From the NCBI GenBank assembly GCA_021296315.1, contig JAGWAO010000004.1, positions 1 to 41,135 of the forward strand: 41,135 nt of DNA, written 5' to 3'. Below, in pieces: positions 1-41,135 of this stretch. The notes under the pieces were generated by a model that ran no database searches, was not told where the DNA came from, and saw only the letters and a program-made list of their open reading frames with translations. Both the position numbers and the translations under genes were made by a program. Source of the DNA: Acidimicrobiia bacterium. GTDB lineage: Bacteria; Actinomycetota; Acidimicrobiia; Acidimicrobiales; Aldehydirespiratoraceae. Each line of letters opens with the position of its first letter. Position 1 is the stretch's first letter.

Positions 1-2
1 CC

Positions 3-1121
3 GACGTGATGGACACCTGGGCCACATCGTCGCTCACGCCCCAGATCGCCACCGGCTGGCGCACGGACGAGGCCCTGCACGCGTCCACGTTCCCGATGGA
101 CATGCGGCCCCAGGCCCACGACATCATCCGGACCTGGCTGTTCTCCACGGTCGTGAGGGCCCACTTCGACGCCGGCACCGTCCCGTGGCACAACTGCGCG
201 TTGTCGGGCTGGATACTCGACCCCGACCGCAAGAAGATGTCCAAGTCCCGGGGCAACGTGCAGGTCCCCACCGACCTGCTCGAGCGCTACGGCGCCGACG
301 CGGTGCGCTACTGGGCCGCGTGCGGCCGCCCCGGCACCGACACCGCCTTCGACGAGCAGCAGTTCCGCATCGGCCGGCGACTGGCCGTCAAGCTGCTCAA
401 CGCCTCCAAGTTCGTGCTGCGCTTCGCCGATCTGGACGATGAAGCGGCCTTGGAGGTGGAGCGGTGCGAGCGGGCTCTCGGGACCGGCCTGCACACCGGT
501 GCGGTACCGGCAGAGGTGACCGAGCCGCTGGACTGCTCGATGCTGCACCGGCTGGCCGGCTTGGTGGACGAGGCGTCGCGCGCCCTGGACGCCTTCGACT
601 ACGCCCGGGCCCTGGAGCGCACCGAGTCGTTCTTCTGGGCCTTCACCGACGACCACATCGAGCTAGCAAAGGCCCGCGCCTACGGCGAGCACGGGACCGC
701 CGCCGCGGTCTCGGCCCGACTGTCGCTGCGAGCCGCATTGAGGGTGCTCCAGCAGCTGTTCGCGCCCTTCATGCCTTTCGTGGCCGAGGAGGTGTGGAGC
801 TGGTGGCATGCCTCGTCCGTACATGCATCGACCTGGCCCGAATCGAGCCGTCTGCGGGCCGCCGCAGGTAACGCCGGACCGCTGCCCGGCACCGTGGCCG
901 CCGCGGTGCTGGGAGAGGTGAGGCGGGCCAAGTCGGAGGCCAAGCGACCGCTGCGCACCGAGGTGCTTCGGGCCACGGTGACCGACACCCCCGAGCGGAT
1001 CGCGGTGCTGGCCGACGTTGCCGGCGATGTCCGGGCCGCCGGTCGCGTCGGCGAGCTGGTCACGGCCGAGGGACCCGAACTCTCGGTGGCCTGCGAGCTG
1101 GCTCCCGAGGCAGCCGCTTAG
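3..1121 (+). CDS. valS: Valyl-tRNA synthetase, C-terminal part (5' end outside window)
   Basis: Class I aminoacyl-tRNA synthetase that charges tRNA-Val in the cytoplasm. The frame is open from the window edge, so only the last 372 residues are present. It begins in the catalytic domain with DVMDTWATSSLTPQI, followed by the class I signature KKMSKSRGN (about bases 231-257). The rest is the helical anticodon-binding domain (FAPFMPFVAEEVWSWW) and a short C-terminal extension. The DTWATSSLTPQ motif is typical of archaeal-type ValS rather than the usual bacterial DTWFSS form. There is no long coiled-coil tail as in E. coli ValS, which also fits the archaeal type. The gene converges on the amine oxidase gene, and two palindromic repeats lie between the stops. 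Identity is secure; the subtype is from remembered family motifs. Confidence 0.93.
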   Translation, partial: DVMDTWATSSLTPQIATGWRTDEALHASTFPMDMRPQAHDIIRTWLFSTVVRAHFDAGTVPWHNCALSGWILDPDRKKMSKSRGNVQVPTDLLERYGADAVRYWAACGRPGTDTAFDEQQFRIGRRLAVKLLNASKFVLRFADLDDEAALEVERCERALGTGLHTGAVPAEVTEPLDCSMLHRLAGLVDEASRALDAFDYARALERTESFFWAFTDDHIELAKARAYGEHGTAAAVSARLSLRAALRVLQQLFAPFMPFVAEEVWSWWHASSVHASTWPESSRLRAAAGNAGPLPGTVAAAVLGEVRRAKSEAKRPLRTEVLRATVTDTPERIAVLADVAGDVRAAGRVGELVTAEGPELSVACELAPEAAA

Positions 1122-1127
1122 CTCACC

Positions 1128-1249
1128 GAACTGGCAGCCGAAAGCGCCAAGAACGGCCCCCGCCGCTGCCAATTCCCGAACAATCCCGGCACGCTCACCG
1201 AACTGGCAGCCGAGAGCGCCAAGAACGGCCCCCGCCGCTGCCAATTCCC
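1128..1249 (+). repeat. Intergenic palindrome pair, period 72 bp
   Basis: Two 50-bp units, 1128-1177 and 1200-1249, start exactly 72 bp apart. Each opens with GAACTGGCAGC and closes with GCTGCCAATTCCC. An inner stem GCC/GGC with loop AAGAAC sits between the arms. The two units differ by about one base. The 22-bp spacer and the flank before unit 1 both end in GCTCACC, so the pair looks like a tandem duplication. They fill the gap between the convergent valS and amine oxidase stops. Confidence 0.9.
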
Positions 1250-1260
1250 GAAGGGACGGC

Positions 1261-2667
1261 TCAGCGGGGCAGATTCTCGATCTGGACGGCCGCCCGCCGC
1301 CCGGACAGGACCGCGCCCTGAACGGTGGACGGGTACTGGCTCTGGGTCGCCTCGCCGGCGAAGAACAGCCTCCCACCGACCGGCTTGGCCAACTCCCGGT
1401 AGCTGGTGAACGAGGCCCCGATCGGGACATAGGAATACGAGCCCCTCGCCCACGGGTCCGAGTTCCAGCGGGTGCTGACCGAGTCGACCGGCTCGGGCAC
1501 GTTGCCGAAGACACCCTCCAGGGCTGCCAGGGCCTGCGCCGTAAGCTCGTCGTCGGTGTACTGCTCGGTCTCGACACCGAAGGTGCCGGGATTGAACATG
1601 GCCAGCACCGGCTGCTGCTGGTACGGGTACAGGTTCAGGGTCTCGGCCCACTGGCCGGGCGGCTCGCCGACGATTCCGATCCACTCGACGTCGGGCTTCC
1701 AGAAGACGTCATCGAACAGCAGGGACGTCCGGTTCAGGACGCCCATGCGCAGAGCGTCGATCGACTCCTGCTTGGAGACCGGCAGCGGCGGCTCGAAGGA
1801 GATCAGACCGCTCTTGAGAATGCCCAGGGGAACGGTGACGATGACCCGGTCGGCCTCGAAGGCCTGGCCCGAGCCGGTGGTCAGCTCCACCTCGTCGCCC
1901 GAGTAGTCGATCCGCTCCACCGCGTGGTCGAGCCGGATGTCCAGACCCTCGGCGAGGACATCGGTGACCTGGCTGTATCCGCCGGGTATCACCACATCCC
2001 CGCCCCGCAGGTCGCTGCCACCCTCCCAGCTCGATATCGACAGATCGCTGATGTCGGCACCGAACTCCTGCTCGAACATGGAGTTCAGGGACTGGCGCCA
2101 GGAGCGGCGGCCGTCGGCATCGAGGCCGTTGACGTCCACGAATTCCTCGAAGACTTCCTGGAGCGACAGATCCGGCCGGGCGTAGGCCATTCGCCAGTAG
2201 ACCCGCCAGAGCTCCTCGTCGGCCGATCCCAGTTCCCGGCCCGTCTGGTCGTAGCGAACCTGGTTGCCGTAGTCAGTCGGGGCCGTGGCAATGTTGTTGC
2301 GTTGAACAATCTCGTAGACGGGGTTGCGGCGGATGCCGTGTATCCACGTCGCCCCCAACTCGACCGGGACGTCGTCGCCGAGCCGTTCTGTCCAGATTCG
2401 CCCGCCGACCCGGTCGCGGGCCTCCAGGATCACGACGTCGTGGAAGCCCCGGACCTGGAGGTCCTGCGCCGCGGCCAGCCCGGCGGCACCGGCGCCGATG
2501 ACCACGATCCGCTCATCGGTCGCGGCCGGAGGGTCACCGGAGCCACGGCCGCTGCAGGCGGCGAGCAGCGGTGCGGCCGCAGCCAGTCCGGCCGCGCTGA
2601 GCCCACCCTTGATGAACCCCCGGCGGGCCAGCCTGTGGCCGGTCACGTTCCCGCCCTGCTCACGCAT
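1261..2667 (-). CDS. Tat-exported flavin amine oxidase, probable lipoprotein
   Basis: FAD-dependent amine oxidase (monoamine/polyamine oxidase superfamily), 468 residues. The N-terminus carries a twin-arginine signal (RRGFIKGG, residues 15-22), a hydrophobic stretch and a lipobox LAAC with Cys38, so the enzyme is predicted to be folded, exported and lipid-anchored. The FAD-binding motif GAGAAG (58-63) is followed by DRVGGRIW, and the C-terminal FAD motif is FFAGEATQSQYPSTVQGA. The ATG at 2667 is chosen because the signal peptide starts there; longer readings run into the kinase gene. The first 8 nt (ATGCGTGA) overlap the histidine kinase stop, so translation is probably coupled. It is the last gene of an operon with a two-component system, which may control it. 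The substrate cannot be told from sequence. Confidence 0.9.
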   Translation of the reverse strand: MREQGGNVTGHRLARRGFIKGGLSAAGLAAAAPLLAACSGRGSGDPPAATDERIVVIGAGAAGLAAAQDLQVRGFHDVVILEARDRVGGRIWTERLGDDVPVELGATWIHGIRRNPVYEIVQRNNIATAPTDYGNQVRYDQTGRELGSADEELWRVYWRMAYARPDLSLQEVFEEFVDVNGLDADGRRSWRQSLNSMFEQEFGADISDLSISSWEGGSDLRGGDVVIPGGYSQVTDVLAEGLDIRLDHAVERIDYSGDEVELTTGSGQAFEADRVIVTVPLGILKSGLISFEPPLPVSKQESIDALRMGVLNRTSLLFDDVFWKPDVEWIGIVGEPPGQWAETLNLYPYQQQPVLAMFNPGTFGVETEQYTDDELTAQALAALEGVFGNVPEPVDSVSTRWNSDPWARGSYSYVPIGASFTSYRELAKPVGGRLFFAGEATQSQYPSTVQGAVLSGRRAAVQIENLPR

Positions 2668-4123
2668 CGCTCCATACCCGCTCGGCCTCCTCGCCGTCGA
2701 TCTCGGGGATCCGAAGACCGATGGCCGCGCCCCCCAGCGGCGACCCGCTCGCCCGGACCTCGCCGCCGTGGACCTCGGCCACCTGGCGCACGATGGCCAG
2801 GCCGAGGCCGGAGCCGGGCCGGTCCCGGTCGGGCTCCATGCGGTAGAAGCGCTCGAAGATGCGCAGGCGCTCGGACTCGGGCACGCCCGGCCCCGCGTCA
2901 TGAACGGTCACCGTGCCCCCGTCCACCACCACCTCTATGGGGCCCTCGTTGCTGAACTTGACCGCGTTGTCCACCAGATTGCGCACCGCTCTGGCCAAGG
3001 CCTCCGGCCGTCCCTCCACCGGCACTCCCCTCTCCACCCGCACCATAATGCCGCGTCCGCTGCGGCGCCGCGCCCGCTGGGCCACCGGCTCGACCACCTC
3101 GACCAGATCGATCAACTGGAGCTGCTCGTCGGCCTGGATGTCGGCGGCCAGATCCACCAACTCGGTCACCAGGTCGGTCAGCTCTCCCAGCTCCGCATCC
3201 ACATCGTCGAGCACCGCGGCCCGCTCGGTGGCCGGCAGTTCGTCGGACCGCCGCATCAGGTCGACGTTGGTGCGCAGGCTGGTCAGCGGGGTGCGCAGTT
3301 CGTGGCCGGCGTCCATCACCAGCCGGTGCTGCTGGCGGCGGCTGGCGGACAGGGCTGCGAGCATGGTCCGGAAGCTGCGGGCCAGGCGTCCCACCTCGCC
3401 CGCCTCCCAGCCCTCCACCGGCAGGTCCACGTCCCCGGTCTCGGCGACCTGCTCGGCCGTCTCCGTCAGCCTGACGATGGGGCGCACCGCCCGCCCGGCC
3501 AGGAACCAGGCCCCGGCCGCGGCCAGAGCCACCGCCAGCGAGCCGAACAGCAGCACCTGCCGGCGGAGATCCTCGATCGCGTTCTCCACCTCGTGCAGGG
3601 GGCGGGCGACCTGGACGAACACTCCGTCGGCGGCCGGCACGGTCATGAGGCGCAGGCTGCGGCCTTCGACGCGGATCGTCTCCATCACGGGACCGCGCCG
3701 CCGGGCCCTCTCCAGGCGGTCCACGTTGGGGACGGTTCCGATGTCGTCGTCGAGGGCGGCGATGACATGGCCCCGGATCACGCCGTCGGCGCCGGTGTCG
3801 AGGTCGGTGACGATCACGCGGGCGTAGGCGTCCAGCGACACCAGCGAGCCGAGCGGATCGGCCCGCAGCAGCGACCCGATCCCCGTCGGGCGCCGACCCA
3901 GGATGTCGGACCAGAAGTCGCCTCGGGGCTTGGCGAACACCAGCGCCGCCCTCTCAAGAAGATCGTGGTCGACTTCCTCGGTCAGCTCCGCCCTCGCCGA
4001 GCGCACTGCGGACCATCCCACCGCGGCCACGGCCACGGTCACCACCGCGGCCACCAGCAGCGCAACCCGAACCCGAAGCGTCACGGATCGACCCGGCTCC
4101 CGCTCACGGGCCGCTCGGGCCAC
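2660..4123 (-). CDS. Sensor histidine kinase (MprB-like architecture)
   Basis: Membrane histidine kinase, 487 residues from the GTG at 4123. Order: TM1 (about 18-38), extracytoplasmic sensor of about 150 residues, TM2 (about 191-209), HAMP linker, HisKA with DAGHELRTPLTS (phospho-accepting His274), then the HATPase_c domain with N box NLVDNAVKF, G1 DAGPGVP, F box RFYR and G2 GSGLGLAIV. It lies 62 bp after the response regulator and overlaps the amine oxidase start by 8 nt. The start is uncertain: a second GTG at 4084 gives a protein beginning VTLRVRVALL, immediately before TM1, and the first 13 residues of the longer form are encoded within a dispersed repeat (4101-4183). The shorter form may be real. 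The layout and DAGHELRTPLTSLRTN match the mycobacterial MprB group, but the signal is unknown. Confidence 0.93.
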   Translation of the reverse strand: MARAAREREPGRSVTLRVRVALLVAAVVTVAVAAVGWSAVRSARAELTEEVDHDLLERAALVFAKPRGDFWSDILGRRPTGIGSLLRADPLGSLVSLDAYARVIVTDLDTGADGVIRGHVIAALDDDIGTVPNVDRLERARRRGPVMETIRVEGRSLRLMTVPAADGVFVQVARPLHEVENAIEDLRRQVLLFGSLAVALAAAGAWFLAGRAVRPIVRLTETAEQVAETGDVDLPVEGWEAGEVGRLARSFRTMLAALSASRRQQHRLVMDAGHELRTPLTSLRTNVDLMRRSDELPATERAAVLDDVDAELGELTDLVTELVDLAADIQADEQLQLIDLVEVVEPVAQRARRRSGRGIMVRVERGVPVEGRPEALARAVRNLVDNAVKFSNEGPIEVVVDGGTVTVHDAGPGVPESERLRIFERFYRMEPDRDRPGSGLGLAIVRQVAEVHGGEVRASGSPLGGAAIGLRIPEIDGEEAERVWSDA

Positions 4124-4183
4124 GGCCTCGCTGAGCGTCTCGCCAGAATCATCACGGATCGCCGCCTACCCGCTCGGCCTCTG
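4101..4183 (-). repeat. Dispersed repeat, copy A (kinase 5' end)
   Basis: On the minus strand this stretch starts CAGAGGCCGAGCGG (4183-4170), has a diverged 36-bp middle, and ends with a 33-bp block (4133-4101) starting CAGCGAGGCCGTGG. The same two blocks occur at 20471-20554 on the plus strand, 37 bp apart, with one mismatch in the 33-bp block. This copy spans the regulator-kinase gap and the first codons of the longer kinase reading. Confidence 0.7.
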
Positions 4184-4185
4184 GC

Positions 4186-4938
4186 TCACGTATCAATCCT
4201 GGCCACGTAGCCGATCCCGCGCACGGTGTGGATGATCCGGGATCCGCCACCGGCTTCGGTCTTGCGGCGCAGGTAGCCGACATACACGTCGAGGGTCTTG
4301 GACTCGGTGTCGAGGGTTCCGGCCCACACGTGCTCGTAGATGTCGCCGCGGCTCAGGACGATGCCGGCATTGCGCACCAGCAGTTCGAGCAGGTCGAACT
4401 CCCTGACCGACATGTCGATGGGCCGGCCCCGTCGAGCCACCAGGCGGCCCTCGACGTCGATCTCAAGATCGCCCAGGCGCAAGACCCCGTCACCGCGTGA
4501 CCGGGCCGCGTTCGTGGCTCTGCGGCCGGCGTGCTCGCCGTCGTCGGCCGCGGCCCGCAGCCGGGCCCGCACCCTGGCCAGCAACTCCTCGATGGCGAAG
4601 GGCTTGACCAGATAGTCGTCGGCGCCGGCGTCGAGCCCCGCTACCCGGTCGTCCACCTCGTGTCGAGCGGTGAGCATGAGGATCTGGGTGTCGCAGCCCT
4701 TCTGGCGCAGCATCCGGCACACGCTGAGACCGTCGGCGTTGGGCATCGACACGTCCAGCACGAGCAGGTCGGGTTGGTGGGACTCGTGAGCGGAGAGCGC
4801 GGCGGCTCCGTCGGGCACGGTCACTACGTCGTATCCCTCCAGCCGCAGGTACCGGTCGAGGGAGTCGCGCACCCGCCGGTCGTCCTCCGCGATGAGGATG
4901 GTGGCCGGAGCCTCGCCGGGTTCTGCGGACTGCACCAT
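4186..4938 (-). CDS. OmpR/PhoB-family response regulator
   Basis: Two-component response regulator, 250 residues. The N-terminal receiver domain has the acidic pair AEDD (18-20), phospho-acceptor Asp62 in LDVSMP, Thr90 in MLTAR and Lys112 in LVKPF. The C-terminal winged helix has the OmpR signatures REFDLLELLVRNAG, VWAG and the recognition-helix region SKTLDVYVGYLRRK, ending RGIGYVARI. ATG 4938 is chosen: GGAG lies 12 nt upstream, while the longer reading needs a TTG at 4965. It is the first gene of an operon with the histidine kinase and the Tat amine oxidase, and is divergent from surE with an 86-bp gap. It most likely responds to the kinase next door. MprA-like in type, but orthology is not shown. 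Confidence 0.94.
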   Translation of the reverse strand: MVQSAEPGEAPATILIAEDDRRVRDSLDRYLRLEGYDVVTVPDGAAALSAHESHQPDLLVLDVSMPNADGLSVCRMLRQKGCDTQILMLTARHEVDDRVAGLDAGADDYLVKPFAIEELLARVRARLRAAADDGEHAGRRATNAARSRGDGVLRLGDLEIDVEGRLVARRGRPIDMSVREFDLLELLVRNAGIVLSRGDIYEHVWAGTLDTESKTLDVYVGYLRRKTEAGGGSRIIHTVRGIGYVARIDT

Positions 4939-5012
4939 CCCATTGTGGCGCTCCAAGGTGAACAACAGGTTAGAAGTTCGCCCGGCTCGCCTTCAGGATG
5001 CACCTGGACAGC

Positions 5013-5018
5013 TAGGGT
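5013..5018 (+). promoter_or_regulatory. Leaderless -10 box of surE
   Basis: TAGGGT lies 6 nt before the GTG start of surE, so transcription would begin at or next to the start codon. No purine-rich ribosome site lies before the GTG. No convincing -35 was seen. Confidence 0.5.
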
Positions 5019-5024
5019 CGCCTG

Positions 5025-5849
5025 GTGCGAATTCTCGTCACCAACGATGACGGCATCGACTCAATCGGGCTGCACGTGCTGGCCCGGGCCATGACCGAGA
5101 TCGGCGATGTGGTGGTGGTCGCCCCGGACAAGGAGTACTCCGGGTACGGCGCGGCCTTCGGTCCCCTGCACCTGATACAGCCCGAGGTGCACCGTTCAAG
5201 CATCGACGGGGTGGACGAGGTGTGGTCCGTCACGGGGCCGCCGGCGTTGTGCGTGATGTTCGGTCGCCTGGACCTGTTCGGGCACTACGACCTCGTGGTG
5301 GCCGGCATCAACCCCGGCGCCAACGTGGGCCGCTCGGTGTATCACTCCGGGACGGTCGGGGCCTGCCTGACGGCCCGCAACGGAGGGGTGAGCGGCGTGG
5401 CCGTGAGCCAGACGGTGGAGTCCTTCGGGGTGGAGGGCCAGGGCTGGGAGGAGATGCTCGCCGATCAGCACTGGGACACGGCCGCCACGGTGGCCGCCGC
5501 CGCGGTGGAGGGACTGGCGGCCGCACTGCCACCTGAGCCGGTGGTGCTCAACATCAACGTCCCCGACCGGGAACTGCATGAGATCAAGGGCTGGAGGCGC
5601 ACCGACGTCGGCATCGAGCCGCCCCGCTCGATGGCGACCGCGCACCTCGAGCCGAGGCCGGGCCACACCGACGCGTTCCGGGTGAAGATGGACTGGGGCG
5701 AGGCCATCGAGCTTCCCTCCTACACCGACGGCGGCGCAGTGATGGACGGATGGGTGTCGGTGGGATGGCTGGGCCGCCTGGAGGCCACTGAACCGGGCTT
5801 CGCCGGGGTCGCGGAAGCCGAGTCCCACCTCGACAAGCTGCTGACCTGA
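5025..5849 (+). CDS. surE: 5'/3'-nucleotidase SurE
   Basis: Metal-dependent survival protein phosphatase that removes phosphate from nucleoside 5'- and 3'-monophosphates, cytoplasmic. The 274-residue product begins MRILVTNDDGIDS, where Asp8 and Asp9 are the metal ligands, followed by the conserved KEYSGYG, the metal-site loop GINPGANVG and SGTVGAC. The length suits the family (about 250-270). The GTG at 5025 is the only start that keeps the conserved MRILVTNDDG N-terminus. The gene appears leaderless. A GC-rich hairpin follows the stop, before the ABC-F gene. Confidence 0.95.
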   Translation: MRILVTNDDGIDSIGLHVLARAMTEIGDVVVVAPDKEYSGYGAAFGPLHLIQPEVHRSSIDGVDEVWSVTGPPALCVMFGRLDLFGHYDLVVAGINPGANVGRSVYHSGTVGACLTARNGGVSGVAVSQTVESFGVEGQGWEEMLADQHWDTAATVAAAAVEGLAAALPPEPVVLNINVPDRELHEIKGWRRTDVGIEPPRSMATAHLEPRPGHTDAFRVKMDWGEAIELPSYTDGGAVMDGWVSVGWLGRLEATEPGFAGVAEAESHLDKLLT

Positions 5850-5872
5850 CCCCTCCGGAGCCCCAGAGGCCG

Positions 5873-5888
5873 CGCCTGCTTCCAGGCG
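5873..5888 (+). terminator. Hairpin after surE, next to ABC-F promoter
   Basis: Perfect 6-bp stem CGCCTG/CAGGCG with a CTTC tetraloop, 23 nt after the surE stop. It has no U-tract; instead the -10 box of the ABC-F gene (TAGCGT) follows immediately. It may be a U-less terminator for surE or an element acting on the downstream promoter. Confidence 0.4.
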
Positions 5889-5894
5889 TAGCGT
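5889..5894 (+). promoter_or_regulatory. Leaderless -10 box of the ABC-F gene
   Basis: TAGCGT sits 6 nt before the GTG start of the ABC-F gene and directly after the 5873-5888 hairpin. No ribosome-binding sequence is present. Confidence 0.5.
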
Positions 5895-5900
5895 TGCACG

Positions 5901-7922
5901 GTGACCCTTACCGCGTCGGGCCTGGCCAAGGCCTACGGTGCCCGCCAACTCTTCGAGGACGTGACCCTGCATCTGTCCCCGGGGCGCCGGGTCGCGCTCG
6001 TGGGCGGCAACGGGACCGGCAAGACGACGCTGCTGGAGATCATGGCCGGCCTGCTCGAGTCCGACGCCGGCACCGTCACCAAGCCCCGCGACGCCAGGAT
6101 CGGGTACCTGCCCCAGGACCTGCGCGAGGTCCATGAGGGAACCGTCCGCACCCATGTGAGGGCCGGCGCCGGCCACCTGTCGCAGCTGGCCCGGACCCTG
6201 AAGGAGTTCGAGCACCAGCTCAGCGGGGCCGCGAACCGCCAGGACGATCTCGTCGTCCGGTACGGCGAGGTCCAGGCGCAGTTCGAGCAGCTCGGCGGGT
6301 ACGCCCTGGAGGCCGAAGTAGCCAAGGTCCTGGCCGGGCTCGGCTTCTCCGGTGCCGACTCGGACCGGCCGGTGGCCGAGCTGTCGGGGGGTTGGAGGAT
6401 GAGGGCGGCCCTGGCCCGTCTGCTGGTGTCGGAGCCCGACATCCTGCTGCTCGACGAGCCCACCAACCACTTGGACATCGACTCCATGGCGTGGCTGGAG
6501 CGGCGCCTGGCCGCATGGCCGGGTTGCCTGCTGTTCGTCAGCCACGACCGCGACTTCATCGACGCGGTGGCGGATCGGATCGTCGAGCTGGCGTCGGGCA
6601 CGACGATGGCCTACGAGGGAGGGTTCGCGGAGTTCGTGGTGGCCCGCACCGAGCGCTTGGAGCGCATCGAGGCGGCCGCAGCCCGCCAGGCCCGCGAGGT
6701 GGCCCGCATCGAGCGCTTCGTCGAGCGCTTCCGCTACAAGGCCAGCAAGGCCCGCCAGGTGCAGAGCAGGGTCAAGACCCTCGAGAAGCTGGAGAGGGTC
6801 CAGGTTCCGAGCCGCTCCGAGCTGGCTGCTCGCTTCGCCTTCGGTGCGCCGCCCCGCTCCAGCCGGGTGGTGGCCGAACTCACCGACGCCGCGGTCGGCT
6901 ATCCCGACAGCGACGGGCCGGTCGTCTCCGGTGCGACCCTGGCGGTGGAACGGGGCCAGACGGTGGCTCTGGTAGGGCCCAACGGCGCGGGCAAGACCAC
7001 CCTCCTGAAACTGATACTGGGCGAGCTGTCCCCTACGGCCGGCCTCGTCCGGATCGGCGCCAATGTGCGCGTGGCAGCCTTCGGCCAGCATCAGGCCGAC
7101 GAGTTGGACGGCACCAAGCGAGCGATCGAGGTGTTCTCGGCCGGCATCGATCCGGGGCGGCGCAACCTGCGAACGGTGCTCGGCGCGTTCGGCTTCCGCG
7201 GGGACGACGCCGACCGGCGGGTGGCGGAGCTCTCCGGTGGGGAGCGCACCCGGCTGGCTCTGGCCCGCCTGATGGTGGAGTCGGTGAACCTGCTGGTGCT
7301 GGACGAGCCCACCAACCATCTGGACCTGCCCAGCTGCGACATCCTCGAGGACGCCCTCGGCGCGTATCCCGGAACCGTGCTGCTGGTGACTCACGACCGG
7401 CACCTCATCCGGGCGGTGGCCGACGCGCTGATCGAGGTCCGCCATGGCCGGGCCGTCTGGCATCTCGGAGCAGACGAGTCGGTTCTGTTCCCCGACGAGA
7501 AGGCCGTCCCGCCGCCGTCACCCTTCGGCGCCAAGCTCCCGGCCGCCGCTGTCTCCGCCAGGACAGACGACCCCAGCAGTCCGAACCAGTCGAGCGAACC
7601 GCACAAGGCGCGCACGTCCCCGGCTGATCGGGCCGAGCGGCGCCGGGCCAGCGCCCGAGCCCGGGCAGCCACCAGCGCTCTGCGCAGGCGGGTGGCCGAT
7701 CTGGACCGAGCGTGGGCCGCGGCCGACGCCGACGTGGACGAACTGCACCGCCGACTCAGCGATCCCGCGGTCTACAACCGGCCCGAGGAGGTCCACGCGC
7801 TGGCATCGGCGCACGAGAAGGCCGCCGACCGGGCCGCGGCCCTGCTGGCGGAGTGGGAGGCGTCGCTGGCGGAACTCGAAACGCTCGGCCAGCGCCCAGA
7901 AGGAGTATCAGCGGCAGAGTGA
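5901..7922 (+). CDS. ABC-F family ATPase (duplicated ABC domains)
   Basis: Soluble ABC-F protein, 673 residues, of the family that acts on ribosomes (translation factors and antibiotic-protection proteins) rather than as transporters; it has no membrane segments. First ABC domain: Walker [11 protein letters not shown] (35-44), signature [15 protein letters not shown], Walker [13 protein letters not shown]. Second domain: Walker [11 protein letters not shown] (about 359-368), signature [15 protein letters not shown] (about 444), Walker [13 protein letters not shown]. The linker carries the charged helical P-site-tRNA interaction region ([21 protein letters not shown]). A C-terminal coiled coil (about 570-665, rich in Arg/Ala/Glu) matches the Uup-type C-terminal domain. 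Start is the GTG at 5901, six nt after a -10 box. Whether it is an EttA-, Uup- or resistance-type member cannot be decided here. Confidence 0.93.
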
Positions 7923-8001
7923 CCATCCCGCACAGCCTGCCCAAGGGGTACGACACGCCGCGGCGATGCCGATCCGGGTCGCGACGCGCTAGAAGAAACC
8001 G

Positions 8002-9576
8002 ATGCTCCTGGCTGAACTAGTCGCCTGCGCCGATGCCGTGGCCGCCACCTCGGCGCGCACGGGGAAGATCGAGTCCCTGGCCGAGTTGCTGCACCGAACG
8101 GACGGCCGCGAGGCCGGTGTGGTGGCCGGGCTGGTGGCGGGCGATCCCCGCCAGGGACGCGTCGGGGTGGGCTGGGCCACGGTGGCCACGCTGCAGGCGG
8201 ACACCGCCCACGAGCCCACCCTGACCGTAGGCGATCTCGACGCCATGCTCGGTGACGTAGCGGATGCAGCCGGTGACGGATCGGTCCAGAGGCGTCTCGA
8301 CATCCTCCAGGGCTTCCTGACGCGGGCCACGGCCTCCGAGGCCGACTTCGTGAGGCGGCTGCTCGTTGGAGAGCTGCGCCAGGGAGCCAGCGAGGGGGTG
8401 GTGGTGGAGGCGGTGGCCCGAGCTGCGGGCGTCGCGGCATCGGCGGTCCGTCGAGCCCTGATGCTGGTCGGCGACCTCGGCGAGACGGCCGGCATCGCTC
8501 TCACGCAGGGAGCCCCGGGACTGGAGGCGGCCCGGTTCGAGGTCTTTCGACCGATCCGGCCCATGTTGGCCTCCACCGCCGACGACACGGCCTCGGCGGT
8601 CGCTGAACTGGGCCGGTGCTCGGTGGAGTGGAAGCTGGACGGGATCCGCATCCAAGTCCATCGACGAGGCGACGAGGTCCGGATCTGGACGCGCAATCTG
8701 AACGACGTCACCGACCGTCTCAGCGAGGTCGCCGACGTGGTCCGCAGCCTTCCCGTCAAGGCTGCGGCGCTCGACGGGGAGGTGCTGGGACTGGCCGACG
8801 ATCTCGGACCGGCCGCCTTCCAGGACACGATGGGCCGTGTCGGCACGAGGCCCAGCAGCGAGAGCAGCCCCACCGGCGGCAGCAGCCCCACCGGCCATGA
8901 AGCGGTGCGGGTGAGCCCCATGTTCTTCGACGTACTCCACCTCGACGGGCGCGACCTGCTCGACGAGCCGCTCGAGGTGCGGCTCGGGTGCCTGGCCGGC
9001 GCGGCCGACCGGCATCGGGTGCCCGGTGTCGTCACCGAGGATCCCGATGAGGCCGAGCAGGTGTTCGCCGCCGCGGTGGAGGCCGGCCACGAGGGCGCGA
9101 TGGTGAAGGCCGCCGACGCCACCTACGCCGCGGGGCGGCGGGGAAAGGCGTGGCGCAAGGTGAAGCCGGTGCACCGTTTCGACCTGGTGGTCCTGGCAGT
9201 GGAGCCCGGGAGCGGGCGTCGTCGAGGCTGGCTGTCCAACATCCACCTGGGCGCCCGCGACCCCGACGGGGGTTTCGTGATGGTGGGTAAGACGTTCAAG
9301 GGCATGACCGACGGGATGCTGCAGTGGCAGACCAGGCGCTTCGACGAGCTGGCCACCGACCGCAAAGCGCACGTGGTGGAGTTGCTGCCGGAGCAGGTGG
9401 TGGAGATCGCGGTCGACGGTGTGCAGCGCTCGAGCCGCTACCCGGGCGGTGTGGCGCTGCGCTTCGCCAGGGTGGTGCGCTACCGCAGCGATAAGTCCGC
9501 CGCCGAGGCCGACACCATCGCCGCGGTCCGCGGCCTCCTCTCGGGTTCGGCGGGATCTATAGGCTCACGGCCATGA
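8002..9576 (+). CDS. ligB: ATP-dependent DNA ligase
   Basis: Archaeal/eukaryal-type ATP-dependent ligase, 524 residues, sealing nicks through a ligase-AMP intermediate. It has an N-terminal helical DNA-binding domain (about 1-190), an adenylation domain with motif I EWKLDGIRIQVHR (AMP-accepting Lys211), motif III FFDVLHLDG, motif IV EGAMVK and motif V WRKVKP, and a C-terminal OB fold. The layout matches mycobacterial LigB. A short Ser/Gly/Pro-rich insert (SSESSPTGGSSPTG, from a small tandem repeat) lies inside the adenylation domain. The ATG at 8002 has AGAAGA 5 nt upstream. It overlaps the DUF3039 gene by ATGA and sits in a group of repair genes. It probably supplements a main NAD-dependent LigA outside the window. 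Confidence 0.94.
   Translation: MLLAELVACADAVAATSARTGKIESLAELLHRTDGREAGVVAGLVAGDPRQGRVGVGWATVATLQADTAHEPTLTVGDLDAMLGDVADAAGDGSVQRRLDILQGFLTRATASEADFVRRLLVGELRQGASEGVVVEAVARAAGVAASAVRRALMLVGDLGETAGIALTQGAPGLEAARFEVFRPIRPMLASTADDTASAVAELGRCSVEWKLDGIRIQVHRRGDEVRIWTRNLNDVTDRLSEVADVVRSLPVKAAALDGEVLGLADDLGPAAFQDTMGRVGTRPSSESSPTGGSSPTGHEAVRVSPMFFDVLHLDGRDLLDEPLEVRLGCLAGAADRHRVPGVVTEDPDEAEQVFAAAVEAGHEGAMVKAADATYAAGRRGKAWRKVKPVHRFDLVVLAVEPGSGRRRGWLSNIHLGARDPDGGFVMVGKTFKGMTDGMLQWQTRRFDELATDRKAHVVELLPEQVVEIAVDGVQRSSRYPGGVALRFARVVRYRSDKSAAEADTIAAVRGLLSGSAGSIGSRP
9560..9565 (+). promoter_or_regulatory. Possible internal -10 box for the DUF3039 gene
   Basis: TAGGCT, 7 nt before the ATG at 9573 and inside the ligB 3' end, matches the spacing seen at other leaderless starts here. 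Translational coupling from ligB through ATGA is the alternative. Confidence 0.35.
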
Positions 9577-9863
9577 CTGCCAGAGCCAGCATCTCCGCCA
9601 CCGCCGCAGCCGAGACGATTCCGGCACCGGGAACCTCCACCGTCACCGAGCCCGACGTGCGGGAGGTCACCGACGACGGGGACCACGACCGCTTCGCCCA
9701 CTACACCCGCCGGGCCGACGCCAACCGGGCCTACGTCGAGGGCACGCCGGTGCGCGCGCTGTGCGGGAAGGTCTGGGTTCCCAGCCGGGACCCGTCCCGA
9801 TACCCAGTCTGCCCGGAGTGCACCAAGATCCGGGAACGACTTCGCAGGCGGGCCTTCAACTAG
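9573..9863 (+). CDS. DUF3039 domain protein
   Basis: Small actinobacterial protein of unknown function, 96 residues. The conserved part is DGDHDRFAHYTRR, then TPVRALCGKVWVPSRDPSRYPVCPEC. The single Cys in ALCGK plus the CPEC pair and the His residues could bind a metal. The first 35 residues are Ala/Thr/Pro-rich and probably disordered. Its ATG overlaps the ligB stop (ATGA), so the two are probably co-translated; an internal leaderless promoter is also possible. The coupling to a DNA ligase hints at a DNA-related role, but this is context only. Confidence 0.85.
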   Translation: MTARASISATAAAETIPAPGTSTVTEPDVREVTDDGDHDRFAHYTRRADANRAYVEGTPVRALCGKVWVPSRDPSRYPVCPECTKIRERLRRRAFN

Positions 9864-9893
9864 AGGCCGAGGGGATAGGCGCCGGAGACCGCG

Positions 9894-10325
9894 GTGCGCA
9901 CCCACCTGCAGGGCACGTTCCTGCTGATCGTGCTGTTGCTCGTCTTCTGGGGGATGCTCAATTGGGCCGTTCCCATCCTGGACAACGCCGTATTCGGCGA
10001 TGACGGTGCCATCGTGGCCCGAGCGCCCCTGGAGGTGGACGATCCGGCCGATCCCGAGCGCGGCTTGGAGGAGGATCGGCCGCTCGACGGCAACGAGGTG
10101 GCCGACTTGCAGGGCGCGCTGACCCAGCTCGGCTACAGCCCCGGCCCGATCGACGGCATCATGGGCGAACTGACTCGCCAGGCCATCGACGAGGCCAAGG
10201 CCGATGTCGGACTGGCGGAGGCGTCGGACCGCAAGCTGCTGGAGACCCTTCAAGCCGCCCTGGAGGCTCTCAGCTCCGCCTCCGACCCCAACTCCGCCTC
10301 CGACCCGGACGCGCCGGGACCCTGA
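9894..10325 (+). CDS. Membrane-anchored peptidoglycan-binding-like protein
   Basis: 143-residue protein with one N-terminal membrane segment (about residues 8-26, FLLIVLLLVFWGMLNW), an acidic linker, and a region resembling a PG_binding_1 helical repeat: VADLQGALTQLGYSPGPIDGIMGELTRQAI. The LGY.PGPIDG.MG pattern is the hallmark of that fold. The tail is Ser/Asp/Pro-rich with a short SASDPN/SASDPD repeat. The GTG at 9894 has GGAGA 6 nt upstream. Topology suggests a single-pass protein with the binding domain outside the cytoplasm. It sits between the DUF3039 gene and a DNA glycosylase, with one base between its stop and the glycosylase ATG. No clear functional link to repair is seen. Confidence 0.75.
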   Translation: MRTHLQGTFLLIVLLLVFWGMLNWAVPILDNAVFGDDGAIVARAPLEVDDPADPERGLEEDRPLDGNEVADLQGALTQLGYSPGPIDGIMGELTRQAIDEAKADVGLAEASDRKLLETLQAALEALSSASDPNSASDPDAPGP

Positions 10326-10326
10326 G

Positions 10327-11253
10327 ATGCCGCGCTCGGGCGACACCGCACTGGCCGCGCCGGACCGGGCGCCCGACCGTTCGACGGTCTTCCGGCCCCG
10401 CTACGACCTGAACCTGAAGGTGACGTTGATGTGGGTGAAGACGTCGCAGCGGCGGAAGGGCGTCGGCTGGTGGGCCACCGAGACGCCCGAAGGGTCGGCC
10501 TCGGTGGCCTTCCGGGCCGTCGGCGGCGAGGTTGTCGCCGACGCCTGGGGTCCCGGCGCCGAATGGGCCATCGACCGGGTGCCGGCCCTGCTGGGAGGCA
10601 GCGACGATCCCCGCGGGTTCCGCCCCCTGGATCCGGTGGTGCGTGATCTGGTGGACCGGCTGGGTGTGCCCCGGTTGGGTGCCACCGGCCGCTGGTTCGA
10701 GGCCATGGCCACCGCCGCGGTGTACCAGCGGGTGGTGAGCGCCGACGCCAGGACCGCGGTGGCCCGGATGGGTCGGCTGCACGGGGCCGAGGTTCCCGGA
10801 GGGGGGCCGTTGCCGCTGTTCCCCCGCCCCGAGGCGGTGTTGCGGGTACCCGACCACGGATTCCATCGGGCCGGCGTCGACCGGGCGCGCACCCGGGTGA
10901 TCCGGGTCGCCGCCAAGCACGCCGGCCGCCTCGAAGAGCTGGGCGAGCGGCCGGCAGCCGAGGCCCGCCAGTGGCTGCAGCGCCTTCCCGGCGTGGGACC
11001 CTGGACCGCGGCCCGCACGACGGGCGCGGCGGCGGGTGACCCCGACTCAGTGCCGGTGGGCGACCTGCACGTGCCGAGGCTGGTGACCTACGCCCTCAGC
11101 GGCGCCACCGACGGCAACGACGACTCGATGCTGGAGTTGCTGGAGCCCTACGCCGGCCACCGGGGCCGGGTTGTCCGCCTGGTGAAGGCCGCCGGCATCG
11201 GCCCGCCGAGGCACCACCCCGCCCCGACGCGCTTCGACATCAGCCGCATCTAG
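10327..11253 (+). CDS. HhH-GPD DNA glycosylase (AlkA/3-methyladenine type)
   Basis: Base-excision glycosylase of the helix-hairpin-helix GPD superfamily, 308 residues. The helix-hairpin-helix is LQRLPGVGPWTAARTT (about 216-231), followed by the Gly/Pro-Asp loop DSVPVGDLHVPRLVTYAL, with the likely catalytic Asp246 in VGDLH. The N-terminal half is the AlkA-like sheet region plus helices. Start ATG 10327 lies one base after the preceding stop; a longer reading from 10204 would lie inside that gene and shows no homology. It belongs to the family often named DNA-3-methyladenine glycosylase II; the exact lesion range is unknown. It converges on an AlkD-like gene, so two alkylation-repair glycosylases face each other with one palindrome between them. 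Confidence 0.88.
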   Translation: MPRSGDTALAAPDRAPDRSTVFRPRYDLNLKVTLMWVKTSQRRKGVGWWATETPEGSASVAFRAVGGEVVADAWGPGAEWAIDRVPALLGGSDDPRGFRPLDPVVRDLVDRLGVPRLGATGRWFEAMATAAVYQRVVSADARTAVARMGRLHGAEVPGGGPLPLFPRPEAVLRVPDHGFHRAGVDRARTRVIRVAAKHAGRLEELGERPAAEARQWLQRLPGVGPWTAARTTGAAAGDPDSVPVGDLHVPRLVTYALSGATDGNDDSMLELLEPYAGHRGRVVRLVKAAGIGPPRHHPAPTRFDISRI

Positions 11254-11291
11254 CCGGCCATCGAGACCGCCGGACGGCAGACTCGGCCATC

Positions 11292-11339
11292 GAATTGGCA
11301 GCCCACAACGCCCAAATGGGATCCCTGCGCTGCCAATTC
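11292..11339 (+). repeat. Intergenic palindrome, single copy with perfect arms
   Basis: 48 bp. Both outer arms are exact (GAATTGGCAGC/GCTGCCAATTC), the only such copy in the window. The inner stem is CCC/GGG with loop AAAT, in place of the GCC/GGC of other copies. It lies between the convergent glycosylase and AlkD-like genes. Confidence 0.88.
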
Positions 11340-11376
11340 ACGCCTGCAGCCCCACAGCCTCGCCCGGCGGGTGTGC

Positions 11377-12099
11377 TTAACCGGCTCGGAGCTTCGCGGC
11401 TTTGGCGGCTTGCCGTGCGGCCTTGGCGGTCCGGTGGGCCAGGGTGCGGTTCACGTAGGGGGCCACCTCGGGGGTCTTGCAGCCGGTCCGGCCGTGGTCG
11501 ACCTTCACCGGGCCGATGCGCTCGGCTGCGGCCAGCACCGAACTGCGCAGGCTGCCGTCGCGCAGGGCCATAACGATCATGGCGCCGTTCATCTCGTGGC
11601 GGACCCGGTTGGGTCGCTCACCTATCTCGACTTCGATCTGGTCCAGCAGGCCTTGGAGCTCCTCGAGCGACCAAACGTCCGGATCCTCGGCGCTGCAGGT
11701 GACGATGAACCAGCCGACCGACGCGGGCCACTCGCCGGGATCGTCTCGCCAGGAGTCACTCAACGTCCGGGCGTGCGGCGTCCGGGCGCACAGCCCGCCC
11801 AAACCCTCGGCCAGGATGTAGTTGTCGACGTCTCCCAGCCACCGGCGAGCCAGCGGCTCGTCCAGTGCGGTGGGATCGGCCACCCGCAGCGCCAGCACCC
11901 GGGCGTCGTGGTTGCCGGCGTCCCACAGTTGCTGAGCCAGCGTGTGGTCGGTCTTGATCGGTTTGGCGATCTTGCCCAGGGCGGCGTAGCTGACCCCGAA
12001 CATGGGCTCGGCCGCGCCGTGGCGGGCATAGACCTTGCGGTTCTGAGCCGTCCCCGCCGCCTCTAGTTGTTCCATCACAGCGCTGAGATCGCTCCCCAC
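11377..12099 (-). CDS. DNA alkylation repair protein (AlkD-like)
   Basis: HEAT-repeat DNA glycosylase family (DNA_alkylation/AlkD), about 240 residues, which removes N3- and N7-alkylated purines in characterised members. Recognisable segments are KVYARHGAAEPMFGVSYAALGKIAKPIK near the N-terminus, HDARVLALRVAD, and WFIVTCSAEDPDVW in the middle. The C-terminus is Lys/Ala-rich (TAKAARQAAKAAK), probably basic and flexible. The GTG at 12099 is chosen because AAGGAG lies 5 nt upstream; a longer start (GTG 12126) would overlap the beta-lactamase-like stop as GTGA and is possible. It follows that gene and faces the HhH-GPD glycosylase. Confidence 0.88.
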   Translation of the reverse strand: MGSDLSAVMEQLEAAGTAQNRKVYARHGAAEPMFGVSYAALGKIAKPIKTDHTLAQQLWDAGNHDARVLALRVADPTALDEPLARRWLGDVDNYILAEGLGGLCARTPHARTLSDSWRDDPGEWPASVGWFIVTCSAEDPDVWSLEELQGLLDQIEVEIGERPNRVRHEMNGAMIVMALRDGSLRSSVLAAAERIGPVKVDHGRTGCKTPEVAPYVNRTLAHRTAKAARQAAKAAKLRAG

Positions 12100-12122
12100 C
12101 TTCGCTCCTTGCGTTTGTTGGC

Positions 12123-13340
12123 TCACCCGGTGAAGTCACGAGTGAACAGGCGGTAGGCCAGATTGTCGACACTGACCACCGAGTTCGACAGGATGGCAAC
12201 CCCTTCACCCGTCCCGGGATCGAAGCCGATGAACGAGGCGTAGCCGCCGGTTGCGCCGTTGTGCCACACGAACTCGCGGTCGCCCTCCCTCGCGATGATC
12301 CACCCCAGCGCGATGTCCATGCCCAGCGCCGGCTCCTCCCGCCGGGGCATGCGAGCGAACTCCATCGCCTCTCGCAGGGGCGACTCACGCAGACCGAGAT
12401 TCGCTTCGAGGAAGGTCAGAAGGTCGTTGACGGTAGATCGCAGGGCTCCCGCCCCAGCGAGGACCGCAAGATCCCAATTCGCGGTCGGACGAAGCCTCCC
12501 GTCATGACCGGTGGCCAGGCGATCGCGAAGCGACGGCATCAACTCGACCGCGGTGTCGGACATCTGCAGCGGTCCGAGGATCCGCTCGCGGATGAGCGTC
12601 TCGAAGTCGGTGCCCTCCCCGACGGCGAGAGCGTGGCCCAGCAGGCCGTAGCCAACATTCGAATACTCGACGGCGTCGCCGACGTCGCGACGCAGTTCGT
12701 GGGACGACAGGAAGGCGTACAGATCGTTGGCGGTGTAGTCGGCGTAAGGGTTGGCCGGATCTTCCGGGTCGAAGTTGTCGGGCAGGCGGGGCAGCCCTGA
12801 GCTGTGGGTGGCCAAGTGGCCCAGCGTGATCTCGGCGCCGTTGCGAGTCGGAATCCGCGCCTCGCCGTCGAGAAGGCCCTGCACCGGCGTGTCCAGCCCC
12901 AACTCTTCCCGCGATACCAGATCGGCCAGCAGCGTGGATGTGAGCACCTTCGTGATCGAGCCGATCTCGAAGACAGTGCCCCCATCGGGCTGGGTCGGGT
13001 CGTCTGCGCTGAGTCGTCCGTATCCGACCACAACGCGACCCCCGGCGCCGGTCACGCCGGCCACGACGCCGACGCTCTGCCGGTCGCCGTCCACGAAACC
13101 CGCCAAGAGCTTGCGCATCTGCTCGCTCAGCGTCCCATCATCCTGCCCACTGGGCGTCTCGACATCCGGCCCAGGCTCCGGCGTCTCAACATCCGATCCG
13201 CTGAGTGTCTGAGCATCCGATCCAGACTCCGGCGTCCCAGCATCCGATCCAGACTCCGGCGTCCCAGCATCCGATCCAGACTCCGGCGTCTCAACATCCG
13301 ATCCGCTGAGTGTCTGAGCATCCGGCGCGGCCTCGGTCAC
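12123..13340 (-). CDS. Serine hydrolase, beta-lactamase class C-like, probable lipoprotein
   Basis: Penicillin-binding-protein/beta-lactamase class C fold, 405 residues from the GTG at 13340. Catalytic motifs: SITK (SxxK), EYSNVGYG (YxN) and HNGATGG (HxG). Such proteins may be esterases, D-amino peptidases or beta-lactamases; no drug resistance can be inferred. The N-terminal 65 residues are a low-complexity linker of six 8-9-residue repeats (GSDAGTPES and variants). In the same frame upstream, 13409-13341 encodes a strong lipoprotein signal (TRRALAAGVGLALWCAAC) but with ACG where the start codon should be, preceded by GGAGGGGGG. The true start may therefore be at 13409, making the protein membrane-anchored. 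It lies directly after the MBL hydrolase gene. Confidence 0.87.
   Translation of the reverse strand: MTEAAPDAQTLSGSDVETPESGSDAGTPESGSDAGTPESGSDAQTLSGSDVETPEPGPDVETPSGQDDGTLSEQMRKLLAGFVDGDRQSVGVVAGVTGAGGRVVVGYGRLSADDPTQPDGGTVFEIGSITKVLTSTLLADLVSREELGLDTPVQGLLDGEARIPTRNGAEITLGHLATHSSGLPRLPDNFDPEDPANPYADYTANDLYAFLSSHELRRDVGDAVEYSNVGYGLLGHALAVGEGTDFETLIRERILGPLQMSDTAVELMPSLRDRLATGHDGRLRPTANWDLAVLAGAGALRSTVNDLLTFLEANLGLRESPLREAMEFARMPRREEPALGMDIALGWIIAREGDREFVWHNGATGGYASFIGFDPGTGEGVAILSNSVVSVDNLAYRLFTRDFTG
13149..13304 (-). repeat. 27-bp in-frame tandem repeats (linker)
   Basis: Six tandem units of 24-27 bp encode the GSDxxTPES linker of the serine hydrolase. The units around 13224-13277 are nearly identical, so copy number probably varies between strains. 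Confidence 0.8.
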
Positions 13341-13413
13341 AGTGCTCGGGCCCGCACAGGCAGCACACCAAAGCGCGAGGCCGACTCCAGCCGCGAGCGC
13401 CCTGCGCGTGGAA

Positions 13414-14052
13414 CTACCCCCCTCCGCTCAGACCTAGCTCCGAGATGCGGTCCAGGACCCGCTCGGTCTCGGCTGCGATGGTGGTGTTGTCGCCGTGGCC
13501 GGTGTGCACCACCGTGTCGACCGGCAACGTGAGCAGGCGGTCACGGATGCTGCGCAGGATGGTGGGCTCGTCGCTGTAGCTGCGACCGGTGGCGCCCGGC
13601 CCACCGCAGAACAGGGTGTCTCCGGACAGCACCCGGCCGTCAGTGACGTCGTGAAAGCAGCAGCAGCCCGGCGAGTGGCCCGGCGTGTGGATCACCCCGA
13701 GTTCATGACCGCCCGCGGCCAGCACCGAACCCGGCTCCAGGTCGCGGTCGGGCGAGTCGCCGGGATGGACCACGTCCCACAGCATGCGGTCGCTCGGATG
13801 CAGCAGCACCGGAGCGTCCACTGCGTCGCGCAGAGCCACCGCCGCGTTGATGTGGTCGTTGTGGCCGTGGGTGCACACGATGGCTGCCACCCGCCGGCCG
13901 GCCACCGCGGACGCGATGGGCTCATGGTCGTGGGCGGCGTCGAAGATAAGCACCTCGCGGTCGTCGCCCACCAGCCAGATGTTGTTGGTGACCTCCCACT
14001 CGCCGCCGTCGAGCGCGAAGACGCCGTCGGTGGTGACCAGCTCGATGGGCAC
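13414..14052 (-). CDS. MBL-fold hydrolase linked to mycothiol-dependent formaldehyde dehydrogenase
   Basis: Metallo-beta-lactamase fold hydrolase, 212 residues, glyoxalase II-like in size. Metal motif THGHNDH gives His62, His64, Asp66 and His67; further ligands are HTPGHSPG and the Asp in LSGDTLF. Start GTG 14052 gives PIELVTTDGVFALDGG. It lies 20 bp after mscR on the same strand. In mycobacteria mscR is likewise followed by an MBL gene (Rv2259-Rv2260), so the pairing is conserved. By analogy with glutathione and S-formylglutathione hydrolase, it may hydrolyse S-formylmycothiol; that is inference. The reading frame ends in LSGGG and a TAG that overlaps the region just before the beta-lactamase-like gene. 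Confidence 0.9.
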   Translation of the reverse strand: MPIELVTTDGVFALDGGEWEVTNNIWLVGDDREVLIFDAAHDHEPIASAVAGRRVAAIVCTHGHNDHINAAVALRDAVDAPVLLHPSDRMLWDVVHPGDSPDRDLEPGSVLAAGGHELGVIHTPGHSPGCCCFHDVTDGRVLSGDTLFCGGPGATGRSYSDEPTILRSIRDRLLTLPVDTVVHTGHGDNTTIAAETERVLDRISELGLSGGG

Positions 14053-14072
14053 GGCCTCGATCCCAGCCCGGA

Positions 14073-15158
14073 TCAGAGAACGACGACGGAGCGCAGCACC
14101 TCGCCGCGCTCCATCTTGTGGAAGGCCTCCTCCACATCGCCGAGGCTGACCGTCTCCGACACGAAGCCGTCGAGGTCGAGCCGGCCTTGGAGGTACAGGT
14201 CGATCAGCATGGGGAAGTCGCGGCTCGGCAGGCAGTCGCCGTACCAGCTGGACTTGAGGGCGCCTCCCCGGCCGAACACCTCGATGAAGGGCAGCTCGAT
14301 GGTCATGTCCGGGCGGGGCACGCCGACCAGCACCACCGTTCCGGCCAGGTCACGGGCCTCGAACGCCTGGCGGTAGGTCTGCGGCAGTCCAATCGCCTCG
14401 ATGGCCACGTCCACGCCGTTGCCGTCGGTCAGGGCCTGGATCTCCGCCACCGGGTCGGCCTCCGACGAGTTGATGGTGTGGGTGGCCCCGAATCCCTTGG
14501 CCCACTCGAGCTTGCGGTCGTCGATGTCCACGCCGATGATGGTCGAGGCGCCGGCCAGCTTGGCGCCGGCGATGGCGGCGTCGCCCACTCCCCCGCAGCC
14601 GAACACGGCCACGCTGTCGCCCCGACCCACACCGCCGGTGTTGATCGCTGCGCCGATCCCGGCCATCACCCCGCAGCCGAGCAGCCCCGCCGCGGTGGCC
14701 GGGGCGGCCGAGTCGACCTTGGTGCACTGGCCAGCAGCCACCAGCGTCTTCTCGACGAAGGCACCGATGCCCAGCGCGGGCGACAGATCCGTGCCGTCGG
14801 CCAGCGTCATCTTCTGGGACGCGTTATGGGTGCTGAAGCAGATCTGGGGCCGGCCCCGCAGGCATGAGCGGCACTGGCCGCACACCGCCCGCCAGTTGAG
14901 GATCACGTAGTCGCCGGGCGCCACCTCGGTCACACCGTCGCCGACGGACTCCACCACCCCGGCGGCCTCGTGGCCCAACAGGAAGGGGAACTCGTCGTTG
15001 ATGCCGCCCTCCCGGTAGTGGAGGTCGGTGTGGCAGACGCCGCACGCCTGGATGGCCACCACCGCCTCGCCCGGGCCGGGGTCGGGGACAACGACATCGG
15101 TGATAGTGACGGGCTCGCCCACCGCCATCGACACCACTCCTCGCACGGTCTGGGGCAT
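14073..15158 (-). CDS. mscR: S-(hydroxymethyl)mycothiol dehydrogenase / S-nitrosomycothiol reductase
   Basis: Zinc-dependent class III-type alcohol dehydrogenase, 361 residues, oxidising the mycothiol-formaldehyde adduct with NAD and reducing S-nitrosomycothiol. It aligns by eye almost throughout with M. tuberculosis Rv2259: [29 protein letters not shown] (catalytic-zinc residues Cys42 and His63), structural-zinc cluster [18 protein letters not shown]-binding [12 protein letters not shown], and the diagnostic [17 protein letters not shown]. The ATG at 15158 has GGAGGA 7 nt upstream. A -10-like TATTGT lies about 40 nt further up, leaving a short leader. Downstream is the MBL hydrolase, probably co-transcribed. 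Its presence implies the host makes mycothiol, an actinobacterial thiol. Confidence 0.95.
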
Positions 15159-15197
15159 GTCTCGGTCCTCCTGTGGGTGCTTCCGGACGACGCGGGC

Positions 15198-15203
15198 ACA
15201 ATA
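15198..15203 (-). promoter_or_regulatory. Candidate -10 box of mscR
   Basis: TATTGT on the minus strand, about 40 nt before the mscR ATG. Unlike most promoters here it leaves room for a leader with a strong GGAGGA ribosome site. Confidence 0.4.
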
Positions 15204-15318
15204 CCGCGCCGGAGAGGCCGCGTGGAGAGGCGGAGGTGACTCGGCGATGAGGAACCGTGTGCTGTGCCGTCGCCGGCCCGGCGTTGCGTTCGGCAGGATC
15301 GGTATGGGAGCAAGGGCG

Positions 15319-15324
15319 TAGAGT
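15319..15324 (+). promoter_or_regulatory. Leaderless -10 box of the DUF2277 gene
   Basis: TAGAGT, 7 nt before the ATG at 15332, with no ribosome-binding sequence between. It supports this ATG over longer readings. Confidence 0.5.
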
Positions 15325-15331
15325 CGCGGCC

Positions 15332-15595
15332 ATGTGCCGCAACATCACAACCCTGAGGGGTCTGGCCCCGCCCGCCACGACCACCGAGATCGAGGCCGCC
15401 GCCCGGCAGTACGTCCGCAAGGTCAGCGGGGTGCAGAAGACGTCGGCGACGACCGAGGCCGCTTTCGAGCAGGCCGTCGCCATCGTCGCCGACGCCACCG
15501 CCGACCTGCTGGCCACCCTGCCGCCCCGCCGGACGCCGCCGCGCGCCGATCCGCCGTTGCGGCGTCTGGCATCGGCCGCGGCCGGTACCCCCTGA
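15332..15595 (+). CDS. DUF2277 protein
   Basis: 87-residue protein of the DUF2277 family, function unknown. The conserved N-terminus [33 protein letters not shown] is characteristic and fixes the start at 15332, as does a -10 box 7 nt upstream. The C-terminal part is Arg/Pro-rich ([16 protein letters not shown]). Residue Cys2 next to Arg and Asn is strictly at the start, which suggests N-terminal Met removal would expose a cysteine. It is followed 7 nt later by pcm, so the two probably form an operon. Confidence 0.88.
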
Positions 15596-15602
15596 GACTC
15601 CG

Positions 15603-16301
15603 GTGGCCGGTTCGACGCGCCAGTTGTCGGACCTCGTGGCCCAGGCCCGCCGGTACGGAGTGCGCGACGAGGCCGTCCTGGAGGCCATCGGGCGGGTGCC
15701 GCGCCAGCGCTTCGTCCCCCGCCGGCTCGCGGCGGCCGCCTTCGACGACGGGCCCCTGCCGATCGGGGAGGGCCAGACCATCAGCCAGCCCGCCATGGTG
15801 GCCATGATGGCCGAGGCGGCCCAGCTGAACCCCGACGACCGCGTGCTCGAAGTGGGCGCCGGCTCCGGGTACGGCGCGCTGGTGCTGCGGGCCCTCGCCG
15901 GGCGGGTGGTGACCATCGAACGGCGGTCGGCGCTGGCCGAGAAGGCTCGAGCCGCTCTGGCGAGCGAGGGCCTGGGAGAGGTGGAGGTCGTGGTGGGCGA
16001 CGGCACGCTAGGGTGGCCTGAGGAGGCGCCCTACGACGCCATCGTCGTCACCGCAGCCGGTCCGGCGCCCCCGCCTCCCCTGCTGGAGCAGCTCGCGCCC
16101 GGTGGGCGCCTGGTGATACCGATCGGCGCTCGGCACGGCCACCAGCACCTCATGCGCTACACGCGGCACGGCCAGGCGGACGGTGACGGTGGCGACGGCG
16201 GCGGGAACGGTTCGCCCGGCCAGGAGTACCGCGAGGAGCGGCTCACGCCCGTACGCTTCGTGCCCCTCATCGGCACCCACGGCTTCGGACCCGGCAGGTG
16301 A
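15603..16301 (+). CDS. pcm: Protein-L-isoaspartate O-methyltransferase
   Basis: SAM-dependent carboxyl methyltransferase that repairs isoaspartyl residues in damaged proteins. The 232-residue product has the family hallmark IGEGQTISQPAMVAMM, SAM-binding motif I VLEVGAGSGYGALVL, and a post-motif region VVVGDGTLGWPEEAPYDAIVVTAA. The C-terminal segment holds a Gly/Asp-rich insertion (QADGDGGDGGGNGSPGQEY) before the usual LTPVRFVPLIG, longer than in most relatives and probably a loop. The GTG at 15603 begins shortly after the DUF2277 stop. A palindrome lies between its stop and the next gene on the same strand. Confidence 0.93.
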   Translation: MAGSTRQLSDLVAQARRYGVRDEAVLEAIGRVPRQRFVPRRLAAAAFDDGPLPIGEGQTISQPAMVAMMAEAAQLNPDDRVLEVGAGSGYGALVLRALAGRVVTIERRSALAEKARAALASEGLGEVEVVVGDGTLGWPEEAPYDAIVVTAAGPAPPPPLLEQLAPGGRLVIPIGARHGHQHLMRYTRHGQADGDGGDGGGNGSPGQEYREERLTPVRFVPLIGTHGFGPGR

Positions 16302-16365
16302 GCCTCCACCGGCCGCGCTGATCCCATGACACAAACCCCATGACGCACGTTGCCCCGGGGCGACC

Positions 16366-16415
16366 GAACTGGCAGCCCAGAACGCCCAAGAGGTCACCCA
16401 CCGCTGCCAATTCCC
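16366..16415 (+). repeat. Intergenic palindrome, single copy
   Basis: 50 bp with arms GAACTGGCAGC/GCTGCCAATTC. The inner stem is weak (CC/GG, loop CAAGA). It lies between two genes on the same strand (pcm and the propeller protein), 19 nt before the GTG of the latter. Confidence 0.85.
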
Positions 16416-16434
16416 AACACCGGGCGCAGGCTCC

Positions 16435-17361
16435 GTGACCCGGATCCGCAAGCGCATTATCGACGCCACTACGCCAGGGGTGCCCCGCGATCATGGACGG
16501 TTCAACGTGAACGGACCAGTGGTGCTGCCCACCCCCGAGTGGATGCCCGACCGGCCGGGCCGTTACCTCATGTACTTCGCGCACCACGTCGGCCAGTCGA
16601 TCCGCATGGCCGCCGCCGACGAGCCGGCCGGGCCGTGGCGCATGGTCGAGCCCGACGTGCTCAACGTGGACGACACCCCGTCGGAACGCCAGCCCCACAT
16701 CGCCTCGCCCGACGTCCACGCCGACCACAGGCGGCAACGCTTCGTCATGTACTTCCACGGGATGGTCCCGGCCTCCGTCGGCGGTCACCTGCCGTGCTGG
16801 GGCGAGTACCCGTCGCTGAACCAGAAGACCATGGTGGCCACGTCGGACAGCGGCCGCGGCTTCGCTTTGGTTGAGCCGGTCGTGGCCGTGTCCCCCAGCT
16901 ACCTGAGGATGTTCCACGCAGGAGACGCCTGGTACGGGGTGGCCATGCCCTCTCAGGTGGTCCGCTCGGTCGACGGGCTGCGAGGCTTCACCTACGGGCC
17001 GATGCTGTTCGACGACGACGAGATCCGCCACTGCTGCGTGTCCTACCGACCGGACCGCAGGGAGCTGGAGATGCTGTTCACCCGCTGCTTCGAGGCCCCC
17101 GAACGGATCTACCGCACCCTGATCGACACCTCGGGCGACTGGTACCAGTGGACGCCTGGACCGGTCAGCGAGGTGATGCGTCCGGTAGAGCCGTGGGAGG
17201 GTGCCGACGAGCCGATGAAGCCGGTGGAGAGAGGCTTGGCGACCTCGCCGCAGAACGGCCTGCGCGACCCGTACGTGCTCGAGGACGCCGGCCGCCGCTG
17301 GCTGTTCTACGCCGCATCGGGCGAGCACGCCATCGGCGTCACAGAGATCGCGGGCCTCTAG
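16435..17361 (+). CDS. Five-bladed beta-propeller protein, GH43/GH32-like fold
   Basis: 308-residue protein, no signal peptide. Repeated blade-like segments are seen: GRYLMYFAHHVGQSIRMAAADEPAGPW, PHIASPDVHADHRRQRFVMYFHG, QKTMVATSDSGRGF and RDPYVLEDAGRRWLFYAASGEHAIGV. The pattern (short strands ending in YF/FY, A.S..G..W, SPDV and RDPYV) is that of the five-bladed propeller of glycoside hydrolase families 43, 32, 62 and 117. The Asp residues in SPDV and RDPYV could be active-site acids, but I cannot place all three catalytic carboxylates. It may be a glycosidase or a non-catalytic relative. Start GTG 16435; the next gene follows within 5 nt. Confidence 0.7.
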   Translation: MTRIRKRIIDATTPGVPRDHGRFNVNGPVVLPTPEWMPDRPGRYLMYFAHHVGQSIRMAAADEPAGPWRMVEPDVLNVDDTPSERQPHIASPDVHADHRRQRFVMYFHGMVPASVGGHLPCWGEYPSLNQKTMVATSDSGRGFALVEPVVAVSPSYLRMFHAGDAWYGVAMPSQVVRSVDGLRGFTYGPMLFDDDEIRHCCVSYRPDRRELEMLFTRCFEAPERIYRTLIDTSGDWYQWTPGPVSEVMRPVEPWEGADEPMKPVERGLATSPQNGLRDPYVLEDAGRRWLFYAASGEHAIGVTEIAGL

Positions 17362-17365
17362 CCCG

Positions 17366-18073
17366 GTGGCCGAGGCTCGCCCCGCCCCAGGCGGCGCCGC
17401 TCGGGGAGGGTCCGCCCGCCAGATGGCACGCCGGACGCCGCAACTGGTGCTCGGGCTGCTGATATTCGGGATGGGTCTGGGATTCGTCGTGCTGGGTGCT
17501 CAAGGTGAGGGCCCCTGGACCGTGTTCCACGAGGGCGTCTCGCTGCACACCCCGCTGACGATCGGCACGGTCACCATCCTCACCGGAGCGGTACTGGTGG
17601 CCGGTCTGGTGTGGGCGCGCGAACCGGTGGGCTTCGGCACGTTGATGAATGGTGTGATCGTCGGTCTGGCCACCGACGCCACCCTGGCGATCTTCGACCA
17701 GCCCGCCTCGCTGGCCGGTCAGGTGGCCATGACGCTGGCCAGCCCCCTGCTGGTGGCACTGGGCTCCGGCCTGTACCTGGGTGTGATGCTCGGCCCCGGG
17801 CCGCGCGACGGCGTGATGACCGCGATGTACCGCAGGGGCATCCCCGTCTGGCTGTCCAGGCTCATCATCGAGGCCGTGCCGTTCATCATCGGCGCGATCC
17901 TGGGCGGCAAGGTGGGCTGGGGAACCGTCTACTGGCTGGTGGTGATCGGCCCCGCGGTGAACCTGGCGATGAAGTTCTTCTCCTGGCCGGTCGTGCCCTC
18001 ACGCTGGATCGACGTGTTCAACGCCCTGGGGGCGGACAGGCGGGGCGTCGGGGGCCGTAGCCTGACGGCGTGA
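17366..18073 (+). CDS. YczE-like integral membrane protein
   Basis: 235-residue membrane protein with about five hydrophobic segments (about residues 27-46, 64-84, 90-110, 118-140 and 168-205). The motif [22 protein letters not shown] between the fourth and last segments is the hallmark of the YczE/YitT-like membrane family, whose function is poorly known. The N-terminus (about 25 residues) is Ala/Gly/Arg-rich and cytoplasmic by the positive-inside rule. Start GTG 17366 is 5 nt after the previous stop. Its stop overlaps the threonine aldolase start (GTGA at 18070). Confidence 0.8.
18058..18063 (+). promoter_or_regulatory. Possible internal -10 box for threonine aldolase
   Basis: TAGCCT, 6 nt before the GTG at 18070 and inside the preceding coding region. 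It has the same spacing as other leaderless starts here, although the GTGA overlap also allows coupling. Confidence 0.4.
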
Positions 18074-19083
18074 TCGATCTTCGCTCCGACACCGTCACCC
18101 AGCCCACCCCGGCGATGCGGGCCGCCATGGCCGCAGCCGAGGTCGGCGACGACGTGTACGGCGAGGACCCGACGGTCAACGAGTTCCAGGACGCCGTAGC
18201 CGCGCTGCTCGACAAGGAGGCGGCGCTGTTCGTCACCAGCGGCACGCAGGGCAACCTCTGCGGGTTGCTCGCCCATTGCGGGCGCGGCGACGAGTACATC
18301 GTCGGCGACCATGCCCACACCTTCATGTATGAGGGTGGCGGCGGCGCGGTGCTCGGATCCATCCAGCCCCAGCCGGTCCCCACCGGCGACGACGGGATGA
18401 TCAACCTGGCCGCGGCCGAGGCCGCCGTCAAGTCGCCCGACCATCACTTCGCCCGGACCCGGCTGCTGTGCCTGGAGAACACCAACGACGGCAGGGTGCT
18501 CACCCTGGCTCAGATGCAGGAGTCGGCTGAGGTGGCCGCCCGCCACGGCCTGTCACACCACCTCGACGGGGCCCGAGCGTGGAACGCGGCCGTTGCCCTG
18601 GGCGTGACGCCCTCGGCGGTGGCCGCACCGTTCGACTCGGTGTCGGTGTGCCTGTCGAAGGGTCTGGGCACGCCCATGGGGTCGGTGCTGGCCGGGCCTG
18701 CGGACCTCATCGACGAGGCCCACAAGTGGCGCAAGATGCTGGGCGGCGGGCTGCGCCAGGCCGGCATAGTCGCGTCTGCGGGGCTGTACGCGCTGGAGCA
18801 CCACATCGAGCGCCTCGCCGACGACCACGCCAACGCGGCCCGCCTGGCCGAAGGACTGGCCGCCATCGACGGCGTGAAGATCGACTCGTGCGCCACCAAC
18901 ATGGTCTTCGTCCGCCTCGACGACGAGGCTCTCGGCGAGCGCCCGGACCTGCGGGAGGATCTGGCAGGCCGCGGCATCGTCACCCGTTGGAACGGCTCGC
19001 AGTCCCGGCTCGTCACCCACCTCGACGTCTCCGCCGCCGACATCGAGACGGCCATCGACGCCTTCGCCGACCTGCTGGCCTGA
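18070..19083 (+). CDS. ltaE: Low-specificity L-threonine aldolase family enzyme
   Basis: PLP-dependent fold type I aldolase, 337 residues, cleaving threonine or allo-threonine to glycine and acetaldehyde; some relatives act on other beta-hydroxy amino acids. The N-terminus [16 protein letters not shown] is the family signature. PLP-site residues: [20 protein letters not shown] (Asp166 and Arg169) and the Schiff-base Lys197 in [13 protein letters not shown]. Length is normal (about 330-345). Start GTG 18070 overlaps the membrane protein stop by 4 nt. It is followed, after 58 bp with its own -10 box, by guanine deaminase. Confidence 0.92.
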
Positions 19084-19129
19084 GAGCCGCCACCGCGACT
19101 GGTCGGTGACCCGGCCGATGCTGAATGGG

Positions 19130-19135
19130 TACGGT
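19130..19135 (+). promoter_or_regulatory. Leaderless -10 box of guaD
   Basis: TACGGT, 6 nt before the ATG at 19142. No ribosome site is present. It supports 19142 over a longer reading from 19106. Confidence 0.45.
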
Positions 19136-19141
19136 GGCGCC

Positions 19142-20515
19142 ATGACGTTGGCCGTGGCCGGAACTCTGATGCAGACGCCGTCACCCGACCGCCTAACGGT
19201 GATCGACGCCGTGGTGGAGGTCGAGAGCGCCGGGACGATCACCGCCGTGCACGACCGGTCCACCGCCGAGGGAGCGGCCGCGGGCCGGCTGGCGCTCGAC
19301 TCCGCTACCGAGCGGGTGGAGTTGGCTCCGGGCACGTTCCTGATGCCCGGTCTGGTGGACCTGCACATCCATGCGCCCCAATGGCCCCAACTGGGCACCG
19401 GACTCGACCTGCCCCTGGAGCGCTGGCTGTTCGACTACACCTTCCCGCTCGAGGCCCGGTACGCCGACACCGCCTTCGCCGCAACGGTGTGGGACGACTT
19501 GGTTCCTTCGCTGCTGGCCATGGGCACCACCACCGCGGTGTACTTCTCTTCCAACCACCTGGAAGCCACTACGGCCCTGGCGCAGGCGTGTGCCCGTCAC
19601 GGACAACGGGCGCTGGTGGGCCGGGTGGCCATGGACCACCCGGAGGGAACCCCCGACTGGTACCGGGACGCCACGGCCGCCGCGGGCGTGGCCGCCTCGG
19701 CGGCCTCCATAGAGGCGATCGACACCGTGGGCAGTCCCCTCGTAGACCCGATCATCACTCCGCGCTTCACTCCGGCATGCACCGACGCCCTGCTCGAAGG
19801 ACTGAGCGAGCTGGCCGAGGCCTCCGGGGTGCGGATCCAGACCCACTGCGCGGAGTCGGACTGGCACTGCGGCTACGCCGCCGACCGCTTCGGCACGACC
19901 GACACGGTGGCCCTCGACCGCTTCGGCCTCATGCGCCCCCGCACGGTGCTGGCTCACAGCGACCACCTGACCGCCGGCGACATGGGCCTGGTGTCAGGAC
20001 ACCGGGCGGGCGTGGCCCACTGCCCGCTGTCCAATGCGTACTTCGCCAACGCGGTGTTCGCGGTGCGCCGGGCCCTGGCCGCAGGGGTCGGCGTGGGTCT
20101 GGGCAGCGACATCGCCGGCGGGGCCCGGCCCGGGCTCCTGGGTGTGTGCCAGGACGCGGTCACCGTCTCCCGGATGCTCGAGGACGGCGTCAACCCGGCC
20201 CTTGAGGCGGCTGAGCGCGGCGTGCCGGAGTCGCGCATCGACACCGTCACCGCCTTCTGGCTGGCTACCGCGAGCGGTGCCGCGGTGCTCGACCTCCCGG
20301 TGGGGCTGATCGAACCGGGCCGCCGCTTCGACGCCATCGCGGTGCGATCCGACCGGCCGGGAGGCGCCATCCGGCTGTGGGAGGGAATCGACGACGAGGC
20401 TTGCTCCTTCGAGAAGGTCGTCCGCCTGGCCACTGCGGACGACATCAGCCACGTCTGGGTGGACGGCACCCAGAGGCCGAGCGGTGAAGGCCGCGACCAG
20501 TGGGCGGGTCCGTGA
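19142..20515 (+). CDS. guaD: Guanine deaminase
   Basis: Amidohydrolase-superfamily enzyme converting guanine to xanthine and ammonia, 457 residues. Metal-binding motif MPGLVDLHIHAPQ (His75 and His77), then RIQTHCAESDWHC, TVLAHSDHL and the metal Asp in GLGSDIAGG. The GTGLDLPLERWLFDYTFPLE segment after the first His pair is typical of guanine deaminases rather than other amidohydrolases. ATG 19142 is preferred because of the -10 box 6 nt upstream. The last 45 nt overlap the start of a dispersed repeat (20471-20554), so the C-terminal residues may be of secondary origin. Confidence 0.9.
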   Translation: MTLAVAGTLMQTPSPDRLTVIDAVVEVESAGTITAVHDRSTAEGAAAGRLALDSATERVELAPGTFLMPGLVDLHIHAPQWPQLGTGLDLPLERWLFDYTFPLEARYADTAFAATVWDDLVPSLLAMGTTTAVYFSSNHLEATTALAQACARHGQRALVGRVAMDHPEGTPDWYRDATAAAGVAASAASIEAIDTVGSPLVDPIITPRFTPACTDALLEGLSELAEASGVRIQTHCAESDWHCGYAADRFGTTDTVALDRFGLMRPRTVLAHSDHLTAGDMGLVSGHRAGVAHCPLSNAYFANAVFAVRRALAAGVGVGLGSDIAGGARPGLLGVCQDAVTVSRMLEDGVNPALEAAERGVPESRIDTVTAFWLATASGAAVLDLPVGLIEPGRRFDAIAVRSDRPGGAIRLWEGIDDEACSFEKVVRLATADDISHVWVDGTQRPSGEGRDQWAGP

Positions 20516-20554
20516 GGCGTACAGCGAGGTCGTGGCCCGAGCGGCCCGTGAGCG
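20471..20554 (+). repeat. Dispersed repeat, copy B (guaD 3' end)
   Basis: Starts CAGAGGCCGAGCGG (20471-20484), inside guaD, and ends with the 33-bp block 20522-20554 after the stop. Both blocks match copy A at 4183-4101 with nearly the same spacing (37 against 36 bp). Confidence 0.7.
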
Positions 20555-20619
20555 AAGCGAACAAGAGCGGGAATGACGACGCTGCCACACCCCGGGCTCT
20601 CGCCCGTCCGCGCCCGCTC

Positions 20620-20625
20620 TAGCGT
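20620..20625 (+). promoter_or_regulatory. Leaderless -10 box of the dehalogenase gene
   Basis: TAGCGT, 6 nt before the ATG at 20632, at the end of the 116-bp gap after guaD. Confidence 0.5.
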
Positions 20626-20631
20626 GAAGCC

Positions 20632-21573
20632 ATGACCGAGACCCTCACCACCCCGGACGGAACCGCGTTCGTGCGCACCCCCGAGGAGCGCTTCGCCAGC
20701 ATCGCCGACTACCCCTACGAGCCCCGGTATGCGACCGTCGACGGGCTGCGCATGGCCTACGTCACCGCCGGCCCGGACGCCCCGGGCAGCGGCACGGCCA
20801 CGATCCTGCTCCTGCACGGCGAACCGACGTGGGGCTACCTCTACCGCAAGATGATCCCGGTGCTGGCCGGCGCCGGCCACCGGGTGGTGGTCCCCGACCT
20901 CGTCGGCTTCGGCCGCTCCGACAAGCCCGTCGAGCGCTCCGCCTACACGTATGCGGGCCATGTGGAATGGATGCAGAGCTTCCTAGCGGCTACTGCAGCG
21001 GAGCGGGGTGACGGACCGCTGAACCTGTTCGGCCAGGACTGGGGCGGCCTCATCGGCCTGCGTCTCGCCGCGGAGAGCACCGATCTGTTCGACCGGCTGA
21101 TCCTGGCCAACACCGCGCTGCCGGTGGGCGACTCCCCCGGGGCCGGCTTCGACTTCTGGCGCCAGTTCAGCCAGGACGTGCCGTTCCTCGACTGCGGCCG
21201 CCTGGTCGACAACGCCACCGCCAACGAGTTGAGCGAGGCCGCGGTCGAGGCCTACCGGGCACCGTTCCCCGACGAGCTGCACTTGGCCGGCGCCCGCCAG
21301 TTCCCGCTGCTGGTGCCGGTGTCTCCCGACGATCCGGCCGTGCCCGCCAACCAGGCCGCCTGGGAGGTCCTCAGCCGGTGGACCAAACCGGTGCTCACCC
21401 TATGGGCGCCGGGAGATCCGGTGCTGGGTGGCTTGCAGCCGTTCATGGTCGAGCGAATCCCCGGTGCGGCCGGCCAGCCCCACGCCCAGTTCGAGCCGGC
21501 CAGCCACTTCATCCAGGAGGACCAGGGCCCGGCCCTGGCCGAAGCCATCAACGCCTGGCTCGCCGACAGCTGA
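20632..21573 (+). CDS. Haloalkane dehalogenase family alpha/beta hydrolase
   Basis: Alpha/beta hydrolase, 313 residues, resembling HLD-I haloalkane dehalogenases (DhlA/DhmA group), which release halide from haloalkanes. The N-terminus RTPEERFASIADYPYEPRY is typical of that group. Oxyanion and halide region LLLHGEPTWGYLYRKM (Trp67 after Glu-Pro-Thr), nucleophile Asp136 in FGQDWGG with the halide-binding Trp137, candidate acid in WAPGDPVLG and catalytic His in EPASHFIQED. An Asp nucleophile followed by Trp separates it from ordinary esterases. Epoxide hydrolases share Asp-Trp but usually differ in HGEPTW. The natural substrate is unknown. Transcribed alone from a leaderless promoter; vapBC follows. 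Confidence 0.88.
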   Translation: MTETLTTPDGTAFVRTPEERFASIADYPYEPRYATVDGLRMAYVTAGPDAPGSGTATILLLHGEPTWGYLYRKMIPVLAGAGHRVVVPDLVGFGRSDKPVERSAYTYAGHVEWMQSFLAATAAERGDGPLNLFGQDWGGLIGLRLAAESTDLFDRLILANTALPVGDSPGAGFDFWRQFSQDVPFLDCGRLVDNATANELSEAAVEAYRAPFPDELHLAGARQFPLLVPVSPDDPAVPANQAAWEVLSRWTKPVLTLWAPGDPVLGGLQPFMVERIPGAAGQPHAQFEPASHFIQEDQGPALAEAINAWLADS

Positions 21574-21624
21574 CCGGCAGGGTCCCGCCCCCCAGACGTA
21601 ATCGCCGCCCTGTCCGGATAGCGG

Positions 21625-21664
21625 TCATGATCGACTCATGCTGAGTTCATGCTAAGATCATGCT
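21625..21664 (+). promoter_or_regulatory. vapBC promoter with four 11-bp-spaced operator repeats
   Basis: TCATGMT-type heptamers start at 21625 (TCATGAT), 21636, 21647 and 21658 (TCATGCT), each exactly 11 bp from the next, about one helical turn. The -10 box TAAGAT (21653-21658) overlaps the last two and ends 6 nt before the vapB ATG, so the mRNA is probably leaderless. The layout fits autorepression by a ribbon-helix-helix antitoxin bound along one face of the DNA. Confidence 0.65.
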
Positions 21665-21898
21665 ATGGCGAACCTACAGGTCAAGAACGTCCCGGATGAA
21701 CTCCACGCACGTCTGAGGAGGCATGCCCGCAGTCGCAACTGCTCGATGAGCGCAGCCGTGCTCGAAGCCATCGAGCATGAGCTGGCGAGCTGGGAGTGGC
21801 GCGAGCGGCTTGCCATCCACCCTACGACCGACCTCGGCATCGACGCGGCGACCCTCATCGCAGAGGAGCGCGACCTGCGAGAAGCAGAGCTTGCGTGA
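21665..21898 (+). CDS. vapB: Ribbon-helix-helix antitoxin (VapB/FitA-like)
   Basis: 77-residue antitoxin of a type II toxin-antitoxin pair. The N-terminal ribbon-helix-helix MANLQVKNVPDELHARLRRHARSRNCSMSAAVLEAIEHEL is typical of FitA/Arc-type DNA-binding antitoxins; the acidic C-terminal tail (DAATLIAEERDLREAELA) would bind and inhibit the PIN toxin. Its stop overlaps the toxin GTG (GTGA at 21895). The ATG follows a -10 box by 6 nt and lies at the end of a row of operator-like repeats, which the protein probably recognises. Compared with the neighbouring genes, the upstream DNA is clearly richer in A and T. Confidence 0.9.
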   Translation: MANLQVKNVPDELHARLRRHARSRNCSMSAAVLEAIEHELASWEWRERLAIHPTTDLGIDAATLIAEERDLREAELA

Positions 21899-22296
21899 GC
21901 CTCTACGTGGTCGATGCGTCGGTGGCAGTCGAGTACCTCCTGCGCACGCCCCTCGGGCTGTCGCTCGCCGAGACCATCGAGGACGCCAGACTCGCGGCTC
22001 CCGACCTCATTGACGCTCAGGTCATGTCGGGGCTGCGCCGTGCAGTTCATGCTGGACGCCTCACGGACAAGCGAGCTGTCATGGCGATCGACGCTCTGAC
22101 GCAGTGGCCCGTCAGGCGCATCCCCGGTCGTGCGCTGGCCCCCATGGCGTGGCAGCACCACCGCAACGTCACCGCTTACGACGCCTTCTACGTGGCGGCG
22201 GCAAGCGCGCTGGGCGCCCCGCTGCTCACCGCGGACGGCCGCCTGGCGAGAGCCCCAGGACTCGGCATCACTGTTCAGCACGTTCGACTTGCCTGA
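21895..22296 (+). CDS. vapC: PIN-domain toxin (VapC)
   Basis: 133-residue PIN-domain ribonuclease toxin, partner of the adjacent antitoxin. It begins SLYVVDASVAVEYLL, with the first catalytic Asp and the Glu of VEYLL. Further acidic residues are in YDAFYVAAASALGAPLLTADGRLARAPG, the conserved third and fourth metal-binding positions. VapC toxins cleave tRNA or rRNA; the target here is unknown. GTG 21895 overlaps the antitoxin stop by 4 nt and begins right at the PIN fold; a longer reading from 21796 lies in the antitoxin gene. All key acidic residues look intact, so it is probably active. Confidence 0.9.
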   Translation: MSLYVVDASVAVEYLLRTPLGLSLAETIEDARLAAPDLIDAQVMSGLRRAVHAGRLTDKRAVMAIDALTQWPVRRIPGRALAPMAWQHHRNVTAYDAFYVAAASALGAPLLTADGRLARAPGLGITVQHVRLA

Positions 22297-22407
22297 CTCA
22301 TGCCGTCACGCCTCCGAAATGGGCGAAGCATTGGACACTGGAGGCCCCTTATCGCCACCGATTCGGGACGCTAGGTTGGCGGCGGCGGTCCGTATGAGAG
22401 CCCAGTA

Positions 22408-23187
22408 ATGCCTGAGATCATCGAGGTTGAGGCCTACCGGAGGGCCATCTCGGCCACGGAGGGACGCAGGATCGCCGCTGTGCACGCGCCCGACCAATGG
22501 TACGCCAAGGGCGGCACCACCACCGACGCCCTGCGCCTGGAACTGACGGGGGCCTGCATCGAGAAGGCCCGCCGCATCGGCAAGCTGGTGATCGTTGACA
22601 CCGACGGCCCCCGGCTGGGTCTGCGGTTCGGCATGACGGGCAAGATCGTGGTGGACGGGGCCATGCCCATCGACCACCTGCTGTACGACAGCCCCCGCCA
22701 CGAGCCTGCCTGGGACCGGTTCGGGCTGGAGTTCGACGGCGGCGGGGCCATGGTGCTGCGCGACCCTCGGAGGCTCGGCGGCGTCCAGCTCGACCCCGAC
22801 GAGAGCCATCTGGGACCGGACGCGCTGTCCCTGACTCTGGGCCAGCTGCGCAAGGCGCTAGGCCCCTCGACGGTGGCGTTGAAGGCCCGGCTGCTCGACC
22901 AGCGCCGCGTGGCCGGGCTCGGCAACCTGCTGGTCGACGAAGCGTTGTGGCGGGCCCGGCTGTCACCCATCCGGGAGGCCGGATCGCTGGACGATCCGGC
23001 CTCGGCCCGGCTCCACCGATTCATCCGGACGACGCTGCGGGTCCTCGGCCAGCGGGGCGGCTCCCATACCGGGGACCTCCAGCCGGCCAGGGTGCGGGGC
23101 GGCTGCTGCCCCCGGGACGGAGCGGTGTTACGCCGAGACCAAGTGGGCGGCCGCACGACCTACTGGTGCCCCGAGCACCAGAGCTGA
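22408..23187 (+). CDS. Fpg/Nei family DNA glycosylase with variant zinc finger
   Basis: Bifunctional DNA glycosylase/AP lyase family removing oxidised bases, 259 residues. The N-terminus MPEIIEVEAYRR carries the catalytic Pro2 and Glu3. The conserved strand GLRFGMTGKIVVDG and Lys of the beta domain follow, then the H2TH region (LLDQRRVAGLGNLLVDEALWRARLSP) and a C-terminal finger. The finger reads CPRDGAVL, 16 residues, CPEHQ, so with normal CxxC-x16-CxxC spacing the second and fourth Cys are Asp and His. Zinc may be bound by Cys-Asp-Cys-His. Fpg and Nei cannot be firmly separated by eye. Start ATG 22408 is fixed by the need for free Pro2. Upstream 111 bp shows no clear promoter. Confidence 0.9.
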   Translation: MPEIIEVEAYRRAISATEGRRIAAVHAPDQWYAKGGTTTDALRLELTGACIEKARRIGKLVIVDTDGPRLGLRFGMTGKIVVDGAMPIDHLLYDSPRHEPAWDRFGLEFDGGGAMVLRDPRRLGGVQLDPDESHLGPDALSLTLGQLRKALGPSTVALKARLLDQRRVAGLGNLLVDEALWRARLSPIREAGSLDDPASARLHRFIRTTLRVLGQRGGSHTGDLQPARVRGGCCPRDGAVLRRDQVGGRTTYWCPEHQS

Positions 23188-23201
23188 CAAGCCGCGGCAA
23201 C

Positions 23202-23317
23202 GCACCACAAGCGGCAACGCCCTGCGACACAGCCACTCCCGTAGCTTCGTCGCACCGGATCGTGGTCGCCCATGCACCACAAGCGGCAACGCCCTGCGAC
23301 ACAGCCACTCCCGTAGC
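23202..23317 (+). repeat. Two 44-bp direct repeats, period 72 bp
   Basis: 23202-23245 and 23274-23317 are identical 44-bp copies starting GCACCACAAGCGGCAACGCC and ending CCCGTAGC, separated by a unique 28-bp spacer. They are not palindromic and do not match the GAACTGGCAGC family, yet share its 72-bp period. The second copy supplies the first bases of the engB -10 box. Confidence 0.9.
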
Positions 23318-23319
23318 CT
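23314..23319 (+). promoter_or_regulatory. Leaderless -10 box of engB
   Basis: TAGCCT, 6 nt before the ATG at 23326, formed by the last four bases of the second 44-bp repeat plus two unique bases. The first copy ends in a similar TAGCTT (23242-23247), a possible second promoter 72 bp upstream. Confidence 0.45.
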
Positions 23320-23325
23320 GATCGG

Positions 23326-23919
23326 ATGGCCCGGCCCTTGGCGCTTCGCTTCGTGTCGTCGTTCCCCCACTCCCGCCAGATGCCGGCCACGGTGGCCGAG
23401 ATCGCGCTGGTGGGGCGGTCCAACGTGGGCAAGTCGTCGGTGCTCAATGCGCTGGCCCAGCGAAAGCAACTGGCCCGCACCTCCAAGACCCCCGGCGCCA
23501 CCCGGCTGATCAACACCTTCGAACTGGGCGCGGAGGGCTCGGGACTGTGGCTGGTGGACCTGCCCGGATACGGGTACGCCAAGGCGTCCAAGGCCGAACA
23601 GGCCCGCTGGAGTTCCATGGCTGAGGGTTACCTCGCCCACCGGGAACCGCTGCGGGGTGTTCTTCACCTCATCGACGGCGAGATCGGCCCCACCCGCCTC
23701 GACCTGCAGACCGTCGAATGGCTGGACGGGCTGGAGCTCCCCGTGACCTACGTCGCCACCAAGGCAGACAAGGTGCGCCCGTCCCGCCGGGGCGCTCGCC
23801 GAGCCGAACTCGCCTCGAAGCTCGGAGCCGACCGGGGCACCGTCCAGTGGACCAGCGCCACCAAGGGCACCGGCATCGCTGAGCTGCGAGCCCTGGTGAT
23901 CACGCTGCTCAACGCCTAG
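23326..23919 (+). CDS. engB: Ribosome biogenesis GTPase EngB (YsxC/YihA)
   Basis: TRAFAC-class GTPase needed for assembly of the large ribosomal subunit, 197 residues. G1 GRSNVGKSS (about 30-38), G2 region KTPGATRLINTF, G3 DLPGYGYAK, G4 TKADK and G5 SATKGTG. Length and motif order match EngB. ATG 23326 follows a -10 box by 6 nt. It converges on the class V aminotransferase gene with two palindromes in the gap. Upstream lie the 44-bp repeats, which could affect its expression. Confidence 0.94.
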   Translation: MARPLALRFVSSFPHSRQMPATVAEIALVGRSNVGKSSVLNALAQRKQLARTSKTPGATRLINTFELGAEGSGLWLVDLPGYGYAKASKAEQARWSSMAEGYLAHREPLRGVLHLIDGEIGPTRLDLQTVEWLDGLELPVTYVATKADKVRPSRRGARRAELASKLGADRGTVQWTSATKGTGIAELRALVITLLNA

Positions 23920-23981
23920 GGCACGGCTCTGGATCCCGGTAGGAAGGCCGCCAATCCCAGAGACCGGCTGGGACCGCTCGC

Positions 23982-24101
23982 GAACTGGCAGCACTATGCC
24001 CCCATGACGTGCGCAATGCTGCCAATCCCGGGGAGGGACGGAACTGCCGTGCGAACTGGAAGCGGCCAGTGCCCGTTCGGGCTTCCTGAGCTGCCAATTC
24101 C
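23982..24101 (+). repeat. Intergenic palindrome pair, period 71 bp
   Basis: Units 23982-24029 and 24053-24101. The first has arms GAACTGGCAGC/GCTGCCAATCCC extended inward by GCAC/GTGC. The second has a mutated left arm (GAACTGGAAGC) but a perfect inner hairpin GCCCG/CGGGC. They lie between convergent engB and aminotransferase genes. Confidence 0.85.
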
Positions 24102-24125
24102 GGGGCAGAAGGCGGTCGACCCCCG

Positions 24126-25328
24126 CTACAGGCCGGAGGTGGCGGCCAGGGACGCGACCGCGGCAGGCAGACCGTCACCGTGGGGCAACCCCAGCACCGT
24201 CATCGCCGTCTCCAGGCCGCCCAGCGCGCCGAGCAGCATCGGCTCATTGAGGTCGCCCAGATGGCCGATGCGGAAGGCCCGGCCCTCCATCTCGGTCATC
24301 ATCCCCGATCCGACGCTGACCCTGAAGCGGTCGCGAGCCACCGAGATCAGCGGGCCCGCCGCGAGGTCGCCGGTGCGCACACAGGTGATGGCCGCGGTGC
24401 GGTGCTTGGGCTCGACGATGTTGATCTCCCACGGGCCGGCAGCAGACCACCCGTCCGCCGCGGCGTGCACCGCGGCGGCCCAGCGCCGGTGGCGGGCTAT
24501 CGAGGCATCGATCCCGCCGGACTCGGCAATCATGTCGAGGGCAGTCCTCAGCGCGAACATGTGCTGTATGGGCGGCGTGCCGCCGAAGCGGTTGTAGATC
24601 GGGCCCTTCTCGAAGCGAGGAGCCCACGACAGATGGAACCGGGGGGTGGTCGCGGACCGGTTTCGCTCCACGGCCCGGTCACTCAACGCGCAGAACGACA
24701 GGCCCGGCGGCATCATCAGGCCCTTCTGGGAGGCCGCCACCACCACGTCGATCCCCCAGTCGCGCATCCGCAGCGGCTCGATGCCCAGCGAGCACACGCC
24801 GTCCACGACGTACAGCGCCGGATGGCCGGCCACGTCTATCGCGGCTCGCATCGCGGCCAGATCGGTGACCGCTCCGGTGGAGGTCTCGGTGTGGACGATG
24901 CACACGCTGCGGATCCGGTGGTCGGTGTCGGCCGCCAGGATGTCGGCGATCTCGGCCGGGTCGGTGGGACGTCGCATGTGGCGCTCGGTCATCACGACCT
25001 CGTAACCGAGATCGCGGGCCATCCTCGCCCAGCGCCGCCCGAACAGCCCGCAGTCGGGGATCAGCACGGTGTCGCCGGGGTCGAGGGTGTTGATCAGCGC
25101 CGACTCCCATGCACCGTGTCCCACCGTGGTCAGCACGACGACCTCGTCGGCACCGCCGAAGATCCCGGGCAGCTCCGCCCAGATGCCGTCGGCCAGCGCG
25201 ACGAACTCGGGATCGGCAAAGTCGATCGCAGGGCGGCGGAAAGCCTCCAGCACCCGGTCGGGAATGTTGGTCGGCCCCGGATTCTGAACGAAGTAGCGGC
25301 CCCCCACGCTTCGCGGTCCCCCAATCAC
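24126..25328 (-). CDS. Class V aminotransferase (serine/alanine-glyoxylate type)
   Basis: PLP-dependent fold type I aminotransferase, 400 residues, of the alanine-glyoxylate/serine-pyruvate/serine-glyoxylate group. Motifs: NPGPTNIPDRVLEAF near the N-terminus, GHGAWESALINTLDPGD, HTETSTGAV, VVDGVCSLGIEPLRM (Asp holding the PLP ring) and the Schiff-base Lys in VVAASQKGLMMPPGLSF. C-terminal RFRVSVGSGMMTEMEGRAFRIGHLGD is typical of this group. The start is set at GTG 25328 because GGAGG lies 7 nt upstream; the GTG at 25334 would almost touch it. The gene lies upstream of a converging engB and downstream of the nitronate monooxygenase-like gene, 35 nt away. Amino donor unknown. Confidence 0.9.
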   Translation of the reverse strand: MIGGPRSVGGRYFVQNPGPTNIPDRVLEAFRRPAIDFADPEFVALADGIWAELPGIFGGADEVVVLTTVGHGAWESALINTLDPGDTVLIPDCGLFGRRWARMARDLGYEVVMTERHMRRPTDPAEIADILAADTDHRIRSVCIVHTETSTGAVTDLAAMRAAIDVAGHPALYVVDGVCSLGIEPLRMRDWGIDVVVAASQKGLMMPPGLSFCALSDRAVERNRSATTPRFHLSWAPRFEKGPIYNRFGGTPPIQHMFALRTALDMIAESGGIDASIARHRRWAAAVHAAADGWSAAGPWEINIVEPKHRTAAITCVRTGDLAAGPLISVARDRFRVSVGSGMMTEMEGRAFRIGHLGDLNEPMLLGALGGLETAMTVLGLPHGDGLPAAVASLAATSGL

Positions 25329-25363
25329 AGTCACACCTCCGGGCGCCTAGCGAGCGGCCGGGC

Positions 25364-26509
25364 TCAGGTCTCCAACCGGGCGGCGAGAGACTCCACCGAG
25401 TCGATGAACTCCTCGATGATCTCGTACACCACCTGGGCGCTGGTATTGGACTGGTTCATCGTGCCCACGATCTGGCCGACGAAATAGTTGGCCAGCTTCT
25501 CGGCCCCCGAACCGGCGGCGTGCGCGGCCCGCTCGATGCGGCGCTGGGCGGTGCGGGTCAGCACTGGCTGGAGCGGCATTCCCAGCGGATCAGGTGTGTC
25601 GTCGCGATGCCACTCCTCGGTCCATGCCGACTTGAGCATCCGGGCCGGCTTGCCGGTGAGGGACCGGGATCGCATCGTGTCCGACGACGCCGCGGCCAGC
25701 ATCTTCTCCTTCACTACAGGGTGCGTCTCGGCCTCGACGGTGGTGAGCCACACCGACCCGCACCACACACCCTCGGCGCCCAGGGCCATGGCTGCCGCCA
25801 TCTGCCGGCCCCGGCCGATGCCGCCGGCGCCCAGCACGGGCAAGTCGACCGCGTCGACAATCTCCGGGATCAGCACCATCGAACCGATCTCGCCGGTGTG
25901 ACCACCGGCCTCGTACCCCTGGGCAATGATGATGTCCACGCCGGCCTGCTGATGGCGCTCCGCGTGCACGGCCCGTCCGGCCAGCGCGCCGACCAGCTTG
26001 CCGGCGTCCTTGGCCGCGTCGATCATGTGCTGCGGCGGCGGGCCCAGCGCGTTGGCCACGAAGGCGCTGCGGTGGGCCAGGGCGATCTCCAGCTGGGCGC
26101 CGGCCGCGTCGGCCGAGAACGGCGTGGCGTCGCCCAGGCTGCCGAAGGAGGTGAGCGAGTCCCAACTGTCTTCGTCGGGCAGTGCGGGCACGTCGTAGCG
26201 GGCCAGGATGTCGTCCACGAAGTCGACATGGGTGGCCGGGATCAGCTGCCGGACGTCATCGAGCTTGAAGCCCCCGTCGGGGCCGCCGGCCAGGCTGGCC
26301 GGGATGATCACGTCCACGCCGTAGGGCTTGTCGCCGACCTCGTCCTCGATCCATTCCAGGTCGATCTCGAGGCTCTCGGGCGAGTGGGCCACCGCCCCGA
26401 GCACTCCCATCCCGCCGGCCTTGGACACCGCAGCCACCACGTCGCGGCAGTGGCTGAAGGCGACGATGGGGAACTCGATTCCCAGCATGTCGGTGATGCG
26501 GGTCTTCAC
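25364..26509 (-). CDS. Nitronate monooxygenase-like FMN protein
   Basis: TIM-barrel FMN enzyme of the 2-nitropropane dioxygenase/nitronate monooxygenase family, 381 residues. N-terminus TDMLGIEFPIVAFSHCRDVVAAVSKAGGMGVLGA, FMN-phosphate loops IIIAQGYEAGGHTGE and PVLGAGGIGRGRQMAAAMALGAEGVWCGS. The His in GGHTGE is the family catalytic position. An unusual insert (about 75-150, with FADxxx-like DDILARYDVPALPDEDSWDS) suggests the class found near fatty-acid genes rather than classical enzymes. GTG 26509 has GAGGAGG 5 nt upstream. It sits 45 nt after an acyl-CoA dehydrogenase gene on the same strand and may act on acyl or nitro compounds; this is context only. Confidence 0.86.
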   Translation of the reverse strand: MKTRITDMLGIEFPIVAFSHCRDVVAAVSKAGGMGVLGAVAHSPESLEIDLEWIEDEVGDKPYGVDVIIPASLAGGPDGGFKLDDVRQLIPATHVDFVDDILARYDVPALPDEDSWDSLTSFGSLGDATPFSADAAGAQLEIALAHRSAFVANALGPPPQHMIDAAKDAGKLVGALAGRAVHAERHQQAGVDIIIAQGYEAGGHTGEIGSMVLIPEIVDAVDLPVLGAGGIGRGRQMAAAMALGAEGVWCGSVWLTTVEAETHPVVKEKMLAAASSDTMRSRSLTGKPARMLKSAWTEEWHRDDTPDPLGMPLQPVLTRTAQRRIERAAHAAGSGAEKLANYFVGQIVGTMNQSNTSAQVVYEIIEEFIDSVESLAARLET

Positions 26510-26554
26510 ATCCGCCTCCTCTGCTTCTTGCTGTAGGCGAGACTGCCCTTCACG

Positions 26555-27787
26555 TTACGCGCGCCTCCGCTGGGTTTCGCTCCAGGTGAGGCCCCGCTCC
26601 ACGTTGGGCTCTCGGGGCAGGCCCAGAACGTGCTCGGCCACGATGTTGCGCTGCACCGCAAACGTGCCACCGCCCAGGGTCAATGCCGGCGAGAACAGCA
26701 GGCCGTAGTGCCAGATGGGATCGACCTCCGGGAATTGGCCGCCGCCGCGGGGGAAGTTGACCTCGGTGGCGCCGGACTGCATGGACTTGGGGATCTCGCC
26801 CGCCGGTCCCGACCCGGTGAGCATTGCCGCCGGGCCGACCGTGGCCGCCGCCAGCTCCATCACCCTCTGGCCGTGGTCGTCGGACATGATCTTCAGGATC
26901 GACGCCTCCGGTCCGGGAGTGCGCCCGGCCAGGCGAGCGCTGAGCGTTCGCAGCTGGTTCAGCCGGAGCACCTCAGCCTCGCAGTACACCGAGGCCAGGC
27001 GGTCGCGCAGCACAGGGTCGGAAAGCCCGCCGTTTCCCTTCACCAGCTCGATCAGCTTCCGGGCCGTCGGGCCGAGGCTCCACAGCACCCCGCCCGAGGA
27101 CAGACCGACCCGCTCGTTGGCCAGCGTCACCTTGGCCAGGCGCCAGCCGTCACCCTCGGCGCCCACCCGCAGGCCGGCCGGCAGCCGCACATCGTCGAAG
27201 AACACCTGGTTGAACGAGTGGGCGGTGGTCATGTCCACGATTGGCTGTATCGACACGCCGGGAGCGTCCATCGGGCAGATGAAATAGGAGATTCCCCTGT
27301 GCTTGGGCACATCGGGGTCGGTACGGGCGATGAGGATCCCGAACTTGCTGTAGTGGGCGCCGCTCGACCAGATCTTGGAGCCGTTCACCACGTAGGTGTC
27401 GCCGTCGCGCACGGCCCGGGTGGACAGCGAGGCCAGGTCCGATCCCGAGTCGGGCTCGCTGAAGAGCTGGCACCAGTACTCCTCGCCGCTGAAGATGGGC
27501 CACAGGTAGCGGTCCTTCTGCTCGGCCGTGCCCGCGACGAGGATCGTGGGCGCGGCCCAACCGATCCCGATCAGGTTGTCGGGCCGCTTGACTCCCCCGG
27601 CCGCCAACTCCTCGTCGATGACGAGCTGGTGCAGTCCGTCGGCCCCCAGCCCCCACGGCCTGGGCCAGTGGGGAACCACGTATCCGGCCTCGGCCAGCTG
27701 GAGGCCGGTGGGATCCGGGTGCTCCGCCAGCCAGCGCCGCACCTCGACCCGGCGAGGGTCGTCGTCGGGGGGAAGGTCGAAGTCCAC
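26555..27787 (-). CDS. Acyl-CoA dehydrogenase family protein
   Basis: FAD-dependent acyl-CoA dehydrogenase, 410 residues. The N-terminal helical domain is short. FAD/substrate region YWCQLFSEPDSGSDLASLSTRA followed by VVNGSKIWSSGAHYSKFGILIART is the characteristic middle beta-domain. The C-terminal helical domain holds ILKIMSDDHGQRVMELAA and ends GGGTFAVQRNIVAEHVLGLPREP, with the usual FAD-binding GGT-x-x-x-QRNIVAE. The catalytic base cannot be placed with certainty. Related actinobacterial copies act on fatty acids and sterol side chains. GTG 27787 gives DFDLPPDDDPRR. It is divergent from the LLM oxidoreductase gene (136-bp gap) and probably leads a three-gene operon with the nitronate monooxygenase-like and aminotransferase genes. 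Confidence 0.92.
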   Translation of the reverse strand: MDFDLPPDDDPRRVEVRRWLAEHPDPTGLQLAEAGYVVPHWPRPWGLGADGLHQLVIDEELAAGGVKRPDNLIGIGWAAPTILVAGTAEQKDRYLWPIFSGEEYWCQLFSEPDSGSDLASLSTRAVRDGDTYVVNGSKIWSSGAHYSKFGILIARTDPDVPKHRGISYFICPMDAPGVSIQPIVDMTTAHSFNQVFFDDVRLPAGLRVGAEGDGWRLAKVTLANERVGLSSGGVLWSLGPTARKLIELVKGNGGLSDPVLRDRLASVYCEAEVLRLNQLRTLSARLAGRTPGPEASILKIMSDDHGQRVMELAAATVGPAAMLTGSGPAGEIPKSMQSGATEVNFPRGGGQFPEVDPIWHYGLLFSPALTLGGGTFAVQRNIVAEHVLGLPREPNVERGLTWSETQRRRA

Positions 27788-27923
27788 TCGCCATTACTCT
27801 CGCCCCGCCGAACCCCGCTCGCAACCGCCCGGGCTGCCGATTCGCAGTCCGGCAGAGGGCCGATACCGTGCCCCGGGACCAACGCGCCGCCGTTACTGCG
27901 AGAAGACGGCAAGGAGATCCGCA

Positions 27924-28955
27924 ATGAAGCTGGGACTGAACACCGGATACTGGTCGACGGGTCCTCCCAGGGGAGTGACCGAGCAGATTGCAGCTGCGGA
28001 CCGGCTTGGGTTCGACTCGATCTGGACGGCCGAGGCCTACGGATCGGACTGCTTCACCCCGCTGGCCTGGTGGGGGGCGGCCACCGAGCAGGTGCGGCTC
28101 GGCACGTCCATCACGCAGATTTCGGCCCGCACCCCGGCCGCCACGGCCATGGCTGCCATGAGCCTCGACCACCTGTCCGGCGGCCGTTTCGTGCTGGGTG
28201 TCGGCGCGTCCGGTCCCCAGGTGGTGGAGGGCTGGTACGGGCGGCCCTACTCACGGCCGCTGGCCCGCACCCGCGAGTACGTGGACATCGTGCGCCGGGT
28301 GATCGACCGGGCCGGGCCCGTCGCCTACGACGGCGAGTTCTACCAACTCCCCTACACAGGCCAGGGCAGCACCGGGCTGGGCAAGGCCCTCAAGAGCACC
28401 GTGCACCCGCTGCGGCGGGACATCCCGATCTACCTGGGCGCGGAGGGACCCAAGAACGTGGCCCTGGCGGCCGAGATCTGCGACGGTTGGCTGGCGTGGC
28501 TGTTCTCGCCCCGCCACGACCCCATGTACCGCGGCTTCCTGGCCGACGGTTTCGGTCGTCCCGGCGCCCGGTGCTCCCCCGACGACTTCGAGGTGGTGGC
28601 GTCCACCATCCTGGTCCCCGGCGACGATGTCGAGGCATGCGCCGACTTCGTGCGGCCGGTGATCTCGCTGTATGTGGGAGGCATGGGCGCCAAGGGCGCC
28701 AACTTCCACCGGGCCGTGTTCGACCGCATGGGCTACGAGGCCCAGTGCGACACCATCCAGGACCTGTACCTGTCCGGCGACAAGGCTGCGGCGACCGCGG
28801 CGGTGACCACCCAGATGTGTGAGGAGATCGCTCTGATCGGCCCGTGGGCCAAGATCGCCGAGGACCTGGAGGCGTGGCGGTCGTCGGTCGTGACCACGCT
28901 GCTGATCAGCGGCGACCCCGCCACCCTGGAGCGCTTCGCCGAGTTGGCCGGCTGA
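27924..28955 (+). CDS. LLM-class (F420-type) oxidoreductase
   Basis: Luciferase-like TIM-barrel protein, 343 residues, closest by eye to the actinobacterial F420-dependent group (TIGR03559-like, mycobacterial Rv3520c type). It begins MKLGLNTGYWSTGPPRGVTEQIAAADRLGFDSIWTAEAYGSD, then VRLGTSITQISARTPAATAMAAMSLDHLSGGRFVLGVGASGPQVVEGWYG, typical of F420 rather than FMN members. PIYLGAEGPKNVALAAEICDGWLAWLFSP is a further match. Start ATG 27924 has AAGGAG 8 nt upstream. F420 use is inferred from family, not shown. It stands alone, divergent from the acyl-CoA dehydrogenase and convergent with the IMPDH-like gene. Confidence 0.9.
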   Translation: MKLGLNTGYWSTGPPRGVTEQIAAADRLGFDSIWTAEAYGSDCFTPLAWWGAATEQVRLGTSITQISARTPAATAMAAMSLDHLSGGRFVLGVGASGPQVVEGWYGRPYSRPLARTREYVDIVRRVIDRAGPVAYDGEFYQLPYTGQGSTGLGKALKSTVHPLRRDIPIYLGAEGPKNVALAAEICDGWLAWLFSPRHDPMYRGFLADGFGRPGARCSPDDFEVVASTILVPGDDVEACADFVRPVISLYVGGMGAKGANFHRAVFDRMGYEAQCDTIQDLYLSGDKAAATAAVTTQMCEEIALIGPWAKIAEDLEAWRSSVVTTLLISGDPATLERFAELAG

Positions 28956-28963
28956 GCAGCCCG

Positions 28964-29084
28964 GAACTGGCAGCCCAAAGCGCCAAGAACGGCCCCCACC
29001 GCTGCCAATTCCCCGGCCGGGGAAGCGGCTAGCCGGAACTGGCACCCCAGAACGCCAGAGAGGCCCCCACCGCTGCCAATTCCC
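28964..29084 (+). repeat. Intergenic palindrome pair, period 72 bp
   Basis: Units 28964-29013 and 29036-29084 start 72 bp apart. Unit 1 is almost identical to the 1128 unit. Unit 2 has a damaged left arm (GGCACCC for GGCAGCC) but keeps an inner GCC/GGC stem with loop AGAGA. They lie between convergent LLM and IMPDH-like genes. Confidence 0.9.
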
Positions 29085-29099
29085 CCGGAGGGGCTGCGG

Positions 29100-30161
29100 C
29101 TAGCGGGAACCTAGGGTGGCGTGGGGCAGGTTCTCGATCAGGCCCTGAGGAGTGACGGCCATGAACTCGGCCAGCTCGGTGAACTCCGCCAGCGTGCGGG
29201 CGTTGGTGTAGCTCATGGCGCTGCGCAGGCCCGCCATCAGCTTCAGCACCAGCTTGGAGACCTCGCCCTTGTAGGGCACCGTGCCCTCGACACCCTCGGG
29301 GGCCCGGTACGACAGGTACTCCTCGTCCAGGTCCTCGCCGGAGCGGTCGGCCCTAGCCATGACCGCCTCGAAGCTGGCCATGCCCCGGATGCGCTTCTGG
29401 AGGCCCTTCGCCCCCTGCTCCAGCTCGCCGGGACTCTCCTTGGTGCCGGCCAGCATGCTGCCGACCATCACCGTGGACGCGCCCGCGGCCAGGGCCTTGG
29501 CGATGTCGCCGGAACTGCGGATCCCGCCGTCGGCTATGACCGGCACGCCGACGGAGGCCACATCGGCGATGGCAGTCAGCTGGGGGACGCCGACGCCGGC
29601 CACGGTGCGGGTAGTGCACACGCCGCCCGGCCCCACACCCACCTTCACCGCATCGGCGCCCGCGTCGACCAGGTCGGCGGCCCCGTCGAGCGTGGCCACG
29701 TTGCCCGCCACCACGTCGGTGTCGGCGAAGTGGTCCTTGAGAGTGCGCACGCCGTCGATGGCGTGGTCCGAGTGGCCGTGGGCGATGTCCAGCACCAGCA
29801 CGTCGGCTCCGGCCGCCACCAGCGACTTGGCCCGGTCGACCATGTCGCGGTCGGTGCCCACCGCCGCGCCGACGGCGAGGGAGGCGCCGGCCTCCTTCAC
29901 CCGGTAGATCTCATCGGCCTGCGTGTCGATCGGCATGAAGCGATGCACGATGCCGATGCCCCCCAACCGCGCCATGGCGATGGCCATCTCGTGCTCGCAG
30001 ACGGTGTCCATGTTGGCGGCCACGACCGGCAGGTCAAGCTTGATGCGGCGCGACAACCGTGTCCGCACCGACACGTCCTGGCGGGATCTGATCGACGATC
30101 GCCGAGGAAGGATCAGTACGTCGTCGAAGGTGAGCCCCGTGCGCAATCCTTCCAGCCCCAT
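29100..30161 (-). CDS. IMP dehydrogenase/GMP reductase family protein lacking CBS domains
   Basis: TIM-barrel purine nucleotide oxidoreductase, 353 residues. It begins [17 protein letters not shown], with [25 protein letters not shown], the catalytic loop [20 protein letters not shown] (Cys182) and phosphate site [28 protein letters not shown] and the C-terminal [30 protein letters not shown] resemble IMP dehydrogenase more than GMP reductase (which usually has KTGVGYPQ). The tandem CBS module normally inserted after the IVHRF segment (residues about 95-200 of IMPDH) is absent; residues 74-100 close the gap. Without CBS domains it would lack that purine regulation. GuaB or GuaC role is not settled. 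A -10 box lies 10 nt before the ATG. Confidence 0.88.
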
Positions 30162-30171
30162 ACTCGGTGCC

Positions 30172-30177
30172 AGGCTA
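30172..30177 (-). promoter_or_regulatory. -10 box of the IMPDH-like gene
   Basis: TAGCCT on the minus strand, 10 nt before the ATG at 30161, giving a leader of only a few bases. Confidence 0.4.
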
Positions 30178-30233
30178 CAAGACGCGGCAGCGCCGGGCGA
30201 GGTATCGATCGCGGGAGGCGGGGCTGGTGCCGC

Positions 30234-30524
30234 TCAGTCGACGGAGATCTGGGCCATCAGCGTGGCCCGCTGCTCGTCGAAGGCCTCGAGATCCATCTGC
30301 CCGTCGCCGTAGCGGCGATGCAGATCCTCCACCTTGGCCATGATCTCGTCGTTGCTCAGGGAAGGACCCTGCGGAGCCGCCTCGGCGCTCTCGTCGTTGC
30401 GATGGGCGTGCTCCAACTCGTAGAGCTCACCCCGCCCGAGACGCTTCTGGCGCTTGGCCTCGGCGCGAGCCTTCTTAGCCATGTCCCGCTGACGCTTTGC
30501 GAAGCTGGATCGTCCGGTTGCCAC
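30234..30524 (-). CDS. Small basic protein with SHOCT-like C-terminus
   Basis: 96-residue protein, not assigned to a characterised family. The N-terminal half is strongly basic and helical (RSSFAKRQRDMAKKARAEAKRQKRLGRG), as in small actinobacterial RNA- or DNA-associated proteins. The C-terminal half (SNDEIMAKVEDLHRRYGDGQMDLEAFDEQRATLMAQ) resembles a SHOCT domain, with the pattern L..L...G.I...EF...K..L. The GTG at 30524 has GGAGG 9 nt upstream, which rules against the longer reading from 30611. It lies 72 bp from the IMPDH-like start on the same strand and is divergent from the P450 gene. Function unknown. Confidence 0.75.
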   Translation of the reverse strand: MATGRSSFAKRQRDMAKKARAEAKRQKRLGRGELYELEHAHRNDESAEAAPQGPSLSNDEIMAKVEDLHRRYGDGQMDLEAFDEQRATLMAQISVD

Positions 30525-30700
30525 TGGGATCAGCCTCCGTGAATGTGGGTTGGCTCCTTGCTCTAGCAGGGGCCGACATACGAGGGTAGACCCATCGGCG
30601 GCCTTTTCCATCCCGGGCTCGCCCTGAGCCAGGCCGTTACCATCTCCGACAGTTGCCCGGAGTGGCGCGTTCGTGCGCTGCCAGCGGCAGGAGCCCGTCT

Positions 30701-31903
30701 ATGCCCGACACCGCCGCCGTGGACATCTACTCGCCGGACGCCTACGTCGACGGCCCGCCGCACAAGCTCTTCGCCCGCCTGCGCCGCGAGCGCCCGGTGT
30801 GCTGGCAGGACGTGCCGGGCGAGGCCGGCTACTGGGCGGTGCTGCGCCACGCCGACGTGGTCCATGTGGCCCGCCATCCCGAGGTGTTCTCGGCCTCGGA
30901 GGGGGGCGTGGTCATCGAGGACCTCGAGCCGGCCAGCCTCGAAGCCATGCGAGACATGCTCCTGGCCATGGACCCGCCCCGCCACACCGCCTACCGCAAA
31001 CCGGTGTCGCCGGAGTTCAAGGCGCGGGTGATCGGGCGGATGGAGGACCAGGTCCGGGCCATCACCGTCGGGATCCTCGACCGCACCAATGTGGACGGCG
31101 AGGTGGAGTTCGTCCACGACGTGTGCGCTCACCTGCCCAGCGCGGTGGTCGGCCGGCTGCTTGGGCTGCCCCGCGAGGACTGGCCGGCCATCCATGCCCT
31201 GGCCGAGCGCAACTCCGGCGGCCAGGATCCCGACATAGCCGACGGATCCGAGCGGGGCTCCTCCAGCGTGGAGATGGCCGTGTACGCCATGGGGTTCGCG
31301 GCCCGGCGGCGGGCCATGCCGCCCCAGGGGGACCTGACCGACGTCCTGCTCGGCAGCCATTTCGACGGACGGCTGATGACCGACGTGGACTTCGGCCGAT
31401 TCTTCGTGCAGCTGGTGACGGCCGGCAACGACACCACCCGCACCATGCTGTCGGGCGGGCTGCTGGCCCTGCTGCAGCATCCTGAGCAGATGGAGGCGGT
31501 GCGCCGGCACCCGGACGCGATACCGGCGATGGTGGAGGAAGTGCTGCGCTGGGCAAATCCGCTGCATTACTTCAGGCGCACGGCGGTGGCCGACACCGAG
31601 GTCGCGGGCCAGCCGATCGCAGCGGGCGACAAGGTGGCGATGATCTACACGTCGGCCAACCGTGACGGGGACGTGTTCGACGACCCGCAGTCCTTCGACA
31701 TCACCAGGAACCCCAATCCGCACCTGTCGTTCGGCATCGGCACCCACTTCTGCCTGGGTGTGCATCTCGCCCGGCTCGAGGGCCGGGTGTTCTTCGAGGA
31801 GCTTCTGGCCCGCTTCGAGCACGTCGAGCTTGCGGGCGAGCCCCGCCGTCAGCGCTCGAACCTCAACAACGCGCTCAAGTCACTGCCGGTGCGCCTCGCC
31901 TGA
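30701..31903 (+). CDS. Cytochrome P450
   Basis: Soluble bacterial P450 monooxygenase, 400 residues. I-helix VTAGNDTTR (oxygen-binding Gly-Asn-Asp-Thr-Thr), K-helix EEVLRWANP (ExxR), PERF-like region VFDDPQSFDITRNPNPHLSFG, and heme motif FGIGTHFCLGVHLAR with axial Cys351. The early segment DIYSPDAYVDGPPHKLFARLRRERPVCW and the HYFRRTA motif resemble actinobacterial CYP125/CYP142-like and related lipid or sterol oxidising groups, but no substrate is assigned. ATG 30701 has GGAG 8 nt upstream. It ends 11 bp before the convergent SDR stop, one of only two convergent junctions here without a palindrome. Redox partners are not in the window. Confidence 0.93.
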   Translation: MPDTAAVDIYSPDAYVDGPPHKLFARLRRERPVCWQDVPGEAGYWAVLRHADVVHVARHPEVFSASEGGVVIEDLEPASLEAMRDMLLAMDPPRHTAYRKPVSPEFKARVIGRMEDQVRAITVGILDRTNVDGEVEFVHDVCAHLPSAVVGRLLGLPREDWPAIHALAERNSGGQDPDIADGSERGSSSVEMAVYAMGFAARRRAMPPQGDLTDVLLGSHFDGRLMTDVDFGRFFVQLVTAGNDTTRTMLSGGLLALLQHPEQMEAVRRHPDAIPAMVEEVLRWANPLHYFRRTAVADTEVAGQPIAAGDKVAMIYTSANRDGDVFDDPQSFDITRNPNPHLSFGIGTHFCLGVHLARLEGRVFFEELLARFEHVELAGEPRRQRSNLNNALKSLPVRLA

Positions 31904-31914
31904 GCGGCCGCCGG

Positions 31915-32712
31915 CTAGTCGGCGAAGCCGATACCGCCTCCGACGGCCACGGTCGCCCCGGTGAGGTAGGAGCCGGCGCGGGACGCCAGGTACACGGCGG
32001 CTCCCGCCATGTCGTCGGGCTGACCGATCCTCCCCAACGGGACCATGGCCGCCAGCTCGGCCCGGGCGTCCGGATCGTCGAGGATGAACGCCATCATCTT
32101 CGAGTCGAACGGCCCTGGGGCGATGGCGTTCACCGTGATGTGCTCGCGGGCGAGGCGCTTGGCGAGATGCCGGGTGAGGTGGATGATCCCGGCTTTCGAC
32201 GTCGAGTACGAGTAGGTCTCCATGTCGGGCACCTTGAGCCCGTCCACGGAGGCGACGTTGATCACGCGGGCGGGCGCCTCCGGGCGGGCCGCGGCCCGCA
32301 GCAGGTCGAGCAGCTTCTGGGTGAGGAAGAACGGTCCCCGCACGTTGGTGTCCATCACCTTGTTCCAGCCGTCCACTGGGAACTCGTCCAACCGGGCGCC
32401 CCAGCTGGCCCCCGCATTGTTGACGAGGATGTCGAGCGACTCCCACCGCCGGGCCACCTCCCCGGCGAGCGCCTGGCAGCCCTCGGGCGTGGAGAGGTCG
32501 GCCTGTACGGCCTCGCACGGACCCAGAGCCGACAGGTCCTCGGCGGCCGCGGCGAGCTGGTCGACCTTGCGAGCCGAGACGATCACCCGGCAACCCGCGT
32601 CGAGCAGCCCGCCCGCGATCATGCGGCCGATGCCGCGGCTCCCCCCGGTCACGACGGCCGTCCTGCCGTCCAGTCCGAATAGTTCGGTCAAGCGATCGAC
32701 GTTCATCGGCAT
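31915..32712 (-). CDS. Short-chain dehydrogenase/reductase (FabG-like)
   Basis: Classical SDR, 265 residues. Cofactor motif TGGSRGIG (22-29), NNAG (98-101), catalytic Ser155 in INVASVDG, Tyr169 and Lys173 in YSYSTSKAG. C-terminal YLASRAGSYLTGATVAVGGGI is usual for FabG-type oxidoreductases. ARKVDQ after the second strand and Arg47 in VSARK suggest NADP preference. Start ATG 32712 has GAAGG 9 nt upstream; an ATG at 32760 is possible, but longer readings run into palindromic repeats. It converges on the P450 gene with only 11 bp between, and its 5' side faces the GDPD lipoprotein gene across a 320-bp gap. Confidence 0.9.
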   Translation of the reverse strand: MPMNVDRLTELFGLDGRTAVVTGGSRGIGRMIAGGLLDAGCRVIVSARKVDQLAAAAEDLSALGPCEAVQADLSTPEGCQALAGEVARRWESLDILVNNAGASWGARLDEFPVDGWNKVMDTNVRGPFFLTQKLLDLLRAAARPEAPARVINVASVDGLKVPDMETYSYSTSKAGIIHLTRHLAKRLAREHITVNAIAPGPFDSKMMAFILDDPDARAELAAMVPLGRIGQPDDMAGAAVYLASRAGSYLTGATVAVGGGIGFAD

Positions 32713-32810
32713 AGTGACGATCCTTCGGCAGTCGGCGGGAAGGGCGCTCTGAGCGGTCATCTTGGCAGATGAAGACCGGTCCCACGCACGGTGGCGACCC
32801 CAGACCTCGC

Positions 32811-33003
32811 GAACTGGCAGCCACCAACGCCCAAACCGGCACCCACCGCTGCCAATCCCCGCCGCAGCACCACTCCACACCCGAACTGGCAGCCACCAAC
32901 GCCCAAACCGGCACCCACCGCTGCCAATCCCCGCCGCAGCACCACCCCACACCCGAACTGGCAGCACAAGGCACGCATACCGCGCAAGACGCTGCCGATT
33001 CCC
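32811..33003 (+). repeat. Intergenic palindrome triplet, period 72 bp
   Basis: Units 32811-32859, 32883-32931 and 32955-33003, each starting exactly 72 bp after the last. Units 1 and 2 and the following spacers are almost identical (one spacer change), so a recent 72-bp duplication. Unit 3 keeps the outer arms (GAACTGGCAGC, GCTGCCGATTC) but has a different core, GCACGCATACCG, which matches the units after the GDPD gene. The array occupies most of the 32713-33032 divergent gap. Apart from it and a -10 box at 33019, I see nothing else in this 320-bp gap. Confidence 0.9.
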
Positions 33004-33018
33004 GGCGTGACCGGCGGC

Positions 33019-33024
33019 TAGCGT
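33019..33024 (+). promoter_or_regulatory. -10 box of the GDPD lipoprotein gene
   Basis: TAGCGT, 8 nt before the ATG at 33033 and 15 nt after the last palindrome. It supports this ATG rather than the longer frame that runs through the repeats. Confidence 0.5.
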
Positions 33025-33032
33025 CAGTCACG

Positions 33033-34361
33033 ATGACTCTGACCCGTCGGAGAGGGACCGCGGCTCGGAAACGGAACCCGGGCGCGGCGCGGGCCGCGAG
33101 CCTCACCGCGACTGCCGCCCTCCTCGCCGCGGCCTGCGGCGGAGGCTCCGGCGATGGCGGGGAGCCGCAGGAAGCCGCTCCGGCCCCGTCGGAGTCGACC
33201 TCCTCGACCGCCGCCCCGGCCCCGTCGGAGTCGACCACCTCGACCGCCGCCCCGGCCCCGTCGGAGTCGACCACCTCGACCGCCGCCCCGGCCACGACCA
33301 CGAGCCCGCCGGCGACGACGGCCGCACCCGCCACGGCGTCGACCTCCACTACAGCTGCCACCACGACAACGGCTGCTCCGACCACGACGGTTGCTCCCAC
33401 GACCACGACGGTTGCTCCCACGACCACGACCACCACCACGGTGGTGCCGCGGCCGGAGGTCTCCACAGTCGAGGCGCTGATCGCGCTCGACCGCCCGCTG
33501 GTGATCGCCCATGCCGGCGGCGACCAGGACTACCCCCACTCCACCCTGTACGCGTACACCCAGTCCGCTCTCTCCGGCTCCGACATCCTCGAACTAGACG
33601 TGCAACTAACCGCCGACGGGGTCCTGATCGTCCAGCACGACGACACCGTCGACCGCACCACGGAGGCCTCCGGTCCGGTCAATGCGCTGACCCTGGACGA
33701 GATCCAGGCCCTCGACAACGCCCATTGGTTCGTGGCGGGCTTCTGGGGCGACCAGACCCGGCCCGATTCCGAGTACGTGTTCCGGGGGGTGCGGACCGGC
33801 GCCGTCGAACCGCCGGAGGGCTTCGGGCCCGACGACTTCCGGGTGGCGACGTTCCGCGAGGTGGCTGAGCGGTTCCCCCATCACGTCCTCGATGTGGAGA
33901 TCAAGCTCCAGCGGGGCCCCGACGGCGAGGAGGTCCTCGCTACCGGCATGGCCGCGGCCGAGGTGCTGGCGGCCGAGATCGCGGAACTGCGCCGGGAGGA
34001 CTCGGTGATCGTGGCCTGCTTCAACGACGAGGTGCTGGAGGCCCTCGGCGACCTGGCCCCGTCAGTGGCGACCACCCCCGGCGAGGCCGCTCTGCTGGGC
34101 TGGTTCGCGGCAGGCCAGGCTCTGGATCAGCGCGTCTCGGTTGTGCAGGTTCCCTTCACCTACCAGGGGGTCCCGGTGGTGACGGCCGACACCGTGGCCC
34201 GGGTGCACGACGAGGGTCGGGAAGTGTGGGTGTGGCTGAGCGGGACCGACGTGGTGGAGACCCGGGAGTTCTACGCCGAGCTGTTCGACCTGGGTGTGGA
34301 CGGCGTGATTGCAGGGAGACCCGCGGAGGCGGCAGCGGCTCTGGCCGACATCATGGGCTAG
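33033..34361 (+). CDS. Glycerophosphodiester phosphodiesterase, lipoprotein with Thr/Pro linker
   Basis: 442-residue GDPD-family hydrolase, predicted to be exported and lipid-anchored. Signal: RRRGTAARKR, hydrophobic ASLTATAALL and lipobox LAAAC. A linker of about 110 residues follows, made of three 12-residue APAPSEST repeats and long Thr/Val/Pro runs, a wall-spanning or glycosylated stalk. The catalytic domain starts at PLVIAHAGGDQDYPHST, then DILELDVQLTADGVLIVQHDDTVDRTT (metal Glu-x-Asp and catalytic HD), DVEIKLQ, and VDGVIAG at the end. The usual HRG and PEN motifs read HAGG and PHS, so the group differs from canonical enzymes but keeps the metal ligands. Start ATG 33033. Inverted palindromes of one subfamily stand on both sides of the gene. 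Confidence 0.88.
   Translation: MTLTRRRGTAARKRNPGAARAASLTATAALLAAACGGGSGDGGEPQEAAPAPSESTSSTAAPAPSESTTSTAAPAPSESTTSTAAPATTTSPPATTAAPATASTSTTAATTTTAAPTTTVAPTTTTVAPTTTTTTTVVPRPEVSTVEALIALDRPLVIAHAGGDQDYPHSTLYAYTQSALSGSDILELDVQLTADGVLIVQHDDTVDRTTEASGPVNALTLDEIQALDNAHWFVAGFWGDQTRPDSEYVFRGVRTGAVEPPEGFGPDDFRVATFREVAERFPHHVLDVEIKLQRGPDGEEVLATGMAAAEVLAAEIAELRREDSVIVACFNDEVLEALGDLAPSVATTPGEAALLGWFAAGQALDQRVSVVQVPFTYQGVPVVTADTVARVHDEGREVWVWLSGTDVVETREFYAELFDLGVDGVIAGRPAEAAAALADIMG
33177..33284 (+). repeat. 36-bp in-frame tandem repeats, three copies
   Basis: 33177-33212, 33213-33248 and 33249-33284 encode APAPSESTTSTA-type units of the linker. Copies 2 and 3 are identical in DNA, which points to recent slippage. 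A shorter Thr/Val/Pro-rich repeat follows to about 33450. Confidence 0.85.
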
Positions 34362-34371
34362 CGGCGACCCG

Positions 34372-34489
34372 GGGAAACGGCAGGTCTTGCACGGCATGCG
34401 TGCACCTTGCTGCCAGTTCAGTCGTGGGGAAGCAGACGTAGGGGAATGGCAGGTCTTGCACGGTATGCGTGCACCTTGCTGCCAGTTCA
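34372..34489 (-). repeat. Intergenic palindrome pair in reverse orientation, period 70 bp
   Basis: Units 34372-34419 and 34442-34489, read on the minus strand as GAACTGGCAGC with an inner stem TGCACG/CGTGCA (unit 2 loop CATAC) and closing in CTGCC. Each is followed by AGTCGTGGGG. Their core matches the third unit before the gene (32955-33003). They lie between convergent GDPD and rlmB genes. Confidence 0.88.
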
Positions 34490-34515
34490 GTCGTGGGGAG
34501 CGGGGCGACGGCGGG

Positions 34516-35391
34516 CTAGGGCCGGCGGCGGGCCATCTCAAAGCAGGCCACTGCCGCGGCTGCGGCCACGTTGAGAGAGCCGAGCATGCCGCGCAGCGGG
34601 ATGGAGGCCAAAACGTCGCAGCGCTGGGCGACGAGCCGGGACAGGCCCCTCCCCTCGGAGCCCAGGACCAGGGCCACCGCCTCGCCCGCCAGATCGAGGT
34701 CGTGGAGGGGCCGGGGGCCGGCCGCATCGAGCCCGACCGTCCATACGTCGTGGCTGCTCAGCGTGCGCAGCGCCGACGGGATGCCGGGCACCACCGCGAA
34801 CCTCAGGTGCTCCACCGCGCCGGCGGCCGCCTTGGCCACCGTGGGGGTGATCCGGGCGGAGCGATGGCTCCGCAGCACAACCCCGGTCACTCCGGCACAC
34901 TCGGCGGTGCGCAGCACCGCGCCGAAGTTGCCCGGATCGGTTATGCCGTCCAGGACCAGCAGGAAGGGCGGTAAGGCTGGGCGACCGTCACGACCTACTG
35001 CGCCTGCCGGCGAGGTGACCAGCTCGGCCAGAGCGACCTCGGGCAGCGGATCGGCCAGCGCCACGACGCCCTGGGGCGACTCGGTCCGGGCGGTGGCATC
35101 GAGCTCCGAGCGGCTGATCTCTCGGATCCCGGCCCGTTGCTCGCGGGCCAGCTCGACGATGTGCTCGACGATGGGAGCGGGATCGAGGCCCTTCGCGAGC
35201 ATGACGGTGCGTGTCCGCCGCCTGCCCGCCAGCAGCAGCTCCCTGACCGCTTGGCGGCCCTCGACCTGTTCCCCGCCCAGGCCGCTGCGGTCCCGTCCCG
35301 CCGACTTCGCGGCGCGGGGCCGGCCGGCGGGTGGACCCGGACGCCGTTGCTGTGGAGGGCGCGGGCGCTTCGATCGGTTAGAGCGGCCCAT
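34516..35391 (-). CDS. rlmB: 23S rRNA (guanosine-2'-O)-methyltransferase, TrmH/RlmB family
   Basis: SPOUT-class RNA 2'-O-methyltransferase, 291 residues. N-terminal 45 residues are Arg/Pro-rich, then the L30e-like substrate domain (EGRQAVRELLLAGRRRTRTVMLAKG) and the SpoU domain with motif 1 DGITDPGNFGAVLRTAECAG, motif 2 ALVLGSEGRGLSRLV and motif 3 IPLRGMLGSLNVAAAAAVACFE, forming the SAM knot. It matches the 23S G2251 methylase group; tRNA methylation by relatives cannot be ruled out. ATG 35391 overlaps the ispF stop by 14 nt. It ends the ispD-ispF-rlmB operon. In many actinobacteria cysS lies between ispF and rlmB; it is missing here. Confidence 0.92.
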   Translation of the reverse strand: MGRSNRSKRPRPPQQRRPGPPAGRPRAAKSAGRDRSGLGGEQVEGRQAVRELLLAGRRRTRTVMLAKGLDPAPIVEHIVELAREQRAGIREISRSELDATARTESPQGVVALADPLPEVALAELVTSPAGAVGRDGRPALPPFLLVLDGITDPGNFGAVLRTAECAGVTGVVLRSHRSARITPTVAKAAAGAVEHLRFAVVPGIPSALRTLSSHDVWTVGLDAAGPRPLHDLDLAGEAVALVLGSEGRGLSRLVAQRCDVLASIPLRGMLGSLNVAAAAAVACFEMARRRP

Positions 35392-35902
35392 CGGCGCGGG
35401 CCCCGTCCCGGTCGTCGGACCGTCGAGCCACTAGAGCCACCGCCCATGCGGCCACCCCCTCGCCGCGGCCCACCGCCCCCACGCCCTCGCTGCTGCGCCC
35501 GGTGACGGTCACGGGCGCACCGGCCGCGGCACTGAGACGCTGTTTCATGACGTCGCGGTGAGGCGCCAGCCTGGGCGAGTCGAGCACGGCAGTGCACGAC
35601 ACGTTCACGGGATCCCATCCCGCCTCCCGCAACGCGCCGGCGGCGCGACGCAGCAGGTCGATGCTGTCGGCGCCGGCCCAGGCCGGGTCGCGGTCGCTGA
35701 ACATCTGGCCGATGTCACCGAGGCCTGCCGCGGCCAGCAACGCGTCGATGCAGGCGTGGGCGACCACGTCGGCATCGGAGTGCCCGTCGAGGCCGCGCTC
35801 GTTGTCGAAGCGAACCCCGCCCAGCACCAGCGTCCGCTGCGGGTCGTCGCTGTAGCGGTGCACGTCGAAGCCCTGACCGACCCGCATCGGTGTCTCAGCC
35901 AT
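35378..35902 (-). CDS. ispF: 2-C-methyl-D-erythritol 2,4-cyclodiphosphate synthase
   Basis: MEP isoprenoid pathway enzyme forming the cyclic diphosphate, 174 residues. Motifs: MRVGQGFDVHRY (metal Asp and His), GLDGHSDADVVAHACIDALLAAAGLGDIGQMFSD, VNVSCTAVLDSPRLAPH and TGRSSEGVGAVGRGEGVAAWAVALV. The metal ligands Asp, His and His are present. The C-terminal extension after VALV (RRSDDRDGARADGPL) is non-conserved and is where rlmB begins. Start ATG 35902 overlaps the ispD stop by 8 nt, so the three genes are probably translated together. Confidence 0.95.
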   Translation of the reverse strand: MAETPMRVGQGFDVHRYSDDPQRTLVLGGVRFDNERGLDGHSDADVVAHACIDALLAAAGLGDIGQMFSDRDPAWAGADSIDLLRRAAGALREAGWDPVNVSCTAVLDSPRLAPHRDVMKQRLSAAAGAPVTVTGRSSEGVGAVGRGEGVAAWAVALVARRSDDRDGARADGPL

Positions 35903-36623
35903 GATCGCCGCCGGTCTCGCCCGGCTCGGAGTGTGCCTGAAGCAGCGCTTCGGCCGTCACCAGGTCGTGTGACTCGGTGATCTTGAGGTTGCGGCTGTCG
36001 CCGTCGACCGTCACCACCGTGGCGCCGGCCGCCTCCGCCAGCGTGGCGTCGTCGGTGGCGTCGCCCCCGCCGGCGTGGGCGGCCCGCAGCGCGCCGGCTC
36101 GAAAGGCTTGAGGGGTCTGCACCGCCGCGAGCTGGCGGCGATCGGCGGTGCCGCCTCCTCGCCAGCGGATCGTGTCGGTCACGTCGATCACCGGGACGGC
36201 TGCGTCGGCCCCGGCCCGCACGGCCTCGATGACCCGCTCGAACACGCCGTCGGTGGCCAGCGGGCGGGCTCCGTCGTGGACCAGGACGATCTCGGCGTCG
36301 TCGGGAACCCGGCTGAGCCCGCAGCGCACCGAATCAGACCTCAACACGCCGCCCGCCAATACGACAACCTGCCCGGAACCGTCGCCGGCCGGGTTCGACG
36401 GTCTCCAGGCGTGCTCAGCGTCAGCGCCTGCGGACGGCAGCACCACCACCACGCCCTCACACCAGCGGGCCGCGCCCCGCACAGCCCAGTCGAGCACGCA
36501 GCAGTCCCCGAGGGGGCTGAACTGCTTGGCGCCCCCGAACCGGTTCCCCTCTCCGGCCGCGGCGACGATGGCCCAGACGCCCCTCTTGGAGCCGCCACGA
36601 TTCGCACGATCACGCTTTCCCAC
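35895..36623 (-). CDS. ispD: 2-C-methyl-D-erythritol 4-phosphate cytidylyltransferase
   Basis: MEP-pathway enzyme adding CMP to methylerythritol phosphate, 242 residues. Motifs: VWAIVAAAGEGNRFGGAKQFSPLGD (CTP-binding glycine loop and Lys), LVHDGARPLAT, VIDVTDTIRW, VQTPQAFRA and DDATLAEAAGATVVTVDGDSRNLKITESHDL. The glycine loop reads GEGNRFGG rather than the usual G.G.R...; the invariant Arg is present. The start GTG 36623 gives a basic lead MGKRDRANRGGSKRG. It is divergent from the Crp-family gene with a gap of only 23 bp containing a palindromic ACTAGT, so the promoters overlap. First gene of the operon. Confidence 0.94.
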   Translation of the reverse strand: MGKRDRANRGGSKRGVWAIVAAAGEGNRFGGAKQFSPLGDCCVLDWAVRGAARWCEGVVVVLPSAGADAEHAWRPSNPAGDGSGQVVVLAGGVLRSDSVRCGLSRVPDDAEIVLVHDGARPLATDGVFERVIEAVRAGADAAVPVIDVTDTIRWRGGGTADRRQLAAVQTPQAFRAGALRAAHAGGGDATDDATLAEAAGATVVTVDGDSRNLKITESHDLVTAEALLQAHSEPGETGGDHG

Positions 36624-36629
36624 CGCTAC

Positions 36630-36635
36630 TAGTGT
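36630..36635 (+). promoter_or_regulatory. -10 box for the Crp-family gene, overlapping ispD promoter
   Basis: TAGTGT, 11 nt before the ATG at 36647. It overlaps ACTAGT, which lies within 10 bp of the divergent ispD start. The two genes share a 23-bp region, so their transcription may interfere. Confidence 0.35.
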
Positions 36636-36646
36636 GGGCCGCTGGT

Positions 36647-37375
36647 ATGCCCGACACCACCCCTACGCCCGACACTGCATCCGAAGCGGTCGACCGCGCC
36701 ATCGGGACGACCCCCGAGGAGCTCCGGGAGGCCCTGCGCTCCACGATCCTCTTCGCCGACCTCGACGACGAGCAGATCGACCACATCGCGTCCGCAGGAA
36801 CGGTGCTGTCGCTACAGCGGAATGTCGTGCTGTTCGACGAGGGGGCCGAGCCCCACGAGTTCTACCTGGTGATGGCCGGGCGGATCGCCATAGCCCAGGA
36901 ATCGGAGGACGGGCGGGAGTCGCTGCTGGCCCTGATGGGTCCGGGCGAACTGTTCGGCGAACTGGGATTCCTCGACGGCCAGACCCGCTCGGCCCAGGCC
37001 CGGGCCCTGGAGGAGTCTGAGGTGCTGGTCGTGCCCTACGCGCAGTTGCGGTTGCTCTACGAGAACCATCCGGCGGCGCTGTGGAGTGCGGTGCAGCTCC
37101 TGGCCCGGAGGTTGCGAGCGACGGATCGGGCGCTGTCGGACACAGTGTTCCTTGACGTGATGGGGCGCACCGCCAAGCGTCTGCTGGAGATGGCGGGCGA
37201 CGAGGACGAGTTCGAGATGCCCCTCACCCAGGAGGAGCTCGCTTCTATGGTGGGCGCCAGCCGCGAGCGGGTCAACAAGGCGATCCACGCCTTCGTCAGG
37301 CTGGGCTGGATCACCCACGACCACCGCCACTACCGGATCACCAACCGCAAGAACCTCACCCTCCGCGCCCGCTAA
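36647..37375 (+). CDS. Crp/Fnr-family transcription regulator
   Basis: 242-residue regulator. A cyclic-nucleotide-binding beta-roll (about 35-150) contains GRIAIAQESEDGRESLLALMGPGELFGELGFLDGQTRSAQARAL; FGELGFLDGQTRSAQA matches the cAMP-binding phosphate cassette (Gly-Glu and Arg-Ser). The C-terminal helix-turn-helix is PLTQEELASMVGASRERVNKAIHAFVRLGWI. It resembles mycobacterial Crp (Rv3676) in order and length; whether cAMP is the ligand is an inference. A 30-residue Thr/Pro/Asp-rich N-terminal extension precedes the domain. ATG 36647 is preferred to GTG 36632, which lies inside the -10 box. It is convergent with meaB, with only 19 bp between the genes. Confidence 0.9.
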   Translation: MPDTTPTPDTASEAVDRAIGTTPEELREALRSTILFADLDDEQIDHIASAGTVLSLQRNVVLFDEGAEPHEFYLVMAGRIAIAQESEDGRESLLALMGPGELFGELGFLDGQTRSAQARALEESEVLVVPYAQLRLLYENHPAALWSAVQLLARRLRATDRALSDTVFLDVMGRTAKRLLEMAGDEDEFEMPLTQEELASMVGASRERVNKAIHAFVRLGWITHDHRHYRITNRKNLTLRAR

Positions 37376-37394
37376 GGACCGGGGACCTGCAAGC

Positions 37395-38354
37395 TCAGGA
37401 CTGCGACAGGAGTTGCTCGACGGCGGCTTCGGGGGTGATCTGGCCCTGCTCGACGGCGTGCTCCAGCTCGCTCCGGCGTTCGGCGGTGCCGGGCTGCGCC
37501 TCGAACTGCTCGACCAGTCGGCGCTCCAGCAGCACCCGCATCCACGCCAGACGACCCCGGGCCCGGCGTTGGGCCAGAGCGCCGGAGGTGTCGAGGGCTC
37601 GACGGTGCTCGACGATGCAGTCCCACAGCTCGTCCACGCCCGCGCCGGTCGCGGCCGAGACCGTCATCACCTCCGGCGGTCCCCCCTCGCCCGTCGGGGC
37701 CAGCAGGGGCAAGGCCCGACGGAACTCGGCTGCGGCCAGCCGGGCCGCCCGCTCGTTGTCGCCGTCGGCCTTGTTCACGACGACGACATCGGCCAACTCC
37801 AGCAGGCCCCTCTTGACTGCCTGCAGCTCGTCGCCGGCACCGGCCAGCGCCAGCACGCAGAGGCAGTCGACCGAGGCGTGCACGGCCGCCTCCGACTGGC
37901 CGACCCCCATCGTCTCGACCAGCACCACGTCGTAGCCGGCCGCCTCCAGGACGGCGATCGCATGAGGGGTCGTGCTGGTCACACCGCCGAGCATCCCCGC
38001 CGACGGCGACGGCCGGATGAAGGCCTTCTCGTCGGCCGAGAGGGTAGCCATGCGGGACTTGTCGCCCAGGATCGATCCGCCGGTAACCATGCTCGAGGGA
38101 TCGACGGCCAGCACCCCGACCCGGTGGCCGGCACCGGTCAGCCGGGTGCCCAGAGCGTCGATGAGCGTCGACTTGCCCGCGCCGGGCACGCCGCTGATGC
38201 CCACCCGGTTGGCTCCACCCGCGTGGGGCAGGAGCTGCGAGAGCAGTTCCTGGGCGAGGCGGCGGTCGTCGGGGCGGGTCGACTCCACCAGGGTGATGGC
38301 GCGACCGATGGCAGTTCGGTCCCCCGCCAGCACAGCCGCGATCAGGTCATCCAT
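37395..38354 (-). CDS. meaB: Methylmalonyl-CoA mutase-associated GTPase MeaB
   Basis: G3E-family P-loop GTPase that guards and repairs methylmalonyl-CoA mutase by controlling adenosylcobalamin loading, about 319 residues. P loop GISGVPGAGKST, Asp/Ser region VLAVDPSSMVTGGSILGDKSRM, ETMGVGQSE (G3-type) and VVNKAD (G4). The C-terminal helices end in EQGQITPEAAVEQLLSQS, a typical MeaB tail. ATG 38354 follows GGTGGGGGA by 4 nt; GTG 38366 is a possible start. It lies 93 bp after the mutase on the same strand, as expected for an operon. Since that mutase is frameshifted, this gene may lack its client unless another copy exists. Confidence 0.94.
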   Translation of the reverse strand: MDDLIAAVLAGDRTAIGRAITLVESTRPDDRRLAQELLSQLLPHAGGANRVGISGVPGAGKSTLIDALGTRLTGAGHRVGVLAVDPSSMVTGGSILGDKSRMATLSADEKAFIRPSPSAGMLGGVTSTTPHAIAVLEAAGYDVVLVETMGVGQSEAAVHASVDCLCVLALAGAGDELQAVKRGLLELADVVVVNKADGDNERAARLAAAEFRRALPLLAPTGEGGPPEVMTVSAATGAGVDELWDCIVEHRRALDTSGALAQRRARGRLAWMRVLLERRLVEQFEAQPGTAERRSELEHAVEQGQITPEAAVEQLLSQS

Positions 38355-38447
38355 GTCGTCCCCCACCGGAATCGACGCAAGAAACGACCGTACAGGGGGT
38401 CAACTGCATCAATGGCGCGACACGGGCACCCACCAGCAGCCGCGGAC

Positions 38448-40630
38448 TCACACTGACAGGTGCTCCAGCAGTTCGGCGGCGGCCTCGGAGATCACGGTGC
38501 CGGGGCGGTAGACCGCCAGCGCGCCGGCCGCCAGCAGCTCGTCGACGTCGGCGGCGGGAACGACCCCGCCGACCACGATGGCGATGTCGTCCCGGCCCAG
38601 GTCGGCAAGCTCGCCCCGCAGCTGGGGCACGAGCGTGAGATGGCCCGCGGCCAGCGTCGATACCCCGACCACGTGCACGTCGGCCTCCACAGCCTGGCGG
38701 GCCACTTCGGCGGGGGTGGCGAACAGCGGTCCGACATCCACGTCGAATCCGAGGTCGGCGAAGGCGGTCGCGATCACCTTCTGGCCCCGGTCGTGACCGT
38801 CCTGCCCCACCTTCGCCACCAGGATCCGGGGGCGCCGGCCGTGCCGGCCGGCGAACCCGTCCACCCGGGCCCGCACGGCGTCGATGTCCAGGTCGCTGCG
38901 GCCCGGACCGCTGCTGCCCGACTCGCTGCTGCCCGGACCGGAACCCACTGATCGGGCCTCCTCGCGGTACACGCCCTCCACTGCCCTGATCTCGGCCACA
39001 TGACGACCGTAGACGGTTTCGAGGGCGTCGCTGATCTCTCCCACGGTTGCACAGGCCCGGGCGGCGTCGATCGACAGGGCCAGCAGGTTGCCCCGGCCAC
39101 CGCTCGCGGCGCCGGCCAGTGCCTCCAGGGCCGCCCGCAGGGGGGCGGGGTCCCGCTCGGCCCGCAGCTGCTCGAGCCGGGCGATCTGCCGCCGGCGGAC
39201 GTCGGCATTGTCGATGCGGCGGACCTCCACCGGCGCGCCCGCGCCGTCCTCGACCCGGTAGCGGTTCACGCCGACCACGGCCTGACGGCCCGAGTCGATG
39301 CGGGCCTGGGTCCGGGCCGCGGCCTCCTCGATCCGGAGCTTGGGAAGGCCGGTGGAGATGGCCGCGGCCATCCCGCCCAGCTCCTCGACCTCACCGATGT
39401 GGGCCCAGGCCCGCTCGGCCAGCAGCTTGGTGAGCCGCTCCACGTGGTAGCTGCCGCCCCACGGGTCCACGGTGCGGGTGATGCCCGACTCGTGCTGGAG
39501 GAACAGCTGCGTGTTGCGGGCGATGCGGGCCGAGAAGTCGGAGGGCAGGGCCAGCGCCTCGTCGAAGGCGTTGGTGTGCAGCGACTGGGTATGGCCCTGG
39601 GTGGCCGCCATGGCCTCGACGCAGGTGCGGACCACGTTGTTGTAGGGGTCCTGGGCGGTGAGGCTCCAGCCGCTGGTCTGGCAGTGGGTCCGCAGGCACA
39701 GCGAGCGAGGATCGTGGGGGTCGAACCGGCTCATGAGCCGGGTCCACAGCAGCCGGGCGGCCCGCAGCTTGGCCACCTCCATGAAGAAGTTCATGCCCAC
39801 GCACCAGAAGAAGCTGAGCCGGGGCGCGAACTCGTCAATGCCCAGCCCCGCCTCCAGCCCGGCCCGGGCGTACTCCACGCCGTCGGCGAGGGTGTAGGCC
39901 AGTTCGATGTCGAGGGTGGCTCCCGCCTCCTGCATGTGGTATCCGGAGACCGAGATCGAGTTGAACCGGTGAAGGCGATGATGTCGGCCACGATCCGCAT
40001 CGACGGCGCCGGCGGGTAGATGAACGTGTTGCGGACCATGAACTCCTTGAGGATGTCGTTCTGGATGGTCCCGGCGAGCTGCTCGGGCTTCACGCCCTGC
40101 TCCTCCGCGGCCACCACGTAGAGGGCCAGCACCGGCAGCACCGCGCCGTTCATGGTCATCGACACCGTCATCTCGTCGAGCGGTATGCCGTCGAACAGGA
40201 TCCGCATGTCGAGGATCGAGTCGATGGCCACCCCGGCCATGCCCACGTCGCCGGCCACCCTCGGGTTGTCGGAGTCGTAGCCGCGGTGGGTGGGCAGATC
40301 GAAGGCGACCGACAGGCCCCGCTGGCCCGCGGCCAGGTTGCGGCGGTAGAAGGCGTTGGACTCCTCGGCAGTGGAGAACCCCGCGTACTGGCGGATCGTC
40401 CAGGGCCGGGTCACGTACATCGTGGGATACGGCCCCCGCACGAACGGCGGCAGACCCGGGTAGCTGGACACGAAGTCGGCGCCCTCGAGGTCGTCGGGGC
40501 CGGCCAGGGGCGGCACGGAGATGCCCTCGGGCGTCTCGAACACCGGGCCGCCGGTGGGTGCTGCAGCCGGGCGGTCCGCAGCGTCGCCGTCGCGCAGCTC
40601 GACCCGCGAGAAGTCTGGGATCGTGGTCAC
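38448..40630 (-). pseudogene. Methylmalonyl-CoA mutase large subunit, frameshifted
   Basis: Adenosylcobalamin mutase converting methylmalonyl-CoA to succinyl-CoA, split over two frames. The 5' part (40630 to about 39966) reads through [26 protein letters not shown], with the Tyr and Arg typical of methylmalonyl- rather than isobutyryl-CoA mutases, and [18 protein letters not shown] to [10 protein letters not shown]. The other frame resumes with [26 protein letters not shown] and continues to the B12 domain ([12 protein letters not shown], the DxHxxG motif with the lower axial His, and [10 protein letters not shown]). At 39966-39967 only GG separates ACC and TTC, where relatives have about six codons; 16 nt are probably missing. 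Restoring them gives about 733 codons, the normal length. A sequencing or assembly error is possible. The B12 half alone (38448-39935) could not catalyse the reaction. Confidence 0.9.
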
Positions 40631-40666
40631 GGCCCGGCCTAGCCTAGTTGCCCCGCTGCCCCACCC

Positions 40667-40715
40667 GAATTGTCAGCCCACAGCTCCCAATAGGGCACCC
40701 ACCGCTGCCAATTCC
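40667..40715 (+). repeat. Intergenic palindrome, single copy
   Basis: 49 bp with arms GAATTGTCAGC/GCTGCCAATTC (one mismatch) and an inner stem CCC/GGG, loop AATA, as in the 11292 copy. It lies between two minus-strand genes, upstream of the mutase start. Confidence 0.85.
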
Positions 40716-40741
40716 GGTCAACGGAGTGTGGAGAGGGCCGG

Positions 40742-41110
40742 TCAGCCGAGCAAGTCCGTCAGATCGATCACTATCAGGACGGTCAGCAGCCCGATGATCC
40801 CCGCGTTGAGCGCGGTGATCAGCCACCGGTAGCGGTGCCTGGTCCGCTGGAAGCGCCGGATGCTCAGGACGTTGAACACAATGGCCACCGCGCCGATGGC
40901 CAGACCGAGACCCGAGCCCACCCCCGAGGCGATTCCGGCCGCGGGCAGCAGCCACGGGAACAGCACGTAGGCCAGGAAGCAGCGCACACCCGACACCACC
41001 ACCGAAGTGCTGAAGACCCTCTCGGTCGGGGCCTGGGGTGGGACGCCGGGGTGCGACGTGTCGGGATCGGCGGCCGCGGTCACCGACACAGCGTGCCACG
41101 CCCCCGGCAC
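40742..41110 (-). CDS. Small membrane protein, unknown function
   Basis: 122-residue protein with three hydrophobic segments (about residues 37-58, 62-81 and 96-121). The conserved-looking region GVRCFLAYVLFPWLLPAAGIASGVGSGLGLAIGAVAIVFNVLSIRRFQRTRHRYRW, with a polar loop of Arg residues between the second and third segments, resembles small uncharacterised actinobacterial membrane proteins. The first 30 residues are Pro/Asp-rich and likely cytoplasmic or disordered. The start is uncertain: GTG codons at 41110, 41089 and 41083 all lie in frame. It precedes the mutase on the same strand, separated by a palindrome. Confidence 0.72.
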   Translation of the reverse strand: MPGAWHAVSVTAAADPDTSHPGVPPQAPTERVFSTSVVVSGVRCFLAYVLFPWLLPAAGIASGVGSGLGLAIGAVAIVFNVLSIRRFQRTRHRYRWLITALNAGIIGLLTVLIVIDLTDLLG

Positions 41111-41127
41111 ACCGACACCCCATTCGC

Positions 41128-41135
41128 GAACTGGC
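41128..41135 (+). repeat. Palindrome cut by the window end
   Basis: The last eight bases GAACTGGC match the left arm of the intergenic palindrome family. The rest lies outside the window. It is the first element beyond the upstream side of the small membrane protein gene. Confidence 0.6.

What the first reader, a model, noticed from the sequence alone, without database searches (positions are those of the whole stretch)
1128..40715. A dense family of nested-hairpin intergenic repeats, single or in 70-72-bp-period arrays
Fourteen full units of 48-50 bp occur at eight intergenic loci in 41 kb (1128, 1200; 11292; 16366; 23982, 24053; 28964, 29036; 32811, 32883, 32955; 34372, 34442; 40667), and a fifteenth starts at 41128. 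All share outer arms GAACTGGCAGC and GCTGCCAATTC. In all five arrays the units start 72, 71, 72, 72/72 and 70 bp apart, even where the spacer sequence differs. I know of no described element with this pattern. It resembles REP/BIME elements in size and location, but the fixed period is unusual and suggests either repeated duplication of one 72-bp unit or selection for the spacing, about seven helical turns.
Basis: seen in the sequence. Interest (0 to 1): 0.78.

Follow-up and report, generated by a model that had tools for sequence, protein, structure and literature searches.

The report
Palindromic repeat arrays with 24-bp spacers
A genus of probably sponge-associated bacteria carries a family of tiny hairpin-forming DNA repeats, copied as exact 47-48-letter units into gaps between genes and often lined up head to tail 24 letters apart; they resemble known mobile repeats, but the enzyme that moves those was not found.

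Summary
All 14 units are in the window; the own genome (2.66 Mb, 86% complete) has at least 106 units in 69 clusters. The family looks confined to this genus: covariance-model matches in 13 of 16 genus genomes, strict-pattern matches in 0 of 295 other genomes of the class. In 1.39 Mb from the genus (262 units) the constant is not the period but the gap: 24 bp in 73 of 105 neighbour pairs, 23-25 in 96, for both 47- and 48-bp units.

The copied unit is exact: near-identical units at different loci share no more flank than unrelated ones, and there is no general target duplication. The 11-bp arms come in pairs (143 of 148 in the own genome). Neighbours are direct repeats (97 direct, 0 inverted, 8 unclear). 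About a quarter of arrays show growth by local duplication of unit plus 24 bp. At orthologous sites arms stay about 96% identical while loops and flanks decay.

Best reading: a REPIN-like non-autonomous palindromic element, moved in trans by an unidentified enzyme. It fails REPIN membership: no GTAG/CGTC tag, no Y1 transposase in 16 genus genomes. A replication-strand polarity is strong overall but not detectable among recent copies. What sets 24 bp is unknown.

The parts
1128..1175 (+). unit, class A, 48 bp; array 1 (spacer 24 bp)
1200..1247 (+). unit, class A; array 1
11292..11339 (+). single unit, class A, both arms GAATTGGCAGC
16366..16413 (+). single unit, class A
23982..24028 (+). unit, 47 bp, class B-like; array with the next unit
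24053..24100 (+). unit, class A-like, divergent; orientation uncertain
28964..29011 (+). unit, class A; array 3' of the IMP dehydrogenase-like gene; by reading, the spacer contains a copy of that gene's stop codon and downstream flank
29036..29082 (+). unit, class A, 47 bp, one changed base in the left arm
32811..32858 (+). unit, class A; array of three
32883..32930 (+). unit, class A, identical to the one before (spacer differs by one base)
32955..33001 (+). unit, class B, third in the array
34374..34419 (-). unit, class B, 46 bp as re-fitted, degenerate outer arm
34443..34488 (-). unit, class B, 46 bp as re-fitted
40667..40714 (+). single unit, class A
41128..41135 (+). first 8 bases of a further unit, cut by the scaffold gap at 41136

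Best explanation
A genus-specific family of REPIN-like, non-autonomous palindromic DNA elements. The element is 47 or 48 bp: two near-invariant inverted 11-bp ends (GAAYTGGCAGC) around a 25- or 26-bp middle that forms a second, inner hairpin. SHOWN by comparison: copies at different loci agree over that unit and not beyond it, with no general target duplication; they lie between genes in most clusters (60 of 69 in the own genome); their ends come in pairs; close relatives differ by presence, absence and number at a site; about a quarter of arrays carry traces of duplication of the unit plus 24 bp; arms at a site persist while loop and flanks are replaced. INFERRED: an enzyme supplied in trans recognises the paired ends, probably folded as a single-stranded hairpin, and copies or moves the unit; it is not a Y1 transposase of the RAYT/IS200 kind. 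INFERRED: arrays grow because the structured unit promotes replication-slippage duplications, whose reach (24 bp beyond the unit) is set by the size of the folded unit or of a protein bound to it; units then turn over within arrays, and perhaps exchange between them.
For: Exact unit: 86 pairs of units with loop identity 0.96 or more, at different loci of one genome, match in the flanks on average no better than 3312 unrelated pairs, from the first base on; the exceptions are two comparisons between G015 contigs C145 and C141, which share whole flanks and look like one duplicated or doubly assembled place. Paired ends: in G000, 143 of the 148 exact arms of the whole genome lie in units found here; in all fetched DNA 431 of 435. 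Spread: 13 of 16 genus genomes, pattern counts 0-122, 0 of 295 other genomes of the class by a strict pattern. The IMPDH-gene tree, rooted at its midpoint, puts the poor genomes G004, G011 and G003 outside the rich clade, and empty G002 inside it. Filled and empty sites in relatives. Local duplication: spacer = start of right flank + end of left flank at 0.6 identity or more in 17 of 67 arrays, 1.6 expected; 9 at 0.7 or more, 0.1 expected, with split points from 1 to 21 among these 9. Control: with units masked, 27 tandem repeats of period 40-120 have scattered periods; of the four with period 72, three lie in G000 coding DNA and one (G015) was not assessed. Structure: outer helix 90% paired, inner 67%; 53 two-sided cells against 36 in shuffles, 0 of 500 reaching it; loops fold at -6.7 against -3.7 kcal/mol shuffled.
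Against: No enzyme is identified; none of five recombinase/transposase families tested follows the element's distribution. 50 of 67 arrays show no trace of the duplication model at 0.6; their spacers are unexplained. The 15 neighbour pairs with clearly different loops still have spacers of 21-25 bp, 7 of them exactly 24, which local duplication alone does not give. An intergenic 58-bp doublet 72 bp apart without the arms stands at window 23195-23324. Arms keep about 96% identity at orthologous sites while loops and flanks fall to about 55%, which also fits host selection; units are detected by their arms, so that figure is biased upward. Inner-stem pairing in the 25-bp loops is no better than column make-up gives, and two of the five measures are reached by 28 and 52 of 500 shuffles.
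Confidence: 0.6

Rival explanations
1. Host-functional cis-elements: pairs of 11-bp sites bound by a host protein (nucleoid, gyrase- or looping-type) or RNA hairpins at transcript ends, kept by selection, with the 24-bp gap selected for phase.
For: Arms about 96% identical at orthologous sites at all distances while loops and 20-bp flanks decay to 0.55 and 0.53; 25 of 26 orthologous site groups keep one orientation; enrichment between convergent genes in the fetched G000 DNA, 17 clusters per 31 such gaps against 51 per 184 others, P 0.006, with gaps of 60 bp or more from my own gene calls, so rough.
Against: 0 to 2 pattern matches in 4 of 16 genus genomes (G002, G004, G011, G003), although the IMPDH gene next to one array is in all 16; pattern counts from 0 to 122; found in tandem, convergent and divergent contexts, with no link of orientation to local gene strand; few T in the 12 bases on either side, no Rfam match in the window. 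Arm identity is biased by detection through the arms.
Confidence: 0.2
2. Ruler insertion: an integrase-like enzyme places each new unit 24 bp from an existing one, as in CRISPR or casposon-type integration.
For: 24-bp gap for both unit lengths; neighbours with clearly different loops keep 21-25 bp (15 of 15); 50 of 67 arrays show no flank copy.
Against: 17 of 67 arrays show local duplication; the same spacers recur inside some arrays and at orthologous loci; cas genes were not searched; arrays found here hold 1 to 5 units at many loci.
Confidence: 0.12
3. Integron-like attC sites or other site-specific recombination sites that exchange gene cassettes.
For: Hairpin with conserved outer and variable inner part between genes; a ~900-bp segment inverted between G014 and G009 next to units, and a ~1-kb segment between units in G009 missing in G014.
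Against: Arrays have only 24-bp gaps, not genes, between units; the attC consensus as recalled (RYYYAAC/GTTRRRY) is not seen in the arms; tyrosine recombinases are in all 16 genus genomes including those without the element. Homologous recombination between copies can explain the rearrangements.
Confidence: 0.03
4. Replication-strand-polar sequence (KOPS-like) or insertion biased by replication direction.
For: Unit orientation follows local GC skew: 95 of 123 arrays, P 2e-9 (orthologous sites counted more than once); contigs 53 to 16; G000 alone 41 of 51, P 2e-5; not gene strand, P 0.78.
Against: Near-identical, hence recent, copies of one genome show no detectable polarity: 52 of 94 pairs at loop identity 0.92 and 27 of 49 at 0.96, where 61 and 32 would be expected if they were as polar as the whole set (one-sided P 0.04 and 0.10), while pairs at 0.80 do, 162 of 259. 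Slow compositional drift of the unpaired bases is the simpler reading, but the test has modest power and pairs are not independent; I raised this odds from 0.05 to 0.08 on that recount.
Confidence: 0.08

Closest known systems
REPINs (REP doublets forming hairpins; Bertels and Rainey 2011, PMC3116915, passages read)
   Same: Two highly conserved inverted ends around a less conserved middle; hairpin in ssDNA or mRNA; doublets over-represented; extragenic; tandem arrays with set distances also described (GI to GIII 112 bp, GIII to GI 72 bp).
   Different: Here ends are 11 bp and the unit 47-48 bp; no GTAG tag; no RAYT match in 16 genus genomes; single ends nearly absent; one preferred 24-bp gap between whole units in direct arrays.
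CGTC-tagged REPs (PMC3733652, passages read)
   Same: REP-like palindromes that seem to lack a dedicated transposase.
   Different: No CGTC tag here; those are predominantly HH dimers and rarely clustered; the word stem 'actinobacteri' does not occur in that main text.
BIMEs (PMC2817692, passages read)
   Same: Regularly spaced palindromes in extragenic clusters.
   Different: BIMEs have alternating orientation; here 97 neighbour pairs direct, 0 inverted, 8 unclear.
MITEs
   Same: Short, terminal inverted repeats, non-autonomous, intergenic.
   Different: No general target-site duplication; 47-48 bp is far below usual MITE size (recalled).
MIRU-type mycobacterial repeats (recalled, not read)
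   Same: Actinobacterial intergenic direct tandem repeats of 50-100 bp.
   Different: MIRUs are not known to me as palindromic units with a separate constant spacer.

Membership tests
REP/REPIN | inverted pair of highly conserved ends around a variable hairpin-forming middle | tested here: met
REP/REPIN | GTAG or CGTC tetranucleotide tag at one end | tested here: not met
   no such consensus in the 12 printed positions on either side of 245 units nor in the arms
REP/REPIN | RAYT (Y1 tyrosine transposase) in the genome | tested here: not met
   PF01797 in 0 of 16 genus genomes (1 of 31 searched, G042 of another family); E. coli control found; genus genomes are 84-96% complete
REP/REPIN | mostly extragenic, many copies per genome | tested here: met
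   60 of 69 G000 clusters do not overlap a predicted gene by more than 5 bp; at least 106 units in G000
BIME | alternating orientation of neighbouring palindromes | tested here: not met
   97 direct, 0 inverted, 8 unclear
MITE | terminal inverted repeats | tested here: met
MITE | target-site duplication | tested here: not met
   5 of 144 clusters have a flank direct repeat scoring 10 or more, 0.6 expected; their offsets differ
CRISPR array | unique spacers and cas genes | tested here: inconclusive
   spacers recur within some arrays; cas genes not searched
integron attC | R'/R'' core sites and an IntI integrase | not tested
   consensus recalled only; IntI not told apart from other tyrosine recombinases
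described RNA family | match to an Rfam model | tested here: not met
   0 matches in the window at gathering score

The most novel reading that the evidence does not exclude
A new kind of hairpin element in which an unknown, non-Y1 enzyme recognises fixed 11-bp ends, copies the unit alone, and can replace one unit by a unit of another class in place, so that the sites, the ends and the 24-bp gap are inherited while everything between and around them turns over.
Probability: 0.2. Interest if true: 0.75.

Novelty: new variant of a known kind. Interest (0 to 1): 0.5.

Why it matters
REP-like repeats in other bacteria are tied to Y1 transposases, or are orphans of unknown mobiliser. This family gives a clade-restricted case in 16 related genomes with empty sites, singles, doubles and longer arrays, an exact unit boundary and a preferred gap, so the mobiliser and the array-forming step can be sought by comparison. 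It also gives a practical caution: a strong apparent replication-strand polarity was not detectable among recent copies.

Tried and rejected
Terminators or promoters: the scanner was not run; rejected as the main reading because units lie in all gene contexts and T is rare next to them. Known RNA: no Rfam match in the window. tRNA: none in the window. Target-site duplication: rejected as a rule. A flank-carrying mobile unit of 72 bp: rejected, since recent copies share no flank beyond chance, two G015 contig comparisons apart. Insertion polarity with replication: seen, not detectable in recent copies, with modest power. Machinery by presence/absence: Y1_Tnp 0 of 16; IS110 over cut-off in 2 of 16 (G007, G002), 7 of 16 at E 0.001; PF07282 1 of 16 (G013); reverse transcriptase 2 of 16 (G005, G002); tyrosine recombinase 16 of 16; none fits. 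A 6-kb segment of G009 with a unit near each end, absent in G014, showed no transposase among the ORFs I read (no family search done). Viral contigs: 6 hits to a short pattern, about what chance gives by my own estimate, with unlike interiors. One Ktedonobacteraceae hit (L173) stands alone in the listing. Model R1 was built with a stem shifted by one column (my error); R2 is correct; G000 units are R1 hits re-fitted to the arms, and an arm scan of the fetched G000 DNA also gives 106. In some searches the window's own units dropped out by a script error; one search includes them.
Full report
CHECK. Fourteen units stand in the window within 2 bp of the stated places. The arm with up to one mismatch occurs 28 times against 1.37 expected. 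The 15th runs into a scaffold gap that begins at contig base 41136. The window is contig C62, bases 1-41135, of a 2.66-Mb, 83-contig, 86% complete genome.

WHOLE GENOME. The exact arm occurs 148 times, the same pattern read backwards 5 times. A covariance model gives 147 hits, 106 distinct units in 69 clusters closer than 250 bp: 37 single, 27 double, 5 triple. Nine of 69 clusters lie in a predicted gene or overlap one by more than 5 bp; gene calls are from my own simple codon-usage caller. Contexts are 41 tandem, 17 convergent, 10 divergent and 1 open. In 39 tandem cases the median distance to the upstream stop is 18 bp and to the downstream start 26 bp, not significantly different (P 0.17), so nearness to stop codons is a tendency in a compact genome, not a rule.

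DISTRIBUTION. With the corrected model R2, 13 of 16 genus genomes have matches, 1 of 21 other genomes of the family (G035, E 0.0036), 0 of 24 of the order (counts there are capped at 100 per genome and filters were strict). The pattern TGGCAGC-N25/26-GCTGCCA gives 122 (G015), 95, 82, 80, 64 (G000), 59, 53, 50, 43, 33, 27, 9 (G001), 2 (G003), 1 (G004, unlike interior), 0 (G002), 0 (G011); the backward control is 0 except 1 each in G001 and G011. A stricter pattern is in 0 of 295 other genomes drawn from the class. Named hits are Acidimicrobiaceae or Acidimicrobiia metagenome bins such as SB0677_bin_3, APA_bin_7, RHO3_bin_18, plus one Ktedonobacteraceae contig (listing cut at its limit); that these are sponge metagenomes is recalled, not shown by a call. 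A one-gene tree (IMPDH DNA), rooted at its midpoint, places G004+G011 outside, then G003, then G000, then the rest, with G002 inside the rich clade. One amplification after G003 and a loss in G002 is the simplest history, on one gene, with middling support at two of the forks.

ANATOMY. In 1.39 Mb from 12 genomes (11 with units; the 60 kb of G003 had none) there are 262 units, 181 with no arm mismatch; the reversed DNA gives 0. Clusters: 64 single, 62 double, 19 triple, 3 of four, 1 of five. These stretches were mostly chosen because they hold units. Loops are 25 or 26 bp in 254 of 262. Three loop classes recur by eye: A (CGCCCAAA..GGC), B (TGCACG-CATAC-CGTGCA) and C (GCCCC-TATA-GGGGC). On 72 G000 units the outer helix is 90% paired but hardly varies; the inner helix is 67% paired, with 53 two-sided cells in the whole structure against 36 in shuffles (0 of 500 reach it; two other measures are reached by 28 and 52 of 500). 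Related sequences can give this without structure, and within 25-bp loops pairing is no better than column make-up. Loops do fold better than shuffled ones (mean z -1.8).

SPACING. Of 105 neighbour pairs free of N and less than 260 bp apart, the spacer is 24 bp in 73 and 23-25 in 96; periods are 71 (49) and 72 (39). The gap is 24 for 47-bp units (43 of 59) and for 48-bp units (29 of 43). So the gap, not the period, is constant. Pairs with loop identity under 0.7 have 7 of 15 at exactly 24 and all within 21-25. Neighbours are direct in 97, inverted in 0, unclear in 8.

WHERE THE GAP COMES FROM. If [left part + unit + right part] is duplicated, the spacer must equal the start of the right flank plus the end of the left flank. 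At 0.6 identity this holds in 17 of 67 arrays, 1.6 expected; at 0.7 in 9, 0.1 expected, with split points from 1 to 21. At the IMPDH site the G000 spacer, by reading, repeats the stop codon and flank of the gene. Fifty of 67 arrays show no such trace at 0.6. With units masked, 27 tandem repeats of period 40-120 in the same DNA have scattered periods; of the four with period 72, three are in coding DNA of G000 and one (G015) was not assessed. Against this control stands one armless intergenic doublet of period 72 at window 23195-23324, below that search's score.

WHAT MOVES. Pairs of near-identical units at different loci of one genome match in the flanks no better than unrelated pairs (86 pairs at 0.96, 81 at 0.90-0.96; 3312 unrelated), apart from two comparisons of G015 contigs C145 and C141 that share whole flanks. 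The moved or copied unit is thus the 47-48 bp. Flank direct repeats are rare (5 of 144). Close relatives show filled and empty sites: G009 has a doublet where G014 has none, 136 bp longer; G009 has three units where G014 has one. One search lists 84 of 237 comparisons as filled versus empty; filled pairs are counted from both sides, and some 'empty' ones hold a unit at the edge of the interval (for example window 23982 against G005).

SITES OUTLIVE THEIR SEQUENCE. Twenty-six site groups are filled in two or more genomes; 25 keep one orientation, the exception being of unclear orientation in G000; 15 hold more than one loop class. Arms stay 95-96% identical while loops go 0.86, 0.63, 0.55 and 20-bp flanks 0.78, 0.61, 0.53 as gene flanks fall from 92% or more to under 86% (random flanks 0.39, random loops 0.47). 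G000 and G012 share the outer flanks at the IMPDH site but carry class A and class B. Mixed arrays such as A-A-A-B-A exist, so differential loss from mixed arrays can explain part of this without exchange.

A POLARITY OF OLD COPIES. Orientation follows GC skew (95 of 123; 41 of 51 in G000) and not gene strand. Recent copies show no detectable polarity (52 of 94; 27 of 49), where 61 and 32 would be expected if they were as polar as the rest (one-sided P 0.04 and 0.10). Since orientation is read from A/C-rich unpaired bases, drift under strand-biased mutation is the simpler cause; the test has modest power. The same drift may add to the uniform orientation at shared sites.

MACHINERY AND LITERATURE. 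No tested family follows the element. Reading: PMC2817692, PMC3116915 and PMC3733652, passages only; other papers were seen only in listings. No title or abstract start listed describes this family (one search found no paper); those lists show 3 to 15 papers each, often of many more, from a library of open-licence papers only.

VERDICT. A REPIN-like, clade-restricted palindromic element without the REPIN hallmarks of tag and Y1 enzyme, with an unusually strict 24-bp gap in direct arrays. Spread as an exact unit, and local duplication in about a quarter of arrays, are supported by comparison; the enzyme and the cause of 24 bp are not known.

Noticed in passing
G003:C9 (L113-L115) and G000 loci; e.g. 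position 47497 of the reversed 60-kb stretch: A second dispersed palindrome-rich repeat, about 150-180 bp by eye, with core GTGAGCGCAGCGAACAAGAGCG: 191 exact cores in G003, 88 in G000, 25-89 in the other carriers, 0 in G004 and G011. One copy sits in G003 at a site where other species have the 24-bp-gap arrays.
   Followed up: partly
window 31916-32804 and G014:C87:30108-31004 versus G009:C19:38966-38068: A ~900-bp segment holding a short-chain dehydrogenase gene lies inverted between species, next to units of the family.
   Followed up: partly
G009:C19:52333-53365: About 1 kb between two units in G009 is missing in G014, which has one unit with the left flank of the one and the right flank of the other: recombination between direct copies, or gain.
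   Followed up: partly
G009:C19:13611-19703: A 6-kb segment with a unit near each end, absent in G014, with a sigma-factor-like ORF and RCC1-like repeat ORFs by reading.
   Followed up: partly
window 23195-23324: Two copies of a 58-bp sequence 72 bp apart between two genes, without the family's arms; a 38-base core of it was found nowhere else in the fetched DNA by a seeded search.
   Followed up: partly
window 13153-13324 and 33174-33296: Tandem repeats of 27/51 bp and 36 bp.
   Followed up: no
G000:C9:21665-22198 and 22264-22311: A strong tyrosine recombinase (PF00589) match lies 65 bp from a unit; probably chance.
   Followed up: no
window end at 41136, and arrays in G000, G007, G010, G015: Runs of N sit inside or at the ends of several arrays, so array lengths may be too low.
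   Followed up: no
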